From Gammaproteobacteria bacterium (GTDB taxonomy: Bacteria; Pseudomonadota; Gammaproteobacteria; Pseudomonadales; Azotimanducaceae), in the NCBI GenBank assembly GCA_026707735.1, contig JAPOWH010000003.1, positions 62,001 through 126,000 on the forward strand: a stretch of 64,000 nt of DNA, given 5' to 3'. Within the stretch, counting starts at the first letter, position 1, and each line of letters opens with the position of its first letter. The notes under the pieces were generated by a model. The model ran no database searches and was not told the origin of the DNA. It worked only from the letters and a program-made list of their open reading frames with translations. Positions 1-64,000 of this stretch are shown here, piece by piece. Both the position numbers and the translations under genes were made by a program.

Positions 1-411
1 GTAATGATTGCACCAAATGCTAGTCCGCCAGTCGTGAAGATCCTTGACTACAGCAAGCATGCTTTCGAGCGCAAGAAGCAGATCAATGCGAATAAGAAGC
101 GGCAGAAAGGAACGCAGCTCAAGGAGATATGGCTACGGCCTAACACGAGAGAAGGTGATTACAACATCAAGATTCGCTCCGTCGAGCGATTTTTGGCTGA
201 GGGAGACAAAGCCAAGATAACGCTGAAGTTCAGGGGCCGCGAGGTGTTGCACCCCGAGATTGGAATGGAAATGTTGGATAAGGTGGAAAAGGATCTGGCT
301 GAGATCGCTACGGTCGAAATGCGACCTAAAGTGGAAGGAAAACAAATGGTCATGATTCTTGCTCCGCTTAGCAAGAAGGGAAAGGCGCAGCAGGCAAATG
401 CCAAAGCTTAA
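1..411 (+). CDS. infC: Translation initiation factor IF-3, 5' end outside window
   Basis: IF-3 binds the 30S subunit, prevents premature 50S joining and proofreads start codon and initiator tRNA. About 136 residues are visible of a protein that is usually near 180. The reading frame is open at base 1, so the missing N-terminal domain lies off the window and the gene is not truncated. Visible parts are the end of the N-domain ([11 protein letters not shown], matching the family's VEISPNAEPPV), the lysine-rich linker, and the C-domain with [27 protein letters not shown] and the terminal I-L-A-P. It overlaps rpmI by 14 bases, the usual coupled infC-rpmI-rplT arrangement. Confidence 0.97.
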
Positions 412-598
412 GACACACCGCGGGGCGGCGAAACGTTTTCGTCGCACATCGACGGGCTACAAGCACAAACGAACAGGCAAGAATCACTTGCAAACCAAGA
501 AATCGCAGCAACGCAAGCGTCAATTGCGCGGATTCAAGGCAGTGTCTCCGGGAGATACGGCCAAGCTAGACGCGCTGCTACCGTACGACGCACGATAG
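398..598 (+). CDS. rpmI: 50S ribosomal protein L35
   Basis: Small basic protein of the large ribosomal subunit, 66 residues and thus of normal length. It begins [14 protein letters not shown], the hallmark start of L35. The ATG at 398 lies inside the end of infC, 14 bases before its stop. A purine-rich AAGAAGGGAAAGG just upstream can act as ribosome-binding site. An in-frame ATG at 359 also exists but would add 13 residues not found in L35. Confidence 0.97.
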
Positions 599-613
599 AC
601 AGAAGGAAATTCA

Positions 614-973
614 GTGCCAAGAGCGAGAAATAGCGTAGCTTCCCGTGCTCGTCGAAAGAAGGTCCTGAAACAGGCAAAGGGCTACTACGGTGCACGGAGT
701 CGCACTTTCAAGGTGGCCAAGCAGGCGGTCATAAAAGCAGGTCAGTATGCGTACCGTGATCGTCGCCAGCGCAAGCGGCAGTTTCGCTCTCTTTGGATCA
801 TGCGCATCAATGCTGCAGCCCGTCAAAATGGCATGACATATAGCCGTTTAATGGATGGACTAAAAAAGGCGTCCATCGACATTGACCGCAAGGTTCTTGC
901 TGATCTGGCAGTCAATGAAACTGCAGCCTTTACTAGTTTGGTGAACGAAGCGAAAAACGCTCTGGCCGCCTAA
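614..973 (+). CDS. rplT: 50S ribosomal protein L20
   Basis: Early-assembling large-subunit protein that binds 23S rRNA; in related bacteria it also represses its own operon post-transcriptionally. It has 119 residues, the standard length, and starts [16 protein letters not shown] with the conserved K-G-Y-Y-G-A-R-S-R and Y-A-Y-R-D-R-R. The start is GTG, preceded by AGAAGGAAA. It sits 15 bases after rpmI and belongs to the infC operon. Confidence 0.97.
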
Positions 974-1073
974 GCCAATCCTCGCGTTTTAAGCTGCTTC
1001 GTTGTACACGAATGATGAATCGTGCATTGCTAGCATTGCAACCGGCAATAGCCACTGCTGACCTCGTCGGTAG

Positions 1074-2054
<981 letters not shown>

Positions 2055-2062
2055 GTGCACAG

Positions 2063-4423
2063 ATGCGAGTAAGCGAAAGGTGGCTACGTGAGTGGGTAAA
2101 CCCCAATCTCTCGTTGGATCAAATTTGCGAACAGTTGACTAACGCCGGGCTGGAGGTTGACTCTGTCAGCCAGATAGGGCCGGAATTTAGTGGTGTCGAT
2201 GTTGGCGAGATCACCTCCGTCTCGAAGCATCCTAGATCCGATCATTTGACAATTTGCACGGTTGACTCAGGCCGAGGTAATTTCAATGTGGTTTGCGGCG
2301 CTCCCAACGCCCGTAGAGGCATGAAGAGCGCGTACGCACGAGTAGGAGCTGAAGTAGCCGGCAATGTACTTGTAGAGAAAGCTTCAATACAGGGTGTTGA
2401 CTCCGAAGGCATGTTGTGCAGTGGAAAAGAACTCGGAATCAATGAGGATCATTCAGGAATATTGGAGCTCAACTCAGATGCACACATTGGCAGGTCAGTT
2501 GCCGATGAGCTTGAACTTCACGACCACTGCATTGAATTGGACCTGACTCCAAACCGAGGAGATTGCTTCTCGGTGTGTGGAATTGCACGCGAATTGGCAG
2601 CCATTAACGACCAGCAATTGAAAGTGCCATCGGTTGGAGCGTCAAAGACAACCTCTGATGCACGCATACCCATCACGTTGGATGCCCCAGACGGGTGCCC
2701 AATCTATTTGGGACGAATCATCGAAAATGTCAACGTCAACGCGCGAGTCCCTCACTGGATGATTCGGAAGCTCCATGCCTCAGGCATTCGCCCGATTAAT
2801 GCGATCGTGGACGTGCTCAACTACGTGATGCTGGAACTCGGTCAGCCAATGCACGCATTTGACCTTGATCACGTGCGAGAGGGCATCGTCGTTCGTTACG
2901 CGAATGCCGGCGAGAAGTTGATGCTGCTTGATGGCAGCGAAGCGGAACTCGACAGTGAGGTTCTTGCAATTACGAGCGGCGATGCTCCTGTTGCGATAGC
3001 TGGCGTGATAGGGGGATTAAACAGTGGTGTTTCCCTAGCAACTCAGCATGTATTGCTAGAGTGCGCTTTTTTCGCTCCTGAAGCAATATTTGGAACGGCC
3101 CGAAAATATGGCTTGCAAACGGACGCTTCTACACGCTACGAAAGGGGTGTTGATTATGCGCTTCAGGACCTAGCGATGGAGCGAGCAACAGTGCTCATAC
3201 TGGACATTGCTGGCGGATCCGCAGGACCGACAGTGAATTCCCGCTCGCCAAGGCACTTGCCACAAACAGAGAAACTGAGCATCCACAAGGAACGTCTGGA
3301 TCAACTAATCGGAGAGCACATCTCTGATGAGATTGTCTACGGCATATTTGAGCGGTTGGGTTTCGAACCTGAAGAGCCTGCAGAAGACTGGACTGTGATA
3401 TCTCCAACCCACAGATTCGATATCAACATCGAAGAGGATTTGGTCGAAGAGGTGTGCCGGATCTATGGCTATGATCGAATTGGAGCGCGACTGCCTGCTA
3501 CGCCCTTGAACTTAGAACCGGCTAAAAGTGCTCTAGGGGACTCGACTGACTTGCGTGTTAGGTTGTGTTCCTTGGGTTATAACGAGACGATCGCCTACAG
3601 CTTTATTGATCGGACAAGGTACGCACATTTCACAGAGAGTGATGAGTCTCCCACGCTTCAAAATCCGATGTCGTCCGACCGTGAAGTCATGCGATGCTCA
3701 CTGTTGCCAGGTCTGTTGGACGTCGTTGCCTACAATGTCGCGCGGCAACATGATCTAGTTCGCCTATTCGAGCATGGTCAATGCTTTCAATTCTCCAATG
3801 GAGAATTGATTCAGAAAGACCATCTTGCGGCTGTGGCGTGGGGAATGCGGCACCCTGAAGGATGGGCTAACGATCGCGAGCGATTCGATTTTTTTGACAT
3901 GAAGGGGCACGTAGAGGAGCTGTTGCCCCAGGGAACAATTGAATTTCGGCAAGCGACGAAATCGTGGTTCCAACCGGGAAACGCGGCGGATGTGTTCGTG
4001 GATGGCATTGAGATTGGATCAGTTGGTCAGATCCATCCTGATGCGCAATCAACTTTCGATGTGGAGGGTCCAATTTTCGCGTTTGAGTTTGTTGCCGAAA
4101 GTTTGCTGGACGATAACCCGCGGCAATACAGCAACATCAGTGCACATCCGTCAATTCGGCGGGATCTGGCGCTGGTGCTCGATGAATCAGTTACCACTGC
4201 CCAGATAAGAGACAAGGTAGTTGAAGTGCTTGGAGATCGTCTAGCAGAATTTACTGTGTTCGATGTATATCGAAGCAAACAACTCAGCGAAGGCAAAAAA
4301 AGCGTCGCCATTGGCATGAAGTTGCAGGAGACTTCACGCACATTACTCGATTCCGAGGCAACCTCCAGCATTGAATCGGTGGTTGCGGAGTTGAAAAACG
4401 CTTTTGGCGCACAATTGCGATAG
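2063..4423 (+). CDS. pheT: Phenylalanyl-tRNA synthetase beta subunit
   Basis: Partner of PheS in the tetrameric enzyme; it binds tRNA-Phe and edits mischarged Tyr-tRNA. Its 786 residues are near the E. coli length of 795. Domains in order are an N-terminal helix, an EMAP/MetG-type tRNA-binding OB fold (about 40-150, with H-P-R-S-D-H-L), the B3/B4 editing domain (about 215-370), the B5 domain, the inactive class II core, and a C-terminal ferredoxin-like anticodon-binding domain containing H-P-S-I-R-R-D-L-A. It follows pheS by 8 bases and is clearly co-transcribed. Confidence 0.97.
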   Translation: MRVSERWLREWVNPNLSLDQICEQLTNAGLEVDSVSQIGPEFSGVDVGEITSVSKHPRSDHLTICTVDSGRGNFNVVCGAPNARRGMKSAYARVGAEVAGNVLVEKASIQGVDSEGMLCSGKELGINEDHSGILELNSDAHIGRSVADELELHDHCIELDLTPNRGDCFSVCGIARELAAINDQQLKVPSVGASKTTSDARIPITLDAPDGCPIYLGRIIENVNVNARVPHWMIRKLHASGIRPINAIVDVLNYVMLELGQPMHAFDLDHVREGIVVRYANAGEKLMLLDGSEAELDSEVLAITSGDAPVAIAGVIGGLNSGVSLATQHVLLECAFFAPEAIFGTARKYGLQTDASTRYERGVDYALQDLAMERATVLILDIAGGSAGPTVNSRSPRHLPQTEKLSIHKERLDQLIGEHISDEIVYGIFERLGFEPEEPAEDWTVISPTHRFDINIEEDLVEEVCRIYGYDRIGARLPATPLNLEPAKSALGDSTDLRVRLCSLGYNETIAYSFIDRTRYAHFTESDESPTLQNPMSSDREVMRCSLLPGLLDVVAYNVARQHDLVRLFEHGQCFQFSNGELIQKDHLAAVAWGMRHPEGWANDRERFDFFDMKGHVEELLPQGTIEFRQATKSWFQPGNAADVFVDGIEIGSVGQIHPDAQSTFDVEGPIFAFEFVAESLLDDNPRQYSNISAHPSIRRDLALVLDESVTTAQIRDKVVEVLGDRLAEFTVFDVYRSKQLSEGKKSVAIGMKLQETSRTLLDSEATSSIESVVAELKNAFGAQLR

Positions 4424-4441
4424 GATAAAGTTGGGGAAAAT

Positions 4442-4449
4442 AGGGGAGG
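4442..4449 (+). promoter_or_regulatory. Ribosome-binding site deciding the ihfA TTG start
   Basis: AGGGGAGG ends 10 bases before a TTG at 4460. No in-frame ATG or GTG lies close by, and TTG restores the full family length, so TTG is the likely start codon. Confidence 0.6.
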
Positions 4450-4459
4450 CACAACAAAA

Positions 4460-4777
4460 TTGGGAGAAGACAACAAAGTACTGACACGTGCTGATTTGGC
4501 GCAAGCGCTCAAGCAGGAACTCGGTATCAATCAACGGGAAGCAAACGACGTTGTTGCGTGCTTTTTCGATGAGGTGACTGCGGGACTCGAGCGCAACGAC
4601 TGCGTGAAACTGGCACGATTCGGCACATTCGAAACACGCGACAAGAGCGCTCGTCCAGGGCGCAACCTAAAGACTGGCGAGGCCGCAACCATTGCTGCCC
4701 GTCGCGTGGTTACCTTTCGATCCAGCACCATGCTGAAGAACCGCATCCTAGAGTATGCCGGACCAGGAATCGAATAA
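4460..4777 (+). CDS. ihfA: Integration host factor alpha subunit
   Basis: Nucleoid protein that, with IhfB, bends DNA sharply at specific sites in recombination, replication and promoter activation. It has 105 residues, close to the usual 99-100. The HU/IHF fold is clear: L-T-R-A-D-L-A near the start, F-G-T-F-E-T, and the DNA-inserting arm R-P-G-R-N-L-K-T-G-E with the intercalating proline, followed by A-R-R-V-V-T-F. The start codon is TTG. Its end overlaps the next gene by 23 bases. The pheT-ihfA-merR order is typical of gammaproteobacteria. Confidence 0.95.
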   Translation: MGEDNKVLTRADLAQALKQELGINQREANDVVACFFDEVTAGLERNDCVKLARFGTFETRDKSARPGRNLKTGEAATIAARRVVTFRSSTMLKNRILEYAGPGIE

Positions 4778-5141
4778 GTATCCTGACATCCCGAGCAAAC
4801 TCTACTTCACTATTGGTGAAGTTAGCGAGCTATGCGATGTCAAGCCATCAGCGCTGCGCTATTGGGAGCAGGAATTCAAGCAGCTTCAGAAGCTGGAGCG
4901 TCGTGCAAATAGGCGTTACTACAAGCGCGAAGACATCCTATTTGTGCGTCGAGTGAAGGAACTTGTCCACGAACAGGGCTATACGATCAATGGTGCAAGG
5001 CAACATCTTGCCGCTCAAAGCAAGAAGCCGCAATCAAGCGACCTTGTCGACTCTATTGTCTATTTCGACATAGACGAAATTATTGGCGATCTTGAAGAAG
5101 TCAAGGAAATTCTCAGCTCTGCCAGCCCAAAATCCGAGTAA
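4755..5141 (+). CDS. MerR-family transcriptional regulator
   Basis: Small DNA-binding protein of 128 residues. A MerR winged helix-turn-helix is visible at about 17-85 (Y-F-T-I-G-E-V-S-E-L-C-D-V, L-R-Y-W-E-Q-E-F, R-R-Y-Y-K-R-E-D). A short C-terminal helix and tail follow, with no cysteine cluster for metal sensing. This is the conserved MerR-like gene that follows ihfA in many gammaproteobacteria; its target is not evident. It overlaps ihfA by 23 bases, so translation is probably coupled. Confidence 0.9.
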   Translation: MPDQESNKYPDIPSKLYFTIGEVSELCDVKPSALRYWEQEFKQLQKLERRANRRYYKREDILFVRRVKELVHEQGYTINGARQHLAAQSKKPQSSDLVDSIVYFDIDEIIGDLEEVKEILSSASPKSE

Positions 5142-5363
5142 GTGGCTGCATTCGCTTGACTTTATTGGTCAGTTACCGTCGCAAACGGATCCGTTTAGCC
5201 CATACTCACTGTAGGTTCAGCGAGCTTTCAGCTTCGGGTGCGTCCTCTATGGATAGAGTTGCACTGTTGTGCCCGTGCCGACAAATTTCTTAGCGCGTAT
5301 TGGGCTGGATTCCTTAGTTAGATCGCTCTAGAACTTGGTCCAGCTCGCGGAATTTACTGCAAT

Positions 5364-5390
5364 TTGGCTAGTATTGGTATAGGTTATTAT
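5364..5390 (+). promoter_or_regulatory. Possible sigma-70 promoter of tRNA-Pro
   Basis: TTGGCT (5364-5369) and TATTAT (5385-5390) are separated by 15 bases and end 21 bases before the mature tRNA. The spacing is shorter than the ideal 17, so the call is tentative. Confidence 0.35.
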
Positions 5391-5411
5391 GATCTCAGTC
5401 TAGCGATATCA

Positions 5412-5488
5412 CGGGACGTGGCGCAGTCTGGTAGCGCACGTGACTGGGGGTCACGTGGTCGCCGGTTCGAATCCGGCCGTCCCGACCA
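5412..5488 (+). tRNA. tRNA-Pro, anticodon GGG
   Basis: A 77-base cloverleaf. The acceptor stem CGGGACG pairs with CGTCCCG, followed by A and an encoded CCA. The anticodon stem CGTGA/TCACG closes the loop CTGGGGG, with the anticodon GGG at 5446-5448. The T arm GCCGG-TTCGAAT-CCGGC is perfect. It reads CCC and CCU proline codons. It lies downstream of the ihfA-merR genes, as in many gammaproteobacteria. Confidence 0.97.
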
Positions 5489-5793
5489 TATTCTCCAAGA
5501 TTCCCACAGGTGAGGTCAGTTCTCAATTACGCTAGCACCTAGCAACCTTATGGACGATGGCCACAACACAATGCTTCGAGAGTCGCAATAGCGCTGTCGG
5601 CGCGAATCTATTCACAATACGGGCTAACTCTCTTAGCCGATTCGTCTGACAAAGTCTTACACATTGTCAGGCTCTTTCTGTCGTGAGAACGCGAAAATTC
5701 TGATAGCCAACAACGCTATATGCTCCGTCAAGCTACAACAGTTCATCGTGATTGGCAGTAGCAAACTCCTATTCGCGGACGATCGTAAAGACC
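5489..5793. other. Gene-free stretch after tRNA-Pro
   Basis: About 305 bases between tRNA-Pro and the convergent aldolase gene. No convincing reading frame, strong hairpin terminator or repeat was seen. Confidence 0.6.
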
Positions 5794-6546
5794 TTACTCT
5801 CCAGCAACGTGCTTTACGCCTTCACGAATACCTTGGCTCGCCCAATCGTGCCAAGACATTGTGAAGAACTGAAATCCCATCTGGATAAGGGTTTGAGGTT
5901 CAATTCCCGGTGGTACGAAGTACATCCCTGGTGCAACACCGTTTTCGCGGCAGGTTCGCGCAACCGTGCCGATGGCCTCGTGGTACTTCGGATTTGTGTA
6001 GTCGAGAGGGACGTCAAGATTGATCGAGAAGTCCGAAGGTCCAATCAACAACGCGTTGATGCCAGGCGTTGTAACGATGTCGACTAGGTTCGAAAAGGCC
6101 TCTTGGGTTTCCACCATTGGGATTATGAGTACATTGTCGTTTACGGCGTCCAAATAGTCGCGGTAGTTGTCAAAGTCGCCCCAATCCCCTCGTGCTCCGG
6201 CAGAACTGCGGATTCCATCAAAGGGATACTTTGAATACTGAACCATGTCTGCCGCTGCGGGACCAGAATTGACCATAGGACATACCACTCCCTTGGCGCC
6301 CTGATCAAGCGCGTAGCAAATCTGTTCCGCCGTGTTGTCCCCGACACGAATTATGGGAATCGCACTTCCTCCCCTCATGGCTGCAATAGGGAAGTTGAGC
6401 CGTTTGATCTCTACGGGTGAGTGCTGTGTATCGAACAAAAGGAAATCCAATCCGGAGCGAGCCAGGAATCTGGTTTCGTTGTCCCAGGATGCTGTAGAGC
6501 CGATGGCAACTTTTCCTGCCTTGAGTTTGTCCAGCATAGGGTTCAT
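5794..6546 (-). CDS. HpcH/HpaI-family aldolase
   Basis: Predicted cytoplasmic metal-dependent class II aldolase that cleaves 2-oxo-4-hydroxy acids to pyruvate or a related oxoacid plus an aldehyde. Its 250 residues match the family. Motifs in order are G-S-T-A-S-W near the start, the D-T-Q-H-S-P loop (family D-x-E-H), R-V-G-D, the D-Q-G-A-K-G-V-V-C-P-M strand, and M-V-E-T-Q-E-A with I-G-P-S-D-F-S, which supplies the metal-binding Glu and Asp. The substrate cannot be told from sequence. It lies on the minus strand downstream of the DUF899 gene, with a 127-base gap. Confidence 0.85.
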   Translation of the reverse strand: MNPMLDKLKAGKVAIGSTASWDNETRFLARSGLDFLLFDTQHSPVEIKRLNFPIAAMRGGSAIPIIRVGDNTAEQICYALDQGAKGVVCPMVNSGPAAADMVQYSKYPFDGIRSSAGARGDWGDFDNYRDYLDAVNDNVLIIPMVETQEAFSNLVDIVTTPGINALLIGPSDFSINLDVPLDYTNPKYHEAIGTVARTCRENGVAPGMYFVPPGIEPQTLIQMGFQFFTMSWHDWASQGIREGVKHVAGE

Positions 6547-6673
6547 TTGGCGCTCTCCTTTATAGATTCAAGTGGCGGCTAATGTTACAGAAGGAGTTTA
6601 AGACCACTTAAGCATGCGATGCACAAGCGACTTGACAACTGGGGTCGGGAAAGGTCGCGATAAACAGTCTTCG

Positions 6674-7276
6674 TCAGTCTTGGACGTTTTGACCCCCATC
6701 CTCCATGGTCTCCGGTACAGTCCAATACCGAAATTGGGGAGTCCACTCGGATTCTCCAAGCCCTGCGAGACCTAGCAGATTCCAAAGTGGGCAATAGAGA
6801 TCTCCTGGGCCGAATATGCACCCATTCTTCCTAAAGATCTTGTCTCCTCTACGCTCATAGGTTGCGGCACCCGGCATGTCGTCGTAGTCGTCCATTTTTG
6901 TTTGTTCTTGCATGTAGGCGCCTCCGCCATGGGAGGCCAGTCTGAATCTCCACCCACGAGAATTGGCAAAACGTCTTTGAACATCAGGACTGTCTTTGGA
7001 GACCAGTACTACCGATAGCGCAGATTCCAAGTGTGGCACGAAACCATTGAGTCCGTCGGCCCAGAGCGTGCAGTATCGACACCCTTGCCCCATGTTGTGG
7101 ATAAGCAGTAGTTTGTCGTGTGGGCCAAACAATTCCAGCATTGTGGATTGCCCGAATTCCGTTTCAAATTCGTAATTCGGCACCTCGGTAGGCTCCGTGG
7201 ATTGGTGAAGCTCTCGCAGCTTTTTGCCCAGTTCGAAGATCTGGCTCTCTATCTCTTGAATTTGCGCTTGGCTCAT
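6674..7276 (-). CDS. DUF899-family thioredoxin-like protein
   Basis: 200 residues. The signature G-Q-G-C-R-Y-C-T-L-W-A-D-G (C-x-x-C in a thioredoxin-like strand-helix unit) and the later H-G-G-G and P-L-W-N-L-L-G-L motifs identify the DUF899 (COG4312) family, whose biochemical role is not established. No signal peptide is seen, so it is probably cytoplasmic. The N-terminus is an amphipathic helix (Q-I-Q-E-I-E-S-Q). A TATAAT-type minus 10 lies about 45 bases upstream of the start on the same strand. Confidence 0.8.
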   Translation of the reverse strand: MSQAQIQEIESQIFELGKKLRELHQSTEPTEVPNYEFETEFGQSTMLELFGPHDKLLLIHNMGQGCRYCTLWADGLNGFVPHLESALSVVLVSKDSPDVQRRFANSRGWRFRLASHGGGAYMQEQTKMDDYDDMPGAATYERRGDKIFRKNGCIFGPGDLYCPLWNLLGLAGLGESEWTPQFRYWTVPETMEDGGQNVQD

Positions 7277-7718
7277 GGTCGCAGGGATATCCTCTATCTA
7301 AAATTGGATAAGAAACGCCCGATTATAGGTCTGCACGAGCTTGCTTTGATGCTTGAGGTTTCTTCCGCAGTCCCTGCAGTAAATGTTCCTTAGGACGACG
7401 GGCGAGACGACCCAAAGTCGACAACGGTTGCCACACGCAAAGCCAGTTCGATGGTTGCGAGTCTTGTGTCCTCATGGAGATTTTTCCCGACTTACAAGAT
7501 CTCGTAAACGGCTACTTCCTCCTGCATGGGAATTCTGAGCCAATGCATCAAAGCTCTTGCAGTGTTTGCTCTCAAACTATCTATTGCTCAGGGGGTGTTG
7601 GTCTAGAATGAACGTGCTAAGTCGCGTCAGGTAAACTAACGTTGATTGGGCTGAATTCACATAGACATGCGCCAGATCATAGTTTTTGCCTGAATGAAAC
7701 GTAGGTAGCGAACCAAAA
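7277..7718. other. Divergent intergenic region
   Basis: About 440 bases between the divergent DUF899 and TlpA-like genes. Apart from the minus 10 for the left gene, nothing recognisable was seen, and there is no plausible short gene. Confidence 0.6.
7322..7327 (-). promoter_or_regulatory. Minus 10 box for the DUF899 gene
   Basis: On the minus strand this reads TATAAT, a perfect consensus, 45 bases before the ATG at 7276. The minus 35 at normal spacing is poor (ATCAAA), so the site is inferred mainly from the minus 10. Confidence 0.4.
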
Positions 7719-8336
7719 ATGAAAATTGATGCACGAAAAATAGGATTGGCTTGTGGAGGCTTCCTTTTCGCAATCGGAACCATCTGGGTTCACTACGAAG
7801 TCAAGGCAATTCTTGAGCCTGCCGCCGCATTGGGTAGCGGATCCCTGCGAAGCGCTGGCACGCTTGAAATCGGAGAACCCATGCCGGATTTCTCGAGCGT
7901 AGGACTAGACGGCAACCTTGTGTCTCTGTCTGAGTTTCAAGGTGATGAAGTCGTAGTGATCGACTTCTGGGCAACTTGGTGCAAACCATGCATTAAAGGT
8001 ATGCCGGATTTGCAAAACATCCATAAGGAATTAGGTGATGAGGGTGTCAAAGTCTTGGCAGTGAATGTCGGAGAGCGTGTAGACAAAGTGCAAGACTTCA
8101 TGGAGAGAGAAGACTACAGCTTTCGTGTCGTAATGGACCCCGACAAAGAAATTAAAGACCTCTACGGGGTAGGTGGCATACCTCAGCTGATCGTTGTGGA
8201 CAAGAGCGGACGCCCACGTCACATTGAGATTGGCTATCCGATGTCGCAGAGTCAGGCTGATCTTCGAAAGCAACGGCTAAGAAAGCTGCTAAGAGAACTA
8301 CTTAACGAGCCCTCACCCAATTCCACAAACGCCTAA
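7719..8336 (+). CDS. TlpA-like membrane-anchored thiol-disulfide protein
   Basis: 205 residues. A single hydrophobic segment (about 8-25) would anchor it with the catalytic domain in the periplasm. The thioredoxin fold spans about 48-185, with F-W-A-T-W-C-K-P-C (W87-C91) and the cis-proline G-G-I-P-Q-L-I-V. It resembles the TlpA/ResA reductases that reduce specific periplasmic thiols, for example in cytochrome maturation; the substrate here is unknown. It ends 9 bases before the ABC ATPase gene and probably starts an operon with the ATPase, the permease and perhaps the helical-repeat gene. Confidence 0.88.
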   Translation: MKIDARKIGLACGGFLFAIGTIWVHYEVKAILEPAAALGSGSLRSAGTLEIGEPMPDFSSVGLDGNLVSLSEFQGDEVVVIDFWATWCKPCIKGMPDLQNIHKELGDEGVKVLAVNVGERVDKVQDFMEREDYSFRVVMDPDKEIKDLYGVGGIPQLIVVDKSGRPRHIEIGYPMSQSQADLRKQRLRKLLRELLNEPSPNSTNA

Positions 8337-8345
8337 TATTTTGTT

Positions 8346-9080
8346 TTGAGCGTCATCGTCACGGAGCATTTAGCCAAGACATTTTGGCGGAACAAGGTTG
8401 CTCTTCAGGGACTCGACCTCGAGGTGAAGGATTCCGAAGTCTTCGGCCTGTTTGGTCCGAAAGGCGCTGGAAAGTCGACTACGATTCGATTGCTTCTGAA
8501 TTTCTTGAAACCAACGCGCGGAACTGCCCGGCTGTTTGGCGAACCCGCAAACGATACAACTCACCGTCATCGTCTAGGCTACCTGCCCGAGGACATTAGC
8601 TTGCCGCGATACTACACGGGTAGAAGTCTGCTTGACTTTTGCGGGCGTCTGTCTCGCCTCAATCGTCCCGAGCGCGAGCGGCGAACGGACCATCTGCTTG
8701 AGCGTTTCCGATTGAAGGATGATGCTGCAAGCAAGATTTCGAAGTACTCTCCAAGTGCAACACAGTGGCTGGGGATAGCGCAAGCTCTAATGGGCAATCC
8801 TGATCTCCTTATATTGGATGAGCCGCTGTCAAATTTCAGTACATCGGACCAAACAGAGTTTGGTGAGCTTATTCATGAATTGAGAAACCAAGGCACCACT
8901 GTTTTCCTAGCTTCGCATGCCATATCTCAGCTAGGGCCGATGTGCGACCGATTGGCGATTCTGGACCAAGGGGAGCTGAAACGACTAGAGGATCTTCGAA
9001 CGTGGGAGGAGAAAACCGAAGCACAGTTCGACGAACTCTTTCTCGACGCCGTCGGCAAGGAAGCTGCTAGCGATGGCTGA
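8346..9080 (+). CDS. ABC transporter ATP-binding protein, degenerate signature
   Basis: 244 residues. Walker A is G-P-K-G-A-G-K-S-T (37-45), Walker B L-L-I-L-D-E-P (154-160) and the switch His is H191. The Q-loop region contains G-Y-L-P-E-D. The usual signature L-S-G-G-x-x-Q is replaced by Y-S-P-S-A-T-Q (134-140), which is unusual because this motif contacts ATP in the dimer. The rest resembles the CcmA/NatA-type ATPases that drive ABC-2 exporters. The start is TTG at 8346; no ATG is available. The stop overlaps the permease start by 8 bases, so the two are coupled. Confidence 0.88.
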   Translation: MSVIVTEHLAKTFWRNKVALQGLDLEVKDSEVFGLFGPKGAGKSTTIRLLLNFLKPTRGTARLFGEPANDTTHRHRLGYLPEDISLPRYYTGRSLLDFCGRLSRLNRPERERRTDHLLERFRLKDDAASKISKYSPSATQWLGIAQALMGNPDLLILDEPLSNFSTSDQTEFGELIHELRNQGTTVFLASHAISQLGPMCDRLAILDQGELKRLEDLRTWEEKTEAQFDELFLDAVGKEAASDG

Positions 9081-9888
9081 GGTACTTACCATCGCGGGAG
9101 ATAGCCTGCGAGCGATGCTAAGTCGCCGATCATTGCTGGCGATTATTGTCGTGGCAGTCATCATTGTGGTGGGTTTTTATGTGATAGTTGGAAACATAGC
9201 CCAAGAATTGAATCCATCGGACCCATCAGTTTCTGGGTCGGAATCCGGTGCAGAATTGCTGGCCGATGCTCAAGATCGTGCCGTGCTAGCGCAAATCAAG
9301 CAGCTTCTTGCAATCTTCTTCGAGCTTGTTCTCTTTGGAGGTGTTGCAATATCAATACTGACGGGGGCATTCGCAATGTCGAGAGAACACTCCGGGGGCT
9401 CGTTTGCCTTGATTCTCTCTCGGCCAATAAAGCGTTGGCAACTTCTTGCTGGCAAATTTCTGGGCGTTATTGGCTTGCTGCTTGGGTATGCAGCCCTAAT
9501 CGGAGGTGCGTTAGCTATCTACACAGTTGCGTATGACCTCGAAATTCCCGAAACGCTCGCCGTTCCTTGGCTTGCATTCTGCCTATTTCTGATGTTGAGC
9601 TCGCTTGCATTCGTGCTTGCTACGGTGATGCACTACTCTCTTGCCGCGTTGCTTAGTTTCTACAGCTACTTGATTTGGACGTTTCAAGTCTTAACTGTGG
9701 GCACAGTTTTCCACAGCGTGTACGTTGCTCTTCCCAGTTTTGGCTTGTATGGTGTCCGCAACCAGGTTGTTGGCAACACGCTAGAGTACGGCTGGGATGT
9801 TGTGAGCGTACTGACCTTGTACGCGATGGATTTGACTGTGATATTCCTGCTGCTGGCATTGTGGCGACTTCACTACAAAAAAGTGTAG
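9073..9888 (+). CDS. ABC-2-type transporter permease
   Basis: 271 residues with about six membrane segments (near 20-42, 80-105, 130-155, 168-190, 195-218, 240-262). A periplasmic loop follows the first one (G-N-I-A-Q-E-L-N). The segment M-S-R-E-H-S-G-G-S-F-A-L-I-L-S-R-P-I matches the conserved coupling region of ABC-2 permeases (family R-E-x-x-x-G-x-x-x-x-L-S-x-P). It should export or extract a substrate together with the ATPase upstream, with which it overlaps by 8 bases. The substrate is unknown. A 149-base gap separates it from the helical-repeat gene. Confidence 0.88.
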   Translation: MAEVLTIAGDSLRAMLSRRSLLAIIVVAVIIVVGFYVIVGNIAQELNPSDPSVSGSESGAELLADAQDRAVLAQIKQLLAIFFELVLFGGVAISILTGAFAMSREHSGGSFALILSRPIKRWQLLAGKFLGVIGLLLGYAALIGGALAIYTVAYDLEIPETLAVPWLAFCLFLMLSSLAFVLATVMHYSLAALLSFYSYLIWTFQVLTVGTVFHSVYVALPSFGLYGVRNQVVGNTLEYGWDVVSVLTLYAMDLTVIFLLLALWRLHYKKV

Positions 9889-10037
9889 TGAATTGCGGCA
9901 TCACTAGAAAGTAAATCTGAAGCTGGGAGGGGTACTCGTCCCTTTTGGATCTCCGATTTAGCAAGTCCTTGTAACGCTATTGATTCCCCAGGCATCTAGG
10001 AGCCAACTGGGAGAATTTCATATTTCTTGAGGCAGAA

Positions 10038-12116
10038 ATGAATGCAGTAGCGTCTGGGCGTGTACGTTCAATCGGTTTGGTAACGGTAGGGGTCGTAGTT
10101 GGGGCTTCACTGTCGGCTTTTGTATTCATTGCTCTATTGAACGGCAAGGATCAAACACAAGATCAATCAGTTCGAGAAGGGGGTCTTGGCACTGAAAGTT
10201 CGACAGAATCAAGTGTCGTGGGCGATTCTGCTGTGGGTTCACTCAGTGGGCCGAATTCAGAACCAATAGCAAACTTGAGTGACATCTCTCGTCATTCGAG
10301 CGATTCTGATAGGAAAGTGTTGCTCCATAGTCTCGTTGCGAGGGCAAACGAGGCACAACTCTCTGACTTGTTGGGGCAACTTGACAGCATAGGATCCGCC
10401 AATATGCATGAAGTCGCGGAGACAACACTTGTTCAACGATTGGCTTCACTGAATCCAAAACGCGCGATGACTTACGTGAATGAGCAACCGGGGCTGCGAC
10501 GTGACCAATTGACATCGACCGTGTTCGGTGAGTGGGCGTCTACAAACTTGGACGAGGCTGTAGCACATGCCGGATCAGTGGAGGAATCGCAAAAGCTTGC
10601 GGCGTTGCGAGGTATTCTCAATACACGTGACGACTTGTCGGAAGGTCTTCAACGCCAGATTGCGAAGCAGCTTGGAAACGAGCAATACGCTTTGGATCTG
10701 CGAGACGATGCAGTTGCTTCCACATCCATCGACAATCCCGTCGCTGCGTGGAATGCACTGATTAACGATGGTCACGAAGACATTGCACAGTTGGGAACGT
10801 TATTGCAAGTTGCTGAGGCACTGGTGGACAAGGAAGGGGTTCGAGCCCTCAACCAGATCAATGACTCAAACATTGAGAAAAGCACTCGAAACGCCATCCT
10901 CCTCTCTGTGTTGCACAATGCGGCTCAGAGAGATCCTCAAGGTGCTTTCCAGGAAGCGATGTTCCTTGATCGCGATGCTCAAGAAATTGCCCTCCCAGCT
11001 ATCGTAAGAGTTTGGGCTGGATTGGATCCATTGGTCGCCTTCAATGCCGTTTCGAATCTCAACAAGAGCAGCGTGCGCTCGAGTCTGCTGGAAACCCTAA
11101 TAGCAGCATGGGCAGAAAACGACCCCCAAGGTGTGTTTGACAATCTCGAACTCTTGCCCGAGAAATTGCGCGAAAAAGGTGAAGAACAGGCGATGCTAGC
11201 GATTGCGCGCTCCTCACCGGCGGACGCAATTCAGTTCTTGTCCACATTGGAGGACTCAAAGCAAAAGCGCGAACTTGCCAAAACAATCGCTACAAATTGG
11301 GCACAGATAGATGTTTACGAAGCACTGGATTGGGCAACCTCCTCGCAATTATCTGATGAGCGAACTCGGCACGATGTACTTGCCATTATTTTGCGAGAGC
11401 TTGCTGCCAAGGATCCCGAATTGGCATTTCAAACTGCGTTGATTCAGCCCATGGGCAGTGATGCACGTGGTCGCGAGCGAGGATTGGAAGCGGATGTTGT
11501 TGCTCAAATCGCGAGAGTTGACATAAACAAAGCGCTTGAAATGTTGTCTCTAGTGCGCGACGGCTACACACTTCTTGAGGCGTACAGGTCCGTCGGCAAA
11601 GAGCTAGTTCTGGTTGGTGAGTATGATCGCGCGCTCCAACTCGGAGAGCAATTGCCCGAAGACTCACAAAGCAGCTACTTCAACACTGTTCTAAACCTGT
11701 GGGCTAAAGAGGAACCAGAAGTAATGTTCGATTCGATAGCGAGTATTTCAACTCCTGAACTACGTACACAAGCTGCAATGAACCTGTTGACGCACAATGC
11801 GCTACATGCACAGATACTTGACGATGAACAACTAAAGCAGCTTACCAGCTACCTAGGAGGAGGGTCATTCATCCAATTTAGTGACGGCGATGTAATGGTT
11901 ACAAGTCGCACAATAACACCAGACGAACTGTCTAGTCTATCGGTGAGAGAAACCCCTAGGCCCATAGACACGGAAGCAATAGGGAGAGAACTCGAAAAAG
12001 CACTTGAAAGTGCTATAGGCAACGCACTCAGTGGTGCAATTGGCGACGGCGAAGCCACAGTCGTCAAACGGGTCGAGGTAAACACGGTAAAACAGGAAGA
12101 AGAGGATTCTGAATAA
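10038..12116 (+). CDS. Membrane-anchored WAxxDP helical-repeat protein, paralogue 1
   Basis: 692 residues of unknown function. One membrane helix (about 12-34) is followed by a Ser/Gly-rich acidic stalk, then the conserved entry motif D-I-S-R-H-S-S. About eight alpha-helical repeats follow, each centred on W-A-x-x-D/E-P-x-x-A (for example V-W-A-G-L-D-P-L-V-A-F, A-W-A-E-N-D-P-Q-G-V-F, L-W-A-K-E-E-P-E-V-M-F). The C-terminus carries S-F-I-Q-F-S-D-G-D-V-M-V-T and an acidic tail. Two full-length paralogues lie at 47295 and 52979. The predicted topology is N-in with the repeats in the periplasm. It lies downstream of a TlpA-ABC ATPase-permease set on the same strand. A scaffold or adaptor role is only a guess. 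Confidence 0.85.
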   Translation: MNAVASGRVRSIGLVTVGVVVGASLSAFVFIALLNGKDQTQDQSVREGGLGTESSTESSVVGDSAVGSLSGPNSEPIANLSDISRHSSDSDRKVLLHSLVARANEAQLSDLLGQLDSIGSANMHEVAETTLVQRLASLNPKRAMTYVNEQPGLRRDQLTSTVFGEWASTNLDEAVAHAGSVEESQKLAALRGILNTRDDLSEGLQRQIAKQLGNEQYALDLRDDAVASTSIDNPVAAWNALINDGHEDIAQLGTLLQVAEALVDKEGVRALNQINDSNIEKSTRNAILLSVLHNAAQRDPQGAFQEAMFLDRDAQEIALPAIVRVWAGLDPLVAFNAVSNLNKSSVRSSLLETLIAAWAENDPQGVFDNLELLPEKLREKGEEQAMLAIARSSPADAIQFLSTLEDSKQKRELAKTIATNWAQIDVYEALDWATSSQLSDERTRHDVLAIILRELAAKDPELAFQTALIQPMGSDARGRERGLEADVVAQIARVDINKALEMLSLVRDGYTLLEAYRSVGKELVLVGEYDRALQLGEQLPEDSQSSYFNTVLNLWAKEEPEVMFDSIASISTPELRTQAAMNLLTHNALHAQILDDEQLKQLTSYLGGGSFIQFSDGDVMVTSRTITPDELSSLSVRETPRPIDTEAIGRELEKALESAIGNALSGAIGDGEATVVKRVEVNTVKQEEEDSE

Positions 12117-12142
12117 CAGGAATCCTCGATTGACGTCCCTCG

Positions 12143-12181
12143 GACCGGGCGAGCCGACATTGATTGGTGGCGAGCCCGGTC
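12143..12181 (+). terminator. Probable terminator after helical-repeat gene 1
   Basis: GACCGGGC (12143-12150) pairs with GCCCGGTC (12174-12181), an 8-bp GC-rich stem with a 23-base loop, followed by a weak T-containing tail (TATTTCC). It begins 26 bases after the stop codon. Confidence 0.5.
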
Positions 12182-12196
12182 TATTTCCTGCTAAGC

Positions 12197-12231
12197 ACCT
12201 GACCCACTAGTTCGTAACGAAAGGATCAGGT
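12197..12231. other. Stem-loop
   Basis: ACCTGA (12197-12202) pairs with TCAGGT (12226-12231). Inner pairs CC/GG and TTCG/CGAA lead to a TAA loop. It may be a second terminator or part of the structured RNA region that follows. Confidence 0.35.
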
Positions 12232-12290
12232 TTAGTTCGCATTTTCAATCAATGCAATTGAATGTGTGAATCAGTTAAGTCTCACAGCGA

Positions 12291-12399
12291 GAGCAGTGCT
12301 ATACTCCTAGCGTAGCCTTGCCAATGTGCGATGGCTGCACCCGAAGGGGCGGTGAGACCGAAAAGGTTTCAGCGCCTCTTACGGTATATAGCACTCTTC
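12291..12399 (+). ncRNA. Candidate structured RNA (three-way junction)
   Basis: About 109 bases fold into a three-way junction by inspection. The closing helix pairs 12295-12303 (AGTGCTATA) with 12387-12395 (TATAGCACT), nine Watson-Crick pairs, extended beyond one mismatch. Hairpin A pairs 12312-12317 (GTAGCC) with 12333-12338 (GGCTGC). Hairpin B pairs GGGGCG and TGAGACC (12346-12359) with GGTTTCA and CGCCTC (12365-12378), 13 pairs with one G-G mismatch and a GAAAA loop. It matches no RNA class I could recall (tRNA, 4.5S, 6S, 5S, common riboswitches). It could be a free RNA or the leader of the hydrolase gene at 12556. The strand is assigned from that neighbour. Confidence 0.35.
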
Positions 12400-12555
12400 C
12401 ACGAGACAAAACACGAGAATTACCCTAAAAGTATCAATTTTGCGTGGCACAGCAGTCTGGGCAAAAGTGCACTGAACAATTGAAAGTTCGATCCAAATTG
12501 ACCAAATTGTTATGCCTATTACGAGGGTGAGGCTGCACCACATGCGCAATCAGAC

Positions 12556-13479
12556 ATGAAGTGGAAAGTTCCAGAACCTCTAGCCGTGGGCCAGGCGAGG
12601 ATGGACGATGGCTCAATAATCATGCTCCGACGCCACGGCAATCCCAACGGAATCCGCCTCGTCTTGAGTCACGCCAACGGTTTTGCCGCAGACGCCTACT
12701 ATCCGTTCTGGTCGTTGCTAGTTGACAGGTTCGACATCGTTCTATTCGACCTGCGCAACCACGGTTGGAACGCTGTAGGTCCAAAGGATTCTCACTCGAT
12801 TCCAACACTTATCAGCGACATGGCGAGAGTGGCAATTGAAATCGAGAGATGCTTTGACTCAAAGCCAGCTATTGGCGTATTCCATTCGGTATCTGGCCAG
12901 TCCGCGATGATAGAGGCCTGCTCAGGAGAAGGCTCCTTTGCAGGATTGGTGCTGTTTGACCCATTTATCTGTCCGCCAGGCTGCAATCCCGTTCACAAAG
13001 AACGCCTGATGAACACGATGCAAGGAATGGTTGAAGTGGCGTTACGCCGCCGTAGCTCATTCGAGTCGTGGCAATCATTCGCGGAGAGGTTGAGTAGCGC
13101 ACCAGCATTTCAATTGTTGCGACCTGGAGTTGCGGAGCTCATTGCACAGACCACAACTCGACGGATAGAAGACGGCATGACATGTACGTTGCGGTGTCCG
13201 CCGGAGTACGAAGCACGTATTGCCGAGCAGGGCTTTCGGTATTCGTCCAAGGTCGACATTGAAGCGCTAAAGTGTCCAGTGAAAGTGATCGGTAGTGACC
13301 CAGTCGTCCCAAACTCGTTCTTGCCAACGGTAGCAATGGACGAAATACTTGCTCTAAACTACGACTTTATTCCTGATACCACCCACTTTCTTCAGCTTGA
13401 GGAACCTGAGGAGTGTGTCTCGGCATTGCTGGACTTTATTGGACAAAGCAGGATGGCTGATATTGCAGGTCCAACATAA
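12556..13479 (+). CDS. Alpha/beta-hydrolase fold protein
   Basis: 307 residues with no signal peptide. The fold is seen from L-S-H-A-N-G-F (oxyanion region, about 36-42), D-L-R-N-H-G-W (the D-x-R-x-H-G strand) and the C-terminal D-T-T-H-F-L-Q-L-E-E-P-E with the catalytic His. The nucleophile elbow is H-S-V-S-G in place of the usual G-H-S-x-G-G, so Ser is present but the first elbow glycine is Phe. The acid may lie in the G-S-D-P-V-V segment. It could be an esterase or a C-C or C-Cl hydrolase; the substrate is unknown. It is flanked by the structured-RNA region on the left and the methyltransferase on the right. Confidence 0.8.
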   Translation: MKWKVPEPLAVGQARMDDGSIIMLRRHGNPNGIRLVLSHANGFAADAYYPFWSLLVDRFDIVLFDLRNHGWNAVGPKDSHSIPTLISDMARVAIEIERCFDSKPAIGVFHSVSGQSAMIEACSGEGSFAGLVLFDPFICPPGCNPVHKERLMNTMQGMVEVALRRRSSFESWQSFAERLSSAPAFQLLRPGVAELIAQTTTRRIEDGMTCTLRCPPEYEARIAEQGFRYSSKVDIEALKCPVKVIGSDPVVPNSFLPTVAMDEILALNYDFIPDTTHFLQLEEPEECVSALLDFIGQSRMADIAGPT

Positions 13480-13735
13480 GTGGCAAACTCCTTAGAGTTT
13501 CCAAACTGTGCGGACAGAGTCGCCAAGTTTTTTCTTAAATTACACAATCCGCGGAGATAACTTTGCACTCTGCGGGTTCGTAACAGCAGTTGGGGGAGAC
13601 AATTTCTGCGTACAACGAAACTGGCTAAAACAATTGGTTCTTACATTGGGTCTATACTCTGATCGACGTGTTTGGCCACTAGTTGATCATGTTGATTAGC
13701 GCATTTGGTGGATTGGAAGTAATAGTCTGATTAAC

Positions 13736-14584
13736 TTGCAAGGCGGTCGATCGCAAACAACCGATTCGAGTGCTAGTTTGTTTGAAGGGGAAGAATTCGG
13801 CGATTCTCTCAAAGGAGAAAATCGCATCTTCAGCGGCGATGTGTTTGAGCTAGTCCCTTCATTGTGTGATGAGAGCTTAGATTTAATTGTCTGTGACGGG
13901 CCCTACGGGGTGACTACCAATGGCTGGGACAAAGTTGCTGATATACAAGAGTACAACCTTAGGCTTCTCCAGCTGTTCTCTACAAAGCTTAAGGAAGGCG
14001 GGGCGCTCTACCTTTTTGGCAAGCAGGACTGTATTGACTTCATAGACTACAGACCGTATCTGAACCTCAAAACAAAGATTGTCTGGTATCAACCTAGCAG
14101 GCTGGCGCAAGGCCGGTCAACTTTCACTAACAACTACGACATCATTTGCTACTTCATAAAGGGGAAAAAGCCCAAATCATTCAATCTCGACGCCATCAGG
14201 GTCCCACAGCTTGTTGAGCTTGAACACAGATTGCGATGCGAAAACGTTCCATCGGTTTTAAACGGAAAGTTCGGCAAGACGAAATTCAATGGAATAGGCA
14301 AGAATCCAGGCGATGTCTGGGGCGACATCAAGCAGCTTACCTATCGATCTAGAGAACTCGTGAGTCGTGAAGTGCTAAACACAATTCAGAAACCCGAAAA
14401 GTTGATTGAGCGATTGATCTTGGCCAGCTCAGATAAGGGAGACCTCGTGTTGGACGCGTTCTCGGGAGTTGGAACATGCTCTGCCGTATGTAAACGTCTA
14501 GGCAGGAAGTCTATTGGGATAGAAATTGACAAGAGTTTTGTGGAGACGGCACGGAAACGCGTTGCGAATACACAAATCCAATAA
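13736..14584 (+). CDS. DNA methyltransferase, beta-type N6-adenine/N4-cytosine
   Basis: 282 residues. The catalytic motif IV is D-G-P-Y-G (54-58, a variant of DPPY/DLPYG) followed by T-T-N-G-W-D, as in phage-type adenine methylases. The S-adenosylmethionine motif I is D-A-F-S-G-V-G-T from residue 240. The order IV then I marks the beta class. Lysine-rich sequence in between is probably the target-recognition region. The start is uncertain: TTG at 13736 is the first available, and there is no nearby ATG. No restriction endonuclease is adjacent, so it may be a solitary methylase. It is convergent with the AbiEii-like pair. Confidence 0.85.
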   Translation: MQGGRSQTTDSSASLFEGEEFGDSLKGENRIFSGDVFELVPSLCDESLDLIVCDGPYGVTTNGWDKVADIQEYNLRLLQLFSTKLKEGGALYLFGKQDCIDFIDYRPYLNLKTKIVWYQPSRLAQGRSTFTNNYDIICYFIKGKKPKSFNLDAIRVPQLVELEHRLRCENVPSVLNGKFGKTKFNGIGKNPGDVWGDIKQLTYRSRELVSREVLNTIQKPEKLIERLILASSDKGDLVLDAFSGVGTCSAVCKRLGRKSIGIEIDKSFVETARKRVANTQIQ

Positions 14585-14658
14585 ATGTGCCGCCCCTAAC
14601 CCTAGCCAGTATTTGTTGTGAAAACAACCGCCGAGGCGACTCTGAGGTCTAATCGATG

Positions 14659-15033
14659 CTAGGGGCCAATGAACTGATTCAGGAAACGAATCATGTCGCT
14701 TCGAATCAATCCGTGTGCTCGCACATGTTCTGAGATTCGTATGAGTGGAATCCCACAACACCCCACTAGCCAGCCCGTATGCGCCATCGACAGCGAACCG
14801 AGAAACCAGCGAATGGTGTTTGCAGCAGGATCCTGCAGATCCGGTTTCTTCATCAGCGCATCATAGACGTCTTCAGAATTGGCAGGGTTGTTCATACCGG
14901 CACACTGCTTCTTGACAAGCATGTCGAAAACAATCATGCCGTTTGGGTATAGCGGGAGACTCCTGCTAGTTCTAGGATTTGCTTCAAAAGCAGTTGCAGG
15001 TGCAAGTCCCAGGATCTCCCCTAGTGCTCTCAC
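14659..15033 (-). CDS. Small protein of unknown function downstream of AbiEii-like gene
   Basis: 124 residues, not recognised. It is mixed alpha-helical with two cysteines in G-C-C-G-I-P, no signal peptide and no obvious membrane helix. It starts with GTG overlapping the stop of the AbiEii-like gene (GTGA, 4 bases), so it is translationally coupled and probably works with it. In AbiE systems the antitoxin AbiEi usually precedes the toxin and has a winged helix; this protein is downstream and shows no such motif, so it should not be called AbiEi. Confidence 0.6.
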   Translation of the reverse strand: MRALGEILGLAPATAFEANPRTSRSLPLYPNGMIVFDMLVKKQCAGMNNPANSEDVYDALMKKPDLQDPAANTIRWFLGSLSMAHTGWLVGCCGIPLIRISEHVRAHGLIRSDMIRFLNQFIGP

Positions 15034-15716
15034 TGATCCAGCTCCAACGATGCTTTCCCAATGCTATCGCGTACTCTGGATATAAGTTCGCGTTCGACTA
15101 CGTGTTCGCTAACTCCAACTAAAGGTTTGTCGGTTTTGGCAAGTTGATTTGGGGAAAGAATCGAGAGCAGGGCGCAAATGGATGAAGACGTTCGTGGGCC
15201 AGCGAAGCGGACTGCGTCTAGAAATTCGCTTTCAGCGTACCGGGTAGCACAGTAGAGATCCCAAAGATCCCTGATTTCGAAAATATTGGCCCCGCCCATA
15301 CGGTAAGCAAGCTTTTGCGCAAGAATCGACGAAGTGTAGTCGGTTCCGATCTTGGTGCGCGGTACCACAAAATCGTGTCTTATCTTCTTCACAGATGCTA
15401 CGGGAAGTAGGCTAACTTCCACTCCTGCACACTCGAGATACGTCGCATTTGCATCTACCCATGAACGAGATGGGTCAACTCCCTCTAGTTGTAGTAGCGA
15501 CTGTTCCAATTGGCACCGGCGATCGAACATGACAGCGTTGTAGGATTGCGGTTCAACAAACAACTCGATGCTGGTCGACTCGCGATGGTCCCACCTAGCC
15601 TGTAGGACGGATCCCCCTCCCAATCTCAATGAAGTTGGAGAAAATGTCTGTATGAGTGAGGATTCGATTCGTTGGATCAGACGGGCGATGCCTTGAGGAA
15701 AATTTGGCTCGTCCAT
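15030..15716 (-). CDS. AbiEii-like nucleotidyltransferase-fold protein, degenerate active site
   Basis: 228 residues. The fold signature is L-G-G-G-S-V-L-Q-A-R (32-41), then H-R-E-S-T-S-I-E-L-F (44-53), matching the AbiEii/DUF1814 pattern G-G-x-x-L-x-x-R and H-R-x-S-x-D-I-D-L-F. A later I-L-A-Q-K-L-A-Y-R (131-139) and I-R-D-L-W-D-L also fit. The first catalytic Asp is Ser (S49) and the second is Glu (E51), so nucleotidyl transfer may be lost or altered. AbiEii proteins are toxins in phage-defence or toxin-antitoxin systems. Its promoter suggests a leaderless transcript. The next gene overlaps by 4 bases. Confidence 0.65.
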   Translation of the reverse strand: MDEPNFPQGIARLIQRIESSLIQTFSPTSLRLGGGSVLQARWDHRESTSIELFVEPQSYNAVMFDRRCQLEQSLLQLEGVDPSRSWVDANATYLECAGVEVSLLPVASVKKIRHDFVVPRTKIGTDYTSSILAQKLAYRMGGANIFEIRDLWDLYCATRYAESEFLDAVRFAGPRTSSSICALLSILSPNQLAKTDKPLVGVSEHVVERELISRVRDSIGKASLELDQ

Positions 15717-16096
15717 AAAATAATTATACTACTATTTTCTTACTATGTGTACTACTTTGGATCAGTTATGCTCTCTGGCCATTTTTTGGGCTAGAGATTG
15801 GACTCGACGTTGAACGGCTCTTGAGACTTGGCACTACTGATGACCTGGAAATTCGCCGGTTTAAAGGCGAAAATTACAGCCTCAAGCTCAAAATGCAGAT
15901 GGAATAGTGAAGACATCTGAGCCCCGGCAACTAGCAAATCGCTATCATATGTGCCTTGGTTGGTGCCCATAAAGTTTTTTCAAACACTAGGCAATAGTCT
16001 TGAAGTTGGGTACCGCGCACAAAGCCGATTTGTCCAACTCCACATACCAATGGGACAGGCTACATCTGTAGGAAACAAACACTTCTAGGAGCAGAT
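15717..16096. other. Divergent intergenic region
   Basis: About 380 bases between the AbiEii-like gene and the SDR gene. It holds the leaderless promoter at the left edge. An open frame on the plus strand (15791-15907) looks coding-like but lacks a start codon. Nothing else was recognised. Confidence 0.55.
15723..15751 (-). promoter_or_regulatory. Sigma-70 promoter giving a leaderless AbiEii-like mRNA
   Basis: On the minus strand a minus 35 TACACA (15751-15746, four of six matches) and a perfect minus 10 TATAAT (15728-15723) are 17 bases apart. Only six bases separate the minus 10 from the ATG at 15716, so transcription should begin at or within a base or two of the start codon. Confidence 0.6.
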
Positions 16097-16987
16097 ATGA
16101 GCGATTTTGAGGGAAAGGTTGCAATTGTCACAGGTGCCGGTGGCGGTTTGGGTCGCTGCCACGCGTTGGCATTTGCCGAACGAGGTGCCAAAGTGGTGGT
16201 GAACGATTTAGGCGGTAGTGTTCACGGGGATGGAAGCGGCGACATGGCTGATGCTGTAGCCGACGAAATCAAAGCAGCTGGAGGAGTTGCGATTGCCAAC
16301 AAGGCGTCGGTCACGGAGCGAGACGGAGCGAAGAGCATCGTAGACGATGCGGTAAACGCATTTGGAACCGTAGACATCTTGGTTAACAACGCGGGAATTT
16401 TGCGTGACAAATCGTTCAAGAACATGACCTTGGACGAATTCGATTTGGTGCTGGACGTGCACCTTCGAGGCACCGCTTACGTAACGAAATTTGCTTGGCC
16501 CATCATGTATGACAAGAACTGGGGCCGGATCGTGCTTACAAGCTCGACATCCGGAATCTTTGGAAACTTCGGCCAGTCCAACTATGGAGCTGCGAAAATG
16601 GGCATGCTCGGATTGATGAACGTTCTTGCGATCGAGGGCGCATCGCACAACGTGCGCGTCAACTGTCTCTCTCCTGCCGCAGCCACTCGCATGACAGCGA
16701 GCGTGCCGGGCTCCCAATTCGACGCTTCGAATCCTCCTCCTGGAATGAATCCTGCGCTGGTTACGCCCGCTGTTTTGTACCTATGCAGCGAAGATGCTCC
16801 GTCGGCGACGACGGTTCACGCGGCAGGTGGACGGTATTCACGCATTCAAACCTTCACGAATGAGGGCATCTCGCTTGGTGTAGAAGCGAATTACGAAGAC
16901 ATGATGGATCGTATCAACGAAGTCATGGACATGTCTCAAGCGACTCCTTTGGATCCTCTCAATCGGAGACGACGAAGAGCAAGCTAG
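16097..16987 (+). CDS. Short-chain dehydrogenase, HSD17B4-like
   Basis: 296 residues. The Rossmann motif is T-G-A-G-G-G-L-G (12-19), with N-D-L-G-G, N-N-A-G (97-100), catalytic S150 in T-S-S-T-S-G, and Y163-x-x-x-K167. The opening and the V-V-V-N-D-L-G-G segment resemble the (3R)-hydroxyacyl-CoA dehydrogenase domain of the peroxisomal multifunctional enzyme (HSD17B4), so the likely reaction is NAD-linked oxidation of a 3-hydroxyacyl-CoA. It is cytoplasmic and followed on the same strand by two DsbA/HCCA-isomerase-like genes, with crotonases on the opposite strand. This points to a side-chain or fatty-acid oxidation cluster. Confidence 0.85.
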   Translation: MSDFEGKVAIVTGAGGGLGRCHALAFAERGAKVVVNDLGGSVHGDGSGDMADAVADEIKAAGGVAIANKASVTERDGAKSIVDDAVNAFGTVDILVNNAGILRDKSFKNMTLDEFDLVLDVHLRGTAYVTKFAWPIMYDKNWGRIVLTSSTSGIFGNFGQSNYGAAKMGMLGLMNVLAIEGASHNVRVNCLSPAAATRMTASVPGSQFDASNPPPGMNPALVTPAVLYLCSEDAPSATTVHAAGGRYSRIQTFTNEGISLGVEANYEDMMDRINEVMDMSQATPLDPLNRRRRRAS

Positions 16988-17021
16988 CACCAAATCCAAT
17001 AGCTTCTCTTGTTCTTGCAGG

Positions 17022-17708
17022 GTGAACCCTCTTCAGTCTGACAGTCGGCTTATTCTCTACTTGGACGTCAAGAGTCCCTATGCCTACCTAGCAAAGGACG
17101 AGGCAAAGGAACTTGAACGGATGTTCGACATCAATATCGATTGGCGTCCGCTCACGCTAAATATTCCCAGTTTTCTGGGTTCAGCACGAGTGAATGAGCA
17201 TAGGGAGGTAGTGGAAGAAAACCGCACTCCACGCCAGTGGCAAGCCGTTCGGTACGCCTACTACGATGTCAAGAGATATGCACGACTTCGGGAAACTTTG
17301 GTGTATGGACCAAGAAAGGTGTGGGACACGACCAACGCACATCTCGGTTGGCTCTATGCGAGACAACAGAGTCGAAATTGCCTGATGAACTACCTGGACG
17401 ATGTGTATGAGAGGTTTTGGAAACGGGACTTCGACCCAGAAGATCTGAGCCAGGTAGAGTCAGCACTTCAGAACGCAGGATGCGAAACCGGTGATTTCTC
17501 GGAATACGCCGCGACAGAAGGCCGGGACCGTCTTGAGGCGCTTCAAGGTGCACTTCCTGAAGCAGGCATATTTGGAGTTCCAACCTTCGTCGTTGACGGC
17601 GAGGTTTTGTTCGGTCGGGAACATTTGCCACGGATTAACTGGATTCTCAGCGGGCGCAATGGCAAATCACCGGACGTCGCGTACGAGCTACTTGAGCTGA
17701 CCGCTTGA
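17022..17708 (+). CDS. DsbA-fold / 2-hydroxychromene-2-carboxylate isomerase-like protein
   Basis: 228 residues. The opening L-D-V-K-S-P-Y-A-Y-L-A carries the serine found where HCCA isomerases and kappa-class GSTs bind glutathione (family D-x-x-S-P-Y-x-Y-L). A helical insertion follows, and the thioredoxin-like end has G-V-P-T-F-V-V-D-G with the cis-proline and G-R-E-H-L-P. There is no signal peptide, so it is cytoplasmic. The start is GTG at 17022. The related bacterial enzymes isomerise aromatic ring-fission products, but the substrate here is unknown. It overlaps the next, paralogous gene by 4 bases. Confidence 0.8.
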   Translation: MNPLQSDSRLILYLDVKSPYAYLAKDEAKELERMFDINIDWRPLTLNIPSFLGSARVNEHREVVEENRTPRQWQAVRYAYYDVKRYARLRETLVYGPRKVWDTTNAHLGWLYARQQSRNCLMNYLDDVYERFWKRDFDPEDLSQVESALQNAGCETGDFSEYAATEGRDRLEALQGALPEAGIFGVPTFVVDGEVLFGREHLPRINWILSGRNGKSPDVAYELLELTA

Positions 17709-18298
17709 TTCTCTTGGCTTTGGACTTCACGAGCGCTTCGTCGTACCTTGCTCTAGGTCCATCGGTCGCGTTCTCTGAAGAAATTGAGGTCGATTTGCTG
17801 TTGCAACCCTTTCGAGTTCTTCAACTACCGCCGCCGACAAAGATCCGGAATGAGTCCGTAGCTGAGCGGCATCAAAGAATTCGAGCCGAATATCGATCTG
17901 CCGATCTAGAACGATACGCGGAAGTGCAGGGAATTCGGCTAGAGATTGCTCCCTATGGGATTGATCCAACTTTAGCGCATGGAGCTTTGTTGGTCGCTAA
18001 TGAACATGGAGTCGGCATCGAGTTTGCGCGACGGGTGTTCACGAGTTTTTGGGAGGGTAGACTCGATATCGAGAGCTCAACTGAGATTCGAAAGGTACTC
18101 GAAGGACTTGATGTTGAATTTAACCCTTCCATGGATCTACTTCACGCACAATTGGATGAAGTTAGATCAACGCTGGAAGAACAGGAAATCTATTCGGTTC
18201 CTACTTTCTTAGTAGAAGGGGAAAGATTCATTGGTCGTCAACACTTCCCGATGATTCGATCAATGCTTTCCGTCGAGCGACGTTCGCCACCCACCTAA
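17705..18298 (+). CDS. Second DsbA-fold / HCCA-isomerase-like protein
   Basis: 197 residues, a divergent tandem paralogue of the gene before it. The N-terminus L-D-F-T-S-A-S-S-Y-L-A keeps the serine but lacks the Pro-Tyr. The C-terminus Y-S-V-P-T-F-L-V-E-G and G-R-Q-H-F-P parallels G-V-P-T-F-V-V-D-G and G-R-E-H-L-P. Start is TTG overlapping the upstream stop, so the two are translated together and may form a heteromer. It is convergent with the PhyH-HEAT gene, one base apart. Confidence 0.72.
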   Translation: MILLALDFTSASSYLALGPSVAFSEEIEVDLLLQPFRVLQLPPPTKIRNESVAERHQRIRAEYRSADLERYAEVQGIRLEIAPYGIDPTLAHGALLVANEHGVGIEFARRVFTSFWEGRLDIESSTEIRKVLEGLDVEFNPSMDLLHAQLDEVRSTLEEQEIYSVPTFLVEGERFIGRQHFPMIRSMLSVERRSPPT

Positions 18299-18299
18299 G

Positions 18300-19883
18300 C
18301 TAGAACGGCTTGCGAAGGGTGACCGATTCATCGAATCTTCTATCGGACAGGAATTGCATCGCAGTCTTCATCGAGCTTGGAGTGTTCAGGCGTGTAAGCC
18401 CCTCGCAGGCAATTGCTCCTACGTAGCCATTTCGGTCCTTGAGGGACTTGACGAACATTCGTTCAATCGCTTCGAGATCATTTTGGGGATAGTTGATCGC
18501 ATTCAAAAGAGCGGAAACTGCATTCATGCGAATTTGGTCAACTCCAGTCCAACCTCGCATGACTTCGGGTTGTTCCCAAGCCTCTCGAGTTGATGTCAAC
18601 AATTCGTCGATCGCGGGCAACGTGCAATCGATGCCACGGGCGATCGAACCAATGGCGTCCAGCGCTTGGCGAACGACCTGCTGGGCGGGGTGAGCGAGCA
18701 ACTTCGATAGGTTGGGTAGAGCCTTGGACGCGCCGAATCCCAATTCGCCAAGAGCAAACGCGGCATTGATCAGTACCCACGGGTCTTGAGATTCCAAGAG
18801 ACTGCAGAGTGGGTCTACTGCATCTGATCCGACAGCCGTCAATGCGTAGGCTGCGTCGTCCATGACAATGGCTCGCTCATTCCATCGTCGTCCATTGTCG
18901 CGGGTGTCGTCTCGCGGGATAGGTTTGCCCTCCGAATTCACATGCAACCTGCGTTCGTGCGCATTGCTTCCCTGCAAGTGTCTTAGCCTATCGATGAATT
19001 TGGAGACGTTGTCTGTTTTTGCTAGTCCATAGGTAGCCTGAAGGCGTTGCTGCTGATTGTTGCCATTCAGGTCGTCAAACGAAATTGAACTTCCGGTATG
19101 TGGCTTGCCATTCTCCGTTACACCGTTGCCGTGCATCCAATTCCAAATGAACTTCCACGCATCGGGTGCGTCGTATTCAGCGAGTGCATCATTTGGCTTG
19201 TGCCATTCTCGATCCTCAGCATTCCAATACGGTTGCTCCGGAATAGTGGTTCGGGCAAATACGAACTTCACCATGTATCTGCTGGCGTCGGTGCGATTGG
19301 GCCACCCCGCATGAACGGTGTCGAAGTGGAGCAGGTAGAAAGCTCCCGCTTCGATGTCTTTTGGCAAGACGACACCGGATGGTTCCACAGGATGGCTATA
19401 AAGGTAACTTCCTGCCTGGAAGCGTGTGGGTCCCATTTCTGGAGGCGTTGAATGAGGAAAGTAGAAGCCAATCAGGTACTTCGGCAAATGGTGTCTTGCG
19501 CGAGACAGCGGACTTTGGGCATCCTGGTGCCAACCCGATCCAGCTCGAGATCCCTTGCCCATAGGTGGTCCGTTGAAATCCTCGTCGTATACGGCAGACT
19601 TGTCCTCAACCGGTCTGCTGGTGTGGATCGCTCGATGCGGATGCACATAGTAGTTGGGTCCCAATAGGCTCGTGAGAGCTCCAGCTACGGAAGGAGATCG
19701 CAATACCTCCCATATCACCGGCACTCTTGAAATGATGTTGTTGCCATAGTGGTACTCTTGCTCCTCAGCAACTCTGAGGAGTCGGTCTACTTCGGCATGA
19801 ACGCTAGGTTTAACCTCAGGCTGGACCCTAACGAAACCGTCGACTATGAATCGACTTACTTGCTCGTCGTTAAGTAACTTCAT
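18300..19883 (-). CDS. PhyH-family dioxygenase fused to HEAT-like repeats
   Basis: 527 residues. The first 270 are a phytanoyl-CoA dioxygenase-like Fe(II)/2-oxoglutarate enzyme. The iron ligands are H119-x-D121 (G-W-H-Q-D) and H191 (V-H-A-G-W-P), with R202 placed to bind 2-oxoglutarate. The last 190 residues contain HEAT-like helix pairs (A-A-F-A-L-G-E-L-G, V-R-Q-A-L-D-A-I-G-S-I-A, R-M-N-A-V-S-A-L-L-N-A-I). Known family members hydroxylate acyl-CoAs or small molecules; the HEAT tail could bind a partner. It overlaps the crotonase gene by 14 bases, so they form an operon. Confidence 0.85.
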   Translation of the reverse strand: MKLLNDEQVSRFIVDGFVRVQPEVKPSVHAEVDRLLRVAEEQEYHYGNNIISRVPVIWEVLRSPSVAGALTSLLGPNYYVHPHRAIHTSRPVEDKSAVYDEDFNGPPMGKGSRAGSGWHQDAQSPLSRARHHLPKYLIGFYFPHSTPPEMGPTRFQAGSYLYSHPVEPSGVVLPKDIEAGAFYLLHFDTVHAGWPNRTDASRYMVKFVFARTTIPEQPYWNAEDREWHKPNDALAEYDAPDAWKFIWNWMHGNGVTENGKPHTGSSISFDDLNGNNQQQRLQATYGLAKTDNVSKFIDRLRHLQGSNAHERRLHVNSEGKPIPRDDTRDNGRRWNERAIVMDDAAYALTAVGSDAVDPLCSLLESQDPWVLINAAFALGELGFGASKALPNLSKLLAHPAQQVVRQALDAIGSIARGIDCTLPAIDELLTSTREAWEQPEVMRGWTGVDQIRMNAVSALLNAINYPQNDLEAIERMFVKSLKDRNGYVGAIACEGLTRLNTPSSMKTAMQFLSDRRFDESVTLRKPF

Positions 19884-20631
19884 AGGCAGATTCCATGCTC
19901 ATGGCTAGCGATTGTTCAAAAGTTGCATCCAATCCTGCCAGCATATTGCGTTTGGTGGCAGCATATGCCGGTCCGGACAGTTCCACAAGCTCGTCAAGGA
20001 ACGGCTGTGAGGATTCTATGATGTTTGGTTCGCCACTTACTATGCGATGCGCCAGTCCAAATTCCATTGCACGCTCTCCATTCATGATCTCCCCGAGATA
20101 GGCAATACGGGCAACTAGAGACTGGCCCACTAGCCGAGGCAACTTGTACGACCAACCCTCCGCTGCCCAAAGCGCTCGGTCGATACGTGGGTCGCCGAAT
20201 CGAATGTCCTTGGTTACTACACGAAAGTCGCAAGACAGACTGTAGTCGTAGCCTGATCCTAACGCGATGCCGTGCATTAAGGCGACGGTTGGCTTTGACA
20301 GATTTCTGAGCACAGCGCAAGAATCGAGTAGTAGAGTCGGCCCGGATCCTATCTCCAATTCGACCTTTCTATGCGCAAAGGGATCGTGGCCTTCAAATGG
20401 TTGAGCTGTCAAATCGTCTCCCGCACAGAATCCTCGACCTACCCCGGAGAGCGCAACTACTTTAACTCGTTGATCTTCTTCTGCACTTTGGAATGCTTGC
20501 ATCAAGCGAAGATGCTGTGCGTAGTCTATGGCGTTGATTTTCTCGGGGCGGTTCAACACCAAGTGGCGAATGCCATCGACATCTTTGGTCAGCAAATTTT
20601 GTTCTTCGGTCATTTCAAACTGTTTGTGCAA
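19870..20631 (-). CDS. Enoyl-CoA hydratase/isomerase (crotonase) family
   Basis: 253 residues. Crotonase motifs are L-N-R-P-E-K-I-N-A-I-D, the first oxyanion loop G-R-G-F-C-A-G-D-D-L (65-74) and the second H-G-I-A-L-G-S-G-Y (119-127). The catalytic acid region is R-F-G-D-P-R-I-D, with no clear Glu pair of classical hydratase, so hydration is likely but isomerase or hydrolase activity is possible. An in-frame ATG six codons in is an alternative start. It lies between a second crotonase and the PhyH gene on the minus strand. Confidence 0.85.
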   Translation of the reverse strand: MHKQFEMTEEQNLLTKDVDGIRHLVLNRPEKINAIDYAQHLRLMQAFQSAEEDQRVKVVALSGVGRGFCAGDDLTAQPFEGHDPFAHRKVELEIGSGPTLLLDSCAVLRNLSKPTVALMHGIALGSGYDYSLSCDFRVVTKDIRFGDPRIDRALWAAEGWSYKLPRLVGQSLVARIAYLGEIMNGERAMEFGLAHRIVSGEPNIIESSQPFLDELVELSGPAYAATKRNMLAGLDATFEQSLAMSMESAYEVT

Positions 20632-20652
20632 TCAAACTCGTCCAATCGTTGC

Positions 20653-21435
20653 CTATTGACCAGTGAACCTGGGTTCTCGGCGTTCTCTCCAGGCGTTGAT
20701 TCCCTCAATTCTGTCCTTGATTGCATGAGTTTGGCGGATGCCTAGACTGTGCACCATGGCTGATTCAAAACTTTGGTCCAATTGCGGCAGAACCTGCAAC
20801 TTATGGACTTCCCACGCTCTGGTCGGCATTCTCGACAAACGTTCAATCCAAGAGGCGATCTCCTGATCAGCGGTTGCATCGGCAACAACATGGTGAATGA
20901 ACTGGATGAGGTGCGCCTCTTGGGCCGAGAGTGTTTCTCCCAGAAGTGAGATTCGCATTGCTTGGGACAGCCCAATCAGTCGGGGAAGAAGGTAGGAAAT
21001 TCCTGACGACGCAGTCTGTCCATGGCTCACTCTAGAGTCGACTATCTTCGCTGACTCTGTAGCAATTCGAACGTCGCACGCGGCCGCTACATCGAGAGCA
21101 AAATCGCATAGGTTCTCTCGAATAACCGCCAGCGTTGGCTTGTGGACACCTCGCAGGGCTTTGATTAGGTCTTGTTCAACAATCGGACCGGGTCCATGCT
21201 TGCCCCTAACCTGGCGATGTTCGACGCGTGATGGCCAAGGTCCCATGTCGCTTGGGTCTTTACTTTCAACATTGAGACTGACCACAAGCACACGTACATT
21301 TGCCTTATTCTGAGCCTTGATCGCTAGCGATCGGAGTTGCTCCAATGTTTCGTAAGACAGGTTAGAAGTGGAGAGATCGAATGAAGCTATCGACGCCTCT
21401 GTGGTCTCGCTCATATTTTCGTGCCTAAACTCCAA
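20653..21435 (-). CDS. Divergent crotonase-superfamily protein
   Basis: 260 residues. The C-terminal two thirds resembles crotonases: K-P-T-L-A-V-I-R-E-N, A-A-A-C-D-V-R-I-A, L-P-R-L-I-G-L-S-Q-A-M-R-I-S-L-L-G-E, A-Q-E-A-H-L-I-Q-F-I-H-H-V. The first oxyanion loop (A-G-x-D) is missing and is replaced by a charged stretch, and the second has N-L-C-D-F in place of G-x-A-x-G-G. It may be inactive, or a partner of the crotonase 22 bases downstream. ATG at 21414 (eighth codon) is an alternative start. Confidence 0.7.
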   Translation of the reverse strand: MEFRHENMSETTEASIASFDLSTSNLSYETLEQLRSLAIKAQNKANVRVLVVSLNVESKDPSDMGPWPSRVEHRQVRGKHGPGPIVEQDLIKALRGVHKPTLAVIRENLCDFALDVAAACDVRIATESAKIVDSRVSHGQTASSGISYLLPRLIGLSQAMRISLLGETLSAQEAHLIQFIHHVVADATADQEIASWIERLSRMPTRAWEVHKLQVLPQLDQSFESAMVHSLGIRQTHAIKDRIEGINAWRERREPRFTGQ

Positions 21436-21600
21436 GTCGTATCCATTTGAGCACTACGTTATGTTTCTTCGGCAAACTCAGCAAGACTCTGGACTGTGCC
21501 ACCTTCCATATCCGGGCAGTTCTGTCTTCTTATCAGGTGTTTAATCGCAATATGGGCTGTCGTCTAGAAGGAACCGAAACGCTCGTTAATCGGCCGTATT

Positions 21601-22467
21601 TCAACTCGCGTTATTGGACAGAAAGCTCTCTTCGATCTCTACAGCGTTCATATCGTCAAAGTCGTCCGGAACCTCAATATGTCCCGCTAGAAATCCAACC
21701 TTGTGTTGTGAACTTTTGCGTCTAAACGAATAGGCACGCGTTGAACTAACTCCAAATTTGTCCCCGAACATATGGAAGACATTTTGAGTATCCGTACTTC
21801 CGTTTCTCACGAAGTCCTCCATTTCTAATAGTGTAGAGCCCTCGTAGAGTCTCTCAACGGCCGATCTGATGAACTCTTCCACACCTGAGTCCGAACGTTC
21901 CTGTTGTACGACCCACCTCCAAAACCTTGCCATCGTTTCGTCTGACGATTTAGTGAATTTTTCTGGTTGCACACCCGCAATCGCCCAAGGCTTGCCGAGA
22001 CGAACCTCTGGATATTCTGACTTCATGCGCGTCCGAATGGGAAGACCTACCATTAGGCATGCACAAATGAGCGCACTGCTGGGTGTATGCCGATTGACTT
22101 GATCAAGTCTACCCGTCCTGCGCACCAAGGCTTCGTCTGCAAGCAGATAGTTAGTTACGCGTAAACAGTGGGTATAGCTAGGTTCGAATGGAGGAGCTGG
22201 TCCATTAAACGTTCGAGCCCAGCTGCAGCCTCTCAAGCGGTAGCATAGAGAAATCCGTCCATGGACTAGGTATTCTAGTGTGTTGCGAACTCCATGCTCG
22301 TACTCTTTGTGCAAGCGAGCTTGTTCTCTAAACGTAGCTATAAGTTCCATCTCTTGTGGATAGGCAACAAGGTTTTTGCCTTGTACTCGATTGAGTTCCG
22401 ATTCGAAGAAGTGTGTGTCTGCAAGAAGTTGGCTCGCTTTTGCCCAAGCTATCTCGCTCTTGTTCAT
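21601..22467 (-). CDS. Hypothetical protein
   Basis: 288 residues, not recognised. No signal peptide, no membrane helix. The middle is rich in Trp, Arg and Cys (C-Y-R-L-R-G-C-S-W-A-R-T-F), followed by P-S-Y-T-H-C-L-R-V, and the C-terminal third is acidic with D-D-F-D-D-M-N. It stands alone on the minus strand and is divergent from a lipoprotein gene. The long single open frame and ordinary codon use support it being real. Confidence 0.6.
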   Translation of the reverse strand: MNKSEIAWAKASQLLADTHFFESELNRVQGKNLVAYPQEMELIATFREQARLHKEYEHGVRNTLEYLVHGRISLCYRLRGCSWARTFNGPAPPFEPSYTHCLRVTNYLLADEALVRRTGRLDQVNRHTPSSALICACLMVGLPIRTRMKSEYPEVRLGKPWAIAGVQPEKFTKSSDETMARFWRWVVQQERSDSGVEEFIRSAVERLYEGSTLLEMEDFVRNGSTDTQNVFHMFGDKFGVSSTRAYSFRRKSSQHKVGFLAGHIEVPDDFDDMNAVEIEESFLSNNAS

Positions 22468-22712
22468 AATTCTCTTCTACAGATAACGTACTTTCTGGTG
22501 TCTAATCCCGGTACTTGTCAGTCTACTGCCATTTCAACTTCCAAGACCCGGCCGCTGCGACTCAGCAAACCTCTTTAAGCACGATCTTGCGCATCTAGTC
22601 ACTTCAATCACAATCAGAGATTTCTCGAATTATTGGACCAAACCAAGTTGTATGCAATTGCCTCCAGCATCCTGCTATCATCCCCATAAATTTGACGGTT
22701 TCGGAATAGCTC

Positions 22713-23372
22713 GTGAATAGAATCATACAGGCACTCTTAAAGTTGGCCACCATAGTAGCTGCTATTGCATTTATTGCGGGTTGCGCGACAATTTACACTT
22801 CTCCCGATTTCAGCATTTACGAGTCGGGTCACGAATCTATAGCGATTCTACCTTTCGACGTGACTATCAATCCTGGTCATAAGAGTAAGGATGTAACACA
22901 AGACGAACTACGAGAGTTAGCGACAAAACAGGGAGAAACCTTCCAACGTGCGCTGTACTCGCAGTTCCTACAGGGACAACAGCGAGGCAAATACACGGTT
23001 ACATTTCAGGACATTGACGAAACGAACGTGTTGTTAAATCGAGAATTGGAGAGACACGCAACACGAAGAGTTCTGTCGGCATTAACAAAGTCTGAAATTT
23101 GTGAAATTCTTAAGGTTGACGCAGTTGTTTCTGGAGACATGGCACTAAGCAAGCCCATGGGCACAGGTGCAGCAATAGCGTCTGCGCTTCTCTTAGGAAT
23201 TGGTGGAGCAACCAACGAAGGCCATATCAACATGTCGATCCATGAGGGTGACGGAGGCAAGTTGCTTTGGAACTATGAGCACAAAGTTAAGGGCAATTTG
23301 CTCAGTTCTCCCGAGTCGGTCGCAAAGGATTTAATGAAGGGTGTCGCCCGAACGTTTCCATACAAGAGATAA
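22713..23372 (+). CDS. Lipoprotein with CsgG/TolB-N-like domain
   Basis: 219 residues. The signal ends in the lipobox I-A-G-C at C24, so it should be a lipid-anchored envelope protein. The following I-A-I-L-P-F-D-V-T-I strand, long helix and V-D-A-V-V-S-G-D-M-A strand resemble the alpha/beta unit of CsgG and TolB N-domains or GNA1162-like lipoproteins. A small Gly-rich segment follows (A-I-A-S-A-L-L-L-G-I-G-G). Start is GTG at 22713. The family is linked to outer-membrane assembly or secretion, but no partner genes are adjacent, so its role is open. Confidence 0.65.
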   Translation: MNRIIQALLKLATIVAAIAFIAGCATIYTSPDFSIYESGHESIAILPFDVTINPGHKSKDVTQDELRELATKQGETFQRALYSQFLQGQQRGKYTVTFQDIDETNVLLNRELERHATRRVLSALTKSEICEILKVDAVVSGDMALSKPMGTGAAIASALLLGIGGATNEGHINMSIHEGDGGKLLWNYEHKVKGNLLSSPESVAKDLMKGVARTFPYKR

Positions 23373-23669
23373 CTACACTCTTACCGATACTTTAGCGATG
23401 CTCGCAAGGAAACGTACCAACTCTCGCACGTAGGGGCATGGAGTCGTTTGACCACTCAATCCTACTGTTAGTCCCGAAGGCCAACACAGTTTTGCGCGTT
23501 GCCTCACGTACCACATTTGCCTCACGCTAGTAGAGGGAATTCCTAGACAAGAGGGATGGCTACGCGTTAAATTCTTGAGGGCTTTCCGATTGTTCCCTTC
23601 TACTGACTAGTGCCAACCGCGAGTCGACTACAATACTCGCTAACTATTGTTTTTGAACGGTTTTGACCA

Positions 23670-25613
23670 ATGAAAACACTACTTGGATTGCTAGCAGCGA
23701 CACTTGCGGCAGCATTGCTTATGTCCTGCAGCCAAAGTCCAGTCAATTCGTACACCATTACTGGCGAGCTCATTGTCTTAGAGAACGAGGAGCTAGAAGA
23801 CACAGATTCCGACGCCAGTGCAACGGCTGAACCGCCCGCACATCTGGACTCTTCAACGGTTACAGTGTCGGTTACTTACGAAACTACGAACAACGAGGGA
23901 GAAGTTGAAGAAGTCGAGGTTTTGTCCGGAAAATTCGTAAATGGCAGTCTCGAATATACGGGAGAAGTTGAAGAACCGACTGCCGTAAAAATTGCCGTCG
24001 ATACCGGCGAAGACGATCCTCTCACAGCATCTGCACTGATTGCTCCAGGCGAAGAAATCAAGTTCGTGGTTCTGGATCACTGGGAATCCTATCGTGATGA
24101 TCAGTTGGCAATGGTAGGAAGTTCGCGTATGTCCAAGGATTCCTCCAAGAAGTTCTCCATATCGGGAGATTTCAGTTCCGTGGATGAAGATCTGTCAAAT
24201 GTTGTTGTGTCTGCATCAGCATGGAAATTCGACGATGAAGGGGAACGTCAAATTGTGGACCTCGGTGACGTAATGTTGGTCGACGATACTTTCCTATTCG
24301 AAGGTGACGTTGATGAACCAACTCGCATATCAATCTATGCGGGTCCCGTGGGGCCGTGGTATGCGTCGACCAATTTCATATTGGTCGAGCCCCAGTCCGA
24401 AATGACCCTCACTCAGCGTGGAACAGCACCAGAACTTCTTGCAACGTCAGGATCTGGAATGCACGCAAAGATCATTGAGAGCTGGCAACAGTCGCAGGAC
24501 TACTTGTCGGTATTTGACAAATACTACGAGGGTTACGCGCAATACATCGCAGAGTGGGAAGCGCGGCAGAATGCAGCTGAAGAGAGTTCGGAAGAGAATC
24601 AAGACTCGGACGACGAGGGTTCGTCGGATGAGCAGGTGGCTACTAGTGCATCAAGTGACGATGCTTCCGCAGACTCAGATTCAGCCGAATCGGCACAAGG
24701 TGACCAATCCGCTACCACTGAAGAGGAAGAAGAGGAAGTTGCGCTCGCGTCTGCAGAGCCTGTCACACCAGCTGCCGAGGGATGCGAACACGTCACGGTG
24801 GCAGCTGAACAGACCAGATCAGCCACAAGTTCGACGGCTTCATTGCCCGAGTACTACAAGTATCGAGACGAAATGGACGAAATTCAAATGTCCGCTCTCA
24901 AGAAGATTGCAACTGAAGCGGAGGACCCATTTGAATCACTTCTTGCCATGGAACTGGGCGCATTCTCCAGAGCAGAAGGTCAAAGCGACGCACTCCCTGT
25001 GTACGACAATCTTGCTACACGATTCGAAGACGAAAGCATCTTGCGTCGCATAGCCCAAGGACGAGAAAGGACTGTCTGGTTCATTGAATCTCGTCAAAAC
25101 GACGAAAGAGTCCAGCCCGGTCAGAAGGCACCAGAATTCACTCTCGCCAATTTGGAAGGAACAGAAGTCGCTCTCTACGATGTGTTAGCTGAAAAAGAGC
25201 TCGTACTCATTGACTTTTGGGCATCCTGGTGTGGTCCCTGCATTGCTGATTTTCCCGAACTGAAGAAGCTATACAGTGCATACGACTCTCACGGCTTTGA
25301 GATCGTAGGAGTATCCATCGACAGTGCATTCGAGGATTGGCAAGAAGGATCTATCGAGCATGAGCTTCCTTGGATGAACCTTGGCGAGATGGATGGATGG
25401 GAAGGATCCACAGCAACCTCCTACGGTGTGCTAGGAATTCCCGCCGGTTTCTTGCTTGACCCCAACGGCTGCATTCTTGAGAAGCGCGTTCGTCCCGCCA
25501 GATTGCAAGAGGCTCTCATAGCTCAATTCGGTGAAGTGTCCGAACTGACCGAGCCTAGCGAAGAAAGCGATTCTGACGCGACCGATCCTGGCTCTGACGA
25601 AATGGGCGGATAA
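23670..25613 (+). CDS. TlpA-type lipoprotein with DUF4369-like front and acidic linker
   Basis: 647 residues. Lipobox M-S-C with C20. The N-terminal half contains two beta-rich units, the second starting with S-S-R-M-S-K-D-S-S-K-K-F-S-I, resembling DUF4369-type domains seen before TlpA domains in other bacteria. A very acidic Ser/Glu/Asp linker (about 305-370) follows. The C-terminal thioredoxin domain has F-W-A-S-W-C-G-P-C (W520-C524) and the cis-Pro G-I-P-A-G-F. It is probably an envelope thiol-disulfide reductase of unknown target. The next gene is a shorter paralogue, and a third thioredoxin lies at 31791. Confidence 0.85.
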   Translation: MKTLLGLLAATLAAALLMSCSQSPVNSYTITGELIVLENEELEDTDSDASATAEPPAHLDSSTVTVSVTYETTNNEGEVEEVEVLSGKFVNGSLEYTGEVEEPTAVKIAVDTGEDDPLTASALIAPGEEIKFVVLDHWESYRDDQLAMVGSSRMSKDSSKKFSISGDFSSVDEDLSNVVVSASAWKFDDEGERQIVDLGDVMLVDDTFLFEGDVDEPTRISIYAGPVGPWYASTNFILVEPQSEMTLTQRGTAPELLATSGSGMHAKIIESWQQSQDYLSVFDKYYEGYAQYIAEWEARQNAAEESSEENQDSDDEGSSDEQVATSASSDDASADSDSAESAQGDQSATTEEEEEEVALASAEPVTPAAEGCEHVTVAAEQTRSATSSTASLPEYYKYRDEMDEIQMSALKKIATEAEDPFESLLAMELGAFSRAEGQSDALPVYDNLATRFEDESILRRIAQGRERTVWFIESRQNDERVQPGQKAPEFTLANLEGTEVALYDVLAEKELVLIDFWASWCGPCIADFPELKKLYSAYDSHGFEIVGVSIDSAFEDWQEGSIEHELPWMNLGEMDGWEGSTATSYGVLGIPAGFLLDPNGCILEKRVRPARLQEALIAQFGEVSELTEPSEESDSDATDPGSDEMGG

Positions 25614-25831
25614 ACCGGGTCACCAACAGTAAAAAAAGGGTTCAGCGTATTGAAGCATTCGCTCAAGTGAGGCAAATTCTTCGGTACGCTGACTCTTGCT
25701 GCTAAAACAATACATCTAGATTAGACTCGGTGCATTTGCGCGCACCGGATCTACTCAAGACTCAAGCGTATCTCCTTCACGGGATACACCTGCGATTTGT
25801 TGGCATTACCGAATTGAGGGGGAGTCGTCAA

Positions 25832-27502
25832 ATGAGCAAGATAGCTGGTGCTGTACTTCTGTTCGGGATTGCCGTATCTCTCAACGCCCAATCCAGCGAT
25901 ACCACAGGAAGCTTTGCTATCAAAGGAAGGATCATTCCTTATGTGGCAACCGACGCGGACGGTCCGGAAGGATTAGCCGTAGAGTCAGCACGCCCTAAAG
26001 ATCTATCCACGGCAAAGGTTGTCGTATCTCGTTGGGATTCGGACACTACACTTGGCGCTGGTTCCATAGAACTTGCCTCCGGTAATTTCGTTGACGGAAT
26101 TTTGAATCTGCACGGGGGGATTGACCAACCCACAGACGTGCAAATCAGCGTAGACGTAGGATTGCCAGAACCAGTGACTTTGGACGTTGTTGTTGCTCCA
26201 GATACAGAACTCTCTTTCGTACTCAAGGAATGGCCAGCTCCTGTTCCCGCTCAGATTGAACTGCTCGGATCTTCTCGAATGTCTAAAGATCCTGCGTTGA
26301 AGTTTTCAATCTATGGAGACTTAAGCTCAATAGATCTCGACATGGAAGGGGCGATTGTCGAGGTGATGGGTAGCGAATACGATGAGAACGGAGAGCGTAT
26401 CAGTCTGAATTTCGGTCGTGTCATGCTTGACGAAGGAAAGTTCATTGTCGAAGCCGAAGTTGACGAACCGATAGTCGTCAACACCGTGGTCTTGGTAATG
26501 GCGGAGCGGGAATACACTCAGTTTCATTCAGTGGTGGAACCTGGTGCCAGCATCGAAGTTGTGGCGGACAGCCCTTGGCTCGATGACATTCACCCAGTTG
26601 CAGGATCAGGAAAACATTTCGATCTCCTAGAGAGTTGGAGACAAAACAAGGAATATGTAACGACGAAGAACCAATACCGCGAAGCGCATCTGGAATATCA
26701 GGAGGAGTCCAATGCGGACCTGCAGACTTCTAGCGACGACACCGATGAATCGCCTGCAGTAACCGACTCCATTGAATCTATAGGCAAGAGTGAAACGCCG
26801 AGACATGTCGAACTGAGGCGGCAACTGAGTCGATTTCGTTACGATTTCTTGGAGGATGTCGCTTCCAATGCAAAAGATCCAATCGATTCGCTTCTTGCAC
26901 TGGAACTCGGAGCTTATCGGGGCAAGGAAGATGCACTGCCCATCTACGACAGACTTGAGAAAACTCTGAGCAAGGATCTAGTTGTAAGACGCGTCACCTC
27001 TGATCGGAATTACCACGCACGACACTTGGCCAGCGTGGGAATTGACAAGAGCCTGGCTATTGGCAAGCGGGTTCCCGATTTCAATCTGCCTGACGTGAAC
27101 GGAGCCGAACATTCGCTAAGTGACATTCTTGAAGCAAATGAGGTCGTATTCGTAGACTTCTGGGCTTCCTGGTGCGGTCCATGCATCGAATCCATACCCG
27201 CTCTGAAGGAAGTGTACGGCAGCTACAAACAATATGGTTTAGAGGTAGTTTCGATCTCTATTGACGAGAATGCAGAGTCTTGGGTCGAGCGCTCGAAAGA
27301 GCTTGAACTTCCTTGGATTAATCTCGGCGAACTCAAGGATTTTGAAGGTGAAGTCGCTACGTCATATGGAGTAACCTTCATACCCAAAGGCTATCTTGTC
27401 GATGAGAAAGGCATCATCATTCAGAAGAACCTGACTCCCGAGCAACTTGGGGAGTATTTGGATGCGATCACCGGCGAAGAGGCATCGCCAACAGTGCCTT
27501 AA
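25832..27502 (+). CDS. Secreted TlpA-type thioredoxin with DUF4369-like front
   Basis: 556 residues from the ATG at 25832, chosen because GAGGGGGAG lies 8 bases upstream and the protein then starts with a signal peptide (M-S-K-I-A-G-A-V-L-L-F-G-I-A-V-S-L-N-A-Q). The upstream 34-residue extension from GTG 25730 is unlikely. The beta-rich region repeats S-S-R-M-S-K-D-P from the preceding gene. The thioredoxin domain has W-C-G-P-C at 447-451 and cis-Pro F-I-P-K-G. There is no lipobox cysteine, so it is likely soluble in the periplasm, unlike its lipoprotein paralogue. Confidence 0.82.
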   Translation: MSKIAGAVLLFGIAVSLNAQSSDTTGSFAIKGRIIPYVATDADGPEGLAVESARPKDLSTAKVVVSRWDSDTTLGAGSIELASGNFVDGILNLHGGIDQPTDVQISVDVGLPEPVTLDVVVAPDTELSFVLKEWPAPVPAQIELLGSSRMSKDPALKFSIYGDLSSIDLDMEGAIVEVMGSEYDENGERISLNFGRVMLDEGKFIVEAEVDEPIVVNTVVLVMAEREYTQFHSVVEPGASIEVVADSPWLDDIHPVAGSGKHFDLLESWRQNKEYVTTKNQYREAHLEYQEESNADLQTSSDDTDESPAVTDSIESIGKSETPRHVELRRQLSRFRYDFLEDVASNAKDPIDSLLALELGAYRGKEDALPIYDRLEKTLSKDLVVRRVTSDRNYHARHLASVGIDKSLAIGKRVPDFNLPDVNGAEHSLSDILEANEVVFVDFWASWCGPCIESIPALKEVYGSYKQYGLEVVSISIDENAESWVERSKELELPWINLGELKDFEGEVATSYGVTFIPKGYLVDEKGIIIQKNLTPEQLGEYLDAITGEEASPTVP

Positions 27503-27761
27503 GACAAGCTCATTGCTCGAGTCCAGCCTTGACCCTTGATTTCCGGTTAAAGCTCGCGCGTGCCAACTTCAACGATTCAAGTTTCCACTGTACGTATGCT
27601 AGGTCTTGCGGGTGCCAAAAACACACTGTAAGCAAAGGTTTCACTCAGCTATTGTGCGCGGTTGCGCTGGGAGTCTGTTCCGACAGCACATCAATCCACC
27701 TAGTTGTACATCGACATTCACCTTCGACCGTTGGCTCAATAGCAACAAGTAAGGACGCCCA

Positions 27762-28217
27762 ATGACCTCAAGAAACGTAATTGCCAAAGCACAGATTCTG
27801 GTACGTAGACTGCGCGATGAAGTGTTCAACGCATTCGTTGACCCAGCCGTCATGAGCAAGTTCTGGTTGCATCGAAAAGACGAGGGCTTGCGAGAGGGCG
27901 AAACGATTGGGTGGTTCGTGGGAGATTCTTCGGATGCTCTGGAAATTGAGGTTCGAGTAAAGTTGGTTGAAACGCCATCTCGAATCGAGATCGAATGGGG
28001 TGTGGACAGCCGATTCACCAACGTGACTTGGAAGTTGCATGAACATGCATGCGATTGGACCCGGCTTGTGATCGAGGAGACAGGCTTCTTTGGATCCCGC
28101 GACGAGATCGTGTCTCAAGCGCTTGACTCAACGAGCGGATTCAATCAGGTGGTCGTCGCGCTAAAAGCGCTACTAGAGCACAATGCCGCAATCAACGTCG
28201 TTGCAGATCACATCTAG
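27762..28217 (+). CDS. SRPBCC/AHSA1-like protein
   Basis: 151 residues. The pattern V-F-N-A-F-V-D-P-A-V-M-S-K-F-W near the start, the G-W-F-V strand, I-E-I-E-W-G and the C-terminal long helix fit the START/AHSA1 (Activator of Hsp90 ATPase homologue) fold, a hydrophobic-cavity family. It is cytoplasmic and its ligand is unknown. It stands alone, convergent with the large cytochrome-type gene at 28285. Confidence 0.78.
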   Translation: MTSRNVIAKAQILVRRLRDEVFNAFVDPAVMSKFWLHRKDEGLREGETIGWFVGDSSDALEIEVRVKLVETPSRIEIEWGVDSRFTNVTWKLHEHACDWTRLVIEETGFFGSRDEIVSQALDSTSGFNQVVVALKALLEHNAAINVVADHI

Positions 28218-28284
28218 AGAGTAGGATCAAACAATCGGATCGAAAACGTTCTCGCCCTTCTCTTGTACGACGCAGCCAAGCGCC

Positions 28285-31200
28285 TCAGGGGGTGCCGCAT
28301 CCCTTTCCAACATAGAGACCAACGTCGTCTAGCGACACGTCTAGATCGCTTTGCGCGAAGGTAAAGCTCAATCTTGCGGTGCTGTCAGTTTCAGCAGCAA
28401 CAAATCTATGCTGAAATTCGTGGTACTGGTCTGTCAAGCTTGCGCCTGTGCCTCGAGTCGCGGCTCCAACCTCCGGCGTGTGACCAGTGCCCATCAGGCT
28501 TTGGTAGCGTCCATTGGGTCCGTCGGGACCAGTGTCCACATTGACTTCTATATACCGAAAGTCATTGGCCTTTGCCGTGTAGCAGAGCGAGTACTCGATG
28601 TCTTTGGATACCGCTACGTTGTGCAGTAGCTGCACGTGCCATGGGCGAATTGAAGACTCCAAAATCGTGATTTCTGCGGCCCCGTTCCATGAGACCGTGG
28701 CAATGTCGGAGTTAAACTCCCAGCTATTTTGGGAATCAAATGTACCTCCGCTAGAAATCAGGTTGGGGCTGTGCGCGGGCCATTCGTATGGGTAGACAAA
28801 GAATGGCATGTCGTTGCTGAACAAGCCTTTCTGATTCTGTAATTGGAGCATGTGCGCCCCGTGGCGGTAAGGAAGGTAGTCAAGCTGTACCAATATGATG
28901 TCGTTGTCGCAGTTTGGCAGAGCACCAGATTCGCATTTGACATGGCCGCCAACTTTTCGGCCATCTACGATGACATTGGCGTCCGCGAAAATGTACTTGC
29001 CCTGCAAACGAATGGCATCGTTCGCAACGAGCTCGGGGAACTCCGCCGGTCTTCCTCCTGGAAATTCCGGTCGCACGGGGAGTCCGAGCGGCCAAATGGT
29101 GGGTTGCGGATGTGCGTAGTCAACGTTTTCGCCCAATCTCGCCGTAATTGTCACTAGTGCCTCGCCGGATTCAGCAAGCGACAATAGTTCCTGTCGCGTA
29201 TAGTTGACCGAGCTATCCTTTTTGTTCTGGTAACGAGTATTTGCATACACAAGCTCAATCTCGTCCGCATCGTTTTCGTTCGCGATCAGAATGCCTTCTC
29301 CCTGAAGCAACACACCACCTTCATAAGCAGAAAATTCCAATGCGCGTAGCAGGTCCTCCGTAGTTTCGAGGCGAGCTGTAACTCGGTTCAGAGTAATTTG
29401 GCGTCCAAATGAACCTGTAAACCCAACACTTCCTTCTAGGATCATCTGAAACATCTTTGGATTTTGGGTAAAGCCGAAACGCTCGGGAAATCCCTGCGTA
29501 TCGCCTTTGACCCGGTCGGCGAAGAAGAAGCGGTTCTGCGGCGCATTCTTCCAGCGATCGGCAGCTCCTCGCCAGGAGGGAAGATCCATTCCGCTTCCAC
29601 CCATATTGGTAGTTGTCCAATGGGGCAAGAGATGGCAATTCCCGCATTGGTCCACATTGTGAAAATCGTTGACACCTTCTAGTGCCAACAGTGTCATTTC
29701 GTTCGTGTACGGCCGTTCGACCGAAGGCGGGTACGGCACACTCAGAAGATACTTCGACAGGGCACGACGTTCCTCAGCTGACAGTTTCCCGAGATTCCCT
29801 TCGTCGTTGACTTCGCAATCCTCCTGATCGCACATGGTCGTCGCGAGAGACACGTCAACAAGATGAAGAGTGCAGGATTCTTCGTCTTCAAGCTCGCAGT
29901 TGGGATCTAGGTGGGCGTAGGTGCTCGCTGTGTTAACGCCTCCAAACGGATCTCCCAGCGTTCCGTCCCAGTGATAGGGTGCAGTTCCTCGCAAGCCGCG
30001 GATGTCTTGAACCAATCGAGGCTGGATTTGGTCGCATCCCGCATCGCAAAGTGGAGCATCGAGAACCCAGAGCAATTGATCAGTATGTCCGTCTGGATGG
30101 CAACTAGCGCATGCGAATGTCCCTGTTGATGACGCGTGGGCGCTGTTAAAAGCTATTCGGCCAGCCTTCAACTCCTCTTCTGTGGGGTCGTCGAGCGCGA
30201 TCGTTGAGATAAGCTGAGGATCGGATCGATTCATCAAGTCCACATACGACACAGAATTGGCGAGGGCGTTCAGCACCCACGCGCCCTCAAGTGCACCCGT
30301 CTCATCGTGGACTAGCGTCAGTCCCCGTGGAATGGCCTCAACGTCAACACGTCCCAGGATCTCTCCAGTTGTCGCTTCCATTGTGAATACCATGTTCGAA
30401 GCGGCTGCGGTTGCGACCAACGTCGAGTCGTCCTTGCTCACCTGAATGCCAAACGGAGTGGCTAGTGCCATGCCGGGCTCTGGATTTTCTGGTGGAAGTG
30501 GTTCGAGTTCTATGAACTCCGGCGTGCCACACTCATTCCCTGTGCAGTCGACCTTGGTGATTTGATTAAGGAACGCTCGGTTTTCCAGCTCCTTTAAGCC
30601 ATGTTTTTCTGTGCCAGCCTTTCCGTTGGCATCGTTTCTGGCTTCCGCCTGCGCGACAAACACGTGGCCCTTTGAGTCCACAGCTATACCGTACAGTAGC
30701 GTGCCTAGAGTATCGACAACTTCGATTAGCTCGTCCGTGATTGTGCTGTAGACGTACAGGTCTCGATCAGGAATGTCGGGATGCCGAATGATGTCCGCGA
30801 CATAGCCAAGCGAGAGGCTCTGTTCCTTGCCTCCTGGTGCTTCCACGACATGCGCAATTGCGTCGAAGGTACAGTCCTCCTCATCTAGATTCTCGGGATA
30901 GCAACCGGATATTGCCGTCTGATTATTGGACTCGAAGGGAATCACAAACAGGCGATTTCCTTCAATAGCTATAGCCCTCGGATCCTGCGCGGTGACGTTC
31001 AATCGCTTCGTGACTGTGCGTGTAGCCACGTCGACGACCGCAATTTGATTGGTGGACGACAGTGCAACGTAGGCCTTGTCATCGCTAGCAAAAGCGACTC
31101 CCACAGGTTCGTCGAATCGGGTGGATTTCGTCGCTTGATCGAACACTTGAATGGTGTGGAGGACTTGGTTGAACGACTTGCTCGTTGGGTCAGAGTCAAT

Positions 31201-31656
31201 AACGCTCACTGAATCGGATACGTGATTGGAGACCCAGACTTCGCTTCCATCCGGTCGAATGGCTATGCAGACAGGATCAATTCCGACATGAATTCGATCA
31301 ATGACCTTTCGAGTTTGGGAGTCAATGACATCGACCGTATCGGCTGGAGTATTGGCGACATAAACAAGTGACCCATCGGGCAATAGCCCGATTGGATTGG
31401 AATGCGGACTGTCAAATGTAAGATGTCCGGGAAATCCAAAGGCCTCAGCATCGTCCATGTTCGCTTCCTGCAATGACACCGGAAATTGCATCAATCCAGC
31501 GCCGCCAAAGCAACTGGCAAGCAATAGAGCGCATCCCAATGCGCTCAGCCATGGCCACTTCTTGCGAATAAACTGGGTCCCGAGCAGATTGGTAGTAGTG
31601 CTATCGCATTGCTGACAAACGCGTGCCTTATGACTCTTTTCGTTCACACAGAACAC
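28285..31656 (-). CDS. Large lipoprotein: YVTN-type propeller plus di-haem cytochrome region
   Basis: 1123 residues. A 30-residue Cys-containing head precedes a signal with lipobox L-L-A-S-C (C49). Beta-propeller repeats of the YVTN/NHL type fill about 85-460 (V-Y-V-A-N-T-P-A-D-T-V-D-V-I-D, V-W-V-S-N-H-V-S-D-S-V). Two haem-binding sites follow: C516-A-S-C-H520 and C671-G-N-C-H675, in a region like MauG/di-haem cytochrome c peroxidases. The C-terminal 200 residues are beta-rich, resembling a carbohydrate-binding module. It is probably surface-exposed or periplasmic and electron-transferring. It is divergent from a TlpA-type thioredoxin gene, which could help keep haem-site cysteines reduced. 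Confidence 0.82.
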   Translation of the reverse strand: MFCVNEKSHKARVCQQCDSTTTNLLGTQFIRKKWPWLSALGCALLLASCFGGAGLMQFPVSLQEANMDDAEAFGFPGHLTFDSPHSNPIGLLPDGSLVYVANTPADTVDVIDSQTRKVIDRIHVGIDPVCIAIRPDGSEVWVSNHVSDSVSVIDSDPTSKSFNQVLHTIQVFDQATKSTRFDEPVGVAFASDDKAYVALSSTNQIAVVDVATRTVTKRLNVTAQDPRAIAIEGNRLFVIPFESNNQTAISGCYPENLDEEDCTFDAIAHVVEAPGGKEQSLSLGYVADIIRHPDIPDRDLYVYSTITDELIEVVDTLGTLLYGIAVDSKGHVFVAQAEARNDANGKAGTEKHGLKELENRAFLNQITKVDCTGNECGTPEFIELEPLPPENPEPGMALATPFGIQVSKDDSTLVATAAASNMVFTMEATTGEILGRVDVEAIPRGLTLVHDETGALEGAWVLNALANSVSYVDLMNRSDPQLISTIALDDPTEEELKAGRIAFNSAHASSTGTFACASCHPDGHTDQLLWVLDAPLCDAGCDQIQPRLVQDIRGLRGTAPYHWDGTLGDPFGGVNTASTYAHLDPNCELEDEESCTLHLVDVSLATTMCDQEDCEVNDEGNLGKLSAEERRALSKYLLSVPYPPSVERPYTNEMTLLALEGVNDFHNVDQCGNCHLLPHWTTTNMGGSGMDLPSWRGAADRWKNAPQNRFFFADRVKGDTQGFPERFGFTQNPKMFQMILEGSVGFTGSFGRQITLNRVTARLETTEDLLRALEFSAYEGGVLLQGEGILIANENDADEIELVYANTRYQNKKDSSVNYTRQELLSLAESGEALVTITARLGENVDYAHPQPTIWPLGLPVRPEFPGGRPAEFPELVANDAIRLQGKYIFADANVIVDGRKVGGHVKCESGALPNCDNDIILVQLDYLPYRHGAHMLQLQNQKGLFSNDMPFFVYPYEWPAHSPNLISSGGTFDSQNSWEFNSDIATVSWNGAAEITILESSIRPWHVQLLHNVAVSKDIEYSLCYTAKANDFRYIEVNVDTGPDGPNGRYQSLMGTGHTPEVGAATRGTGASLTDQYHEFQHRFVAAETDSTARLSFTFAQSDLDVSLDDVGLYVGKGCGTP

Positions 31657-31790
31657 TCCTCGCTAGTGTTCCTAGGAAGCGTCAATCCAAGTTTATTGAA
31701 ACTGAAGGAGAAATTCTCATTTAATTCGCGATTTGCACGTTTGCATTAGTGCATAATGAGCCGTGGCAGCATTAATTTAGGCTTGTTCCA

Positions 31791-32468
31791 GTGAAAGTGA
31801 TGTATAGACTTCTTGTATTGGGAACTGTCGCAATTCTGCTGACAGCCTGCGGCACAAATCGACCACAGGATTCCAAGTCCGATGATCAAGATGCCATTGC
31901 GGCAAACTCCGCCTCGAGCAGAACCGCCAGCTGTAGGGGAGTTGCCACAATGGAAAAGCCTTGGAGTCCAGCGACAATTCTGCTCAATTTCGTACAGGAT
32001 GACAGGCTTCGAGCAGGTACGAAAGCTCCGGAGTTCACGCTACCCGACCTAACAGGAGAGGAAACTGCGCTCTACGATGTGATCGACGAGAACGAAGTCG
32101 TGCTCATCAACTTCTGGGCTTCTTGGTGCGCTCCGTGCATCAAGAAAATTCCAGACCTTAAGAAACTACACGCCAATCACGGAGGCAAGGGATTCGAAAT
32201 CGTTTCCGTTTCAATCGACCGCGACTACGATGACTGGAAGGAAGCATCGAATGAGCATGAACTTCCGTGGATAGATCTAAGGGATACTGCAAACCGAAGT
32301 GAGGGAGTATCCGGCGACTACGCCATTGAGGCAATTCCTGCAACTCTTGTGTTGGATTCGAGCGGCTGCATTCAGCATACCTACATGCCATTTAATCAGT
32401 TGGACCGCCATTTGAGTTCGATTCTTGTTGACGAATCTGAAATGGAGGAATCCGAATCGACTATTTGA
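31791..32468 (+). CDS. TlpA-type thioredoxin lipoprotein
   Basis: 225 residues. Lipobox T-A-C with C20 and a short linker. The thioredoxin domain has W-A-S-W-C-A-P-C (active site 112-116) and cis-Pro A-I-P-A-T-L. The core closely follows the C-terminal domain of the protein at 23670 (both have A-P-E-F-T-L, A-L-Y-D-V, H-E-L-P-W), so it looks like a paralogue lacking the DUF4369-like front. Starts are GTG at 31791 or ATG at 31800. It is divergent from the cytochrome lipoprotein, 134 bases away. Confidence 0.88.
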   Translation: MKVMYRLLVLGTVAILLTACGTNRPQDSKSDDQDAIAANSASSRTASCRGVATMEKPWSPATILLNFVQDDRLRAGTKAPEFTLPDLTGEETALYDVIDENEVVLINFWASWCAPCIKKIPDLKKLHANHGGKGFEIVSVSIDRDYDDWKEASNEHELPWIDLRDTANRSEGVSGDYAIEAIPATLVLDSSGCIQHTYMPFNQLDRHLSSILVDESEMEESESTI

Positions 32469-32511
32469 CACGGGAAGTCCAAGTTTTTACTACGCCAATT
32501 CGAGATCTCAA

Positions 32512-32538
32512 TTGCTTGCGCAGCGTATGTGATACAGT
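32512..32538 (+). promoter_or_regulatory. Possible promoter of the ATP-grasp operon
   Basis: TTGCTT (32512-32517) is followed after 15 bases by TACAGT (32533-32538), preceded by a TG that would make an extended minus 10. It lies about 60 bases before the proposed start of the ATP-grasp gene. Confidence 0.3.
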
Positions 32539-32586
32539 GTCGTCGCAAGGCTTGAAATTAGACTAGATTCGCAGATTTTGGGCCGT

Positions 32587-32592
32587 AGGGGG
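32587..32592 (+). promoter_or_regulatory. Ribosome-binding site before the ATC start of the ATP-grasp gene
   Basis: AGGGGG lies 8 bases before ATC at 32601. An in-frame TAG at 32586-32588 excludes any longer start, and no in-frame ATG, GTG or TTG lies between it and 32646. Confidence 0.45.
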
Positions 32593-32600
32593 GATGGCCT

Positions 32601-34034
32601 ATCGAATTCAATTCCTACGATCACAACGACGTCTTCTACGACGAGATGTTCAAGACATCGCGTGATCCGCACTCCCATTGCCAACGCCTGCTCGACGAAT
32701 TGACCTCCATGTCCGTGGAGGAATTGGACAGTGTGCAGGAGAGAGTGACTAGGACGTTCTCTAGCCAGAGCATTTCCTTCACTCTGTACGGCGAAGACGA
32801 GACAACCGAGCGCATAATCCCCATAGATTGCATTCCACGAATACTTTCCGCAGCAGAGTGGGACCATCTTGAAGCGGGGTTGAAGCAACGGGTGGCAGCT
32901 CTCAACCATTTCATTGTGGATGTCTACGGCAAGTGCCGCATTCTCGATGAAGGCGTGATTCCCGTTGACGTGGTGAAAGGATGTCCGCAGTATCGAATCG
33001 AAATGTACAACGTGCAGATTCCGCTCGATGCTCCCGTAGGAGTTTGCGGCACCGACCTAGTCCGAACTCAGGACGGTTTTCGCGTTCTGGAAGACAACTT
33101 GCGCGTGCCCTCGGGCGTGTCCTACATGATCGCCAACCGCCAAGCTACAAAAACGAATTTTAGAGAGGTATACCGAGACTATCGCGTGCGTGAAGTCGAG
33201 CAATATGGGCAATTCCTATACGAAACGCTTTGCGAGTTCGATCCAACTGGCAAGGAAGATCCGAGCATTGCTTTGCTCACACCGGGAGTGTTCAATTCAG
33301 CGTTTTACGAGCACATGTTTCTCGCCGACGAAATCGGAGCAGAACTTGTTGAAGGAAGAGACCTCTTGGTCAACGACGGGTACGTGTACATGCGAACGAC
33401 GTCAGGACTGCGGAGGGTCGACGTCATCTACAGACGAATAGACGACGATTTCTTGGATCCTCTGTTTTTCCGCGAAGACTCCATGCTAGGTGTTCCCGGA
33501 CTCATGCACGCATATCGAAAGGGAAACGTTGCGCTGGTCAACGCTCCAGGGACTGGCGTTGCGGACGACAAATCTGTATACGCGTATGTTCCGGACATGA
33601 TTCGCTACTACCTGGCTGAGGAACCTTTGCTGCAAAATGTGGAGACATATCTCTGTCGTTTTCCAAAGGACCTGGAGTACACGCTCGACAATCTCGACAA
33701 GCTGGTGGTCAAGCCAGTTGGCGGATCAGGTGGCTACGGTCTATTCATAGGATCGCAAGCCAGTCCAGAGGAACGCAACGCCTTTGTCGAGAAACTTCAG
33801 GATGAACCGAAAAACTACATAGCGCAGCCGGAATTGGCTCTGTCACGAGCGCCCTGCTGGATTGATCGCCGATTGGAACCGCGGTGTGTAGATCTGAGAC
33901 CGTTTGTCCTTACTGGCAAGACTTCTCGACTAGTTGGAGGAGCCTTCTGCCGCATCGCCCTTCCTAAAGACAGCATCGTCGTCAATTCGAGCCAGGGTGG
34001 GGGAGCTAAGGACGTCTGGGTGGTGGAAGGATAG
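32601..34034 (+). CDS. Circularly permuted ATP-grasp protein
   Basis: 477 residues if started at ATC 32601, or 462 from ATG 32646. The upstream codons encode I-E-F-N-S-Y-D-H-N-D-V-F-Y-D-E before the Met, matching the conserved F-Y-D-E-M opening of this family, so they are probably translated. Core motifs include G-T-D-L-V-R, E-D-N-L-R-V-P-S-G-V-S-Y, V-V-K-P-V-G-G-S-G-G-Y-G (ATP-grasp loop) and F-V-L-T-G. The family (DUF404/DUF407) is predicted to form amide bonds on peptides and always travels with alpha-E and transglutaminase genes, as here. The following gene overlaps its stop by one base. Confidence 0.85.
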   Translation: MEFNSYDHNDVFYDEMFKTSRDPHSHCQRLLDELTSMSVEELDSVQERVTRTFSSQSISFTLYGEDETTERIIPIDCIPRILSAAEWDHLEAGLKQRVAALNHFIVDVYGKCRILDEGVIPVDVVKGCPQYRIEMYNVQIPLDAPVGVCGTDLVRTQDGFRVLEDNLRVPSGVSYMIANRQATKTNFREVYRDYRVREVEQYGQFLYETLCEFDPTGKEDPSIALLTPGVFNSAFYEHMFLADEIGAELVEGRDLLVNDGYVYMRTTSGLRRVDVIYRRIDDDFLDPLFFREDSMLGVPGLMHAYRKGNVALVNAPGTGVADDKSVYAYVPDMIRYYLAEEPLLQNVETYLCRFPKDLEYTLDNLDKLVVKPVGGSGGYGLFIGSQASPEERNAFVEKLQDEPKNYIAQPELALSRAPCWIDRRLEPRCVDLRPFVLTGKTSRLVGGAFCRIALPKDSIVVNSSQGGGAKDVWVVEG

Positions 34035-35014
34035 TGCTGTCTCGCAGTGCTCAAGGTCTTTATTGGATAGGGCGCTACCTAAAGCGCGCCGAGCACATCA
34101 GCCGTCTGATGGAGCAGCAAATCGCCGCGTTGGTGGATCGTCCACTCTCGCACATCTACTTTGGCTGGGCTCGTCTATATTCCCACTTGAGGGTTTCGTC
34201 GCCTGTGGCAGCCCTCAGAGACTGGTCGAAAGAAGCGGACGGATGGGGATTGGCGGACTCGTTCACATTGGCTGACGACTTGACCTTCACTCGATCAAAC
34301 GAGTATTCCATTTGCAGTTGCTTCGAAATGGGGCGCGAAAACGCTCGACAGATTCGTCATTGCGTCAGTTCCGAAATGTGGATCTGCCTGAACCGCTCGT
34401 ATCAGCACATGCGGGATCAGCACATCGAGGACATCTGGGCGACCGACCCTCAACAGTTCTACGCTGATGTTGTGCAGGACGTCAATACGTTCATGGGAGT
34501 CGCTTCGGCCACACTCTACCGCGATGAAGGGTGGGAGTTTCTTCAGATAGGGCGGATGATTGAACACGCACAGCTCATGTGCTCCCTGCTGGTTTTCCAA
34601 ACCACGGAATCTTCAGAGGAAAAGTATGGCGACCTCGAGAATTACGACTGGAGCAGCCTGCTGCATTGCTTTCAAGCGGACGAAGCCTACCAGCACTACT
34701 TCGGATTGAACATACAGGCATCCAACGTACTCAACATGCTGGTTACGGACAAGAAACTGCCGAACTCCGTATATTTTTCCTTGGAGCAAATCGGCAACCG
34801 ACTGAACGAGCTGGGCGACGCGCCAGGCAAACGAAACGGAGCAACTGCCAACCGATTTGCAGGACGACTCACATCAGTACTGAACTACGAGTGGCCAGAC
34901 GCGGAAGACAAGAAGCGAATGATTGTGCTGCTTGAGAATCTATCGATGCGACTTCACGAGTACATTTCCTCAGCATGGTTCAACTACGAGATTGATGACA
35001 CAGCGAGAATCTAG
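34034..35014 (+). CDS. Alpha-E domain protein (DUF403)
   Basis: 326 residues, all alpha-helical. The opening M-L-S-R-S-A-Q-G-L-Y-W-I-G-R-Y-L-K-R-A-E is the family's signature. Further motifs are N-A-R-Q-I-R and F-L-Q-I-G-R-M-I-E-H-A-Q. Its GTG start overlaps the ATP-grasp stop. Families of this type are predicted partners of the permuted ATP-grasp enzyme in peptide tagging or modification. It overlaps the transglutaminase gene by 20 bases. Confidence 0.9.
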   Translation: MLSRSAQGLYWIGRYLKRAEHISRLMEQQIAALVDRPLSHIYFGWARLYSHLRVSSPVAALRDWSKEADGWGLADSFTLADDLTFTRSNEYSICSCFEMGRENARQIRHCVSSEMWICLNRSYQHMRDQHIEDIWATDPQQFYADVVQDVNTFMGVASATLYRDEGWEFLQIGRMIEHAQLMCSLLVFQTTESSEEKYGDLENYDWSSLLHCFQADEAYQHYFGLNIQASNVLNMLVTDKKLPNSVYFSLEQIGNRLNELGDAPGKRNGATANRFAGRLTSVLNYEWPDAEDKKRMIVLLENLSMRLHEYISSAWFNYEIDDTARI

Positions 35015-35900
35015 CGGCGTCTCGGACGAAGTCCAATACGAGATCGTTCATACCACTCGCTACACCTATGATGAGACGAAACGCTCAAGCGTGATGTCTC
35101 TTTGTATGAAACCACGCGAGGAAATTGGGCAAAAACTCGTTAGCTACAGCTTGTCGATCGATCCCGAATCCCTGATTGATGTAGACATGGACATCTTCGG
35201 AAACTCTCGTCACATGTTTGACATTCACCGACCTCACGAGCACCTGACGATAACAAGCACCGCAACGGTCTCTCGCACAAGCCGACAATCGTCGAGCGAT
35301 GATCTGGAGACAACTCAATGGAACGAGCTGAGGACATACGAAAATGATTGGCGGCATTGGGAGTACTTGCAACCAAGCGAACTGACACGAACCAGTGCGG
35401 ATCTACGAGATTGGATCAAGCAACTCGGCGAACTGTGCCTCGAGAGCCCGTACGAATTTCTCAAGTCTCTGGAGCGCCGACTCTCGGAATCGATCACGTA
35501 TCGACCCGGACGGACCACCATAGAGTCAACCGTTGACGACATTCTGCTGCATCGGGAGGGCGTGTGTCAGGACATTTCACAGCTCATGATCGCCATTTCC
35601 CGCGCGTGGGGCATTCCTTCCCGCTACGTCTCAGGCTATCTCTACGATGAACCAGGCGAAACACGGCACTTTGCCGACAACGCCACCCACGCTTGGGTGG
35701 AGTGCATGATTCCCGAATTCGGATGGTGCTCTTTCGACCCCACAAATCCCGACGCATCGGAAATTGCCCGCATAGCTGTGGGCTACGGACGGGATTATCG
35801 AGACGTTCCTCCGGTAAAGGGCATCACCATGGGAGAAGGGTCAACGGACATGGATGTCAACGTGATAGTGTTGAGGGTTAGAAGCCAATCACGTGGGTGA
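34995..35900 (+). CDS. Transglutaminase-like cysteine peptidase
   Basis: 301 residues from ATG 34995; a longer in-frame start at 34923 would lie inside the previous gene and adds non-conserved sequence. The N-terminal beta domain contains H-T-T-R-Y-T-Y-D. The catalytic triad is C191 (G-V-C-Q-D), H232 (T-H-A-W-V-E) and D248 (F-D-P-T-N). No signal peptide, so cytoplasmic. It is the expected third member of the ATP-grasp/alpha-E/transglutaminase cassette; it probably hydrolyses or transfers amide bonds made by the ATP-grasp enzyme. The in-vivo substrate is unknown. Confidence 0.9.
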   Translation: MTQRESSGVSDEVQYEIVHTTRYTYDETKRSSVMSLCMKPREEIGQKLVSYSLSIDPESLIDVDMDIFGNSRHMFDIHRPHEHLTITSTATVSRTSRQSSSDDLETTQWNELRTYENDWRHWEYLQPSELTRTSADLRDWIKQLGELCLESPYEFLKSLERRLSESITYRPGRTTIESTVDDILLHREGVCQDISQLMIAISRAWGIPSRYVSGYLYDEPGETRHFADNATHAWVECMIPEFGWCSFDPTNPDASEIARIAVGYGRDYRDVPPVKGITMGEGSTDMDVNVIVLRVRSQSRG

Positions 35901-36012
35901 AGCGTCCAAGTGATACCATTTGCAGGCGCAAACTGCCAACGATGTATACAACGTGGTTTAAATTGGCATGCGTGAACCAATCGGCAGGTCTAGGATTCAA
36001 ATTTCGTAGCAC

Positions 36013-37188
36013 ATGAGCGACTCAAGTCTTTGCAACATACTGGTCGTCGACGACGAGCCCGATCTAGAGGAACTCATGCGCCAACGCATGCGTCGAGAGA
36101 TTCGCCGCGGCTCCTATCGGTTGGAGTTCGCCAGCAACGGTTTGCAAGCCTTGGAAGCCCTTCAAAAGAACCCAGAGATCGAGATTGTCCTATCGGACAT
36201 CAATATGCCGGTCATGGATGGACTGACGTTGCTTGACAAGATTCCGCTAATCAACGACCAAATCAAGGCGGTGATGATTTCTGCCTACGGCGACATGAAG
36301 AACATACGTTCGGCCATGAATAGAGGCGCGTTCGACTTCATCACGAAGCCCGTGGACTTCGAGGACTTGAAGATCACCATCAGTCGTACTACGGAAGCAG
36401 TTCGTGCCAGTCGCCAGCATGTGGAGAACCGGGAGAAACTTCTCAGCATTCAATCGGAACTGGCAACAGCGGCCAAAATGCAGAAGAGCATCTTGCAGAC
36501 GACATTTCCAAGTTCCGATTCGTTCGATGTGTACGCAAGCATGGAGGCAGCTAGAGAAGTCGGCGGCGACTTCTATGACGTGCGAATTGTCAGGCCTCCA
36601 CCATCAGATTTCTTGGGCGTTTGCATTGCCGACGTGTCGGGGAAAGGTGTTCCTGCAGCGCTGTTCATGATGGCAAGCTGGACATTGCTCCGCGGTGCCA
36701 CCATTGGTCATCGCGACCCTTCGAAGGTCGTCGAGGAAGTAAACAACATGCTAGAACAGCAGAACGACAGCATGATGTTCGTAACGTTGTTCTACGGACT
36801 CTACAATCCAGATGACCGAGAATTCCGCTATGTTAATGCGGGTCACAACAATCCCGTGCTGTTCCGCGCCGACGGGTCGGTAGAGGAGTTGGACACAACG
36901 ATGGGCATAGCTCTGGGAATCATGCGCGAAACCCCATTTGCAGAGAATTCAGTAACGCTCAACAAAGGCGACATGGTCTTGCTATATACAGATGGCGTCA
37001 ACGAAGCCGAGACGGGCGATGAGGAATTGTTCGGCATGGACCGACTCATGAACGTCTTCGATGGACGTCCTCCACCGTTGAACGCCAAAGAGGCGATCGA
37101 CGAGGTGTTTCGAAAAGTTCGCGGCTATGTAGGAAACTATCCACAGTCGGACGACATCACGTGTCTAGCAGTGTGTGCGACGAAGTAA
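36013..37188 (+). CDS. Response regulator fused to PP2C-type (RsbU-like) phosphatase
   Basis: 391 residues. The receiver domain (1-125) has the acidic pair D13-D14, phospho-acceptor D62, S90 and K112. A helical linker leads into a SpoIIE/RsbU-type PPM phosphatase (about 170-390) with G-G-D-F-Y-D, D-V-S-G-K-G-V-P-A, T-D-G-V-N-E and S-D-D-I-T-C for the two-metal site. Phosphorylation, probably by the histidine kinase two genes further on (38860), should control dephosphorylation of an anti-anti-sigma (STAS) protein, such as the one at 41130. Its stop overlaps the next start. Confidence 0.92.
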   Translation: MSDSSLCNILVVDDEPDLEELMRQRMRREIRRGSYRLEFASNGLQALEALQKNPEIEIVLSDINMPVMDGLTLLDKIPLINDQIKAVMISAYGDMKNIRSAMNRGAFDFITKPVDFEDLKITISRTTEAVRASRQHVENREKLLSIQSELATAAKMQKSILQTTFPSSDSFDVYASMEAAREVGGDFYDVRIVRPPPSDFLGVCIADVSGKGVPAALFMMASWTLLRGATIGHRDPSKVVEEVNNMLEQQNDSMMFVTLFYGLYNPDDREFRYVNAGHNNPVLFRADGSVEELDTTMGIALGIMRETPFAENSVTLNKGDMVLLYTDGVNEAETGDEELFGMDRLMNVFDGRPPPLNAKEAIDEVFRKVRGYVGNYPQSDDITCLAVCATK

Positions 37189-37610
37189 TGTCATCAAGCT
37201 GTAAAGTCATACTAGAAAACAGGCTGGACGAAATGCAGCGTTTCGTCACTACACTCACCGAGTTTTCGAGAGTCGGCAATCTGCCAGACGACGTAGCCTT
37301 TTCGATTCAACTCGCCATCGACGAATTGTTTACCAATATCGTCTCGTACGGGTACGAAGACGAAAGTGTCCATCAGATCGAGATAAACATGGCTGTGTCA
37401 GACTCTGAAATTCGAGTCGATCTCATTGACGATGCTAAGCCCTTTGATCCCTTGCATGAAGCTGCCGATCCCGATTTGGACGCCTCGTTGGACGATCGCA
37501 GGATTGGAGGCGTGGGGATCCACTTGGTCAAAACCATGATGGACGACATTTCCTACAAGTACGAGAACGAACGCAATCACCTGACGCTAATAAAGAAGTT
37601 TGACGCGTGA
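37188..37610 (+). CDS. RsbW-like HATPase anti-sigma/serine kinase
   Basis: 140 residues. The ATPase N-box is L-A-I-D-E-L-F-T-N-I (N50), the next acidic motif is I-D-D-A-K-P-F-D-P, and the lid has G-G-V-G-I-H-L-V-K. It fits the RsbW/SpoIIAB kinase family, which binds a sigma factor or other target and phosphorylates a STAS protein. ATG at 37188 overlaps the preceding TAA; a GTG at 37161 is less likely. Its stop overlaps the next GTG. No sigma factor gene is nearby, so the output may be another protein. Confidence 0.88.
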   Translation: MSSSCKVILENRLDEMQRFVTTLTEFSRVGNLPDDVAFSIQLAIDELFTNIVSYGYEDESVHQIEINMAVSDSEIRVDLIDDAKPFDPLHEAADPDLDASLDDRRIGGVGIHLVKTMMDDISYKYENERNHLTLIKKFDA

Positions 37611-38872
37611 GGGCATTGCCTCAGGAATTCGTGAGCAAATTGCTTGCGACTCTTCAGTTGGTGCTAGTCATGTTTGCGCTGACTGCCTACGCTCAGACAG
37701 CAGACGACGAATCCAATTCAGGTTCCTCGGTACCGTCTACAACACAAGAACCGCCCGCAGAACCAGTACACGGTATTTACGAAGATCGAGTTGTCTTCGG
37801 ACAATCCTGTGCATTGGAGGGTCTAAATCAAGCTTCCGGCGTGGGGATGAGGCTTGGGTTATTGGCTGCATTCAAAGAAGTCAACGATCAGGGTGGCGTA
37901 CACGGTCGAACAATTGAGCTCAAGACGCTCGACGACGGCTACGAGCCCGAGAAGACGATTGAGAACACGCTTCATCTGATCGAAGTAGAAGATGTGTTTT
38001 CATTGATAGGCGCCGTCGGCACCCCAACATCTCGAGCAGCAGTTCCACTGGCAGAGTCCCATAGGGTGCCCTATGTGGGTCCACAGACCGGCGCGGCGTT
38101 CTTGCGGGTGAACAACCCCTATGTTGTCAATTTAAGAGCTTCGTACGCCCAAGAAACCGAGGAGATGGTCGCATTCCTGACGCAGGAAGGTGGTACTGAA
38201 AAGATTGCCATACTCTATCAGGATGATTCCTTTGGTCGCGCTGGCTACAACGGTGCGAAAGCCGCGATGGAGCGCAGAGGGCTTCGACTTCTCGCCGCTG
38301 GAGTGTACCGACGGAACTCGTTGGACGTACGGACAGCGGTATTGGACATACGCGATTGCAATCCAGACGCGATCATCATGATTGGTAGTTATCAACCGTC
38401 CGCCGAGTTCATCAAGTGGTCGAGAAAGATTGGCATGGATGCGCTCTTCATCAACATTTCCTTTGTCAACAGCAATGCTCTCGCGAAAGCACTTGGCGAC
38501 GAAGGAGGGGGTGTGATGGTTTCCCAGGTGGTGCCGCTGCCTACCGGAAACATGCCGCTGATTGCAAGCTCGTATAGGGCTGCTCTACAAGAGATTGACT
38601 CGGAAGCTAAACCTCAATTCATTTCCTTTGAGGGATATTTGGTTGGACGCCTTGCGATCAGAGGGCTTGAAAAGGCAGGTCGAGATTTAACCAGACCAAA
38701 GTTTTTGCGCTCCATCCGATCCATGGATAACGTCGAAATTGGAGGATTTCGACTCAATTACGTTGACGACAATCAAGGTTCGGACCAGGTATTCATGACT
38801 GTACTCGCTAACGACGGTAGTTATCGAGCGGTGAAGTCACTTGCCGACATTACGCTCCCATGGCGAAGATAA
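37607..38872 (+). CDS. LivK-like periplasmic binding protein
   Basis: 421 residues. A signal peptide (about 1-29, ending T-A-Y-A) is followed by an acidic, proline-rich stretch and a type I periplasmic-binding fold with F-G-Q-S-C-A-L-E-G, G-V-H-G-R-T-I-E-L, L-I-G-A-V-G-T-P-T-S and Y-V-G-P-Q-T-G, as in branched-chain amino acid or urea-type binding proteins. No permease or ATPase follows. The gene is locked between signalling genes, so it probably senses a ligand for the histidine kinase downstream. Its GTG start overlaps the upstream stop. Confidence 0.85.
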   Translation: MRALPQEFVSKLLATLQLVLVMFALTAYAQTADDESNSGSSVPSTTQEPPAEPVHGIYEDRVVFGQSCALEGLNQASGVGMRLGLLAAFKEVNDQGGVHGRTIELKTLDDGYEPEKTIENTLHLIEVEDVFSLIGAVGTPTSRAAVPLAESHRVPYVGPQTGAAFLRVNNPYVVNLRASYAQETEEMVAFLTQEGGTEKIAILYQDDSFGRAGYNGAKAAMERRGLRLLAAGVYRRNSLDVRTAVLDIRDCNPDAIIMIGSYQPSAEFIKWSRKIGMDALFINISFVNSNALAKALGDEGGGVMVSQVVPLPTGNMPLIASSYRAALQEIDSEAKPQFISFEGYLVGRLAIRGLEKAGRDLTRPKFLRSIRSMDNVEIGGFRLNYVDDNQGSDQVFMTVLANDGSYRAVKSLADITLPWRR

Positions 38873-41088
38873 ACTGGAAAGAACTGCTCCGCAAGTTCGT
38901 AAGCCTCAGGCACAAAATCTCTGCCCGTTTAGGGCTTGCGCTGTCAGGCGCAGTGTTCTTGACACTTACCGCCAGTTTCGTGGGCTTGATCTACCTGAAT
39001 CAGATCAACAAGGCTCAGGAAAGAGTCTATGAGGGTAGCATGCCCGACATGGAGGCGGCATTCGCTTTCTCTCTCAAGAGCGCCGAAATCGTAGCTGCAT
39101 CACCACTCTTGACCTCGGCCACGAACGAGGATGAACTTGCGCGAATCCGCGTTGAGGTCGAGGCAGACAAGCAGGAATTCAGGGAGCAACTTACCTCAAT
39201 CCTAGATCGCGGATTGAACGAGTATCTCGTCCTGGAAGTATCCAATGTTGGTGAGACGATGCTGACCAACATAGACACCGTGAGTCTGCTTGCCGCGGAG
39301 AGATTTGATCTTACTGCGGATCTCAATGATCTTCAGACGGAGTTTTCTCTATTGGAAACTACCGTCGAGAATGATTTGATTTCTGCAATCGATGCCCATT
39401 TGTTTTACCTAGTCACGGGCTATCAGAATAGAACCGCGCCCAAAGATTCTTTCGAGACACACTTCACCCTGGATCAGTTCAATCGCTATCGCCACTTGAA
39501 TGAGCTCCGACGCTACGCTAGCAATGGAGTTGAATTGCTGTCGAGTGCGTTGTCGCTGCCGGATTCTCCATTGATCGAGACGCTTAAAGACCGGTTTGAG
39601 ACGAATGAATACGGCGTGGAGCGAACGCTTGGGCAACTCGAGCAGGACGCGCTCTTTGAAACCATCGGTCCAATGTTTGAGAGGCTGACGGAGATTGGAC
39701 TTGCGAACGATGGAATATTTGCGACCAAGTCTGCGCTATTTAACCTCGATGAACAGAAGGAAACGATTTTTGAGGACAACCGGCAACTTGGAGCGCGGCT
39801 TGTAGAGGACATCGAAGAACTCGTACATATGGCACGTTCGGATACCGCGATGGCCGCTGAATCGTCCGCAGCTGCTGTTGCCACGGGTAGGTTGCTTCTC
39901 ATTATCGTCAACATCATCAGCATTGTTGGAGCATTGATCATTTCCCTGTTCTATGTCGGCAACAGAATCTTGCGTCGCCTCGATGCCCTTTCGGAACGCA
40001 TGCGATCAATGGCTGAAGGTGAACTGGAGAGCGAGGTCGTCGTCGATGGCAACGACGAAATCGCGGAGATGGCTCACGCATTGGAAGTTTTTCGGCGACA
40101 CGCGCTTGAGGTTCAACGCCTAAATCTTGTTGAGAAGCTTGCACAGGAGTTGTCCGAGAAAAATGAGGCATTGGCCAGTGCGAACGAGGAGCTTCGAATT
40201 GCGCAAGATCAGATCGTAATGCGGGAAAAACTGGTTGCCCTTGGCGAATTGACGGCGGGAGTCGCTCACGAAATTCGCAATCCCTTGAATTTCATTATGA
40301 ACTTCTCCGAATTGTCGGTCGAGCTTCTGGAGGAATTGGTGGAGGAACTCCTGGAGCCGGACAAACGCGCTGATCCAGATGGAGAGATGGACACGGAGCT
40401 AGTTGAGGAGAACGTTGAGGATTTGACGTCGAACTTGAAGCGAATCCGCGAGCATGGAAATCGAGCAAACCGAATCATTGACGACATGTTGAAGATGGGC
40501 CGCGATACACAAGAATTCGCTGAGTCCGACATCAACGCGCTGCTTGACGAACACGCCAAGCTGGCTTTTCACAGTGCACGCGCTGCCGACAGCTCATTCG
40601 AACTAGATCTTCAATTCGACGTGGACGAAACCATCGAAAAGGTACGGGTAGTTCCACAGGACTTGGGACGAGTGTTCATCAACATGGTGTCGAATGCGGG
40701 GTACGCTGCGAACGAGAAGCTACAGGAACTAAGGAAAGAAGACCCCGAAGCAGAATTCATTCCACAGCTTGTTTGTCGCACTAAGGTGGACGGCGATCGA
40801 ATCCTCATCACCTTCCGCGACAATGGCACCGGAATGCCTCAGTCTGTAATTGACCGCATCTTCAATCCTTTCTTCACCACCAAACCAACCGACAAGGGCA
40901 CAGGACTAGGATTGTCGCTTTCGAATGACATAGTCAGAGAACACGGCGGAACAATCCGGGTTCAATCAGAGCCCGGCGAATGGACGGAGATGGTCGTTGA
41001 TCTACCCTTGGATCCCTCTCAGTTCATGGGCCAAAAGCAGGACGATACCGACGATGATGAAGACGAACTAGATGAGTCTGTCGGTTAG
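38860..41088 (+). CDS. Sensor histidine kinase with large periplasmic domain
   Basis: 742 residues. Membrane helices lie at about 22-46 and 345-368, enclosing a 300-residue helical periplasmic domain. HAMP (about 368-425), a coiled coil and HisKA with H470 (V-A-H-E-I-R-N-P-L-N) follow. The HATPase domain has N-box N-M-V-S-N-A, G1 D-N-G-T-G-M-P and G2 G-T-G-L-G-L-S. The HisKA helix is interrupted by an acidic insert (E-E-L-V-E-E-L-L-E-P and onward). It overlaps the binding protein gene by 13 bases and probably phosphorylates the PP2C-linked receiver. Confidence 0.92.
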   Translation: MAKINWKELLRKFVSLRHKISARLGLALSGAVFLTLTASFVGLIYLNQINKAQERVYEGSMPDMEAAFAFSLKSAEIVAASPLLTSATNEDELARIRVEVEADKQEFREQLTSILDRGLNEYLVLEVSNVGETMLTNIDTVSLLAAERFDLTADLNDLQTEFSLLETTVENDLISAIDAHLFYLVTGYQNRTAPKDSFETHFTLDQFNRYRHLNELRRYASNGVELLSSALSLPDSPLIETLKDRFETNEYGVERTLGQLEQDALFETIGPMFERLTEIGLANDGIFATKSALFNLDEQKETIFEDNRQLGARLVEDIEELVHMARSDTAMAAESSAAAVATGRLLLIIVNIISIVGALIISLFYVGNRILRRLDALSERMRSMAEGELESEVVVDGNDEIAEMAHALEVFRRHALEVQRLNLVEKLAQELSEKNEALASANEELRIAQDQIVMREKLVALGELTAGVAHEIRNPLNFIMNFSELSVELLEELVEELLEPDKRADPDGEMDTELVEENVEDLTSNLKRIREHGNRANRIIDDMLKMGRDTQEFAESDINALLDEHAKLAFHSARAADSSFELDLQFDVDETIEKVRVVPQDLGRVFINMVSNAGYAANEKLQELRKEDPEAEFIPQLVCRTKVDGDRILITFRDNGTGMPQSVIDRIFNPFFTTKPTDKGTGLGLSLSNDIVREHGGTIRVQSEPGEWTEMVVDLPLDPSQFMGQKQDDTDDDEDELDESVG

Positions 41089-41129
41089 ATCCTTTGGGGA
41101 GTTTCGTTCGTCTTTGAAGTTGGAGAGAG

Positions 41130-41480
41130 TTAGGAGACCTTCCTCAAGGCTTCTGCGTGGTCGGACACGATACTGATTATTCGATCAAACCCAGCAATCT
41201 TGATTATTTCAAGTATCGAGTCAGGAACCGAATAAAGCGCAAATTCAACTTTGCGTTGTCCCAACGTCTTGGCAATCATGAGGATTGACCGCAATCCGGC
41301 ACTGCTGATGTAGGAGAGATCTGCCAAGCCAATGACAACACCGCTGTCATCGTTGTCAATTTCAGCCGTTACCGTGGATTCAAACTCGCTGGCCGTCAGG
41401 CCGTCGATACGTCCAGTAACGTTAATCGAGAGGACGTTGTTTTCGCGATTGGCGTCTACTTGTAAAGCTTGGTGGTTAAT
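41130..41480 (-). CDS. STAS-domain anti-anti-sigma protein with ATT start
   Basis: 116 residues if started at ATT 41480. AAGGAG lies 7 bases upstream. The frame is closed by a TAA just ahead, and no ATG, GTG or TTG occurs before L52 (TTG at 41327), which would remove the first strands and helix of the domain. The STAS fold is seen in S-I-N-V-T-G-R-I-D-G-L-T, V-V-I-G-L-A-D-L-S-Y-I-S-S-A-G-L-R-S, with the phosphorylatable serines S57/S58. It fits the partner of the RsbW-like kinase and PP2C phosphatase just upstream on the other strand, with which it is convergent. Confidence 0.8.
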   Translation of the reverse strand: MNHQALQVDANRENNVLSINVTGRIDGLTASEFESTVTAEIDNDDSGVVIGLADLSYISSAGLRSILMIAKTLGQRKVEFALYSVPDSILEIIKIAGFDRIISIVSDHAEALRKVS

Positions 41481-41487
41481 GAGAGTG

Positions 41488-41493
41488 CTCCTT
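41488..41493 (-). promoter_or_regulatory. Ribosome-binding site of the STAS gene
   Basis: On the minus strand this reads AAGGAG, 7 bases before ATT at 41480. Strong complementarity to 16S rRNA makes an AUU start credible. Confidence 0.6.
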
Positions 41494-41621
41494 CGAGTCC
41501 ATTACAGAAGTGCGCGAAAGGAAAATTTGTTGAAAGGTTTTCCTCCCAACTCCCCACTGTTGTTTTTCCAACGGGCGAATTATACGAAATGCACATGACT
41601 CTGCACAATTCATGCGGTTAC

Positions 41622-42218
41622 TCAGTGTTCAATGGATTTGAGCTTGGACTTGGCTTGCGCCAGTTCTTCCGAAGTGTTGACATTGAAGAAGCCTGGCGCC
41701 AAATCCGAAAGATCAGTAGCACTCTTTCCATGGTCGTTTAGCCAATGTTTGACGGCTCCGCCACCGCGCACGTAGAATTCACACAATTCGTCTCGGTTTG
41801 TTTTATTCAATAGCAAACACAGGTTTTGGCGTTGTCCATCAATGGTGGGCACGGCAATCCCATTCTCAAGTGCGTCTTGCTGCAGGCGCGCAACGACGGA
41901 TTCAGGTATGAAAGGGACATCGCCCGGAGTGGTGAATGCCCATTCGGTTTCCACATGGGAAAAGCACTCGTAAAGTCCCGCAAGCGGTCCACGACCAGGA
42001 TCGCTATCGACAACCACCTTATGCCCCAATGCTTCATAAAGTGCAACGTTGCGTGAGCAGGAAACGATCATAGCCCCGACTTGGGTGCTCAAACAATCAA
42101 TCATACAGTCGACAATCCGCTTGCCACCGATATCTATGAGTGGTTTGTCCAGCCCATCCAGACGCGACCCGCGTCCGCCGCAGAGAATGATTGCCGTAAT
42201 GTCTTCGCGGTCAATCAT
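41622..42218 (-). CDS. mobA: Molybdenum cofactor guanylyltransferase
   Basis: 198 residues. The nucleotidyltransferase start I-L-C-G-G-R-G-S-R-L-D-G-L-D-K-P (11-26) and the later G-P-L-A-G-L and T-P-G-D-V-P-F motifs identify MobA, which attaches GMP to molybdopterin to make the bis-MGD cofactor used by formate dehydrogenase. The start overlaps the fdhD stop by 8 bases, and its neighbours are the formate dehydrogenase genes, so it serves FdsA. Confidence 0.93.
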   Translation of the reverse strand: MIDREDITAIILCGGRGSRLDGLDKPLIDIGGKRIVDCMIDCLSTQVGAMIVSCSRNVALYEALGHKVVVDSDPGRGPLAGLYECFSHVETEWAFTTPGDVPFIPESVVARLQQDALENGIAVPTIDGQRQNLCLLLNKTNRDELCEFYVRGGGAVKHWLNDHGKSATDLSDLAPGFFNVNTSEELAQAKSKLKSIEH

Positions 42219-43050
42219 GGATTACGCGATCACCGTGATATTGATTGAACGAATCCTCTCGGAGAAAACCGATTAGCGTAATGTCCTGATCGCGAGCAAG
42301 ATCAACGGCTAATGTTGATGGAGGACCGATCGACGCTACAAATGGTATACCAGCAATGGCCGCCTTCTGCAGCAATTCAAAGCTTGCTCTACCGCTAAGC
42401 AGAAGGCCATGCTCACGCAATTCAGCCACATCCGAGTCGCGGTAGGACCCGATCAGCTTGTCTAGAGCGTTGTGTCTGCCAATGTCTTCTCGAAGCCGAA
42501 CTATAGCGCCGTTTCGATCAAACACTGCGCTCGCATGCAGTCCGCCAGTCCTCTCAAATTCGATTTGGCGCTGGCGCAGTTTGTCCCCAAGAGTCGCTAC
42601 GAACTTAGACGGAATTCGAAAACGTGACGCCGGGCGTCGCGGTATATGGACATCCACAGCTGCTAGTGATACTTTTCCACACACGCCACAGCTGGACGAA
42701 GTATAGAAATGCCGCAGCAGGGATTCGGGATCGAAGTTACAGTCTTCTCTAAGACGTACTACGACCGTGTTGTCGCTACTAGGCGCCGTGGCTTCGCTAC
42801 TGTGTGTGCGTGCGGTTTCTACGTTGGAGAAACTATCGACAATTCCTTCACTTAGGAGGAACCCGTAGGCAAGGTCGAGATCATCGCCTGGGGTTCGCAT
42901 GGTCACCGAGACGCTGCTCTGCTGCAGGCGTCCGTTCTGGTAGTGCTCTATTCGCAGCTCAAGCGGTTCTTCAACTGTCACAAAGTCATTGAAGGCGTGG
43001 CTGTTGGCACCAATCCGTCGGACCGGAACAGTGCGGTGTTGATCGCTCAC
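42211..43050 (-). CDS. fdhD: Formate dehydrogenase sulfurtransferase accessory protein
   Basis: 279 residues. FdhD carries sulfur from the cysteine desulfurase to the molybdenum site of formate dehydrogenase. The conserved C121-G-V-C124 in T-S-S-S-C-G-V-C-G-K, the N-terminal E-E-P-L-E-L-R, and D-I-G-R-H-N-A-L-D-K are diagnostic. Start is 15 bases after fdsA ends, so it is co-transcribed; its stop overlaps mobA by 8 bases. Confidence 0.94.
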   Translation of the reverse strand: MSDQHRTVPVRRIGANSHAFNDFVTVEEPLELRIEHYQNGRLQQSSVSVTMRTPGDDLDLAYGFLLSEGIVDSFSNVETARTHSSEATAPSSDNTVVVRLREDCNFDPESLLRHFYTSSSCGVCGKVSLAAVDVHIPRRPASRFRIPSKFVATLGDKLRQRQIEFERTGGLHASAVFDRNGAIVRLREDIGRHNALDKLIGSYRDSDVAELREHGLLLSGRASFELLQKAAIAGIPFVASIGPPSTLAVDLARDQDITLIGFLREDSFNQYHGDRVIHD

Positions 43051-43065
43051 GGCTCGTTCAGCGAA

Positions 43066-45903
43066 CTATCCTCCCGCGGGAAGAAGCTCGTTTTGTCGCG
43101 CTTCACGCGAATCGAAGCGCTTGTTCCATTCTGAACGATGGTTTGCGGGTAGCACTTCCACCGCCGTCACCTTGTACTCGGGACAGTTTGTCGCCCAATC
43201 GGAGAGATCGGTAGTAATGACGTTGGTGCCAGTGGAAGGATGGTGAAAGGTTGTGTAGACCACTCCTGGTTTCAGGCGCTCGGTCAATCGGGCTTGTAGC
43301 GTGATCTCACCCATTCGACTTCGGATTGAAACCCAATCGCCCAGTCGAATGCCTCTAACCTCTGCATCCGAGGGATGGATTTCCAAATGATCCTCTTCCA
43401 GCCACGTGTTGTTTTGAGTGCGCCGAGTCTGCGTACCAACGTTGTATTGAGCCAGCCTTCTGCCAGTGGTTAGCAGTAGAGGGAACTTTCGGTTCGTCCG
43501 TTCCTTGGTCGGTTCGTACTCCGTCGTGATAAACATCCCCTTGCCGCGAGCAAAGCTGTCGACATGCATTATTGGAGTACCCAACGGTGCTGACTCGTTG
43601 CAGGGCCACTGGACGCTGTTGACTCTGTCCAAGTAGTCAAAGGAAACTCCTGAAAACATCGACGTAAGGCTCGCCAACTCGTCCATGATGTCGGAACTGC
43701 TCGTGAAATCCATCGGATAGCCCATGGCATTGGCCAGCTTCTGAACTGCCTCCCACTCCTGCAAACCGGTTGCGGCCTCCATTACAGGCCGAACTCTGTT
43801 GATTCGCCGTTCCGCGTTGATGAAGGTGCCGTTCTTTTCTAGAAACGTGGTTCCGGGCAAAAACACATGTGCAAGTTTGGAAGTCTCCGTTAGGAAGAGG
43901 TCCTGAACGATCACGCATTCCATCGAAGAGAGAGCTTGCTCGACATGCTGTGTGTTGGGATCGGATTGAAGGAAATCTTCACCCTGAATGAACATGCCCT
44001 TGAAATTGTCCGCGCAGGCTTCGTCGAACATGTTAGGAATGCGAAAACCCGGTTCTGGATCTATGTCGACATTCCATGCATGAGAAAACTGTTGCCGGGC
44101 TACTTCGTCGGTGATCTGACGATAGCCTGGCAACTCGTGGGGAAACGAACCTACATCCACTGCCCCTTGGACGTTGTTCTGTCCTCGAAGCGGATTGACG
44201 CCGACGCCCTCGCGACCAATGTTTCCGGTGGCCATAGCAAGATTTGCCATGGCTATTACCATCGTCGATCCTTGGCTGTGTTCCGTTACCCCCAATCCGT
44301 AGTAGATGGCGGCGTTTCCAGCTGTTGCATAGAGTCGAGCCGCATCTCGAATGTCCTCAGCATCAACACCGGCGATTTTCGCTACGTTCTCTGGACTGTT
44401 TTCGTCTTGACGAACGAAATCGCACCACTCTTGAAAGGAATCAACGTCGCAACGGTCTCGCACAAACTCCAGATCAATCAAGTCCTCCATAAGAGCGACA
44501 TGGGAGAAGGAGTTCATTACAGGAACGTTGGTGCCGGGCAACAATGGCAGGTGGTACGCTGCTTCAACGTGAGGAGATCGCACCAAATCTATCTTGCGAG
44601 GGTCCAAGACGATGAGTTGCGCTCCTTGCGACACTCGCTTTTTGATTTGCGATGCGAACACGGGGTGGCCCTCAGTAGGATTGGCGCCGATAACGACGAT
44701 TACATCTGCCTCTCGCACGGAATCAAAGTTCTGAGTCCCGGCTGAAGTGCCAAAAGTCTGCTTCAACCCGTAGCCTGTAGGCGAGTGGCAGACTCGCGCG
44801 CATGTATCGACGTTATTGTTTTGGAATGCAGTACGTACCAGTTTTTGAACTGCGTAAATGTCCTCGATGGTCGTTCGTGACGATGTGATGCCTCCAATCG
44901 ACTTGCGCCCATATTTCTCTTGGATGGCCAACAGCCGATCAGCTGCAGTCTGAATTGCGGTATCCCAATCCACGACTTGCCACTGGTCGTCGACGGAGTC
45001 GCGAATCATGGGCTTGGTGATTCGCTCCGGGTGATTTGCGTAGCCCCAGGCGAAACGGCCCTTCACGCATGATGCTCCATGATTTGCCATTCCATCCTTG
45101 AACGGAACCATGCGAACGAGCTTGTCACCCTGCAGTTCAGCCTTGAACGAACACCCGACGCCGCAGTAAGCACACGTTGTCAGTACGCTACGGTCTGGAA
45201 CTCCATGCTCAATAACGCTCTTTTCCATGAGCGTTGCAGTGGGGCAGGCTTGAATGCATGCGCCGCAAGCTACACATTCGGAGTCGATGAACGACTCGGC
45301 CGAAGTGGCCACCTTGGATTCGAATCCGCGCCCATCAATGGTGAGAGCATAAGTTCCCTGCACCTCTTCGCACGCTCTCACGCACCGTGAACAAACAATG
45401 CACTTGGATGGATCGAAGGAAAAGTATGGATTGGAAGAATCCAACGGAGCAACCAAGTGATTGGCTCCCTCGGCGTAGCGCACTTCCCTCAGTCCAACGA
45501 CTCCAGCCATATCCTGCAGTTCGCAGTCTCCATTTGCAGAACAGGTCAGGCAGTCCAGCGGGTGGTCGGAAATGTAGAGCTCCATGACTCCACGACGAAT
45601 CCTCTCCAATTGATCGGTTTGCGTCCGAACTTGCATGCCCGGGGTGACCGGTTCTGTGCAGGAAGCAATCAGCCCATTTCGTCCCTCGATTTCGACTAGA
45701 CATATTCGGCAGGATCCGAAAGCCTCCATATTGTCGGTGGCGCACAGCTTGGGTACGGGCACGCCAGCAGAAATGGCAGCCCGCATGACTGAGGTGCCAG
45801 GGGCAACGGCAACCTTGTGGCCGTCAACAGACAAGTGGACTTTTGGTTGATCGGAACGCAAATCCCGTTCTGGGGTACCAAAATCTTGCTCAATGAGTCT
45901 CAC
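43066..45903 (-). CDS. fdsA: NAD-dependent formate dehydrogenase alpha subunit
   Basis: 945 residues. An N-terminal 2Fe-2S ferredoxin (C-A-T-D-N-M-E-A-F-G-S-C-R-I-C), a His/Cys cluster (H-P-L-D-C-L-T-C) and two 4Fe-4S motifs (C-I-V-C-S-R-C, C-V-A-C-G-A-C) precede the C-A-Y-C-G-V-G-C cluster of the bis-MGD domain. The active-site residue is Cys in R-V-C-H-S-P-T, not selenocysteine. It oxidises formate to CO2 and passes electrons via FdsB to NAD. Start is GTG at 45903. Its normal upstream partners fdsG and fdsB lie 9 kb away on the same strand (55074-57013). Confidence 0.95.
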   Translation of the reverse strand: MRLIEQDFGTPERDLRSDQPKVHLSVDGHKVAVAPGTSVMRAAISAGVPVPKLCATDNMEAFGSCRICLVEIEGRNGLIASCTEPVTPGMQVRTQTDQLERIRRGVMELYISDHPLDCLTCSANGDCELQDMAGVVGLREVRYAEGANHLVAPLDSSNPYFSFDPSKCIVCSRCVRACEEVQGTYALTIDGRGFESKVATSAESFIDSECVACGACIQACPTATLMEKSVIEHGVPDRSVLTTCAYCGVGCSFKAELQGDKLVRMVPFKDGMANHGASCVKGRFAWGYANHPERITKPMIRDSVDDQWQVVDWDTAIQTAADRLLAIQEKYGRKSIGGITSSRTTIEDIYAVQKLVRTAFQNNNVDTCARVCHSPTGYGLKQTFGTSAGTQNFDSVREADVIVVIGANPTEGHPVFASQIKKRVSQGAQLIVLDPRKIDLVRSPHVEAAYHLPLLPGTNVPVMNSFSHVALMEDLIDLEFVRDRCDVDSFQEWCDFVRQDENSPENVAKIAGVDAEDIRDAARLYATAGNAAIYYGLGVTEHSQGSTMVIAMANLAMATGNIGREGVGVNPLRGQNNVQGAVDVGSFPHELPGYRQITDEVARQQFSHAWNVDIDPEPGFRIPNMFDEACADNFKGMFIQGEDFLQSDPNTQHVEQALSSMECVIVQDLFLTETSKLAHVFLPGTTFLEKNGTFINAERRINRVRPVMEAATGLQEWEAVQKLANAMGYPMDFTSSSDIMDELASLTSMFSGVSFDYLDRVNSVQWPCNESAPLGTPIMHVDSFARGKGMFITTEYEPTKERTNRKFPLLLTTGRRLAQYNVGTQTRRTQNNTWLEEDHLEIHPSDAEVRGIRLGDWVSIRSRMGEITLQARLTERLKPGVVYTTFHHPSTGTNVITTDLSDWATNCPEYKVTAVEVLPANHRSEWNKRFDSREARQNELLPAGG

Positions 45904-46159
45904 TACTTGCTATACAAAGCGAATTGCTCGCCTTTGATCGAGAAAGCGGTAAAGCGTACCCATCTCGATGCAATTGGTCAAATTCCTTGCGAACGCAGCA
46001 TTTTCTCATGCTTGTTTCTATAGTGGCTAGCGTCTCAGCACGAGTAGCTGCGCTCCAGCTATCAGTGCAGGGATTGGGAGACGATATCGTGCGTTAACTT
46101 AACGATTGTTTTGTGTTCCGACAGTAGAATCTAGAGCCTTCGACGGAACCCAACTGAAA

Positions 46160-47167
46160 ATGATCCTACGAATCTCTAAATCGGCTGCCTCGCTAGTACT
46201 CGCGGTGCTTATGGCTTCGACTGTTGCCGCGCAATCAGACTCCGGGGTAGATTTCTTCGACGGAAAGTTCGAAGAAGCTCTGGAACAAGCCAAGAGTGTG
46301 GAATTACCACTCTTCATGTACCTGTCAATTCCAAATTGTGCGCCCTGTGAGTTTGTGGAAAAGAACGTGTTTACCGACACTGAAGTTGGGGAATTCATGA
46401 AAGCGCGATTTGTCAGCTTCAAGATTGACGCGTATGACGAATCAGCCAATGGACCGGCTATTGCAAAGCGCTACAGCGTGGGTTCGTATCCAACGTACTT
46501 GATTCTTGACCATGAGGGAGCATTGCAACAGCGTGCTACAAGCTCCATGAACTCTAGCAACTTCATGCGATCGATTAGCTGGCTTACCGGAGAGATCAGC
46601 TCTCCCATGGACGACCACGACGCGTTGTATGAAGCGGGAGAGCGCGGCGACGAATTTCTTCAGGAGTATCTGCTCGATTCAATATTGGCGCTGTCCCTGA
46701 TGCCGAAGGACATAGCTAATTGGGAAGAAAACATGAGGGCATATGGCAACGCTCAGGACAAGTACACATCCATCATGAATCAATACATGACGAATAAGTC
46801 GCCCCAAGATCTGATCAATTCGACTGACTTTCGGATTATTTCTAGATACGCCAAGTATCGTAACGACAAAGGGGTCGTATTTGTGATCGACAATTTTGAA
46901 GGCTTTGTGGATGCCACCTCCATGGAGGAAGTTAGCGGCTATTTGCTTGCTGTAATTGCCGACAACGCTTTCTTTAGAGCTATGGAGGGAGACCCGACCT
47001 ACATCGAACTAATCGATTCACTAGAAGAGGAACCGCTCAAGCGGGCAACTGAATTCAAACGCAGCGTTGATCGAGAGAGCGGTCTGTTGCCTGAAAACCA
47101 ACGGGAACACCTCGCTGTAACTTTCTCGGAGGCCACGAAAGAAGCAGCTTCGGAGGAACAGGAATAG
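46160..47167 (+). CDS. Secreted thioredoxin-like protein
   Basis: 335 residues from ATG 46160, chosen because a signal peptide then follows directly (M-I-L-R-I-S-K-S-A-A onwards, ending V-A-A-Q). Thioredoxin domain with C60-A-P-C63 (N-C-A-P-C-E-F-V-E) and cis-Pro S-Y-P-T-Y-L-I-L. The remaining 170 residues are helical with an acidic tail, not recognised. It is the first gene of the block between fdsB and fdsA, directly before helical-repeat paralogue 2 on the same strand. Confidence 0.78.
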   Translation: MILRISKSAASLVLAVLMASTVAAQSDSGVDFFDGKFEEALEQAKSVELPLFMYLSIPNCAPCEFVEKNVFTDTEVGEFMKARFVSFKIDAYDESANGPAIAKRYSVGSYPTYLILDHEGALQQRATSSMNSSNFMRSISWLTGEISSPMDDHDALYEAGERGDEFLQEYLLDSILALSLMPKDIANWEENMRAYGNAQDKYTSIMNQYMTNKSPQDLINSTDFRIISRYAKYRNDKGVVFVIDNFEGFVDATSMEEVSGYLLAVIADNAFFRAMEGDPTYIELIDSLEEEPLKRATEFKRSVDRESGLLPENQREHLAVTFSEATKEAASEEQE

Positions 47168-47238
47168 TCCATGCAATTGCACAACATTGTTGCACTGAGC
47201 CGTTCCCTGAATTCGTCGTGAGCCCTCCATGGGTGGGT

Positions 47239-47266
47239 TTGACCGCATCTGTGAGGAAAGTACTAT
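47239..47266 (+). promoter_or_regulatory. Sigma-70 promoter of helical-repeat gene 2
   Basis: TTGACC (47239-47244, five of six matches) and TACTAT (47261-47266, four of six) with a 16-base spacer. The expected start is about 20 bases before the ATG at 47295. The gene can thus be transcribed separately from the thioredoxin gene. Confidence 0.45.
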
Positions 47267-47294
47267 TTGGTGAGGTCCACCAACTGGGAATTCC

Positions 47295-49178
47295 ATGAAC
47301 GCGTCCAGAAATAGACGATTGCCTCTTGCTACAGGAGCATTTGGCATGATTTTGGGAATTGGTTTGTGCGTAGCGTTGTACTTGGTGTTTACTCCAGCGC
47401 CTGCTGAGAATCAAGAAGTATCTGTTCCCACCGGGTCCTCAGCGTTAGATGGCAATGAGAGTAACCAGGAAGATGTTGCTATTCAATCTGTTGAATCCAA
47501 CGCGCCGCCAGCGGATGTGTCAATGGAAAGTCTTGGAGACCTTTCTCGGCTCTCCAGCGATTTTGAACGAATTCAATCGGTTTATTCCCTTTTGGCACAG
47601 GTGGACAAGAGGCGTCTACTCTCGCTTCTAGAGGAATCCGTGAGTGTCGACAAGTCTGTTCGCCCGATCATTCAACAGGCTCTCGTGCACCGGCTAACGA
47701 CTATCGATCCACAGGGTGCTCTGACTCAAGCTCGCAACCTTGAAGGCACTGAAACTGATGAGCTTTTGAAATCCATATTCAGTTACTGGGCAAGAGTCGA
47801 CTTGGACGAGGCAATTGCAGAATCCAAGACTCTAGACCCGCATGAGATTCGCGCGGCAATGAGAGGGATTTTTGTGTCTCGACGCGAGATGTCGGATGCT
47901 GACCGTCTCAAAATTGGTCAATCGCTTGGTCAACACGAATTCGCAGAATCGTGGAACACAACCCTAAAAGCAGAGGAGTACGCCAGAAACCCAGAGGAGT
48001 CATGGTACGAAGTTGTGGATAGGGCTCAAGGTGACTCTACTCAAATCACTCTTCTCAACACCATTGCAAAGGCTTGGTTTCGCAAGGATGGACTGGTAGT
48101 GATCGATAGGATCATCGAGTCGACTACCAACCAGAGGGCGCTTGCTGTGGTCCTCCACTCCGTGTTTCAGTTAGCCGTACAAAGCAATCCAAGAAATGCC
48201 TTGGAGCGAGCATTGCAACTCGAAAACGATCCTTGGGACTCCATTGTCGGAAGCGTGGCGAATGCATGGGCGCAGACTGATCCCAAGCGGGCTCTTGAAG
48301 TGATCCAACGACTTGCGCCAGAGAACAAGCGTCAAAGACTGCTGGAAAACACCATGCAAACATGGGCGAGCGGAGAGGACCCACTAGTGATGCTTGAAGC
48401 ACTTGCTGGAATGGATAAGGAAATGCAGGAACTAGGTACGCCAGGAGCACTGTCAATGCTTGCCACCAAGTCTCCCAAGGAAGCAGCTAATTTGATCGGA
48501 CGCGTGGTCGATGTAGGAGAAAAGAGACATATCGCCTCGCAAATTGTTTGGAGCTGGTCCCAAAGAGAACCAACCGAAGCTCTGCATTGGGTGTTGAATG
48601 ATCCCCACACTGAGCCCTTTCGGCATGAACTGATGAGCAGTACGTTGGCGAATTTGGCAGATGAAGATCCTGGACTCGCAATGTCAGTTGCATTGGCGCA
48701 GCCTGCTGAAGAAACCGAAGTGGGTTTAGAGTTCTTTGTAATTTCTTCGCTTGCGTATGTCGACGTCGGGCAAGCGCTTGAGTTCTTGCCTCAGGCACGC
48801 AACAGTAAAACCAGAATGTATGCATACAGCACAGTGGGAATGCAAATGGTTTCAAGTGGCAATGGAGATGAAGCCTTGGAACTCGGAGAGAATATTGGCG
48901 AGGGAGATCGCGAGCTCTACTATCGAATGCTCGCATTCTCGTGGACCTCAAAGGACCCGGATGGGCTTCTTGAATCGATAGACAAGTTTCCCTCAGCTGA
49001 ATCCAAGTCTAAGGCAGCGGCAATTCTTACCCTCATGGGCAAGATGACTTCCGGATTGAAGGACGAGCAAATTGAAAAGGCAAGCAAGTACCTGCTTCAG
49101 GAAGATATTGAGGAACTCGAGAAGGGGGGAATGGGATTGCTGAATATGGGAGACATGATGGAACTAATGAACATGTAG
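47295..49178 (+). CDS. Membrane-anchored WAxxDP helical-repeat protein, paralogue 2
   Basis: 627 residues. Membrane helix at about 10-32, stalk, then the entry motif G-D-L-S-R-L-S-S and about eight repeats (Y-W-A-R-V-D-L-D-E-A-I, A-W-A-Q-T-D-P-K-R-A-L, S-W-S-Q-R-E-P-T-E-A-L, S-W-T-S-K-D-P-D-G-L-L). It aligns along its length with the proteins at 10038 and 52979 but lacks their C-terminal S-D-G-G/D and acidic tail, ending instead in a Met/Gly-rich stretch (L-L-N-M-G-D-M-M-E-L-M-N-M). Function unknown; a repeat scaffold in the periplasm is likely. Confidence 0.82.
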   Translation: MNASRNRRLPLATGAFGMILGIGLCVALYLVFTPAPAENQEVSVPTGSSALDGNESNQEDVAIQSVESNAPPADVSMESLGDLSRLSSDFERIQSVYSLLAQVDKRRLLSLLEESVSVDKSVRPIIQQALVHRLTTIDPQGALTQARNLEGTETDELLKSIFSYWARVDLDEAIAESKTLDPHEIRAAMRGIFVSRREMSDADRLKIGQSLGQHEFAESWNTTLKAEEYARNPEESWYEVVDRAQGDSTQITLLNTIAKAWFRKDGLVVIDRIIESTTNQRALAVVLHSVFQLAVQSNPRNALERALQLENDPWDSIVGSVANAWAQTDPKRALEVIQRLAPENKRQRLLENTMQTWASGEDPLVMLEALAGMDKEMQELGTPGALSMLATKSPKEAANLIGRVVDVGEKRHIASQIVWSWSQREPTEALHWVLNDPHTEPFRHELMSSTLANLADEDPGLAMSVALAQPAEETEVGLEFFVISSLAYVDVGQALEFLPQARNSKTRMYAYSTVGMQMVSSGNGDEALELGENIGEGDRELYYRMLAFSWTSKDPDGLLESIDKFPSAESKSKAAAILTLMGKMTSGLKDEQIEKASKYLLQEDIEELEKGGMGLLNMGDMMELMNM

Positions 49179-49366
49179 AGTAAACATGTGACAGGGGAGC
49201 TAGCTTCAGCGTTGGTCCTGTTCGATGAAATCGGACGCAACTACTATCAGAACAAAAACTGTTTGAGAGAAACTATTGGTATCGAGCAGGATTGTTGAGG
49301 ATGCAGTCTCGACTCTTCATCCATTCACTGAATTTTTTTGACTTCAGTCAAGCCCATTTGGTCCGA

Positions 49367-52300
49367 CTAATTGGACTCAATTTTCGACCACCGTACAGCA
49401 TCAGCGTAAATCCTACGGTGTCTCCATGTTTGACTCACGCCAACAACATCGACGTCAACTGGTCCACCTTCCAATTCGAACTCATCGATGACATTCCACC
49501 CCTGATTCGCTTCTCGTCCATCCAGTTCCGCCTTCCACGAGTCGTTTTTGTTGTTCACGTCTAGGAGGTACTTGTATTCGCGTCCCGATGGAAACCATTC
49601 GTCGTGATATGGTAGGTGGTATTCGAGCTTCCATGTGGATGACTCGGGCAATACAGCAGTAAATCTCACCGTTGGGAAGGTGTTTCTTCCTGGTTCCATC
49701 TCCGCGGTTGTCTTGCGGTAGTCGCCGTAAGCAAGGTGAAAATCGCGTCGCGACCATATACCTCGCCTGCGAATTTGCACGGGGAGCCCCGCATCTATGT
49801 CTGTTTTAACGAAGGGTTCGCGAAACCAACTTGCAGGGCCCATGTTTACTGGCTCCGAGAAGGCGGATTCTGATTGAAACACCCTGAAGCCTGGGCTTAA
49901 ATCGTCGACAACGATTCCATCTTCAGCTGGTGTCCACCTGCTGTCTTCGAAGATCGGCGGTAAATCCATGTCTGTCGGTTCATTTCCAGGGATCGTGTTG
50001 ACTGCGAGGGCCCAGGGACCCCGATTGAGTGAAAGGGCGGGACTCATGCGTGCCTGAGCTACTTGATCAGAGGTAATCAAGTTTATGAGTCTGGCGGATT
50101 CTCCATCAACAAAAAATGCTTCGGAATTTTGAAAGTTTGGACGTATCCGAGGGTTTGGTTCATTGAACGAGTATTGAATCACCGCTACGCCAGGAGATGG
50201 TTCCATGTTCCTCAAGTTGACTGATGCGACCCATTGAGGATTGCCGTTCTCATCATCTTTGAGCCTGGTGTTGCTAACGCCGGAAGCCTTTAAACCCGCT
50301 AACCTAGAGGTCTCTAGCCAATCTGTGAGAAAAGGTTCGAACTTAATGCCGTGGTTCATGGCGGCTGCAACTAGATCTTCGAGTGTGTAATTTCGACCCG
50401 CAAAGTCGCTTTGAACGGAAAGTATCCAAGCCAAGAGCTCTTTTTCTTCGTTTGCAGCCAACAACCCACTAGCAATCTTGCTACTCTTGAGATGCATAAC
50501 CTCCAAGTCATGCTGAGCTCCATTTCCTGACGGAAATTCAGCCAAAGAAACGCGCTCCATATTGCTCCACACGGATGGCCGCGATCCAAAATAGTTAACG
50601 GAGGCAAGGTCATTGGAGCGAACATATATCTCGCCGTATCTGCCTACATCTTCTGCCGCCCATACCGTTCGATCCGGATTGAGATTTGTCAATTCTGAAA
50701 TGTATAACGTAGAGTAGAACGTGGAAAATCTAGGATAAATATTGAACAGTCTGCCCATCAGAGATAGGACTACCTGATCCAACGATTGTGCATGTCGTCC
50801 CTGAGCCGTAGTGGTATGGGACCAAAACCGGTTCGGCAAACCCATCCAGATGTTCTCGGTCAATATCGCACTATTGAAAAACCCATGAAGAAACGAAAGT
50901 TCTGCTCCTGCCCGTTCCTGTTCGTTTTCGTAGTGCTCTGCGACTCTCTGATAGGCGAGATCGATCCTAGCTCTAGGGAATCCGTGTTCCTTCAGCATGA
51001 CAATACCCGGAAGTGAATTCGCAGAGCCCATATTCCACCCTCCACGGACAGTGCGAAGTCGTCGCGGCACCTCAACCAAACGCATCTCTTGGTGGGCAAT
51101 GGCAAGTCCCTTGCCGGTGTACGTGTCGATTCGGTTCTCAAACTCGGCTGCAAACTCGCTATCCTTCCCGCGCAGCCCGAGTAGATTCCCCAAATGGCGT
51201 TTGTGTAGGTGCATCTCAAACTTGAGGTCGTCCACAATCAACGATGAACTGACAAAGTTGGAGGCGAACAGCGCGACTTCGTGCACTGGCTTCTCAGGGG
51301 CTACATTGAAAACACCGGTGCTGCTCTCCGTGTCCAATTCAGAACCGTGCGCCACGAGAGTCCATTCGCTTCGCGATAGGTGTACAACAAGATTTACCCG
51401 AAAGTAGTCAAAGCCTCGTTGGGCAGCTTCATAGTCGTTGTTGACAGGCCCAGGAGTTGGATACCAATGTGCCCCAGGCATTAGCGCGACGTATCTTCTT
51501 GTAAACACCGCACCGTCGGTACCAAGCAGTGATGCTGCAACGGAAGGCACGTCGTTTTCGTTTAGGTAGTCCACGGCGCCGTCAAAGTATGCAAATCGTG
51601 GATCTGGTATCCCTTTGGCTTGAACGCGCAATTCGTGGTCGACGAAATCCCTTGACGCACCATCGACCGGAATTTGCAACAGCCCATTTTCAAAGCTATA
51701 GTTCGTTGGATTCCCATCTAATTCAATGTTGTCGATACTCATTGAGGGATTAAACGAGAACACAAGAGAATTCAATTGAAGGTCTCGGCTTTCTACCTTT
51801 AGCAGCACGTCAATCCCGAGACTCCTTCCGGGATCTATATGCACGGTCCCAGAGATCTCTTTCACATCAATGTCGCCGTTCCACGTGATTGATTTGTGGG
51901 CTTCTAGCCATTTTTCGTTTTGCGATGCGGGAGTGAATGCAAGAACTGCAGCAAACACAATAGCACTGACACAAAGGACAGCAGCAACCCCTATGCTCGA
52001 GAAGTTGGACAGGAGAGAACTGCTATCTCGTCGCCTGTGAAGGACACTGGCCACGACGGTTAGTCCAATCGCGCCACAGACTGTCCCAAAGCGAACTAAT
52101 AGAGTTTCTAGCTTTGGAAATTCAGGCAGCACGTCGGAGATGAACAGAACATCATTGGATGACGGCGAAACAATCGCCCGCATGGCATAGGACGATTCCA
52201 ATAGCAACACCATCCAGGCGAAAATCGCCAGCGCGCCAACACCCAATGCGGCCACTCGTACACGTAGCACACTTGAAAGAAAAACAGTGAATGCACACCA

Positions 52301-52807
52301 AATGAATAGCATGGCTGGCAAATCGAACACTAACAGATTGAACAGTGAATGCATCTGAAAAGCTTCTCCGAAACCGAAGCCTGCCAAGGCAGCGATTAAT
52401 CCGAATCCGTGAGCTGTCAGAATAAGAGCGGCTGCGAAAATCCAGAGCAAGAAGGTGTATCCCAGAGTCCGACCTGCGAAGTACTCAAGATTTGAGACAG
52501 GTTTCGAGTTGAGAACCTCATCAATCCGATTCCTGGATTGCTGCTGGGGAGAGTCAAACACCATCAACAGCACAACCAATTGAAACATCAAGAAAAAAGT
52601 GGGTTCGATGCTGCCGAGCAAGTAGAACGGCGTTGCGGTAGAAGGTGTGTAGGGAGCAACGAAACTTAGAGATAAACAGGCGAATGTGTAGCCAACACCA
52701 GAAATGAGTGCGATCACAATTGCTGCTACCCAAAACCGCACAAGACGAACGCCAGTTCGTGCTTCTGAGCCCGCAACGTTCAGTATGTTCGCTGCAGATA
52801 GACCCAT
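49367..52807 (-). CDS. ABC-2 permease fused to a catalytically dead M1-like domain
   Basis: 1146 residues. The first 300 hold about seven membrane helices with a cytoplasmic loop F-D-S-P-Q-Q-Q-S-R-N-R-I-D-E (ABC-2 type). The long ectodomain resembles the M1-peptidase part of ABC-2/M1 fusion proteins, including G-W-N-M-G-S-A-N-S-L-P-G-I-V-M and a helical part, but no H-E-x-x-H is visible where the zinc site should be. The last 100 residues look like a golvesin-type domain (H-R-R-I-Y-A-D-A-V-R-W). No ATPase is adjacent. It lies on the opposite strand between helical-repeat genes 2 and 3, and is divergent from gene 3. Confidence 0.72.
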   Translation of the reverse strand: MGLSAANILNVAGSEARTGVRLVRFWVAAIVIALISGVGYTFACLSLSFVAPYTPSTATPFYLLGSIEPTFFLMFQLVVLLMVFDSPQQQSRNRIDEVLNSKPVSNLEYFAGRTLGYTFLLWIFAAALILTAHGFGLIAALAGFGFGEAFQMHSLFNLLVFDLPAMLFIWCAFTVFLSSVLRVRVAALGVGALAIFAWMVLLLESSYAMRAIVSPSSNDVLFISDVLPEFPKLETLLVRFGTVCGAIGLTVVASVLHRRRDSSSLLSNFSSIGVAAVLCVSAIVFAAVLAFTPASQNEKWLEAHKSITWNGDIDVKEISGTVHIDPGRSLGIDVLLKVESRDLQLNSLVFSFNPSMSIDNIELDGNPTNYSFENGLLQIPVDGASRDFVDHELRVQAKGIPDPRFAYFDGAVDYLNENDVPSVAASLLGTDGAVFTRRYVALMPGAHWYPTPGPVNNDYEAAQRGFDYFRVNLVVHLSRSEWTLVAHGSELDTESSTGVFNVAPEKPVHEVALFASNFVSSSLIVDDLKFEMHLHKRHLGNLLGLRGKDSEFAAEFENRIDTYTGKGLAIAHQEMRLVEVPRRLRTVRGGWNMGSANSLPGIVMLKEHGFPRARIDLAYQRVAEHYENEQERAGAELSFLHGFFNSAILTENIWMGLPNRFWSHTTTAQGRHAQSLDQVVLSLMGRLFNIYPRFSTFYSTLYISELTNLNPDRTVWAAEDVGRYGEIYVRSNDLASVNYFGSRPSVWSNMERVSLAEFPSGNGAQHDLEVMHLKSSKIASGLLAANEEKELLAWILSVQSDFAGRNYTLEDLVAAAMNHGIKFEPFLTDWLETSRLAGLKASGVSNTRLKDDENGNPQWVASVNLRNMEPSPGVAVIQYSFNEPNPRIRPNFQNSEAFFVDGESARLINLITSDQVAQARMSPALSLNRGPWALAVNTIPGNEPTDMDLPPIFEDSRWTPAEDGIVVDDLSPGFRVFQSESAFSEPVNMGPASWFREPFVKTDIDAGLPVQIRRRGIWSRRDFHLAYGDYRKTTAEMEPGRNTFPTVRFTAVLPESSTWKLEYHLPYHDEWFPSGREYKYLLDVNNKNDSWKAELDGREANQGWNVIDEFELEGGPVDVDVVGVSQTWRHRRIYADAVRWSKIESN

Positions 52808-52978
52808 ACTAGTGTTGCATGTAACCGGAGATAGCTAGCGCTCATCGACAATTTGTCGCCTGTGGGAATAAGATGCTGCAACGACAAGTTTGGTCAACGA
52901 TTGATGGCCCGATAGTTTAGACGAAACCCTTGCAGTAATATTGGTCTAACTTGATGAACTTTCGGATAAATTCTTTCC

Positions 52979-54973
52979 ATGGTCGCACGCAAGTCTTCAA
53001 AGCTCCATTTAGCGGGCGTCCTGACGCTTGGATTCGCGTTGGGTGCCGTTGTTGCCGGAGTCACTATTTTCAGCATTTCCAATTCTTCCGATCCATCCAA
53101 AAGCGCCGGTGTAATTTCTTCAGGCTCTGGTAATTCCGATTCTCAGCTCTCGCTTGATGCTAGTCTAGGCAGTGCGTCCGCTGAATTCTTGGCCGATGGG
53201 ACTAGAGTCCAGAGCTTGATTGATGTTTCTCGATTGGCCAGCGAATTTGAGCAATCTGCGGCACTTTACCCTTTGTTGCTTGGTGCGGACAGGCAGGAAC
53301 TCTTAGAGTACATCGAGCAATCGAAGGAAATTAGTCCGCCCGCCCTGCAGCACTCGATGCAGGAGTCGATATTCCAACGACTTGCAACAGTTGATGGAAA
53401 TGCGGCATTGGCTCAAGCTAAGAAATTCCCCAAGCATCAACAAGATCCACTCATTAGGGCGATCTTCATGGAGTGGTCCAACACAGACTTGGATAAGACT
53501 GTGAAGGCGGCAAAGTCCCTCGATGGCCCGCAGCAAATTGCGGCTCTACAAGGCATTTTGCAATCGAGAACCGACTTGTCTGAAGGCTTGCGCAGAGAAA
53601 TCGCAAGAGACCTTGGCAATGAGCAAATTGCGATTGAAATGATCGGCCAATTGCGTGCGATGGAGCTGATGGATAATCCCGAAACAGCCTGGTTCGCAAT
53701 GGTCAGCGATACGAACCAGGAAGTAGCCCAACCAGGGCTTCTGATACAGATTGGAAATGCCTGGGTTCGACAGCAAGGACTGAGTGTGCTTGGAAAGATC
53801 AGTGAGTCGTTGACTGATTGGCGAACAAGATCTACTGTTGTGGGGTCACTTATCCGCTCTGCGACACTCGCGAATCCTCAAGACGCGCTCAACCAGGCTC
53901 TGCGTATGCAGAGTCACGAAGGAGAATGGGCTCCCATCGTCGCTCGGGAGTGGGCTCGCTCTGAGCCGCGCACAGCATTTGACGCGGTAACCAACGTTTC
54001 CCCAAGTGGCTTGCGTAGAACCTTGCAGGAGTCAGTTGTGAGATCTTGGGCACAAAATGATCCACACATACTTCTCGAAGATTTGTCGCTGCTGCCAAAG
54101 AGCCTGCAAGATCTTGCAACTGAGCAAGCGATATTGTCGATCGCCAAGAATGAACCACTTGAAGCTGTGGATCTCATGGCGAGTGTGGAGGACGACAGCA
54201 GTCGTCACATGATTGCCTATTCCGTAGTGTCGAGCTGGTCCAATCTTGACCCGGTTGCCGCAGTAAATTGGGTATTGAGCAATCCCGATCTTGAGCGCAT
54301 GCGCAATGAATTGCTTGCCGTGGTGTTTCGCAATCTTGCATTGGAGAATCCTCAGCTGGCCATGGAGTTGGCGCTCAAGCAGCCGATCGAGCAGCACCAA
54401 CGGGGATTGGAAGCTATAGTCATTGGAAGATTGGCACAGGTTGACCTTGAACACGCCCTCGCTTTGCTTTCCCAGGTGAGACAGGGGCAGACTCAGATTG
54501 CGGCGTTTATGTCTGTGGGTTCCCAACTTGTGCGCAACAACAACATGGACCGAGCTCTCAAATTGGGTGAGCAACTAGGTGCGGAATGGCGCGACTCCTA
54601 CTACCAGTCGATCATGTCGACTTGGGCAAACATGGACCCTGAAGGTTTGCTGGCCACCCTCGACAAGTTGCCGTCGGCAGCTACGAAGTCTAAAGCAGCT
54701 CTAAGTCTGGCGCGTTCAAACCAATTTCGAAAGATTTTGACAACCGACCAAATTGCATACGCAAAGACCTACCTCACTGAAAAAGACGCAGAGAGAATCG
54801 ATACCTCTCTTTGGCATAGCTTTAGCTATTCAGACGGAGGGGTTTTCGTGACCACCGACCTTTCTGCGGACTCAGTAGTTGCAACTCCCGAAGTAATAGT
54901 CACGGGGCAGGGCGTCGAACCGCTTATTCGGTACGAGATTCAATCAAGGCTCGACGAGGAAGACGAGGAGTAA
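52979..54973 (+). CDS. Membrane-anchored WAxxDP helical-repeat protein, paralogue 3
   Basis: 664 residues. Membrane helix at about 8-32, Ser-rich stalk, entry motif I-D-V-S-R-L-A-S and repeats with W-A/S-x-x-D/E-P (E-W-A-R-S-E-P-R-T-A-F, S-W-A-Q-N-D-P-H-I-L-L, S-W-S-N-L-D-P-V-A-A-V, T-W-A-N-M-D-P-E-G-L-L). The segment L-R-R-E-I-A-R-D-L-G-N-E-Q closely matches L-Q-R-Q-I-A-K-Q-L-G-N-E-Q of paralogue 1, and both share the S-D-G-G/D and acidic C-terminus (D-E-E-D-E-E). It is thus nearer to paralogue 1 than to paralogue 2. Function unknown. Confidence 0.85.
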   Translation: MVARKSSKLHLAGVLTLGFALGAVVAGVTIFSISNSSDPSKSAGVISSGSGNSDSQLSLDASLGSASAEFLADGTRVQSLIDVSRLASEFEQSAALYPLLLGADRQELLEYIEQSKEISPPALQHSMQESIFQRLATVDGNAALAQAKKFPKHQQDPLIRAIFMEWSNTDLDKTVKAAKSLDGPQQIAALQGILQSRTDLSEGLRREIARDLGNEQIAIEMIGQLRAMELMDNPETAWFAMVSDTNQEVAQPGLLIQIGNAWVRQQGLSVLGKISESLTDWRTRSTVVGSLIRSATLANPQDALNQALRMQSHEGEWAPIVAREWARSEPRTAFDAVTNVSPSGLRRTLQESVVRSWAQNDPHILLEDLSLLPKSLQDLATEQAILSIAKNEPLEAVDLMASVEDDSSRHMIAYSVVSSWSNLDPVAAVNWVLSNPDLERMRNELLAVVFRNLALENPQLAMELALKQPIEQHQRGLEAIVIGRLAQVDLEHALALLSQVRQGQTQIAAFMSVGSQLVRNNNMDRALKLGEQLGAEWRDSYYQSIMSTWANMDPEGLLATLDKLPSAATKSKAALSLARSNQFRKILTTDQIAYAKTYLTEKDAERIDTSLWHSFSYSDGGVFVTTDLSADSVVATPEVIVTGQGVEPLIRYEIQSRLDEEDEE

Positions 54974-55073
54974 GGCTGCAATCAAGGGCTTTTCACCGGT
55001 GTCGAGACCGTTAATGCGGAAAATCGACTTCGTATGGATAGCTGTTAGTCGATAGAGTTCCTGTGGCCATTTC

Positions 55074-56564
55074 CTAGCGGAAGTCCTCGGGAAACCGTTG
55101 CATAGCGCTGCGAACTGGAATTGGGGTCATGCTTCCCATTTGGCACAAGCTCGCCTGCTCCATGACCTCGCACAAGTCGTCGACCAGTTGAATTGTGCGT
55201 ATGTCTGTTTCTTTGCCAAATCTGCGCATTAGTTCCTTGCCCCGAACCGATCCAATGCGACACGGTGTACATTTGCCACACGACTCTAGCTCGCAAAATT
55301 CGAACGCAAACTCCGCTTGCTGTCGTAGATCAACCGTATCGTCGAACACAACAATTCCGCCGTGACCAACTCCGGCATCGATTGATGCCATATCTTCGTA
55401 GGTCAGTGGAGTATCAAGCTCACGTTCAGAGAGATAGGCACCCAACGGTCCTCCAATTTGGACTGTTCTCAAAGGTCTGCCGGATAGAGTGCCATGCCCA
55501 AATTCCTCTATCAGCGTTCGAACAGACGCGCCAAAAGGAATCTCGATAAGTCCTCCGCGCTTCACGTTGCCAGAGAGTTGAAAAGGCATAGTGCCAGTTG
55601 ACGCCCCAACTCCAAGCGACGCGTACTCTTCAGCTCCAATCGCGAAGATCCCCGGTACCGAGGCAAGAGTTATGACGTTATGCACAAGGGTGGGTTTGCC
55701 AAAGAGTCCCGCAACTGCTGGCACGGGTGGCTTGAATCGGATTTGTCCGCGTTTTCCCTCAAGACTCTCTAGCATCGAGGTTTCCTCACCACAAATGTAT
55801 GCTCCTGCCCCGACGAAAATCTCCATATCAAAGTGAAATCCCGATCCTCTTATGTCAGTGCCAAGCAAGTTGTTTGTATAAGAGATTTCTATAGCTTGGG
55901 ACAGCCATTCCAAGGCAACGGGATACTCCGAACGCAGATAAATAATCCCTTTGGTAGAACCGGTGGCGTAGCCCGCTACGATCATCCCTGCAATGAGCTT
56001 AAACGGGTCTGCTTCCATGAGCATGCGGTCCGAAAACGTCCCTGAATCGCCTTCGTCAGCATTGCAGGCAATGTACTTTTGGTCAGATTCTGTATCGGCA
56101 ACTGTACGCCACTTAATATGCGCAGGGAATCCAGCTCCTCCACGGCCACGCAAGCCAGATGTCTCGATGTGTTCGATAATCTCGGATGGTTCGGTATCGA
56201 GGAGCTTATCGAGCAGCTTGAAGTCGGGAAGTTGCAATGGACTATGGAATCCTGCTCTATCGAAAACCAATCGAGTTTGATTGCGGAAGTAACTCTCTTC
56301 CTCAATCGGACCAAGGTAGTGCTCACATGTTGTGGGGCCGGAATCGCGCGAAACTGAGTCTAGGATTTGTGACACGGATTGCGACGACGCATTTTTGAAT
56401 GTCCATAGTTCACCGTGCTCGGACAGCTGTAGTAAGGGCTCTGCCCAATGAAGACCGAAGGATCCCGTGTAGCCGACTTCAACGCCACGCAAAGTGAGTT
56501 CCGCTGCAACTTCCTCGACTCCAAGCGCTAGTGCAGTTGAGTCCTTCGACAGTGTGGCCCTCAT
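55074..56564 (-). CDS. fdsB: NAD-dependent formate dehydrogenase beta subunit
   Basis: 496 residues. NuoF-like diaphorase part: the FMN/NAD region L-R-G-R-G-G-A-G-F-P, C-N-A-D-E-G-D-S-G-T-F, G-A-G-A-Y-I-C-G-E-E-T, and the 4Fe-4S motif E-S-C-G-K-C-T-P-C. The N-terminal ~120 residues are an extra thioredoxin-like ferredoxin remnant as usual for FdsB. It passes electrons from FdsG/FdsA to NAD. Its start overlaps the fdsG stop by 4 bases. fdsA does not follow but lies 9 kb further on the same strand, beyond three plus-strand and one minus-strand genes. Confidence 0.94.
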   Translation of the reverse strand: MRATLSKDSTALALGVEEVAAELTLRGVEVGYTGSFGLHWAEPLLQLSEHGELWTFKNASSQSVSQILDSVSRDSGPTTCEHYLGPIEEESYFRNQTRLVFDRAGFHSPLQLPDFKLLDKLLDTEPSEIIEHIETSGLRGRGGAGFPAHIKWRTVADTESDQKYIACNADEGDSGTFSDRMLMEADPFKLIAGMIVAGYATGSTKGIIYLRSEYPVALEWLSQAIEISYTNNLLGTDIRGSGFHFDMEIFVGAGAYICGEETSMLESLEGKRGQIRFKPPVPAVAGLFGKPTLVHNVITLASVPGIFAIGAEEYASLGVGASTGTMPFQLSGNVKRGGLIEIPFGASVRTLIEEFGHGTLSGRPLRTVQIGGPLGAYLSERELDTPLTYEDMASIDAGVGHGGIVVFDDTVDLRQQAEFAFEFCELESCGKCTPCRIGSVRGKELMRRFGKETDIRTIQLVDDLCEVMEQASLCQMGSMTPIPVRSAMQRFPEDFR

Positions 56565-57013
56565 TGTTCAATGGCTCTGACAGAGTCGAGAGATGCTCTA
56601 GCGATCAGCCGACCGTCGATTTGCATGGATGGTCCCACGGAGCAAAGACCAAGGCAATATACGGCATGTAACTCCACACTCGGGTCGTCCGATCTGTCTC
56701 CCAGATTGAGATCAAAGTGCTCTTCGATTTCGCGCGTCAGGCGTCTCGAACCCTGCGCTTGGCATGCTTCAGCTTGGCATATGCTGATCTGGTGTTTTGC
56801 GGGAGGCTCTGTGCGGAAGTCGTGGTAGAAGCTGACCACGCCGCGAACTTCTGCCTGACTAAGATTGAATAGATCGGCGATATCGGGAAGGAATTTTGGA
56901 TCGATGTAGCCGTGCTCGCCCATAATGTGTCGAAGCGCGTGCATCAATCCACCGATTCGAGGAACGTATTGCCGAATTGAGTCCTGGAGCTTGGTGTTTG
57001 GCATAGGATGCAT
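56561..57013 (-). CDS. fdsG: NAD-dependent formate dehydrogenase gamma subunit
   Basis: 150 residues. NuoE-like thioredoxin-fold 2Fe-2S protein: G-V-V-S-F-Y-H-D-F, the first pair of ligands in I-C-Q-A-E-A-C and the second in Y-C-L-G-L-C-S-V-G-P. It relays electrons within the formate dehydrogenase complex. It is the first gene of the fds set, coupled to fdsB by a 4-base overlap. An internal ATG at the fourth codon is an alternative start. Confidence 0.93.
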   Translation of the reverse strand: MHPMPNTKLQDSIRQYVPRIGGLMHALRHIMGEHGYIDPKFLPDIADLFNLSQAEVRGVVSFYHDFRTEPPAKHQISICQAEACQAQGSRRLTREIEEHFDLNLGDRSDDPSVELHAVYCLGLCSVGPSMQIDGRLIARASLDSVRAIEQ

Positions 57014-57658
57014 GAGCGGACAGACAGGCTAAGAATTCCCGTCTAGGCTAGGTGTAAAGCCTTACTTGAGCTGCGCAGGTAGCGGGCTCTATGCACTCAA
57101 CTGCGTTTCTCCGTGCTCGCCGAAGTGGACAATTATGCACCAGACCCCTAGAGTGGCTTTTCTCGTCGGGGTCGCTATGAGTGTTAGTCTTGGTGCCTTG
57201 TGAGCGATTGTTTTTTATAAACGCACTTTGCCGCCGCGACCTAAATGGCTGTAGATGCTCAGGTTGATCCAAAGTCAGTTCGACGTGTGATAGCTTGCCT
57301 CAGTAGTTCAAGCTAAGGACTCGTAAAGCAAACCGTCAGTTCTCGCGTTCATTGCGAACACCCCCGAAGCCAACCGGTGAGGCACTCTAGTGGTTAGGCT
57401 AATTCTTAACCACAGATCCTCAAAGCGCAATTCTTGCGTGGTGTGGTTCGATCGAATGCCCGCCGCGACTCAAGTAGCAATGTGTGTGCGATTGCGGTCG
57501 AGCAAACCCTAGAAAATGGGTACGAGCACGAAATGCATTCGCTATAATTACCGCCATCAAGGTCAATGTTGAGGCATGATAGTCTCATCCTCCTCGGCAG
57601 CGCAAATATCCAAGCGCTGCCAGTATCTTTGACAGAATCTAATCACTCGGGAATCCAT
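57014..57658. other. Long divergent intergenic region
   Basis: About 645 bases between fdsG and the M16 peptidase gene. A TATAAT lies at 57543-57548. No convincing small gene, riboswitch or repeat was recognised, although the length leaves room for regulation of both genes. Confidence 0.55.
57543..57548 (+). promoter_or_regulatory. Minus 10 box upstream of the M16 peptidase gene
   Basis: A perfect TATAAT 110 bases before the start at 57659. No good minus 35 is found at 16-18 bases, so the call rests on this hexamer. Confidence 0.35.
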
Positions 57659-60600
57659 ATGGAACTAATGCGACAAAAACGCTTTGCTCTCGTGATCGCG
57701 AGCTTGTTGGCAAGCCTCCTGCTTATGTCTGGATGTGCGTATCTGAGCTCTATTGCACAGGGTAATGCAGACGAATCTCAGTCCGAAGCATCGTCGGACG
57801 AGGTTGCCCAAGAGAAATTGATGGCGGCCAAGGAAACAGAGCGGGTTGCCAAAGAGAAGTTGATGGCGGCTAAGCAAGCGGACGAAGTTGCGGCGAAGAA
57901 GCTGATGGCAGCCAAGCAAGCCGACGAAGTTGCCGCGAAGAAGCTAATGGCGGCTAAGCAAGCCGACGAAGTTGCCCAAACCAAACTGGCAGCATCTCAA
58001 CCAGCGGAGAAAAAAGAGCCCCAGCTGACCAAAGTCACTTCGGTCGAGGGCATCACGGAGTACAACCTAGATAACGGGTTGAGAGTGTTGCTCTATCCCG
58101 ATGAGAGTGCTGAGAAAACCTTCGTGATCATCACCTACTTTGTTGGGTCGCGACATGAAGTCTATGGTGAGACGGGCATCGCTCACATGGTCGAACACAT
58201 GGTGTTCAAGGGCTCCCCCAAACATCCGAACATCTCCAAGGAACTGACAGATCACGGGGCTTCTGCAAACGGCACGACATGGTTGGACCGCACTAACTAC
58301 TATGAAGAGTTCGCTGCAACGGAGGAAAACTTGGATTGGGCTTTGGATCTCGAAGCAGATCGTATGGTCAACTCCTTCATCTCTGAGGAAGATTGGGATT
58401 CAGAAAGGACTGTTATACGTAGCGAGTGGGAAAGTGGCGAAAATCAAATCGGTAGAGTGCTTAGCCAGAGGCTTCGGTCTGCCGCCTTCGATTGGCACAA
58501 CTACGGCAAGTCGACAATTGGCTCACGCTCGGACATCGTAAATGTTCCCGTCGAGCGGCTGAAGGCCTTTTACAAGAAATACTACCAGCCGGACAACGCT
58601 CAGTTGATGATCGCGGGAAAATTCGATGAAGAACGTGCGCTCGAGCTTGTGAAAGAGAAATTTGGGTCCATTCCACGTCCCGAAAGAACCGGGGCTAACC
58701 AGATTTTTGAAACATACACGGCAGAGCCCCCTCGAGACGGCGAACGTACAGTAACGCTAGAACGTGTAGGTGACGTTCAGATGTTGAGAATTGCCTACAA
58801 CATCCCAGCGGGAACACATCCGGAAGCACCAGCAATTGATGTGTTGGCGTATGTTCTAGGCACTGGACCTTCGAGCAGGCTTTACAAGAGCATGATCGAG
58901 ACGCAAATAGCCACCAGTGCATGGGCAGGGGCAGATTCTTTTGCAGAACCCGGTCTGTTCACGTTTGGAGCAAGCGTTCCGATGGATGGCTCGCTTGAAG
59001 AAGCTCAAATGACTGTCGAAGCGACCATAGCGGACACGATCAAGAATCCACCCACACAAGAGGAAGTTGACCGCGCCAAGCTGTATTTTCTCAACAGCAT
59101 TGAACGATCATTCAACAATCCAATTGGCGTTGCACAAAGCATGAGTGAATGGGGAGCTATGGGCGATTGGCGATTGCTGTTCCTGTATCGAGACAATCTT
59201 GAAAAAGTAACGCTGGAAGACGTGCACGCAGTTGCCCAGAAGTACTTCAAGAATTCCAACAAGACGATCGCTTACTTTAAGCCTGCAGCAGAAACACCTG
59301 AACGCGTGGCAATTGAAGCTGCACCACCCGTGAGCGAGCTTGTTGCCGGCTACAAGGGTCGCGAAGCAGTAGAAGCCGGCGAAGATTTCGACTACACGCC
59401 GGACAATGTTGCGAGTCGCACACAATTTGGAGAATTTGCCAATGGTGCGCGTTATGCGATGCTTTCCAAGGAGAATCGGGGAGATACGGTGACCGTAAGG
59501 ATAAGCATGCGCTATGGAACTGAAGAATCGCTCATGAACAAGGGATATGCAGCCTCGATGGCGTCTGGAATGCCAATGCGAGGAAGCTCCAAGTACACGA
59601 AGCAGCAAATTTCCGATGAGTTTACGCGACTGAAACTGAGTGGTGGCGTTAACGCAGGATTGAGCTCTGGCGGCATTACCATGAGTACGGATAGAGAGAA
59701 CCTTGCAGAAGCGATCGCGTTTCTTGGAGACGTCGCCAAGAATCCTGTTTGGGACCCGGAAGAATTTGAACTCATACGAAAGCAGACTATTACGGGTCTT
59801 GAGTCGAGCCGGTCCGAGCCTAACTACAAGGCTAGCTACGCCCTGCAAAGCCATTTGAACCGGTATCCCAAAGGGCATCCCAACTACGTATCGTCCATTG
59901 AAGAGGACATCGAGGGATTCACCAATGTGACGCTTGAGGAAGCCAAAGCGTTTTATGAGGAATTCGTAGGACTGGGACCGGGCACAACCATCGTTATAGT
60001 TGGTGACTTTGATCCTGATGTCATTCCAGGTCTATTGGAAGAGGAATTTGGCGATTGGACCTCTTCGGTGCCCTACACCAGAATCTACAGTGAATCCCAA
60101 GGCCATCCAGCCCTTCGAGAAGCGATTGAAACTCCAGATAAGGCGAATGCAATCTTTCTTGCGGGTATCGATTTTCCTTTCACCGACACGCACCCTGACT
60201 TCGCGGCTATGCGAGTAGCCGGTTTCATCATGGGTGGAGGATTCCTGAATTCTAGGTTGGCTGTCCGCATACGACAAAACGAAGGTCTGTCATATGGTGT
60301 AGGAGCTGGCTTCTCTACACACCCAATCGACAATCGGGGGTCATTCAGTGGCTATGCAATATCCGCGCCAGAGAATTCTGAAAAGGTTCAGAGTGCATTT
60401 CTTGAGGAAATGGAAAAGGCCGTCAGCAAAGGGTTTACTCACGAAGAAGTCGCAGCAGCCAAATCGGGCATGCTCGATTCGCAAACTCGAGCACGCGCTA
60501 GCGACAACTGGATTGCCAATGTGCTCAGTTCTAACCTGTTCTTTGAACGTGACATGGAATTCGTTAAGGAGCAGGATGCCAAGCTTGCGGCGGTTACCGC

Positions 60601-60766
60601 AGAGGAAGTAAGCACGGCTTTCGCAAAGCACGTCGACCCAAGCAGACTTTCAATAGTAAGAGCGGGAGATTTTGCTAAAGCTAAGCTAGAAACTCAACAG
60701 GCGGCAAGAACCGTTGAAGCTACGGAAGTTGAAGAAGCGATGACGGACGACGCTGGCGGCGAATAG
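57659..60766 (+). CDS. Double M16 zinc peptidase lipoprotein with tandem-repeat stalk
   Basis: 1035 residues from ATG 57659 (57668 also possible). Lipobox M-S-G-C with C26. A stalk of five 14-residue repeats follows (consensus E-V-A-x-K-K-L-M-A-A-K-Q-A-D). The first M16 half has the inverted zinc motif H176-M-V-E-H180 and E-A-D-R-M downstream; the second half (from about 600) lacks such a site, as is normal for non-catalytic halves. It is probably an outer-membrane or periplasmic oligopeptidase of the pitrilysin/PqqL type. A terminator hairpin follows the stop. Confidence 0.9.
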   Translation: MELMRQKRFALVIASLLASLLLMSGCAYLSSIAQGNADESQSEASSDEVAQEKLMAAKETERVAKEKLMAAKQADEVAAKKLMAAKQADEVAAKKLMAAKQADEVAQTKLAASQPAEKKEPQLTKVTSVEGITEYNLDNGLRVLLYPDESAEKTFVIITYFVGSRHEVYGETGIAHMVEHMVFKGSPKHPNISKELTDHGASANGTTWLDRTNYYEEFAATEENLDWALDLEADRMVNSFISEEDWDSERTVIRSEWESGENQIGRVLSQRLRSAAFDWHNYGKSTIGSRSDIVNVPVERLKAFYKKYYQPDNAQLMIAGKFDEERALELVKEKFGSIPRPERTGANQIFETYTAEPPRDGERTVTLERVGDVQMLRIAYNIPAGTHPEAPAIDVLAYVLGTGPSSRLYKSMIETQIATSAWAGADSFAEPGLFTFGASVPMDGSLEEAQMTVEATIADTIKNPPTQEEVDRAKLYFLNSIERSFNNPIGVAQSMSEWGAMGDWRLLFLYRDNLEKVTLEDVHAVAQKYFKNSNKTIAYFKPAAETPERVAIEAAPPVSELVAGYKGREAVEAGEDFDYTPDNVASRTQFGEFANGARYAMLSKENRGDTVTVRISMRYGTEESLMNKGYAASMASGMPMRGSSKYTKQQISDEFTRLKLSGGVNAGLSSGGITMSTDRENLAEAIAFLGDVAKNPVWDPEEFELIRKQTITGLESSRSEPNYKASYALQSHLNRYPKGHPNYVSSIEEDIEGFTNVTLEEAKAFYEEFVGLGPGTTIVIVGDFDPDVIPGLLEEEFGDWTSSVPYTRIYSESQGHPALREAIETPDKANAIFLAGIDFPFTDTHPDFAAMRVAGFIMGGGFLNSRLAVRIRQNEGLSYGVGAGFSTHPIDNRGSFSGYAISAPENSEKVQSAFLEEMEKAVSKGFTHEEVAAAKSGMLDSQTRARASDNWIANVLSSNLFFERDMEFVKEQDAKLAAVTAEEVSTAFAKHVDPSRLSIVRAGDFAKAKLETQQAARTVEATEVEEAMTDDAGGE
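57800..58009 (+). repeat. Five tandem 42-bp repeats in the M16 stalk
   Basis: Units start at 57800, 57842, 57884, 57926 and 57968, each 14 codons. Units 3 and 4 encode identical peptides and are nearly identical in DNA; units 1, 2 and 5 are more diverged. The repeat is in frame and Lys/Ala/Glu-rich, likely a helical or coiled-coil spacer. Confidence 0.9.
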
Positions 60767-60800
60767 CCACCGTTAGTCTCCATAGATCAAACAACATTGT

Positions 60801-60832
60801 GGCCCACGGAAGGACTCCGTGGGCCGCTTTGT
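60801..60832. terminator. Rho-independent terminator between convergent genes
   Basis: A perfect 10-bp stem GGCCCACGGA/TCCGTGGGCC with a five-base loop (AGGAC), followed by GCTTTGTTTT. It serves the M16 gene and, with T-rich sequence on the other side, may also stop transcripts from the convergent gamma-glutamyltransferase gene. Confidence 0.85.
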
Positions 60833-60849
60833 TTTCGGTTTACCAACAA

Positions 60850-62439
60850 TTACGCAGCAACGACCGCAGCAGTTGGAGACGGTATATAGCATCCGCCTTG
60901 GCTACTACCCTGGGGATTCCACAGGATCAGCTGCGGCACGCCAAATAGCACCGGCGACACTCCGTTAGACCTAACACGTGTCTGCTCAAATCCGGATTCG
61001 AGCAATGTAACTGCCTCGTCACTCATGCTGTCCATGATGGACACTAGATTCGTGCCGGAGACGTCCAGTCGTGGTTGATGCAACGCTTCGTCAACATTCA
61101 TGCCGAAATCGCACAGGAACGAAACGATTTGGTAAACGGCTGGAAATATCGTTCGTCCGCCGCATGCCCCCACCGCGAAACGCGCACCGTCGGAAAGTTC
61201 ACCAATAATTGGGCACATGTTGCTCAATGGACGTCGTCCGCCCGCCACAGAGTTTGGTCCACCTTGAACCGGATCGAACCACATCATGCCATTGTTCATC
61301 ACGATTCCAGTTGATGGGAGCATGACCTGCGACCCAAATGTCGACATGATGGTTTGCGTGTGTGAAACGAGGTTTCCGTGCTTGTCCACTACGCATAGGT
61401 GCGTTGTTGCGCCAGAAATGTCCTGTCTTTTTCCATCTCCCAAGTGCGCAAGCCTGTACTGGTAAGCATCAAGCAGAGTTTGCGCGTATGCAACGTAGTC
61501 ATTAGCACTTGGAAGTCCGCCTACACTGGGTTGCAATTGGCTCTCCAGTTCCCCCATCGTTCGCTGGAGAGTAGGTCCGGCTGATCGATGGTGCGGTCCG
61601 AATAACTCGTGCTCACGATAGGACCATCTAAGCGGTTCGTTTACGAACGCCTTGTATTCAGCAAAGTCTTCGCGTCGAATTTTCGAACCCGCGTGATTGA
61701 GATCCGAAACCAGTAGCTCGGCTATGGAACCCAAATAGAAGGACTCAGGACCATCCTTTTGAAGTGTGCGATAGGTGTGTTTCAAACTTCCAATCTGCAC
61801 CCGATTCATTTCGCCGGTTGGAGATAGGTTGGCCGGAGGAAGCCCATCGGCCAGGTAGACCTGCCGGATATCCTCGTAATTGCGTAGCAGCCGCGCGTTG
61901 CTTGTGATGATGTGTCCGGCATACCAATTCATTGGCAATCCATACTCCGCAAGTTTGCACGCGGGCTCGATCACATCCTTCCAATCCCATGTGCCAAATT
62001 GCTCGAGAGCTAGAGCCATTCCTTTGATGTGCCCAGGAACTGCAATAGAGAGTGGTCCATGTACATTTGCGTCGTCCTTCACTTGGGGCCAATTGAATGA
62101 AGACGCACCGGTTGCTTTTCCTGTAAGAGGGTAGTCTTCCGGTCGTGAATCCAATGGTGCTTTCATTCCAAATTCCACTACTGACACCTTGTCTTCAGAG
62201 GCGGAATGCAATGTCATGAATCCGCCGCCTCCGATGCCGCTCATCCACGGCTCGACGGCTCCAAGTGCCAATCCCGCCGCAACGGAAGCATCAATGGCGT
62301 TGCCTCCGCGACGAAGAACGAACGCTCCAACTTCCGATGCCATGTAATGTTGGGTGGAGACTAGTCCATTACTTCCAGTGGCGGCGGGCTTTCGGATGTT
62401 CCAACGTTCGTGGAATGTGGGTGGAATTGTGAAATTCAA
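60850..62439 (-). CDS. Gamma-glutamyltransferase family protein
   Basis: 529 residues. The autoprocessing and catalytic threonine is T345 in A-T-T-H-L-C-V-V-D, with large and small subunits of about 344 and 185 residues. Other motifs are G-G-N-A-I-D-A-S-V-A-A, S-G-I-G-G-G-G-F-M and S-T-F-G-S-Q. Family members cleave gamma-glutamyl bonds of glutathione or related amides, or act as acylases. No signal peptide is visible, unlike E. coli Ggt, so it may be cytoplasmic. It lies 216 bases downstream of the oxidoreductase gene on the same strand. Confidence 0.88.
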   Translation of the reverse strand: MNFTIPPTFHERWNIRKPAATGSNGLVSTQHYMASEVGAFVLRRGGNAIDASVAAGLALGAVEPWMSGIGGGGFMTLHSASEDKVSVVEFGMKAPLDSRPEDYPLTGKATGASSFNWPQVKDDANVHGPLSIAVPGHIKGMALALEQFGTWDWKDVIEPACKLAEYGLPMNWYAGHIITSNARLLRNYEDIRQVYLADGLPPANLSPTGEMNRVQIGSLKHTYRTLQKDGPESFYLGSIAELLVSDLNHAGSKIRREDFAEYKAFVNEPLRWSYREHELFGPHHRSAGPTLQRTMGELESQLQPSVGGLPSANDYVAYAQTLLDAYQYRLAHLGDGKRQDISGATTHLCVVDKHGNLVSHTQTIMSTFGSQVMLPSTGIVMNNGMMWFDPVQGGPNSVAGGRRPLSNMCPIIGELSDGARFAVGACGGRTIFPAVYQIVSFLCDFGMNVDEALHQPRLDVSGTNLVSIMDSMSDEAVTLLESGFEQTRVRSNGVSPVLFGVPQLILWNPQGSSQGGCYIPSPTAAVVAA

Positions 62440-62655
62440 TGGTGTTTCCTATCAATTGATCGTGGGCAGTCGAAACAAACGTGCAAATATTGCTTACGGC
62501 GGTTTAGATGCTACTGGCAAAAGTTTCTTCCTAGCACTGACAACTCATGCACGCCAAAGTCACCTTATGTTGCACACCTACCTTGAGGCTCGGGATTCTG
62601 TGATCTACAACAGACTGCCGGATTGAGCAAGCAAGGGCATGGTGTGGGGATTGTG

Positions 62656-63792
62656 CTAGAGACCAACCGTGTCATCGAATCGTTGCCAAAGCTCGGTGAG
62701 ATCCAATACTTGGCCCCTTTCTCGCGACTGATCGATTTTGATTGCGGTGAGTCCTGCTTCCAATGCATCCAAGACCGACACCGGGAGAGGAGTGCCCTTG
62801 TAGAGGTGTTCTGACAAGTCGTTCGCCATTTTCTCTTCTGCACCATAGTGCATGGACATTCCTTCATTCTTGTAGCTCGAGTCGAGAATGCACTCGCGCG
62901 ATATTGCGTTGTGGACCTTGAGAAAGCCGCGCACGAAGTCTCCCTCTGCCATTCCCTTGCTTCCAATGACGCAAAAGCGACGAAAAGCATCTGGCGTATG
63001 CACGTTTGTGTGAAAGCAGAGGCGTACGCCGTTGCAGTACTCGATCAATGCAACTTGGTGGTCCACGATGTCTGTGTCCCCAGAAAAAGAACTTTCGGTT
63101 CGATTCCAAGTTGCTGGCCAACGGTTGTAGACGTGTTCGCCATCGAGGCTTTTGTTTTGTTCATCAAAGAAAGATCGTCCGCCGAAACTAGCGACTCTTC
63201 GAGGACGCGCTTGAACGAGCCCCGCATAGAGATCGAGGTCGTGGCAACATTTTTCCAACATGAAGCCTCCACTCATGCTGGTTTTTCTTCTCCAATCTCT
63301 AAAGAAAAACGCACCATGCACAGGTGGTATGTGTTCTGAGGCTTCTATGCTGATGATGCTACCCAACTTATCGCCTTGCGCCAATTCAACAAGATCTTGG
63401 TACAAGGGAGCGTACCTAAGAACCAGACCCACCATGACTTGATCGGTGCCATGTTTGCGCAGTTCATCAAGCAATCGAAAAGTCTCATCCTCCGTAGTGA
63501 CAATGGGCTTTTCGCAGAAGATCTTTTGTCCGTTGGCCAGCGCGGTACACAGCTGATCGCAATGGAATAGATTGGGTGAACCAATCATTAAAAGGTCGAG
63601 ATTTTCCTTGTCCAGCATTGGTTGCAAGTCCGCGTAAGAGCGCATTTTGCGGATTTGGTCCTGGCTCATGCGGCGAAAACCAGTAGGAGATGGATCCGCA
63701 TAGGCGACCAAATTGAAGTCGGGTATGACTTTAGGAAACACGTTCGCCAAATAGCCCATTCTGTCGCCAAGTCCGCAGATTCCCACTCTCAT
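62656..63792 (-). CDS. Gfo/Idh/MocA-family oxidoreductase
   Basis: 378 residues. The NAD(P)-binding start is G-I-C-G-L-G-D-R-M-G (about 4-13), with I-G-S-P-N and the family's E-K-P-I (about 94-97) and a C-terminal beta domain holding the substrate. Members oxidise or isomerise sugars, inositols or related polyols; the substrate is not evident. It starts at ATG 63792. The gene downstream on the same strand is the gamma-glutamyltransferase. Confidence 0.88.
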   Translation of the reverse strand: MRVGICGLGDRMGYLANVFPKVIPDFNLVAYADPSPTGFRRMSQDQIRKMRSYADLQPMLDKENLDLLMIGSPNLFHCDQLCTALANGQKIFCEKPIVTTEDETFRLLDELRKHGTDQVMVGLVLRYAPLYQDLVELAQGDKLGSIISIEASEHIPPVHGAFFFRDWRRKTSMSGGFMLEKCCHDLDLYAGLVQARPRRVASFGGRSFFDEQNKSLDGEHVYNRWPATWNRTESSFSGDTDIVDHQVALIEYCNGVRLCFHTNVHTPDAFRRFCVIGSKGMAEGDFVRGFLKVHNAISRECILDSSYKNEGMSMHYGAEEKMANDLSEHLYKGTPLPVSVLDALEAGLTAIKIDQSRERGQVLDLTELWQRFDDTVGL

Positions 63793-64000
63793 TGCCTAAG
63801 TTCCCGCAATTGAATTCTCCGGTTAGCGCATATGGTATTGACTAGGAGCATAGAGCTTTCGACACCGACAGTTCTGGTTGAAATGTTCTCCTCTTTGTTC
63901 ATCGCACTCCTGCTAGCACGTGCGACGACGAATCATGTAAGCTTAGTAGTTGTCGCCACTAGCGTGAGCAACACAAACGATTTCCAATCGGTTTTGGTCC

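What the first reader, a model, noticed from the sequence alone, without database searches (positions are those of the whole stretch)
10038..54973. Three dispersed paralogues of an uncharacterised membrane-anchored WAxxDP helical-repeat family
The proteins at 10038-12116, 47295-49178 and 52979-54973 share an N-terminal membrane helix, the entry motif x-D-x-S-R-x-x-S, a conserved middle segment (L-R-G-I-x-x-x-R-x-D-L-S-E-G-L) and about eight repeats around W-A-x-x-D/E-P. I know similar W-A-x-x-D-P repeats only from unannotated proteins, mainly in Verrucomicrobia-type bacteria, and no function. Three copies in 64 kb indicate an important, expanding family.
Basis: partly seen in the sequence, partly recalled or inferred. 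Interest (0 to 1): 0.75.

Follow-up and report, generated by a model that had tools for sequence, protein, structure and literature searches.

The report
Huge family of membrane-anchored helical-repeat proteins
The three look-alike genes belong to a protein family, unnamed in the libraries searched, that has multiplied to dozens of copies per genome in about half of one bacterial genus, often as two-gene pairs, and its helical, membrane-anchored members look like docking scaffolds on the outer face of the inner membrane.

Summary
P0001, P0002 and P0003 (10038-12116, 47295-49178, 52979-54973) are full-length paralogues (34-35% identity to P0003) with no Pfam or NCBIfam match near a cut-off. The window's 3.37 Mb genome holds at least 52 near-complete copies. 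Nine other genomes of the genus give 35-112 matches; eight give 0-7, and in five of those the copies lie essentially at one syntenic locus. The wider taxonomic family has divergent homologues; a phylum sample almost none. A confident model (pLDDT 87) is an unbroken run of helices behind an N-terminal membrane helix with a positive-inside signal. These membrane helices carry GxxxG in 112 of 167 cases against 45 in shuffles. Across the genus, first and second genes of two-gene clusters fall into separate clades, though single-genome tests are not significant. Copies two and three lie in a 9170-bp stretch splitting a formate-dehydrogenase-like operon that is contiguous in 16 of 16 relatives examined. 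Best reading: inner-membrane-anchored periplasmic alpha-solenoid scaffolds, probably heteromeric, diversified by duplication and dispersal in a mostly ankyrin-rich, possibly host-associated lineage. Clients unknown. Recurrent neighbours: thioredoxin-fold proteins, ABC-2 transporters and a co-expanded permease/M1-peptidase-like family lacking the zinc motif.

The parts
10038..12116 (+). Family copy 1 (P0001, 692 aa), downstream of a thioredoxin / ABC ATPase / ABC-2 permease gene set
10080..10136 (+). Predicted transmembrane helix of copy 1 (hydropathy window), with GxxxG
47295..49178 (+). Family copy 2 (P0002, 627 aa)
47334..47390 (+). Predicted transmembrane helix of copy 2 (hydropathy window), with GxxxG
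52979..54973 (+). Family copy 3 (P0003, 664 aa), the copy modelled
52997..53083 (+). N-terminal helix of copy 3 (residues 7-35), G18 and G22 conserved in 29 of 46 and 41 of 51 copies
53216..54829 (+). Helical-repeat domain of copy 3 (residues 80-617), most 10-residue blocks with pLDDT above 90
7719..9888 (+). TlpA/ResA-like thioredoxin (7719-8336), ABC ATPase (8346-9080) and weakly GldF-like ABC-2 permease (9073-9888); the same gene order precedes a family array in G003
46106..47167 (+). Thioredoxin_7-type protein upstream of copy 2; a homologue (38% over 289 aa) precedes the L015 pair
49367..52807 (-). 1146-aa protein between copies 2 and 3: membrane helices, M1-aminopeptidase-like fold without HExxH, sub-threshold Golvesin_C match; member of a second, co-expanded family
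45904..55073 (.). 9170-bp stretch holding copies 2 and 3, which separates the FdsA-like gene (43066-45903) from the FdsB-like gene (55074-56564); the two genes adjoin in 16 of 16 other genus members searched

Best explanation
SHOWN BY COMPUTATION: an uncharacterised family of mostly 600-700-aa proteins with one N-terminal membrane helix (GxxxG-rich, positive-inside), a low-confidence linker and a long unbroken helical-repeat domain with [WLI]AxxDP-like motifs mostly 31-36 residues apart. It has expanded to 35-112 matches per genome in nine relatives and at least 52 copies in the window's own genome (ten of 18 genomes of one genus), with tandem arrays, two-gene clusters whose order is conserved across species, and dispersed copies. 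INFERRED: the proteins sit in the inner membrane with the solenoid in the periplasm, pair (often A with B) through the membrane helix, and use divergent solenoid surfaces as docking scaffolds for particular envelope or exported proteins; copies differ in what they dock. The recurrent neighbours (thioredoxin-fold proteins, ABC-2 permeases, an M1-peptidase-like permease, large secreted-looking proteins) suggest that clients belong to envelope export, folding or remodelling, possibly in dealings with an animal host.
For: Copies. Model: mean pLDDT 87.4, pTM 0.72, all helical; nearest PDB shapes are alpha-solenoids. Topology: 167 of 176 proteins have an N-terminal hydrophobic helix; the 15 residues before it are more positive than those after in 156 of 167, equal in 6. 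GxxxG in 112 of 167 helices against 44.6 +- 5.1 (maximum 62) in 1000 shuffles; GxxG 31 (46), GxxxxG 45 (43) and GxG 51 (48.5) do not exceed chance. Cassettes: in 37 two-gene clusters the first/second label needs 19 changes on the tree against 29.3 +- 2.3 when order is flipped at random, 0 of 2000 reaching it. Eight consecutive genes in G002 (L150) alternate A and B perfectly. In L026 and L136 same-position genes are 0.59 and 0.82 apart, different-position genes 3.21 and 2.10. Overlaps of 4 bp at three of 20 adjacent G000 pairs. Selection: dN/dS 0.16-0.53 in 11 orthologue pairs. Context: Trx, ABC ATPase, ABC-2 permease, then family gene(s), in G000 and G003; thioredoxin-fold genes upstream of family genes at window 46106, L015 and L101; the M1-like permease adjacent in 3 of 17 cases.
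Against: No ligand, partner or phenotype is known. None of the single-genome cassette tests is significant: G000 two-gene clusters 237 of 2000 and all clusters 386, G007 1029, G003 2000, G008 1027, G002 2000 of 2000; the genus-wide result therefore rests largely on orthologous cassettes conserved across species. For the four-gene arrays L026 and L136 the shuffle test has no power (978 of 3000, the floor); L150 reaches 85 of 3000, its floor; L151 of G008 shows no parity signal (960 of 3000). Many copies are single genes. Several neighbours are plain housekeeping genes (dnaE, a biotin carboxylase, glutamate dehydrogenase, PFK, isocitrate dehydrogenase), so context is mixed. The ABC-2 permease of the window has a match at E <= 1e-20 in only 3 of 16 other genus members, and in G007 no family gene lies beside it. 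The 176 proteins are related, so the GxxxG and topology counts are not independent. One copy has a lipobox-like site; nine lack a clear membrane helix (by my reading five start without a hydrophobic N-terminus and look truncated, four have a weaker one).
Confidence: 0.45

Rival explanations
1. Eukaryote-like repeat proteins for host interaction: the solenoids reach the cell surface or the host and bind host proteins, as proposed for ankyrin and TPR proteins of sponge symbionts; the family is a sequence-novel class of these.
For: Named relatives in the same taxonomic family include MAGs whose prefixes COS, IRC and RHO fit sponge hosts named in PMC8163846 (the prefix-to-host match is my inference). 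Most genus genomes are ankyrin-rich: G000 32 Ank_2 matches, G017 40, against 0-10 in the 13 sampled genomes of other families in the order. Passages of PMC8163846 report ankyrin, LRR, TPR and HEAT repeat proteins enriched in sponge MAGs.
Against: Nearly all copies keep an uncleaved-looking membrane helix, two thirds of them with GxxxG, odd for a secreted effector. Ankyrin and family counts do not track: G006 24 ankyrin matches and 0 copies, G015 29 and 1, while high-copy G011, G005 and G012 have only 3, 7 and 9 ankyrin matches. The host of the window's own genus was not established.
Confidence: 0.2
2. A variable receptor repertoire: paralogues present different binding surfaces, for example to recognise peptides, competitors or self, and copy turnover supplies diversity.
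For: Deep divergence among paralogues (24-39% to P0003), lineage-specific arrays and decayed copies, A-B clusters.
Against: dN/dS is below 1 in all 11 orthologue pairs tested and, at one locus, family genes (0.16-0.20) fall within the range of their neighbours (0.04-0.30). Mean entropy is even along the solenoid (2.37-2.75 bits in nine blocks), with no hypervariable block. Some clusters are kept as orthologues across species.
Confidence: 0.15
3. A duplicating gene block with little cellular function, spreading because duplication and insertion outpace loss.
For: Broken copies, dispersal among housekeeping genes and separation of an otherwise contiguous operon.
Against: Purifying selection and clusters conserved across species; no repeat of 9 bp or more shared between the first 260 and last 200 bp of the inserted stretch.
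Confidence: 0.1

Closest known systems
Tetratricopeptide (TPR) and pentatricopeptide (PPR) repeat superhelices
   Same: Helix-rich repeats of about 31-36 residues; the family profile matches designed PPR proteins (E 1e-12; repetitive designs, so flattered) and a consensus TPR protein (E 2.3e-7) over a few repeats.
   Different: No TPR or PPR model among the hits of the three window proteins; TPR_19 reaches E <= 0.01 in 4 of 52 copies. The signature is WAxxDP, with further conserved sites such as G476, E478 and R501.
LapB (lipopolysaccharide assembly protein B)
   Same: Chains match the family profile weakly over about 55-70 positions (E 1e-3 to 0.16); recalled: one N-terminal membrane helix plus TPRs.
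   Different: Recalled: LapB's TPRs face the cytoplasm and it ends in a rubredoxin-like domain. Here the signal predicts the C-terminal part outside, cysteines are few, and there are dozens of paralogues.
Eukaryote-like repeat proteins of sponge symbionts
   Same: Many repeat-protein genes in a mostly ankyrin-rich, possibly host-associated lineage.
   Different: Sequence outside the Pfam repeat families tested; membrane-anchored; often in two-gene clusters.
Unannotated WAxxDP proteins of Verrucomicrobia
   Same: One Verrucomicrobiales locus (L124) matched query A3 at 24% identity, E 5e-11 (relative to candidate stretches only); its 520-aa ORF has two WAxxDP-like motifs.
   Different: Only distantly related; orthology was not shown.

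Membership tests
TPR (Pfam) | Match to a curated TPR model | tested here: not met
   No TPR model among hits of the three window proteins at E <= 1. Across 52 copies, TPR_19 in 4, TPR_14 in 1, TPR_12 in 1 at E <= 0.01; whether any passes the curated cut-off was not shown
TPR / PPR fold | Tandem helix pairs in a right-handed superhelix of about 34-35-residue units | tested here: inconclusive
   All-helical model, motif spacing mostly 31-36; handedness not measured (no coordinates in hand); best listed PDB TM-score 0.30
HEAT / karyopherin | Match to a HEAT sequence model | tested here: not met
   No HEAT family among the nine Pfam families matched at E <= 0.01 by any of 52 copies
HEAT / karyopherin | Close structural match | tested here: inconclusive
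   Karyopherins rank first and third (E 4e-4, 9e-4, probability 1.00) but listed karyopherin TM-scores by query are only 0.15-0.24
LapB | Cytoplasmic TPR domain and rubredoxin-like metal site (recalled) | tested here: not met
   Positive-inside in 156 of 167; P0001 and P0003 have no cysteine, P0002 one
Sponge-symbiont eukaryote-like repeat proteins | Delivered to the host and altering phagocytosis | not testable with these tools
   Needs experiments; the host of the genus is unknown
Heteromeric two-gene system | First and second genes of clusters fall in separate clades across the genus | tested here: met
   37 two-gene clusters, 19 changes against 29.3 +- 2.3, 0 of 2000 flips
Heteromeric two-gene system | Two-gene units duplicate together within a genome | tested here: inconclusive
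   Clear by distance in L026 and L136 and by alternation in L150, but no single-genome test is significant
Heteromeric two-gene system | Physical A-B association | not testable with these tools
   No complex prediction available

The most novel reading that the evidence does not exclude
A bacterial repertoire of tens of membrane-anchored A/B heterodimeric alpha-solenoid receptors or docking scaffolds, duplicated and moved as two-gene cassettes together with thioredoxin, ABC-2 and probably catalytically dead M1-peptidase-like permease genes: a large, modular, hitherto unnamed periplasmic recognition system in an animal-associated lineage.
Probability: 0.15. Interest if true: 0.88.

Novelty: new variant of a known kind. 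Interest (0 to 1): 0.62.

Why it matters
A family taking roughly 3% of one genome (my arithmetic: 52 copies of about 1.8 kb in 3.37 Mb), and more in some relatives, has no model in Pfam or NCBIfam, the two general libraries searched. Counts of repeat proteins in symbionts that rest on Pfam would largely miss it. The 0-7 versus 35-112 split within one genus gives a natural comparison for asking what such expansions do, and the A-B clusters give a directly testable pairing prediction. The split formate-dehydrogenase-like operon is a concrete dispersal event seen in one genome of the genus only.

Tried and rejected
Rejected: a specific known fold. PDB Foldseek: three hits with E <= 0.001, best listed TM-score 0.30. 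BFVD viral structures: no hit with E <= 0.001, best listed TM-scores 0.32 by query and 0.39 by target. Not found: viral carriage, as far as one viral-contig scan with P0003 can tell (close relatives only). Not found: a recognisable mobile element around copies 2 and 3 (no shared direct or inverted repeat of 9 bp or more between the first 260 and last 200 bp of the 9170-bp stretch, one inverted 8-mer). Inconclusive: promoters and terminators at 46000-55200 (5 and 6 found, 7.8 and 8.7 expected); upstream sequences of the copies, read by eye, show no obvious shared element. Weak: adjacency of the 1150-aa permease family, 3 of 17 against 0.19 expected, P 0.0004; that null places genes by base pair and ignores clustering, a gene-order null would roughly double the expectation (my estimate), and I used 17 of the at least 20 copies. 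The first genome-contig scan, with A1, found no relative. Literature: searches listed no paper that by title or start of abstract describes the family; (WAxxDP and MAG prefixes) returned 0 papers. Only passages of PMC8163846 were read; every other paper was seen as a search listing. G013 (77% complete) was left out of the operon and ABC-2 comparisons. Dropped before counting: 25 copies from other genera and 14 short pieces left out of the 176-protein tree; two dN/dS rows without a value.
Full report
What was claimed and what is there. The three ORFs are present and open. They align end to end, P0001 34% and P0002 35% identical to P0003, share a hydrophobic N-terminus and the D-x-S-R-x-x-S entry motif, and carry 8, 7 and 6 relaxed WAxxDP motifs against about 0.5 in shuffles. 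Pfam and NCBIfam give only weak hits far below cut-off, and P0003 has no PDB sequence match at E <= 1.

Scale. A search of the window's own genome (G000, 3.37 Mb, 29 contigs) gave 60 match places. I fetched 26 regions and ran an iterated HMM over these and the window: 57 ORF pieces, 52 of 472-697 aa and 5 fragments. In the genus, a single-protein search gave 51, 45, 64, 72, 112, 49, 35, 76 and 94 matches in G002, G003, G005, G007, G008, G009, G011, G012 and G014 (a split copy can count twice). A profile search of the other eight gave G001 2, G004 3, G006 0, G010 3, G013 0, G015 1, G016 6 and G017 7 (G016 and G017 include fragments). In G001, G010, G015, G016 and G017 these lie, apart from one weak G017 match on another contig, at one syntenic locus between a PhyH / amidohydrolase / peptide-transport side and a metallophosphatase / PhyH side, as far as the contigs reach. 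G004 has a three-gene cluster behind a member of the 1150-aa family. In the taxonomic family 57 of 200 genomes sampled match at E <= 1e-10, in 18 of 37 genera, 16 of the 57 being the window's own genus. In a phylum sample of 398 genomes G000 and three others match, the three weakly. The other two are a Verrucomicrobiales and a further Gammaproteobacteria MAG, both weak.

Anatomy. The AlphaFold2 model of P0003 with the 52-row alignment has mean pLDDT 87.4: a helix at 7-35, a low-confidence linker around 40-60, then helix after helix from about 80 to 617. I had no coordinates, so superhelix is inferred from this run of helices and from the Foldseek neighbours. Those are alpha-solenoids (karyopherins, SF3b), TM-score at most 0.30 in the listed PDB hits; viral models reach 0.32 by query and 0.39 by target at E 0.006 or worse. 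The family profile touches designed PPR and TPR proteins. In 176 proteins from 15 genomes of the genus, 167 have an N-terminal hydrophobic helix, and in 156 the charge pattern predicts the C-terminal part outside (6 equal); GxxxG is in 112 of 167 helices against 44.6 +- 5.1 in shuffles, while other spacings do not exceed chance. Conserved sites lie at P469, G476, E478 and R501 of P0003 (45 of 52, 44 of 52, 47 of 51, 47 of 50).

Evolution. On a tree of 176 copies, recent tandem arrays (G008, G007, G003) sit beside copies with long branches and orthologues in several species. First genes and second genes form separate clades in L022/L134/L140, in L026 (twice)/L030/L133, in L028/L136/L139, in L015/L152/L096-L101, in L010/L024 and in L105/L143. 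Flipping gene order at random gives 29.3 +- 2.3 label changes against 19 observed over 37 two-gene clusters (0 of 2000); over all 51 clusters of two or more, 45 against 53.8 +- 3.9 (32 of 2000). No single genome is significant: G000 237 (two-gene) and 386 (all), G007 1029, G003 2000, G008 1027, G002 2000 of 2000. So the signal is mainly that clusters keep their order across species; duplication of whole units is shown by distances at particular loci. Same-position genes are 0.59 (L026) and 0.82 (L136) apart against 3.21 and 2.10 for different positions; with four genes a shuffle test cannot go below one third. Eight consecutive genes of G002 (L150; one gap of about 410 bp) alternate perfectly (85 of 3000, about the floor of 1 in 35). 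L151 of G008 shows no parity signal over nine genes (960 of 3000). Orthologues evolve at dN/dS 0.16-0.53 in 11 pairs (the two highest have dS 0.06 or less); at one locus family genes give 0.16-0.20 and neighbours 0.04-0.30.

An insertion caught in the window. The FdsB-like and FdsA-like genes (names recalled from their Pfam domains) adjoin or overlap in 16 of 16 other genus members searched (G013 left out; sequences of five). In G000 they are 9170 bp apart, and that stretch holds a Trx_7-type gene, copy 2, the 1146-aa permease/M1-like gene and copy 3. Its ends share no repeat of 9 bp or more, so the mechanism is not known; a rearrangement that brought the genes in is equally possible.

Neighbours. 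Context is mixed: dnaE, a biotin carboxylase, glutamate dehydrogenase, PFK, isocitrate dehydrogenase and others lie beside copies, but so do envelope-type genes: Trx_7-type proteins (window 46106, L015), a thioredoxin before the pair in L101 with blastp-cluster mates in L098-L100, a TonB_C protein, a TonB receptor, an Ig-domain protein with an autotransporter-like match and a subtilase around the L030 pair, CarboxypepD_reg proteins before the L026 cassettes, and an M23 peptidase. The order Trx, ABC ATPase, ABC-2 permease, family gene occurs in G000 and, with a small ORF between, in G003; G002 has Trx, ABC ATPase, ABC-2 permease, then a Trx_7-like gene on the other strand and two 1150-aa permeases; G007 has the ATPase and permease with no family gene beside them; the other 13 genomes searched lack that permease at E <= 1e-20.

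A second expanded family. Its model (pLDDT 85.2, pTM 0.85) matches M1 aminopeptidases over about 660-710 columns (best E 1.3e-14; TM-score about 0.3 by query, 0.34-0.41 by target). HExxH is present in 1 of 30 sequences, at residue 776 of that one, and GxME in none, so catalysis is unlikely. The Golvesin_C match is below that family's cut-off. Six or so N-terminal membrane helices resemble an ABC-2 permease (my reading).

Interpretation. The best-supported picture is an inner-membrane-anchored periplasmic solenoid that often works in A-B pairs and docks different clients. Location and helical fold are well supported by computation; pairing is supported by gene history across species and by the membrane-helix motif; the docking role and its clients are inference. 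Host interaction is plausible because most genomes of the lineage are ankyrin-rich, but ankyrin-rich members with few or no copies, and high-copy members with few ankyrins, show that the two traits are separable.

Noticed in passing
window 49367-52807 (-): Second co-expanded family: membrane helices + M1-aminopeptidase-like fold, HExxH in 1 of 30 sequences, sub-threshold Golvesin_C end; 6-21 matches in high-copy genomes, 2-4 in low-copy ones.
   Followed up: partly
window 43066-57013: Formate-dehydrogenase-like operon split by a 9170-bp stretch only in this genome; contiguous in 16 of 16 relatives searched.
   Followed up: yes
window 7719-8336, 23670-25613, 25730-27502, 31791-32468: Four proteins of one blastp cluster, with the TlpA/ResA-type thioredoxin at 7719, within one window; of these only the one at 7719 was annotated.
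   Followed up: no
L030:43-14000: A family pair sits between an Ig-domain protein with an autotransporter-like match and a 1632-aa subtilase-type protein.
   Followed up: no
L027, L028, L010, L026:3120-3368 (G000); L097, L098, L100 (other species): Split or truncated family copies, pointing to birth-and-death turnover.
   Followed up: partly
genomes of genus g1: Mostly ankyrin-rich genomes, 0-40 Ank_2 matches, including low-copy species.
   Followed up: partly
L012:8163-10052: One family copy has a lipobox-like site in its N-terminal helix, 1 of 176.
   Followed up: no
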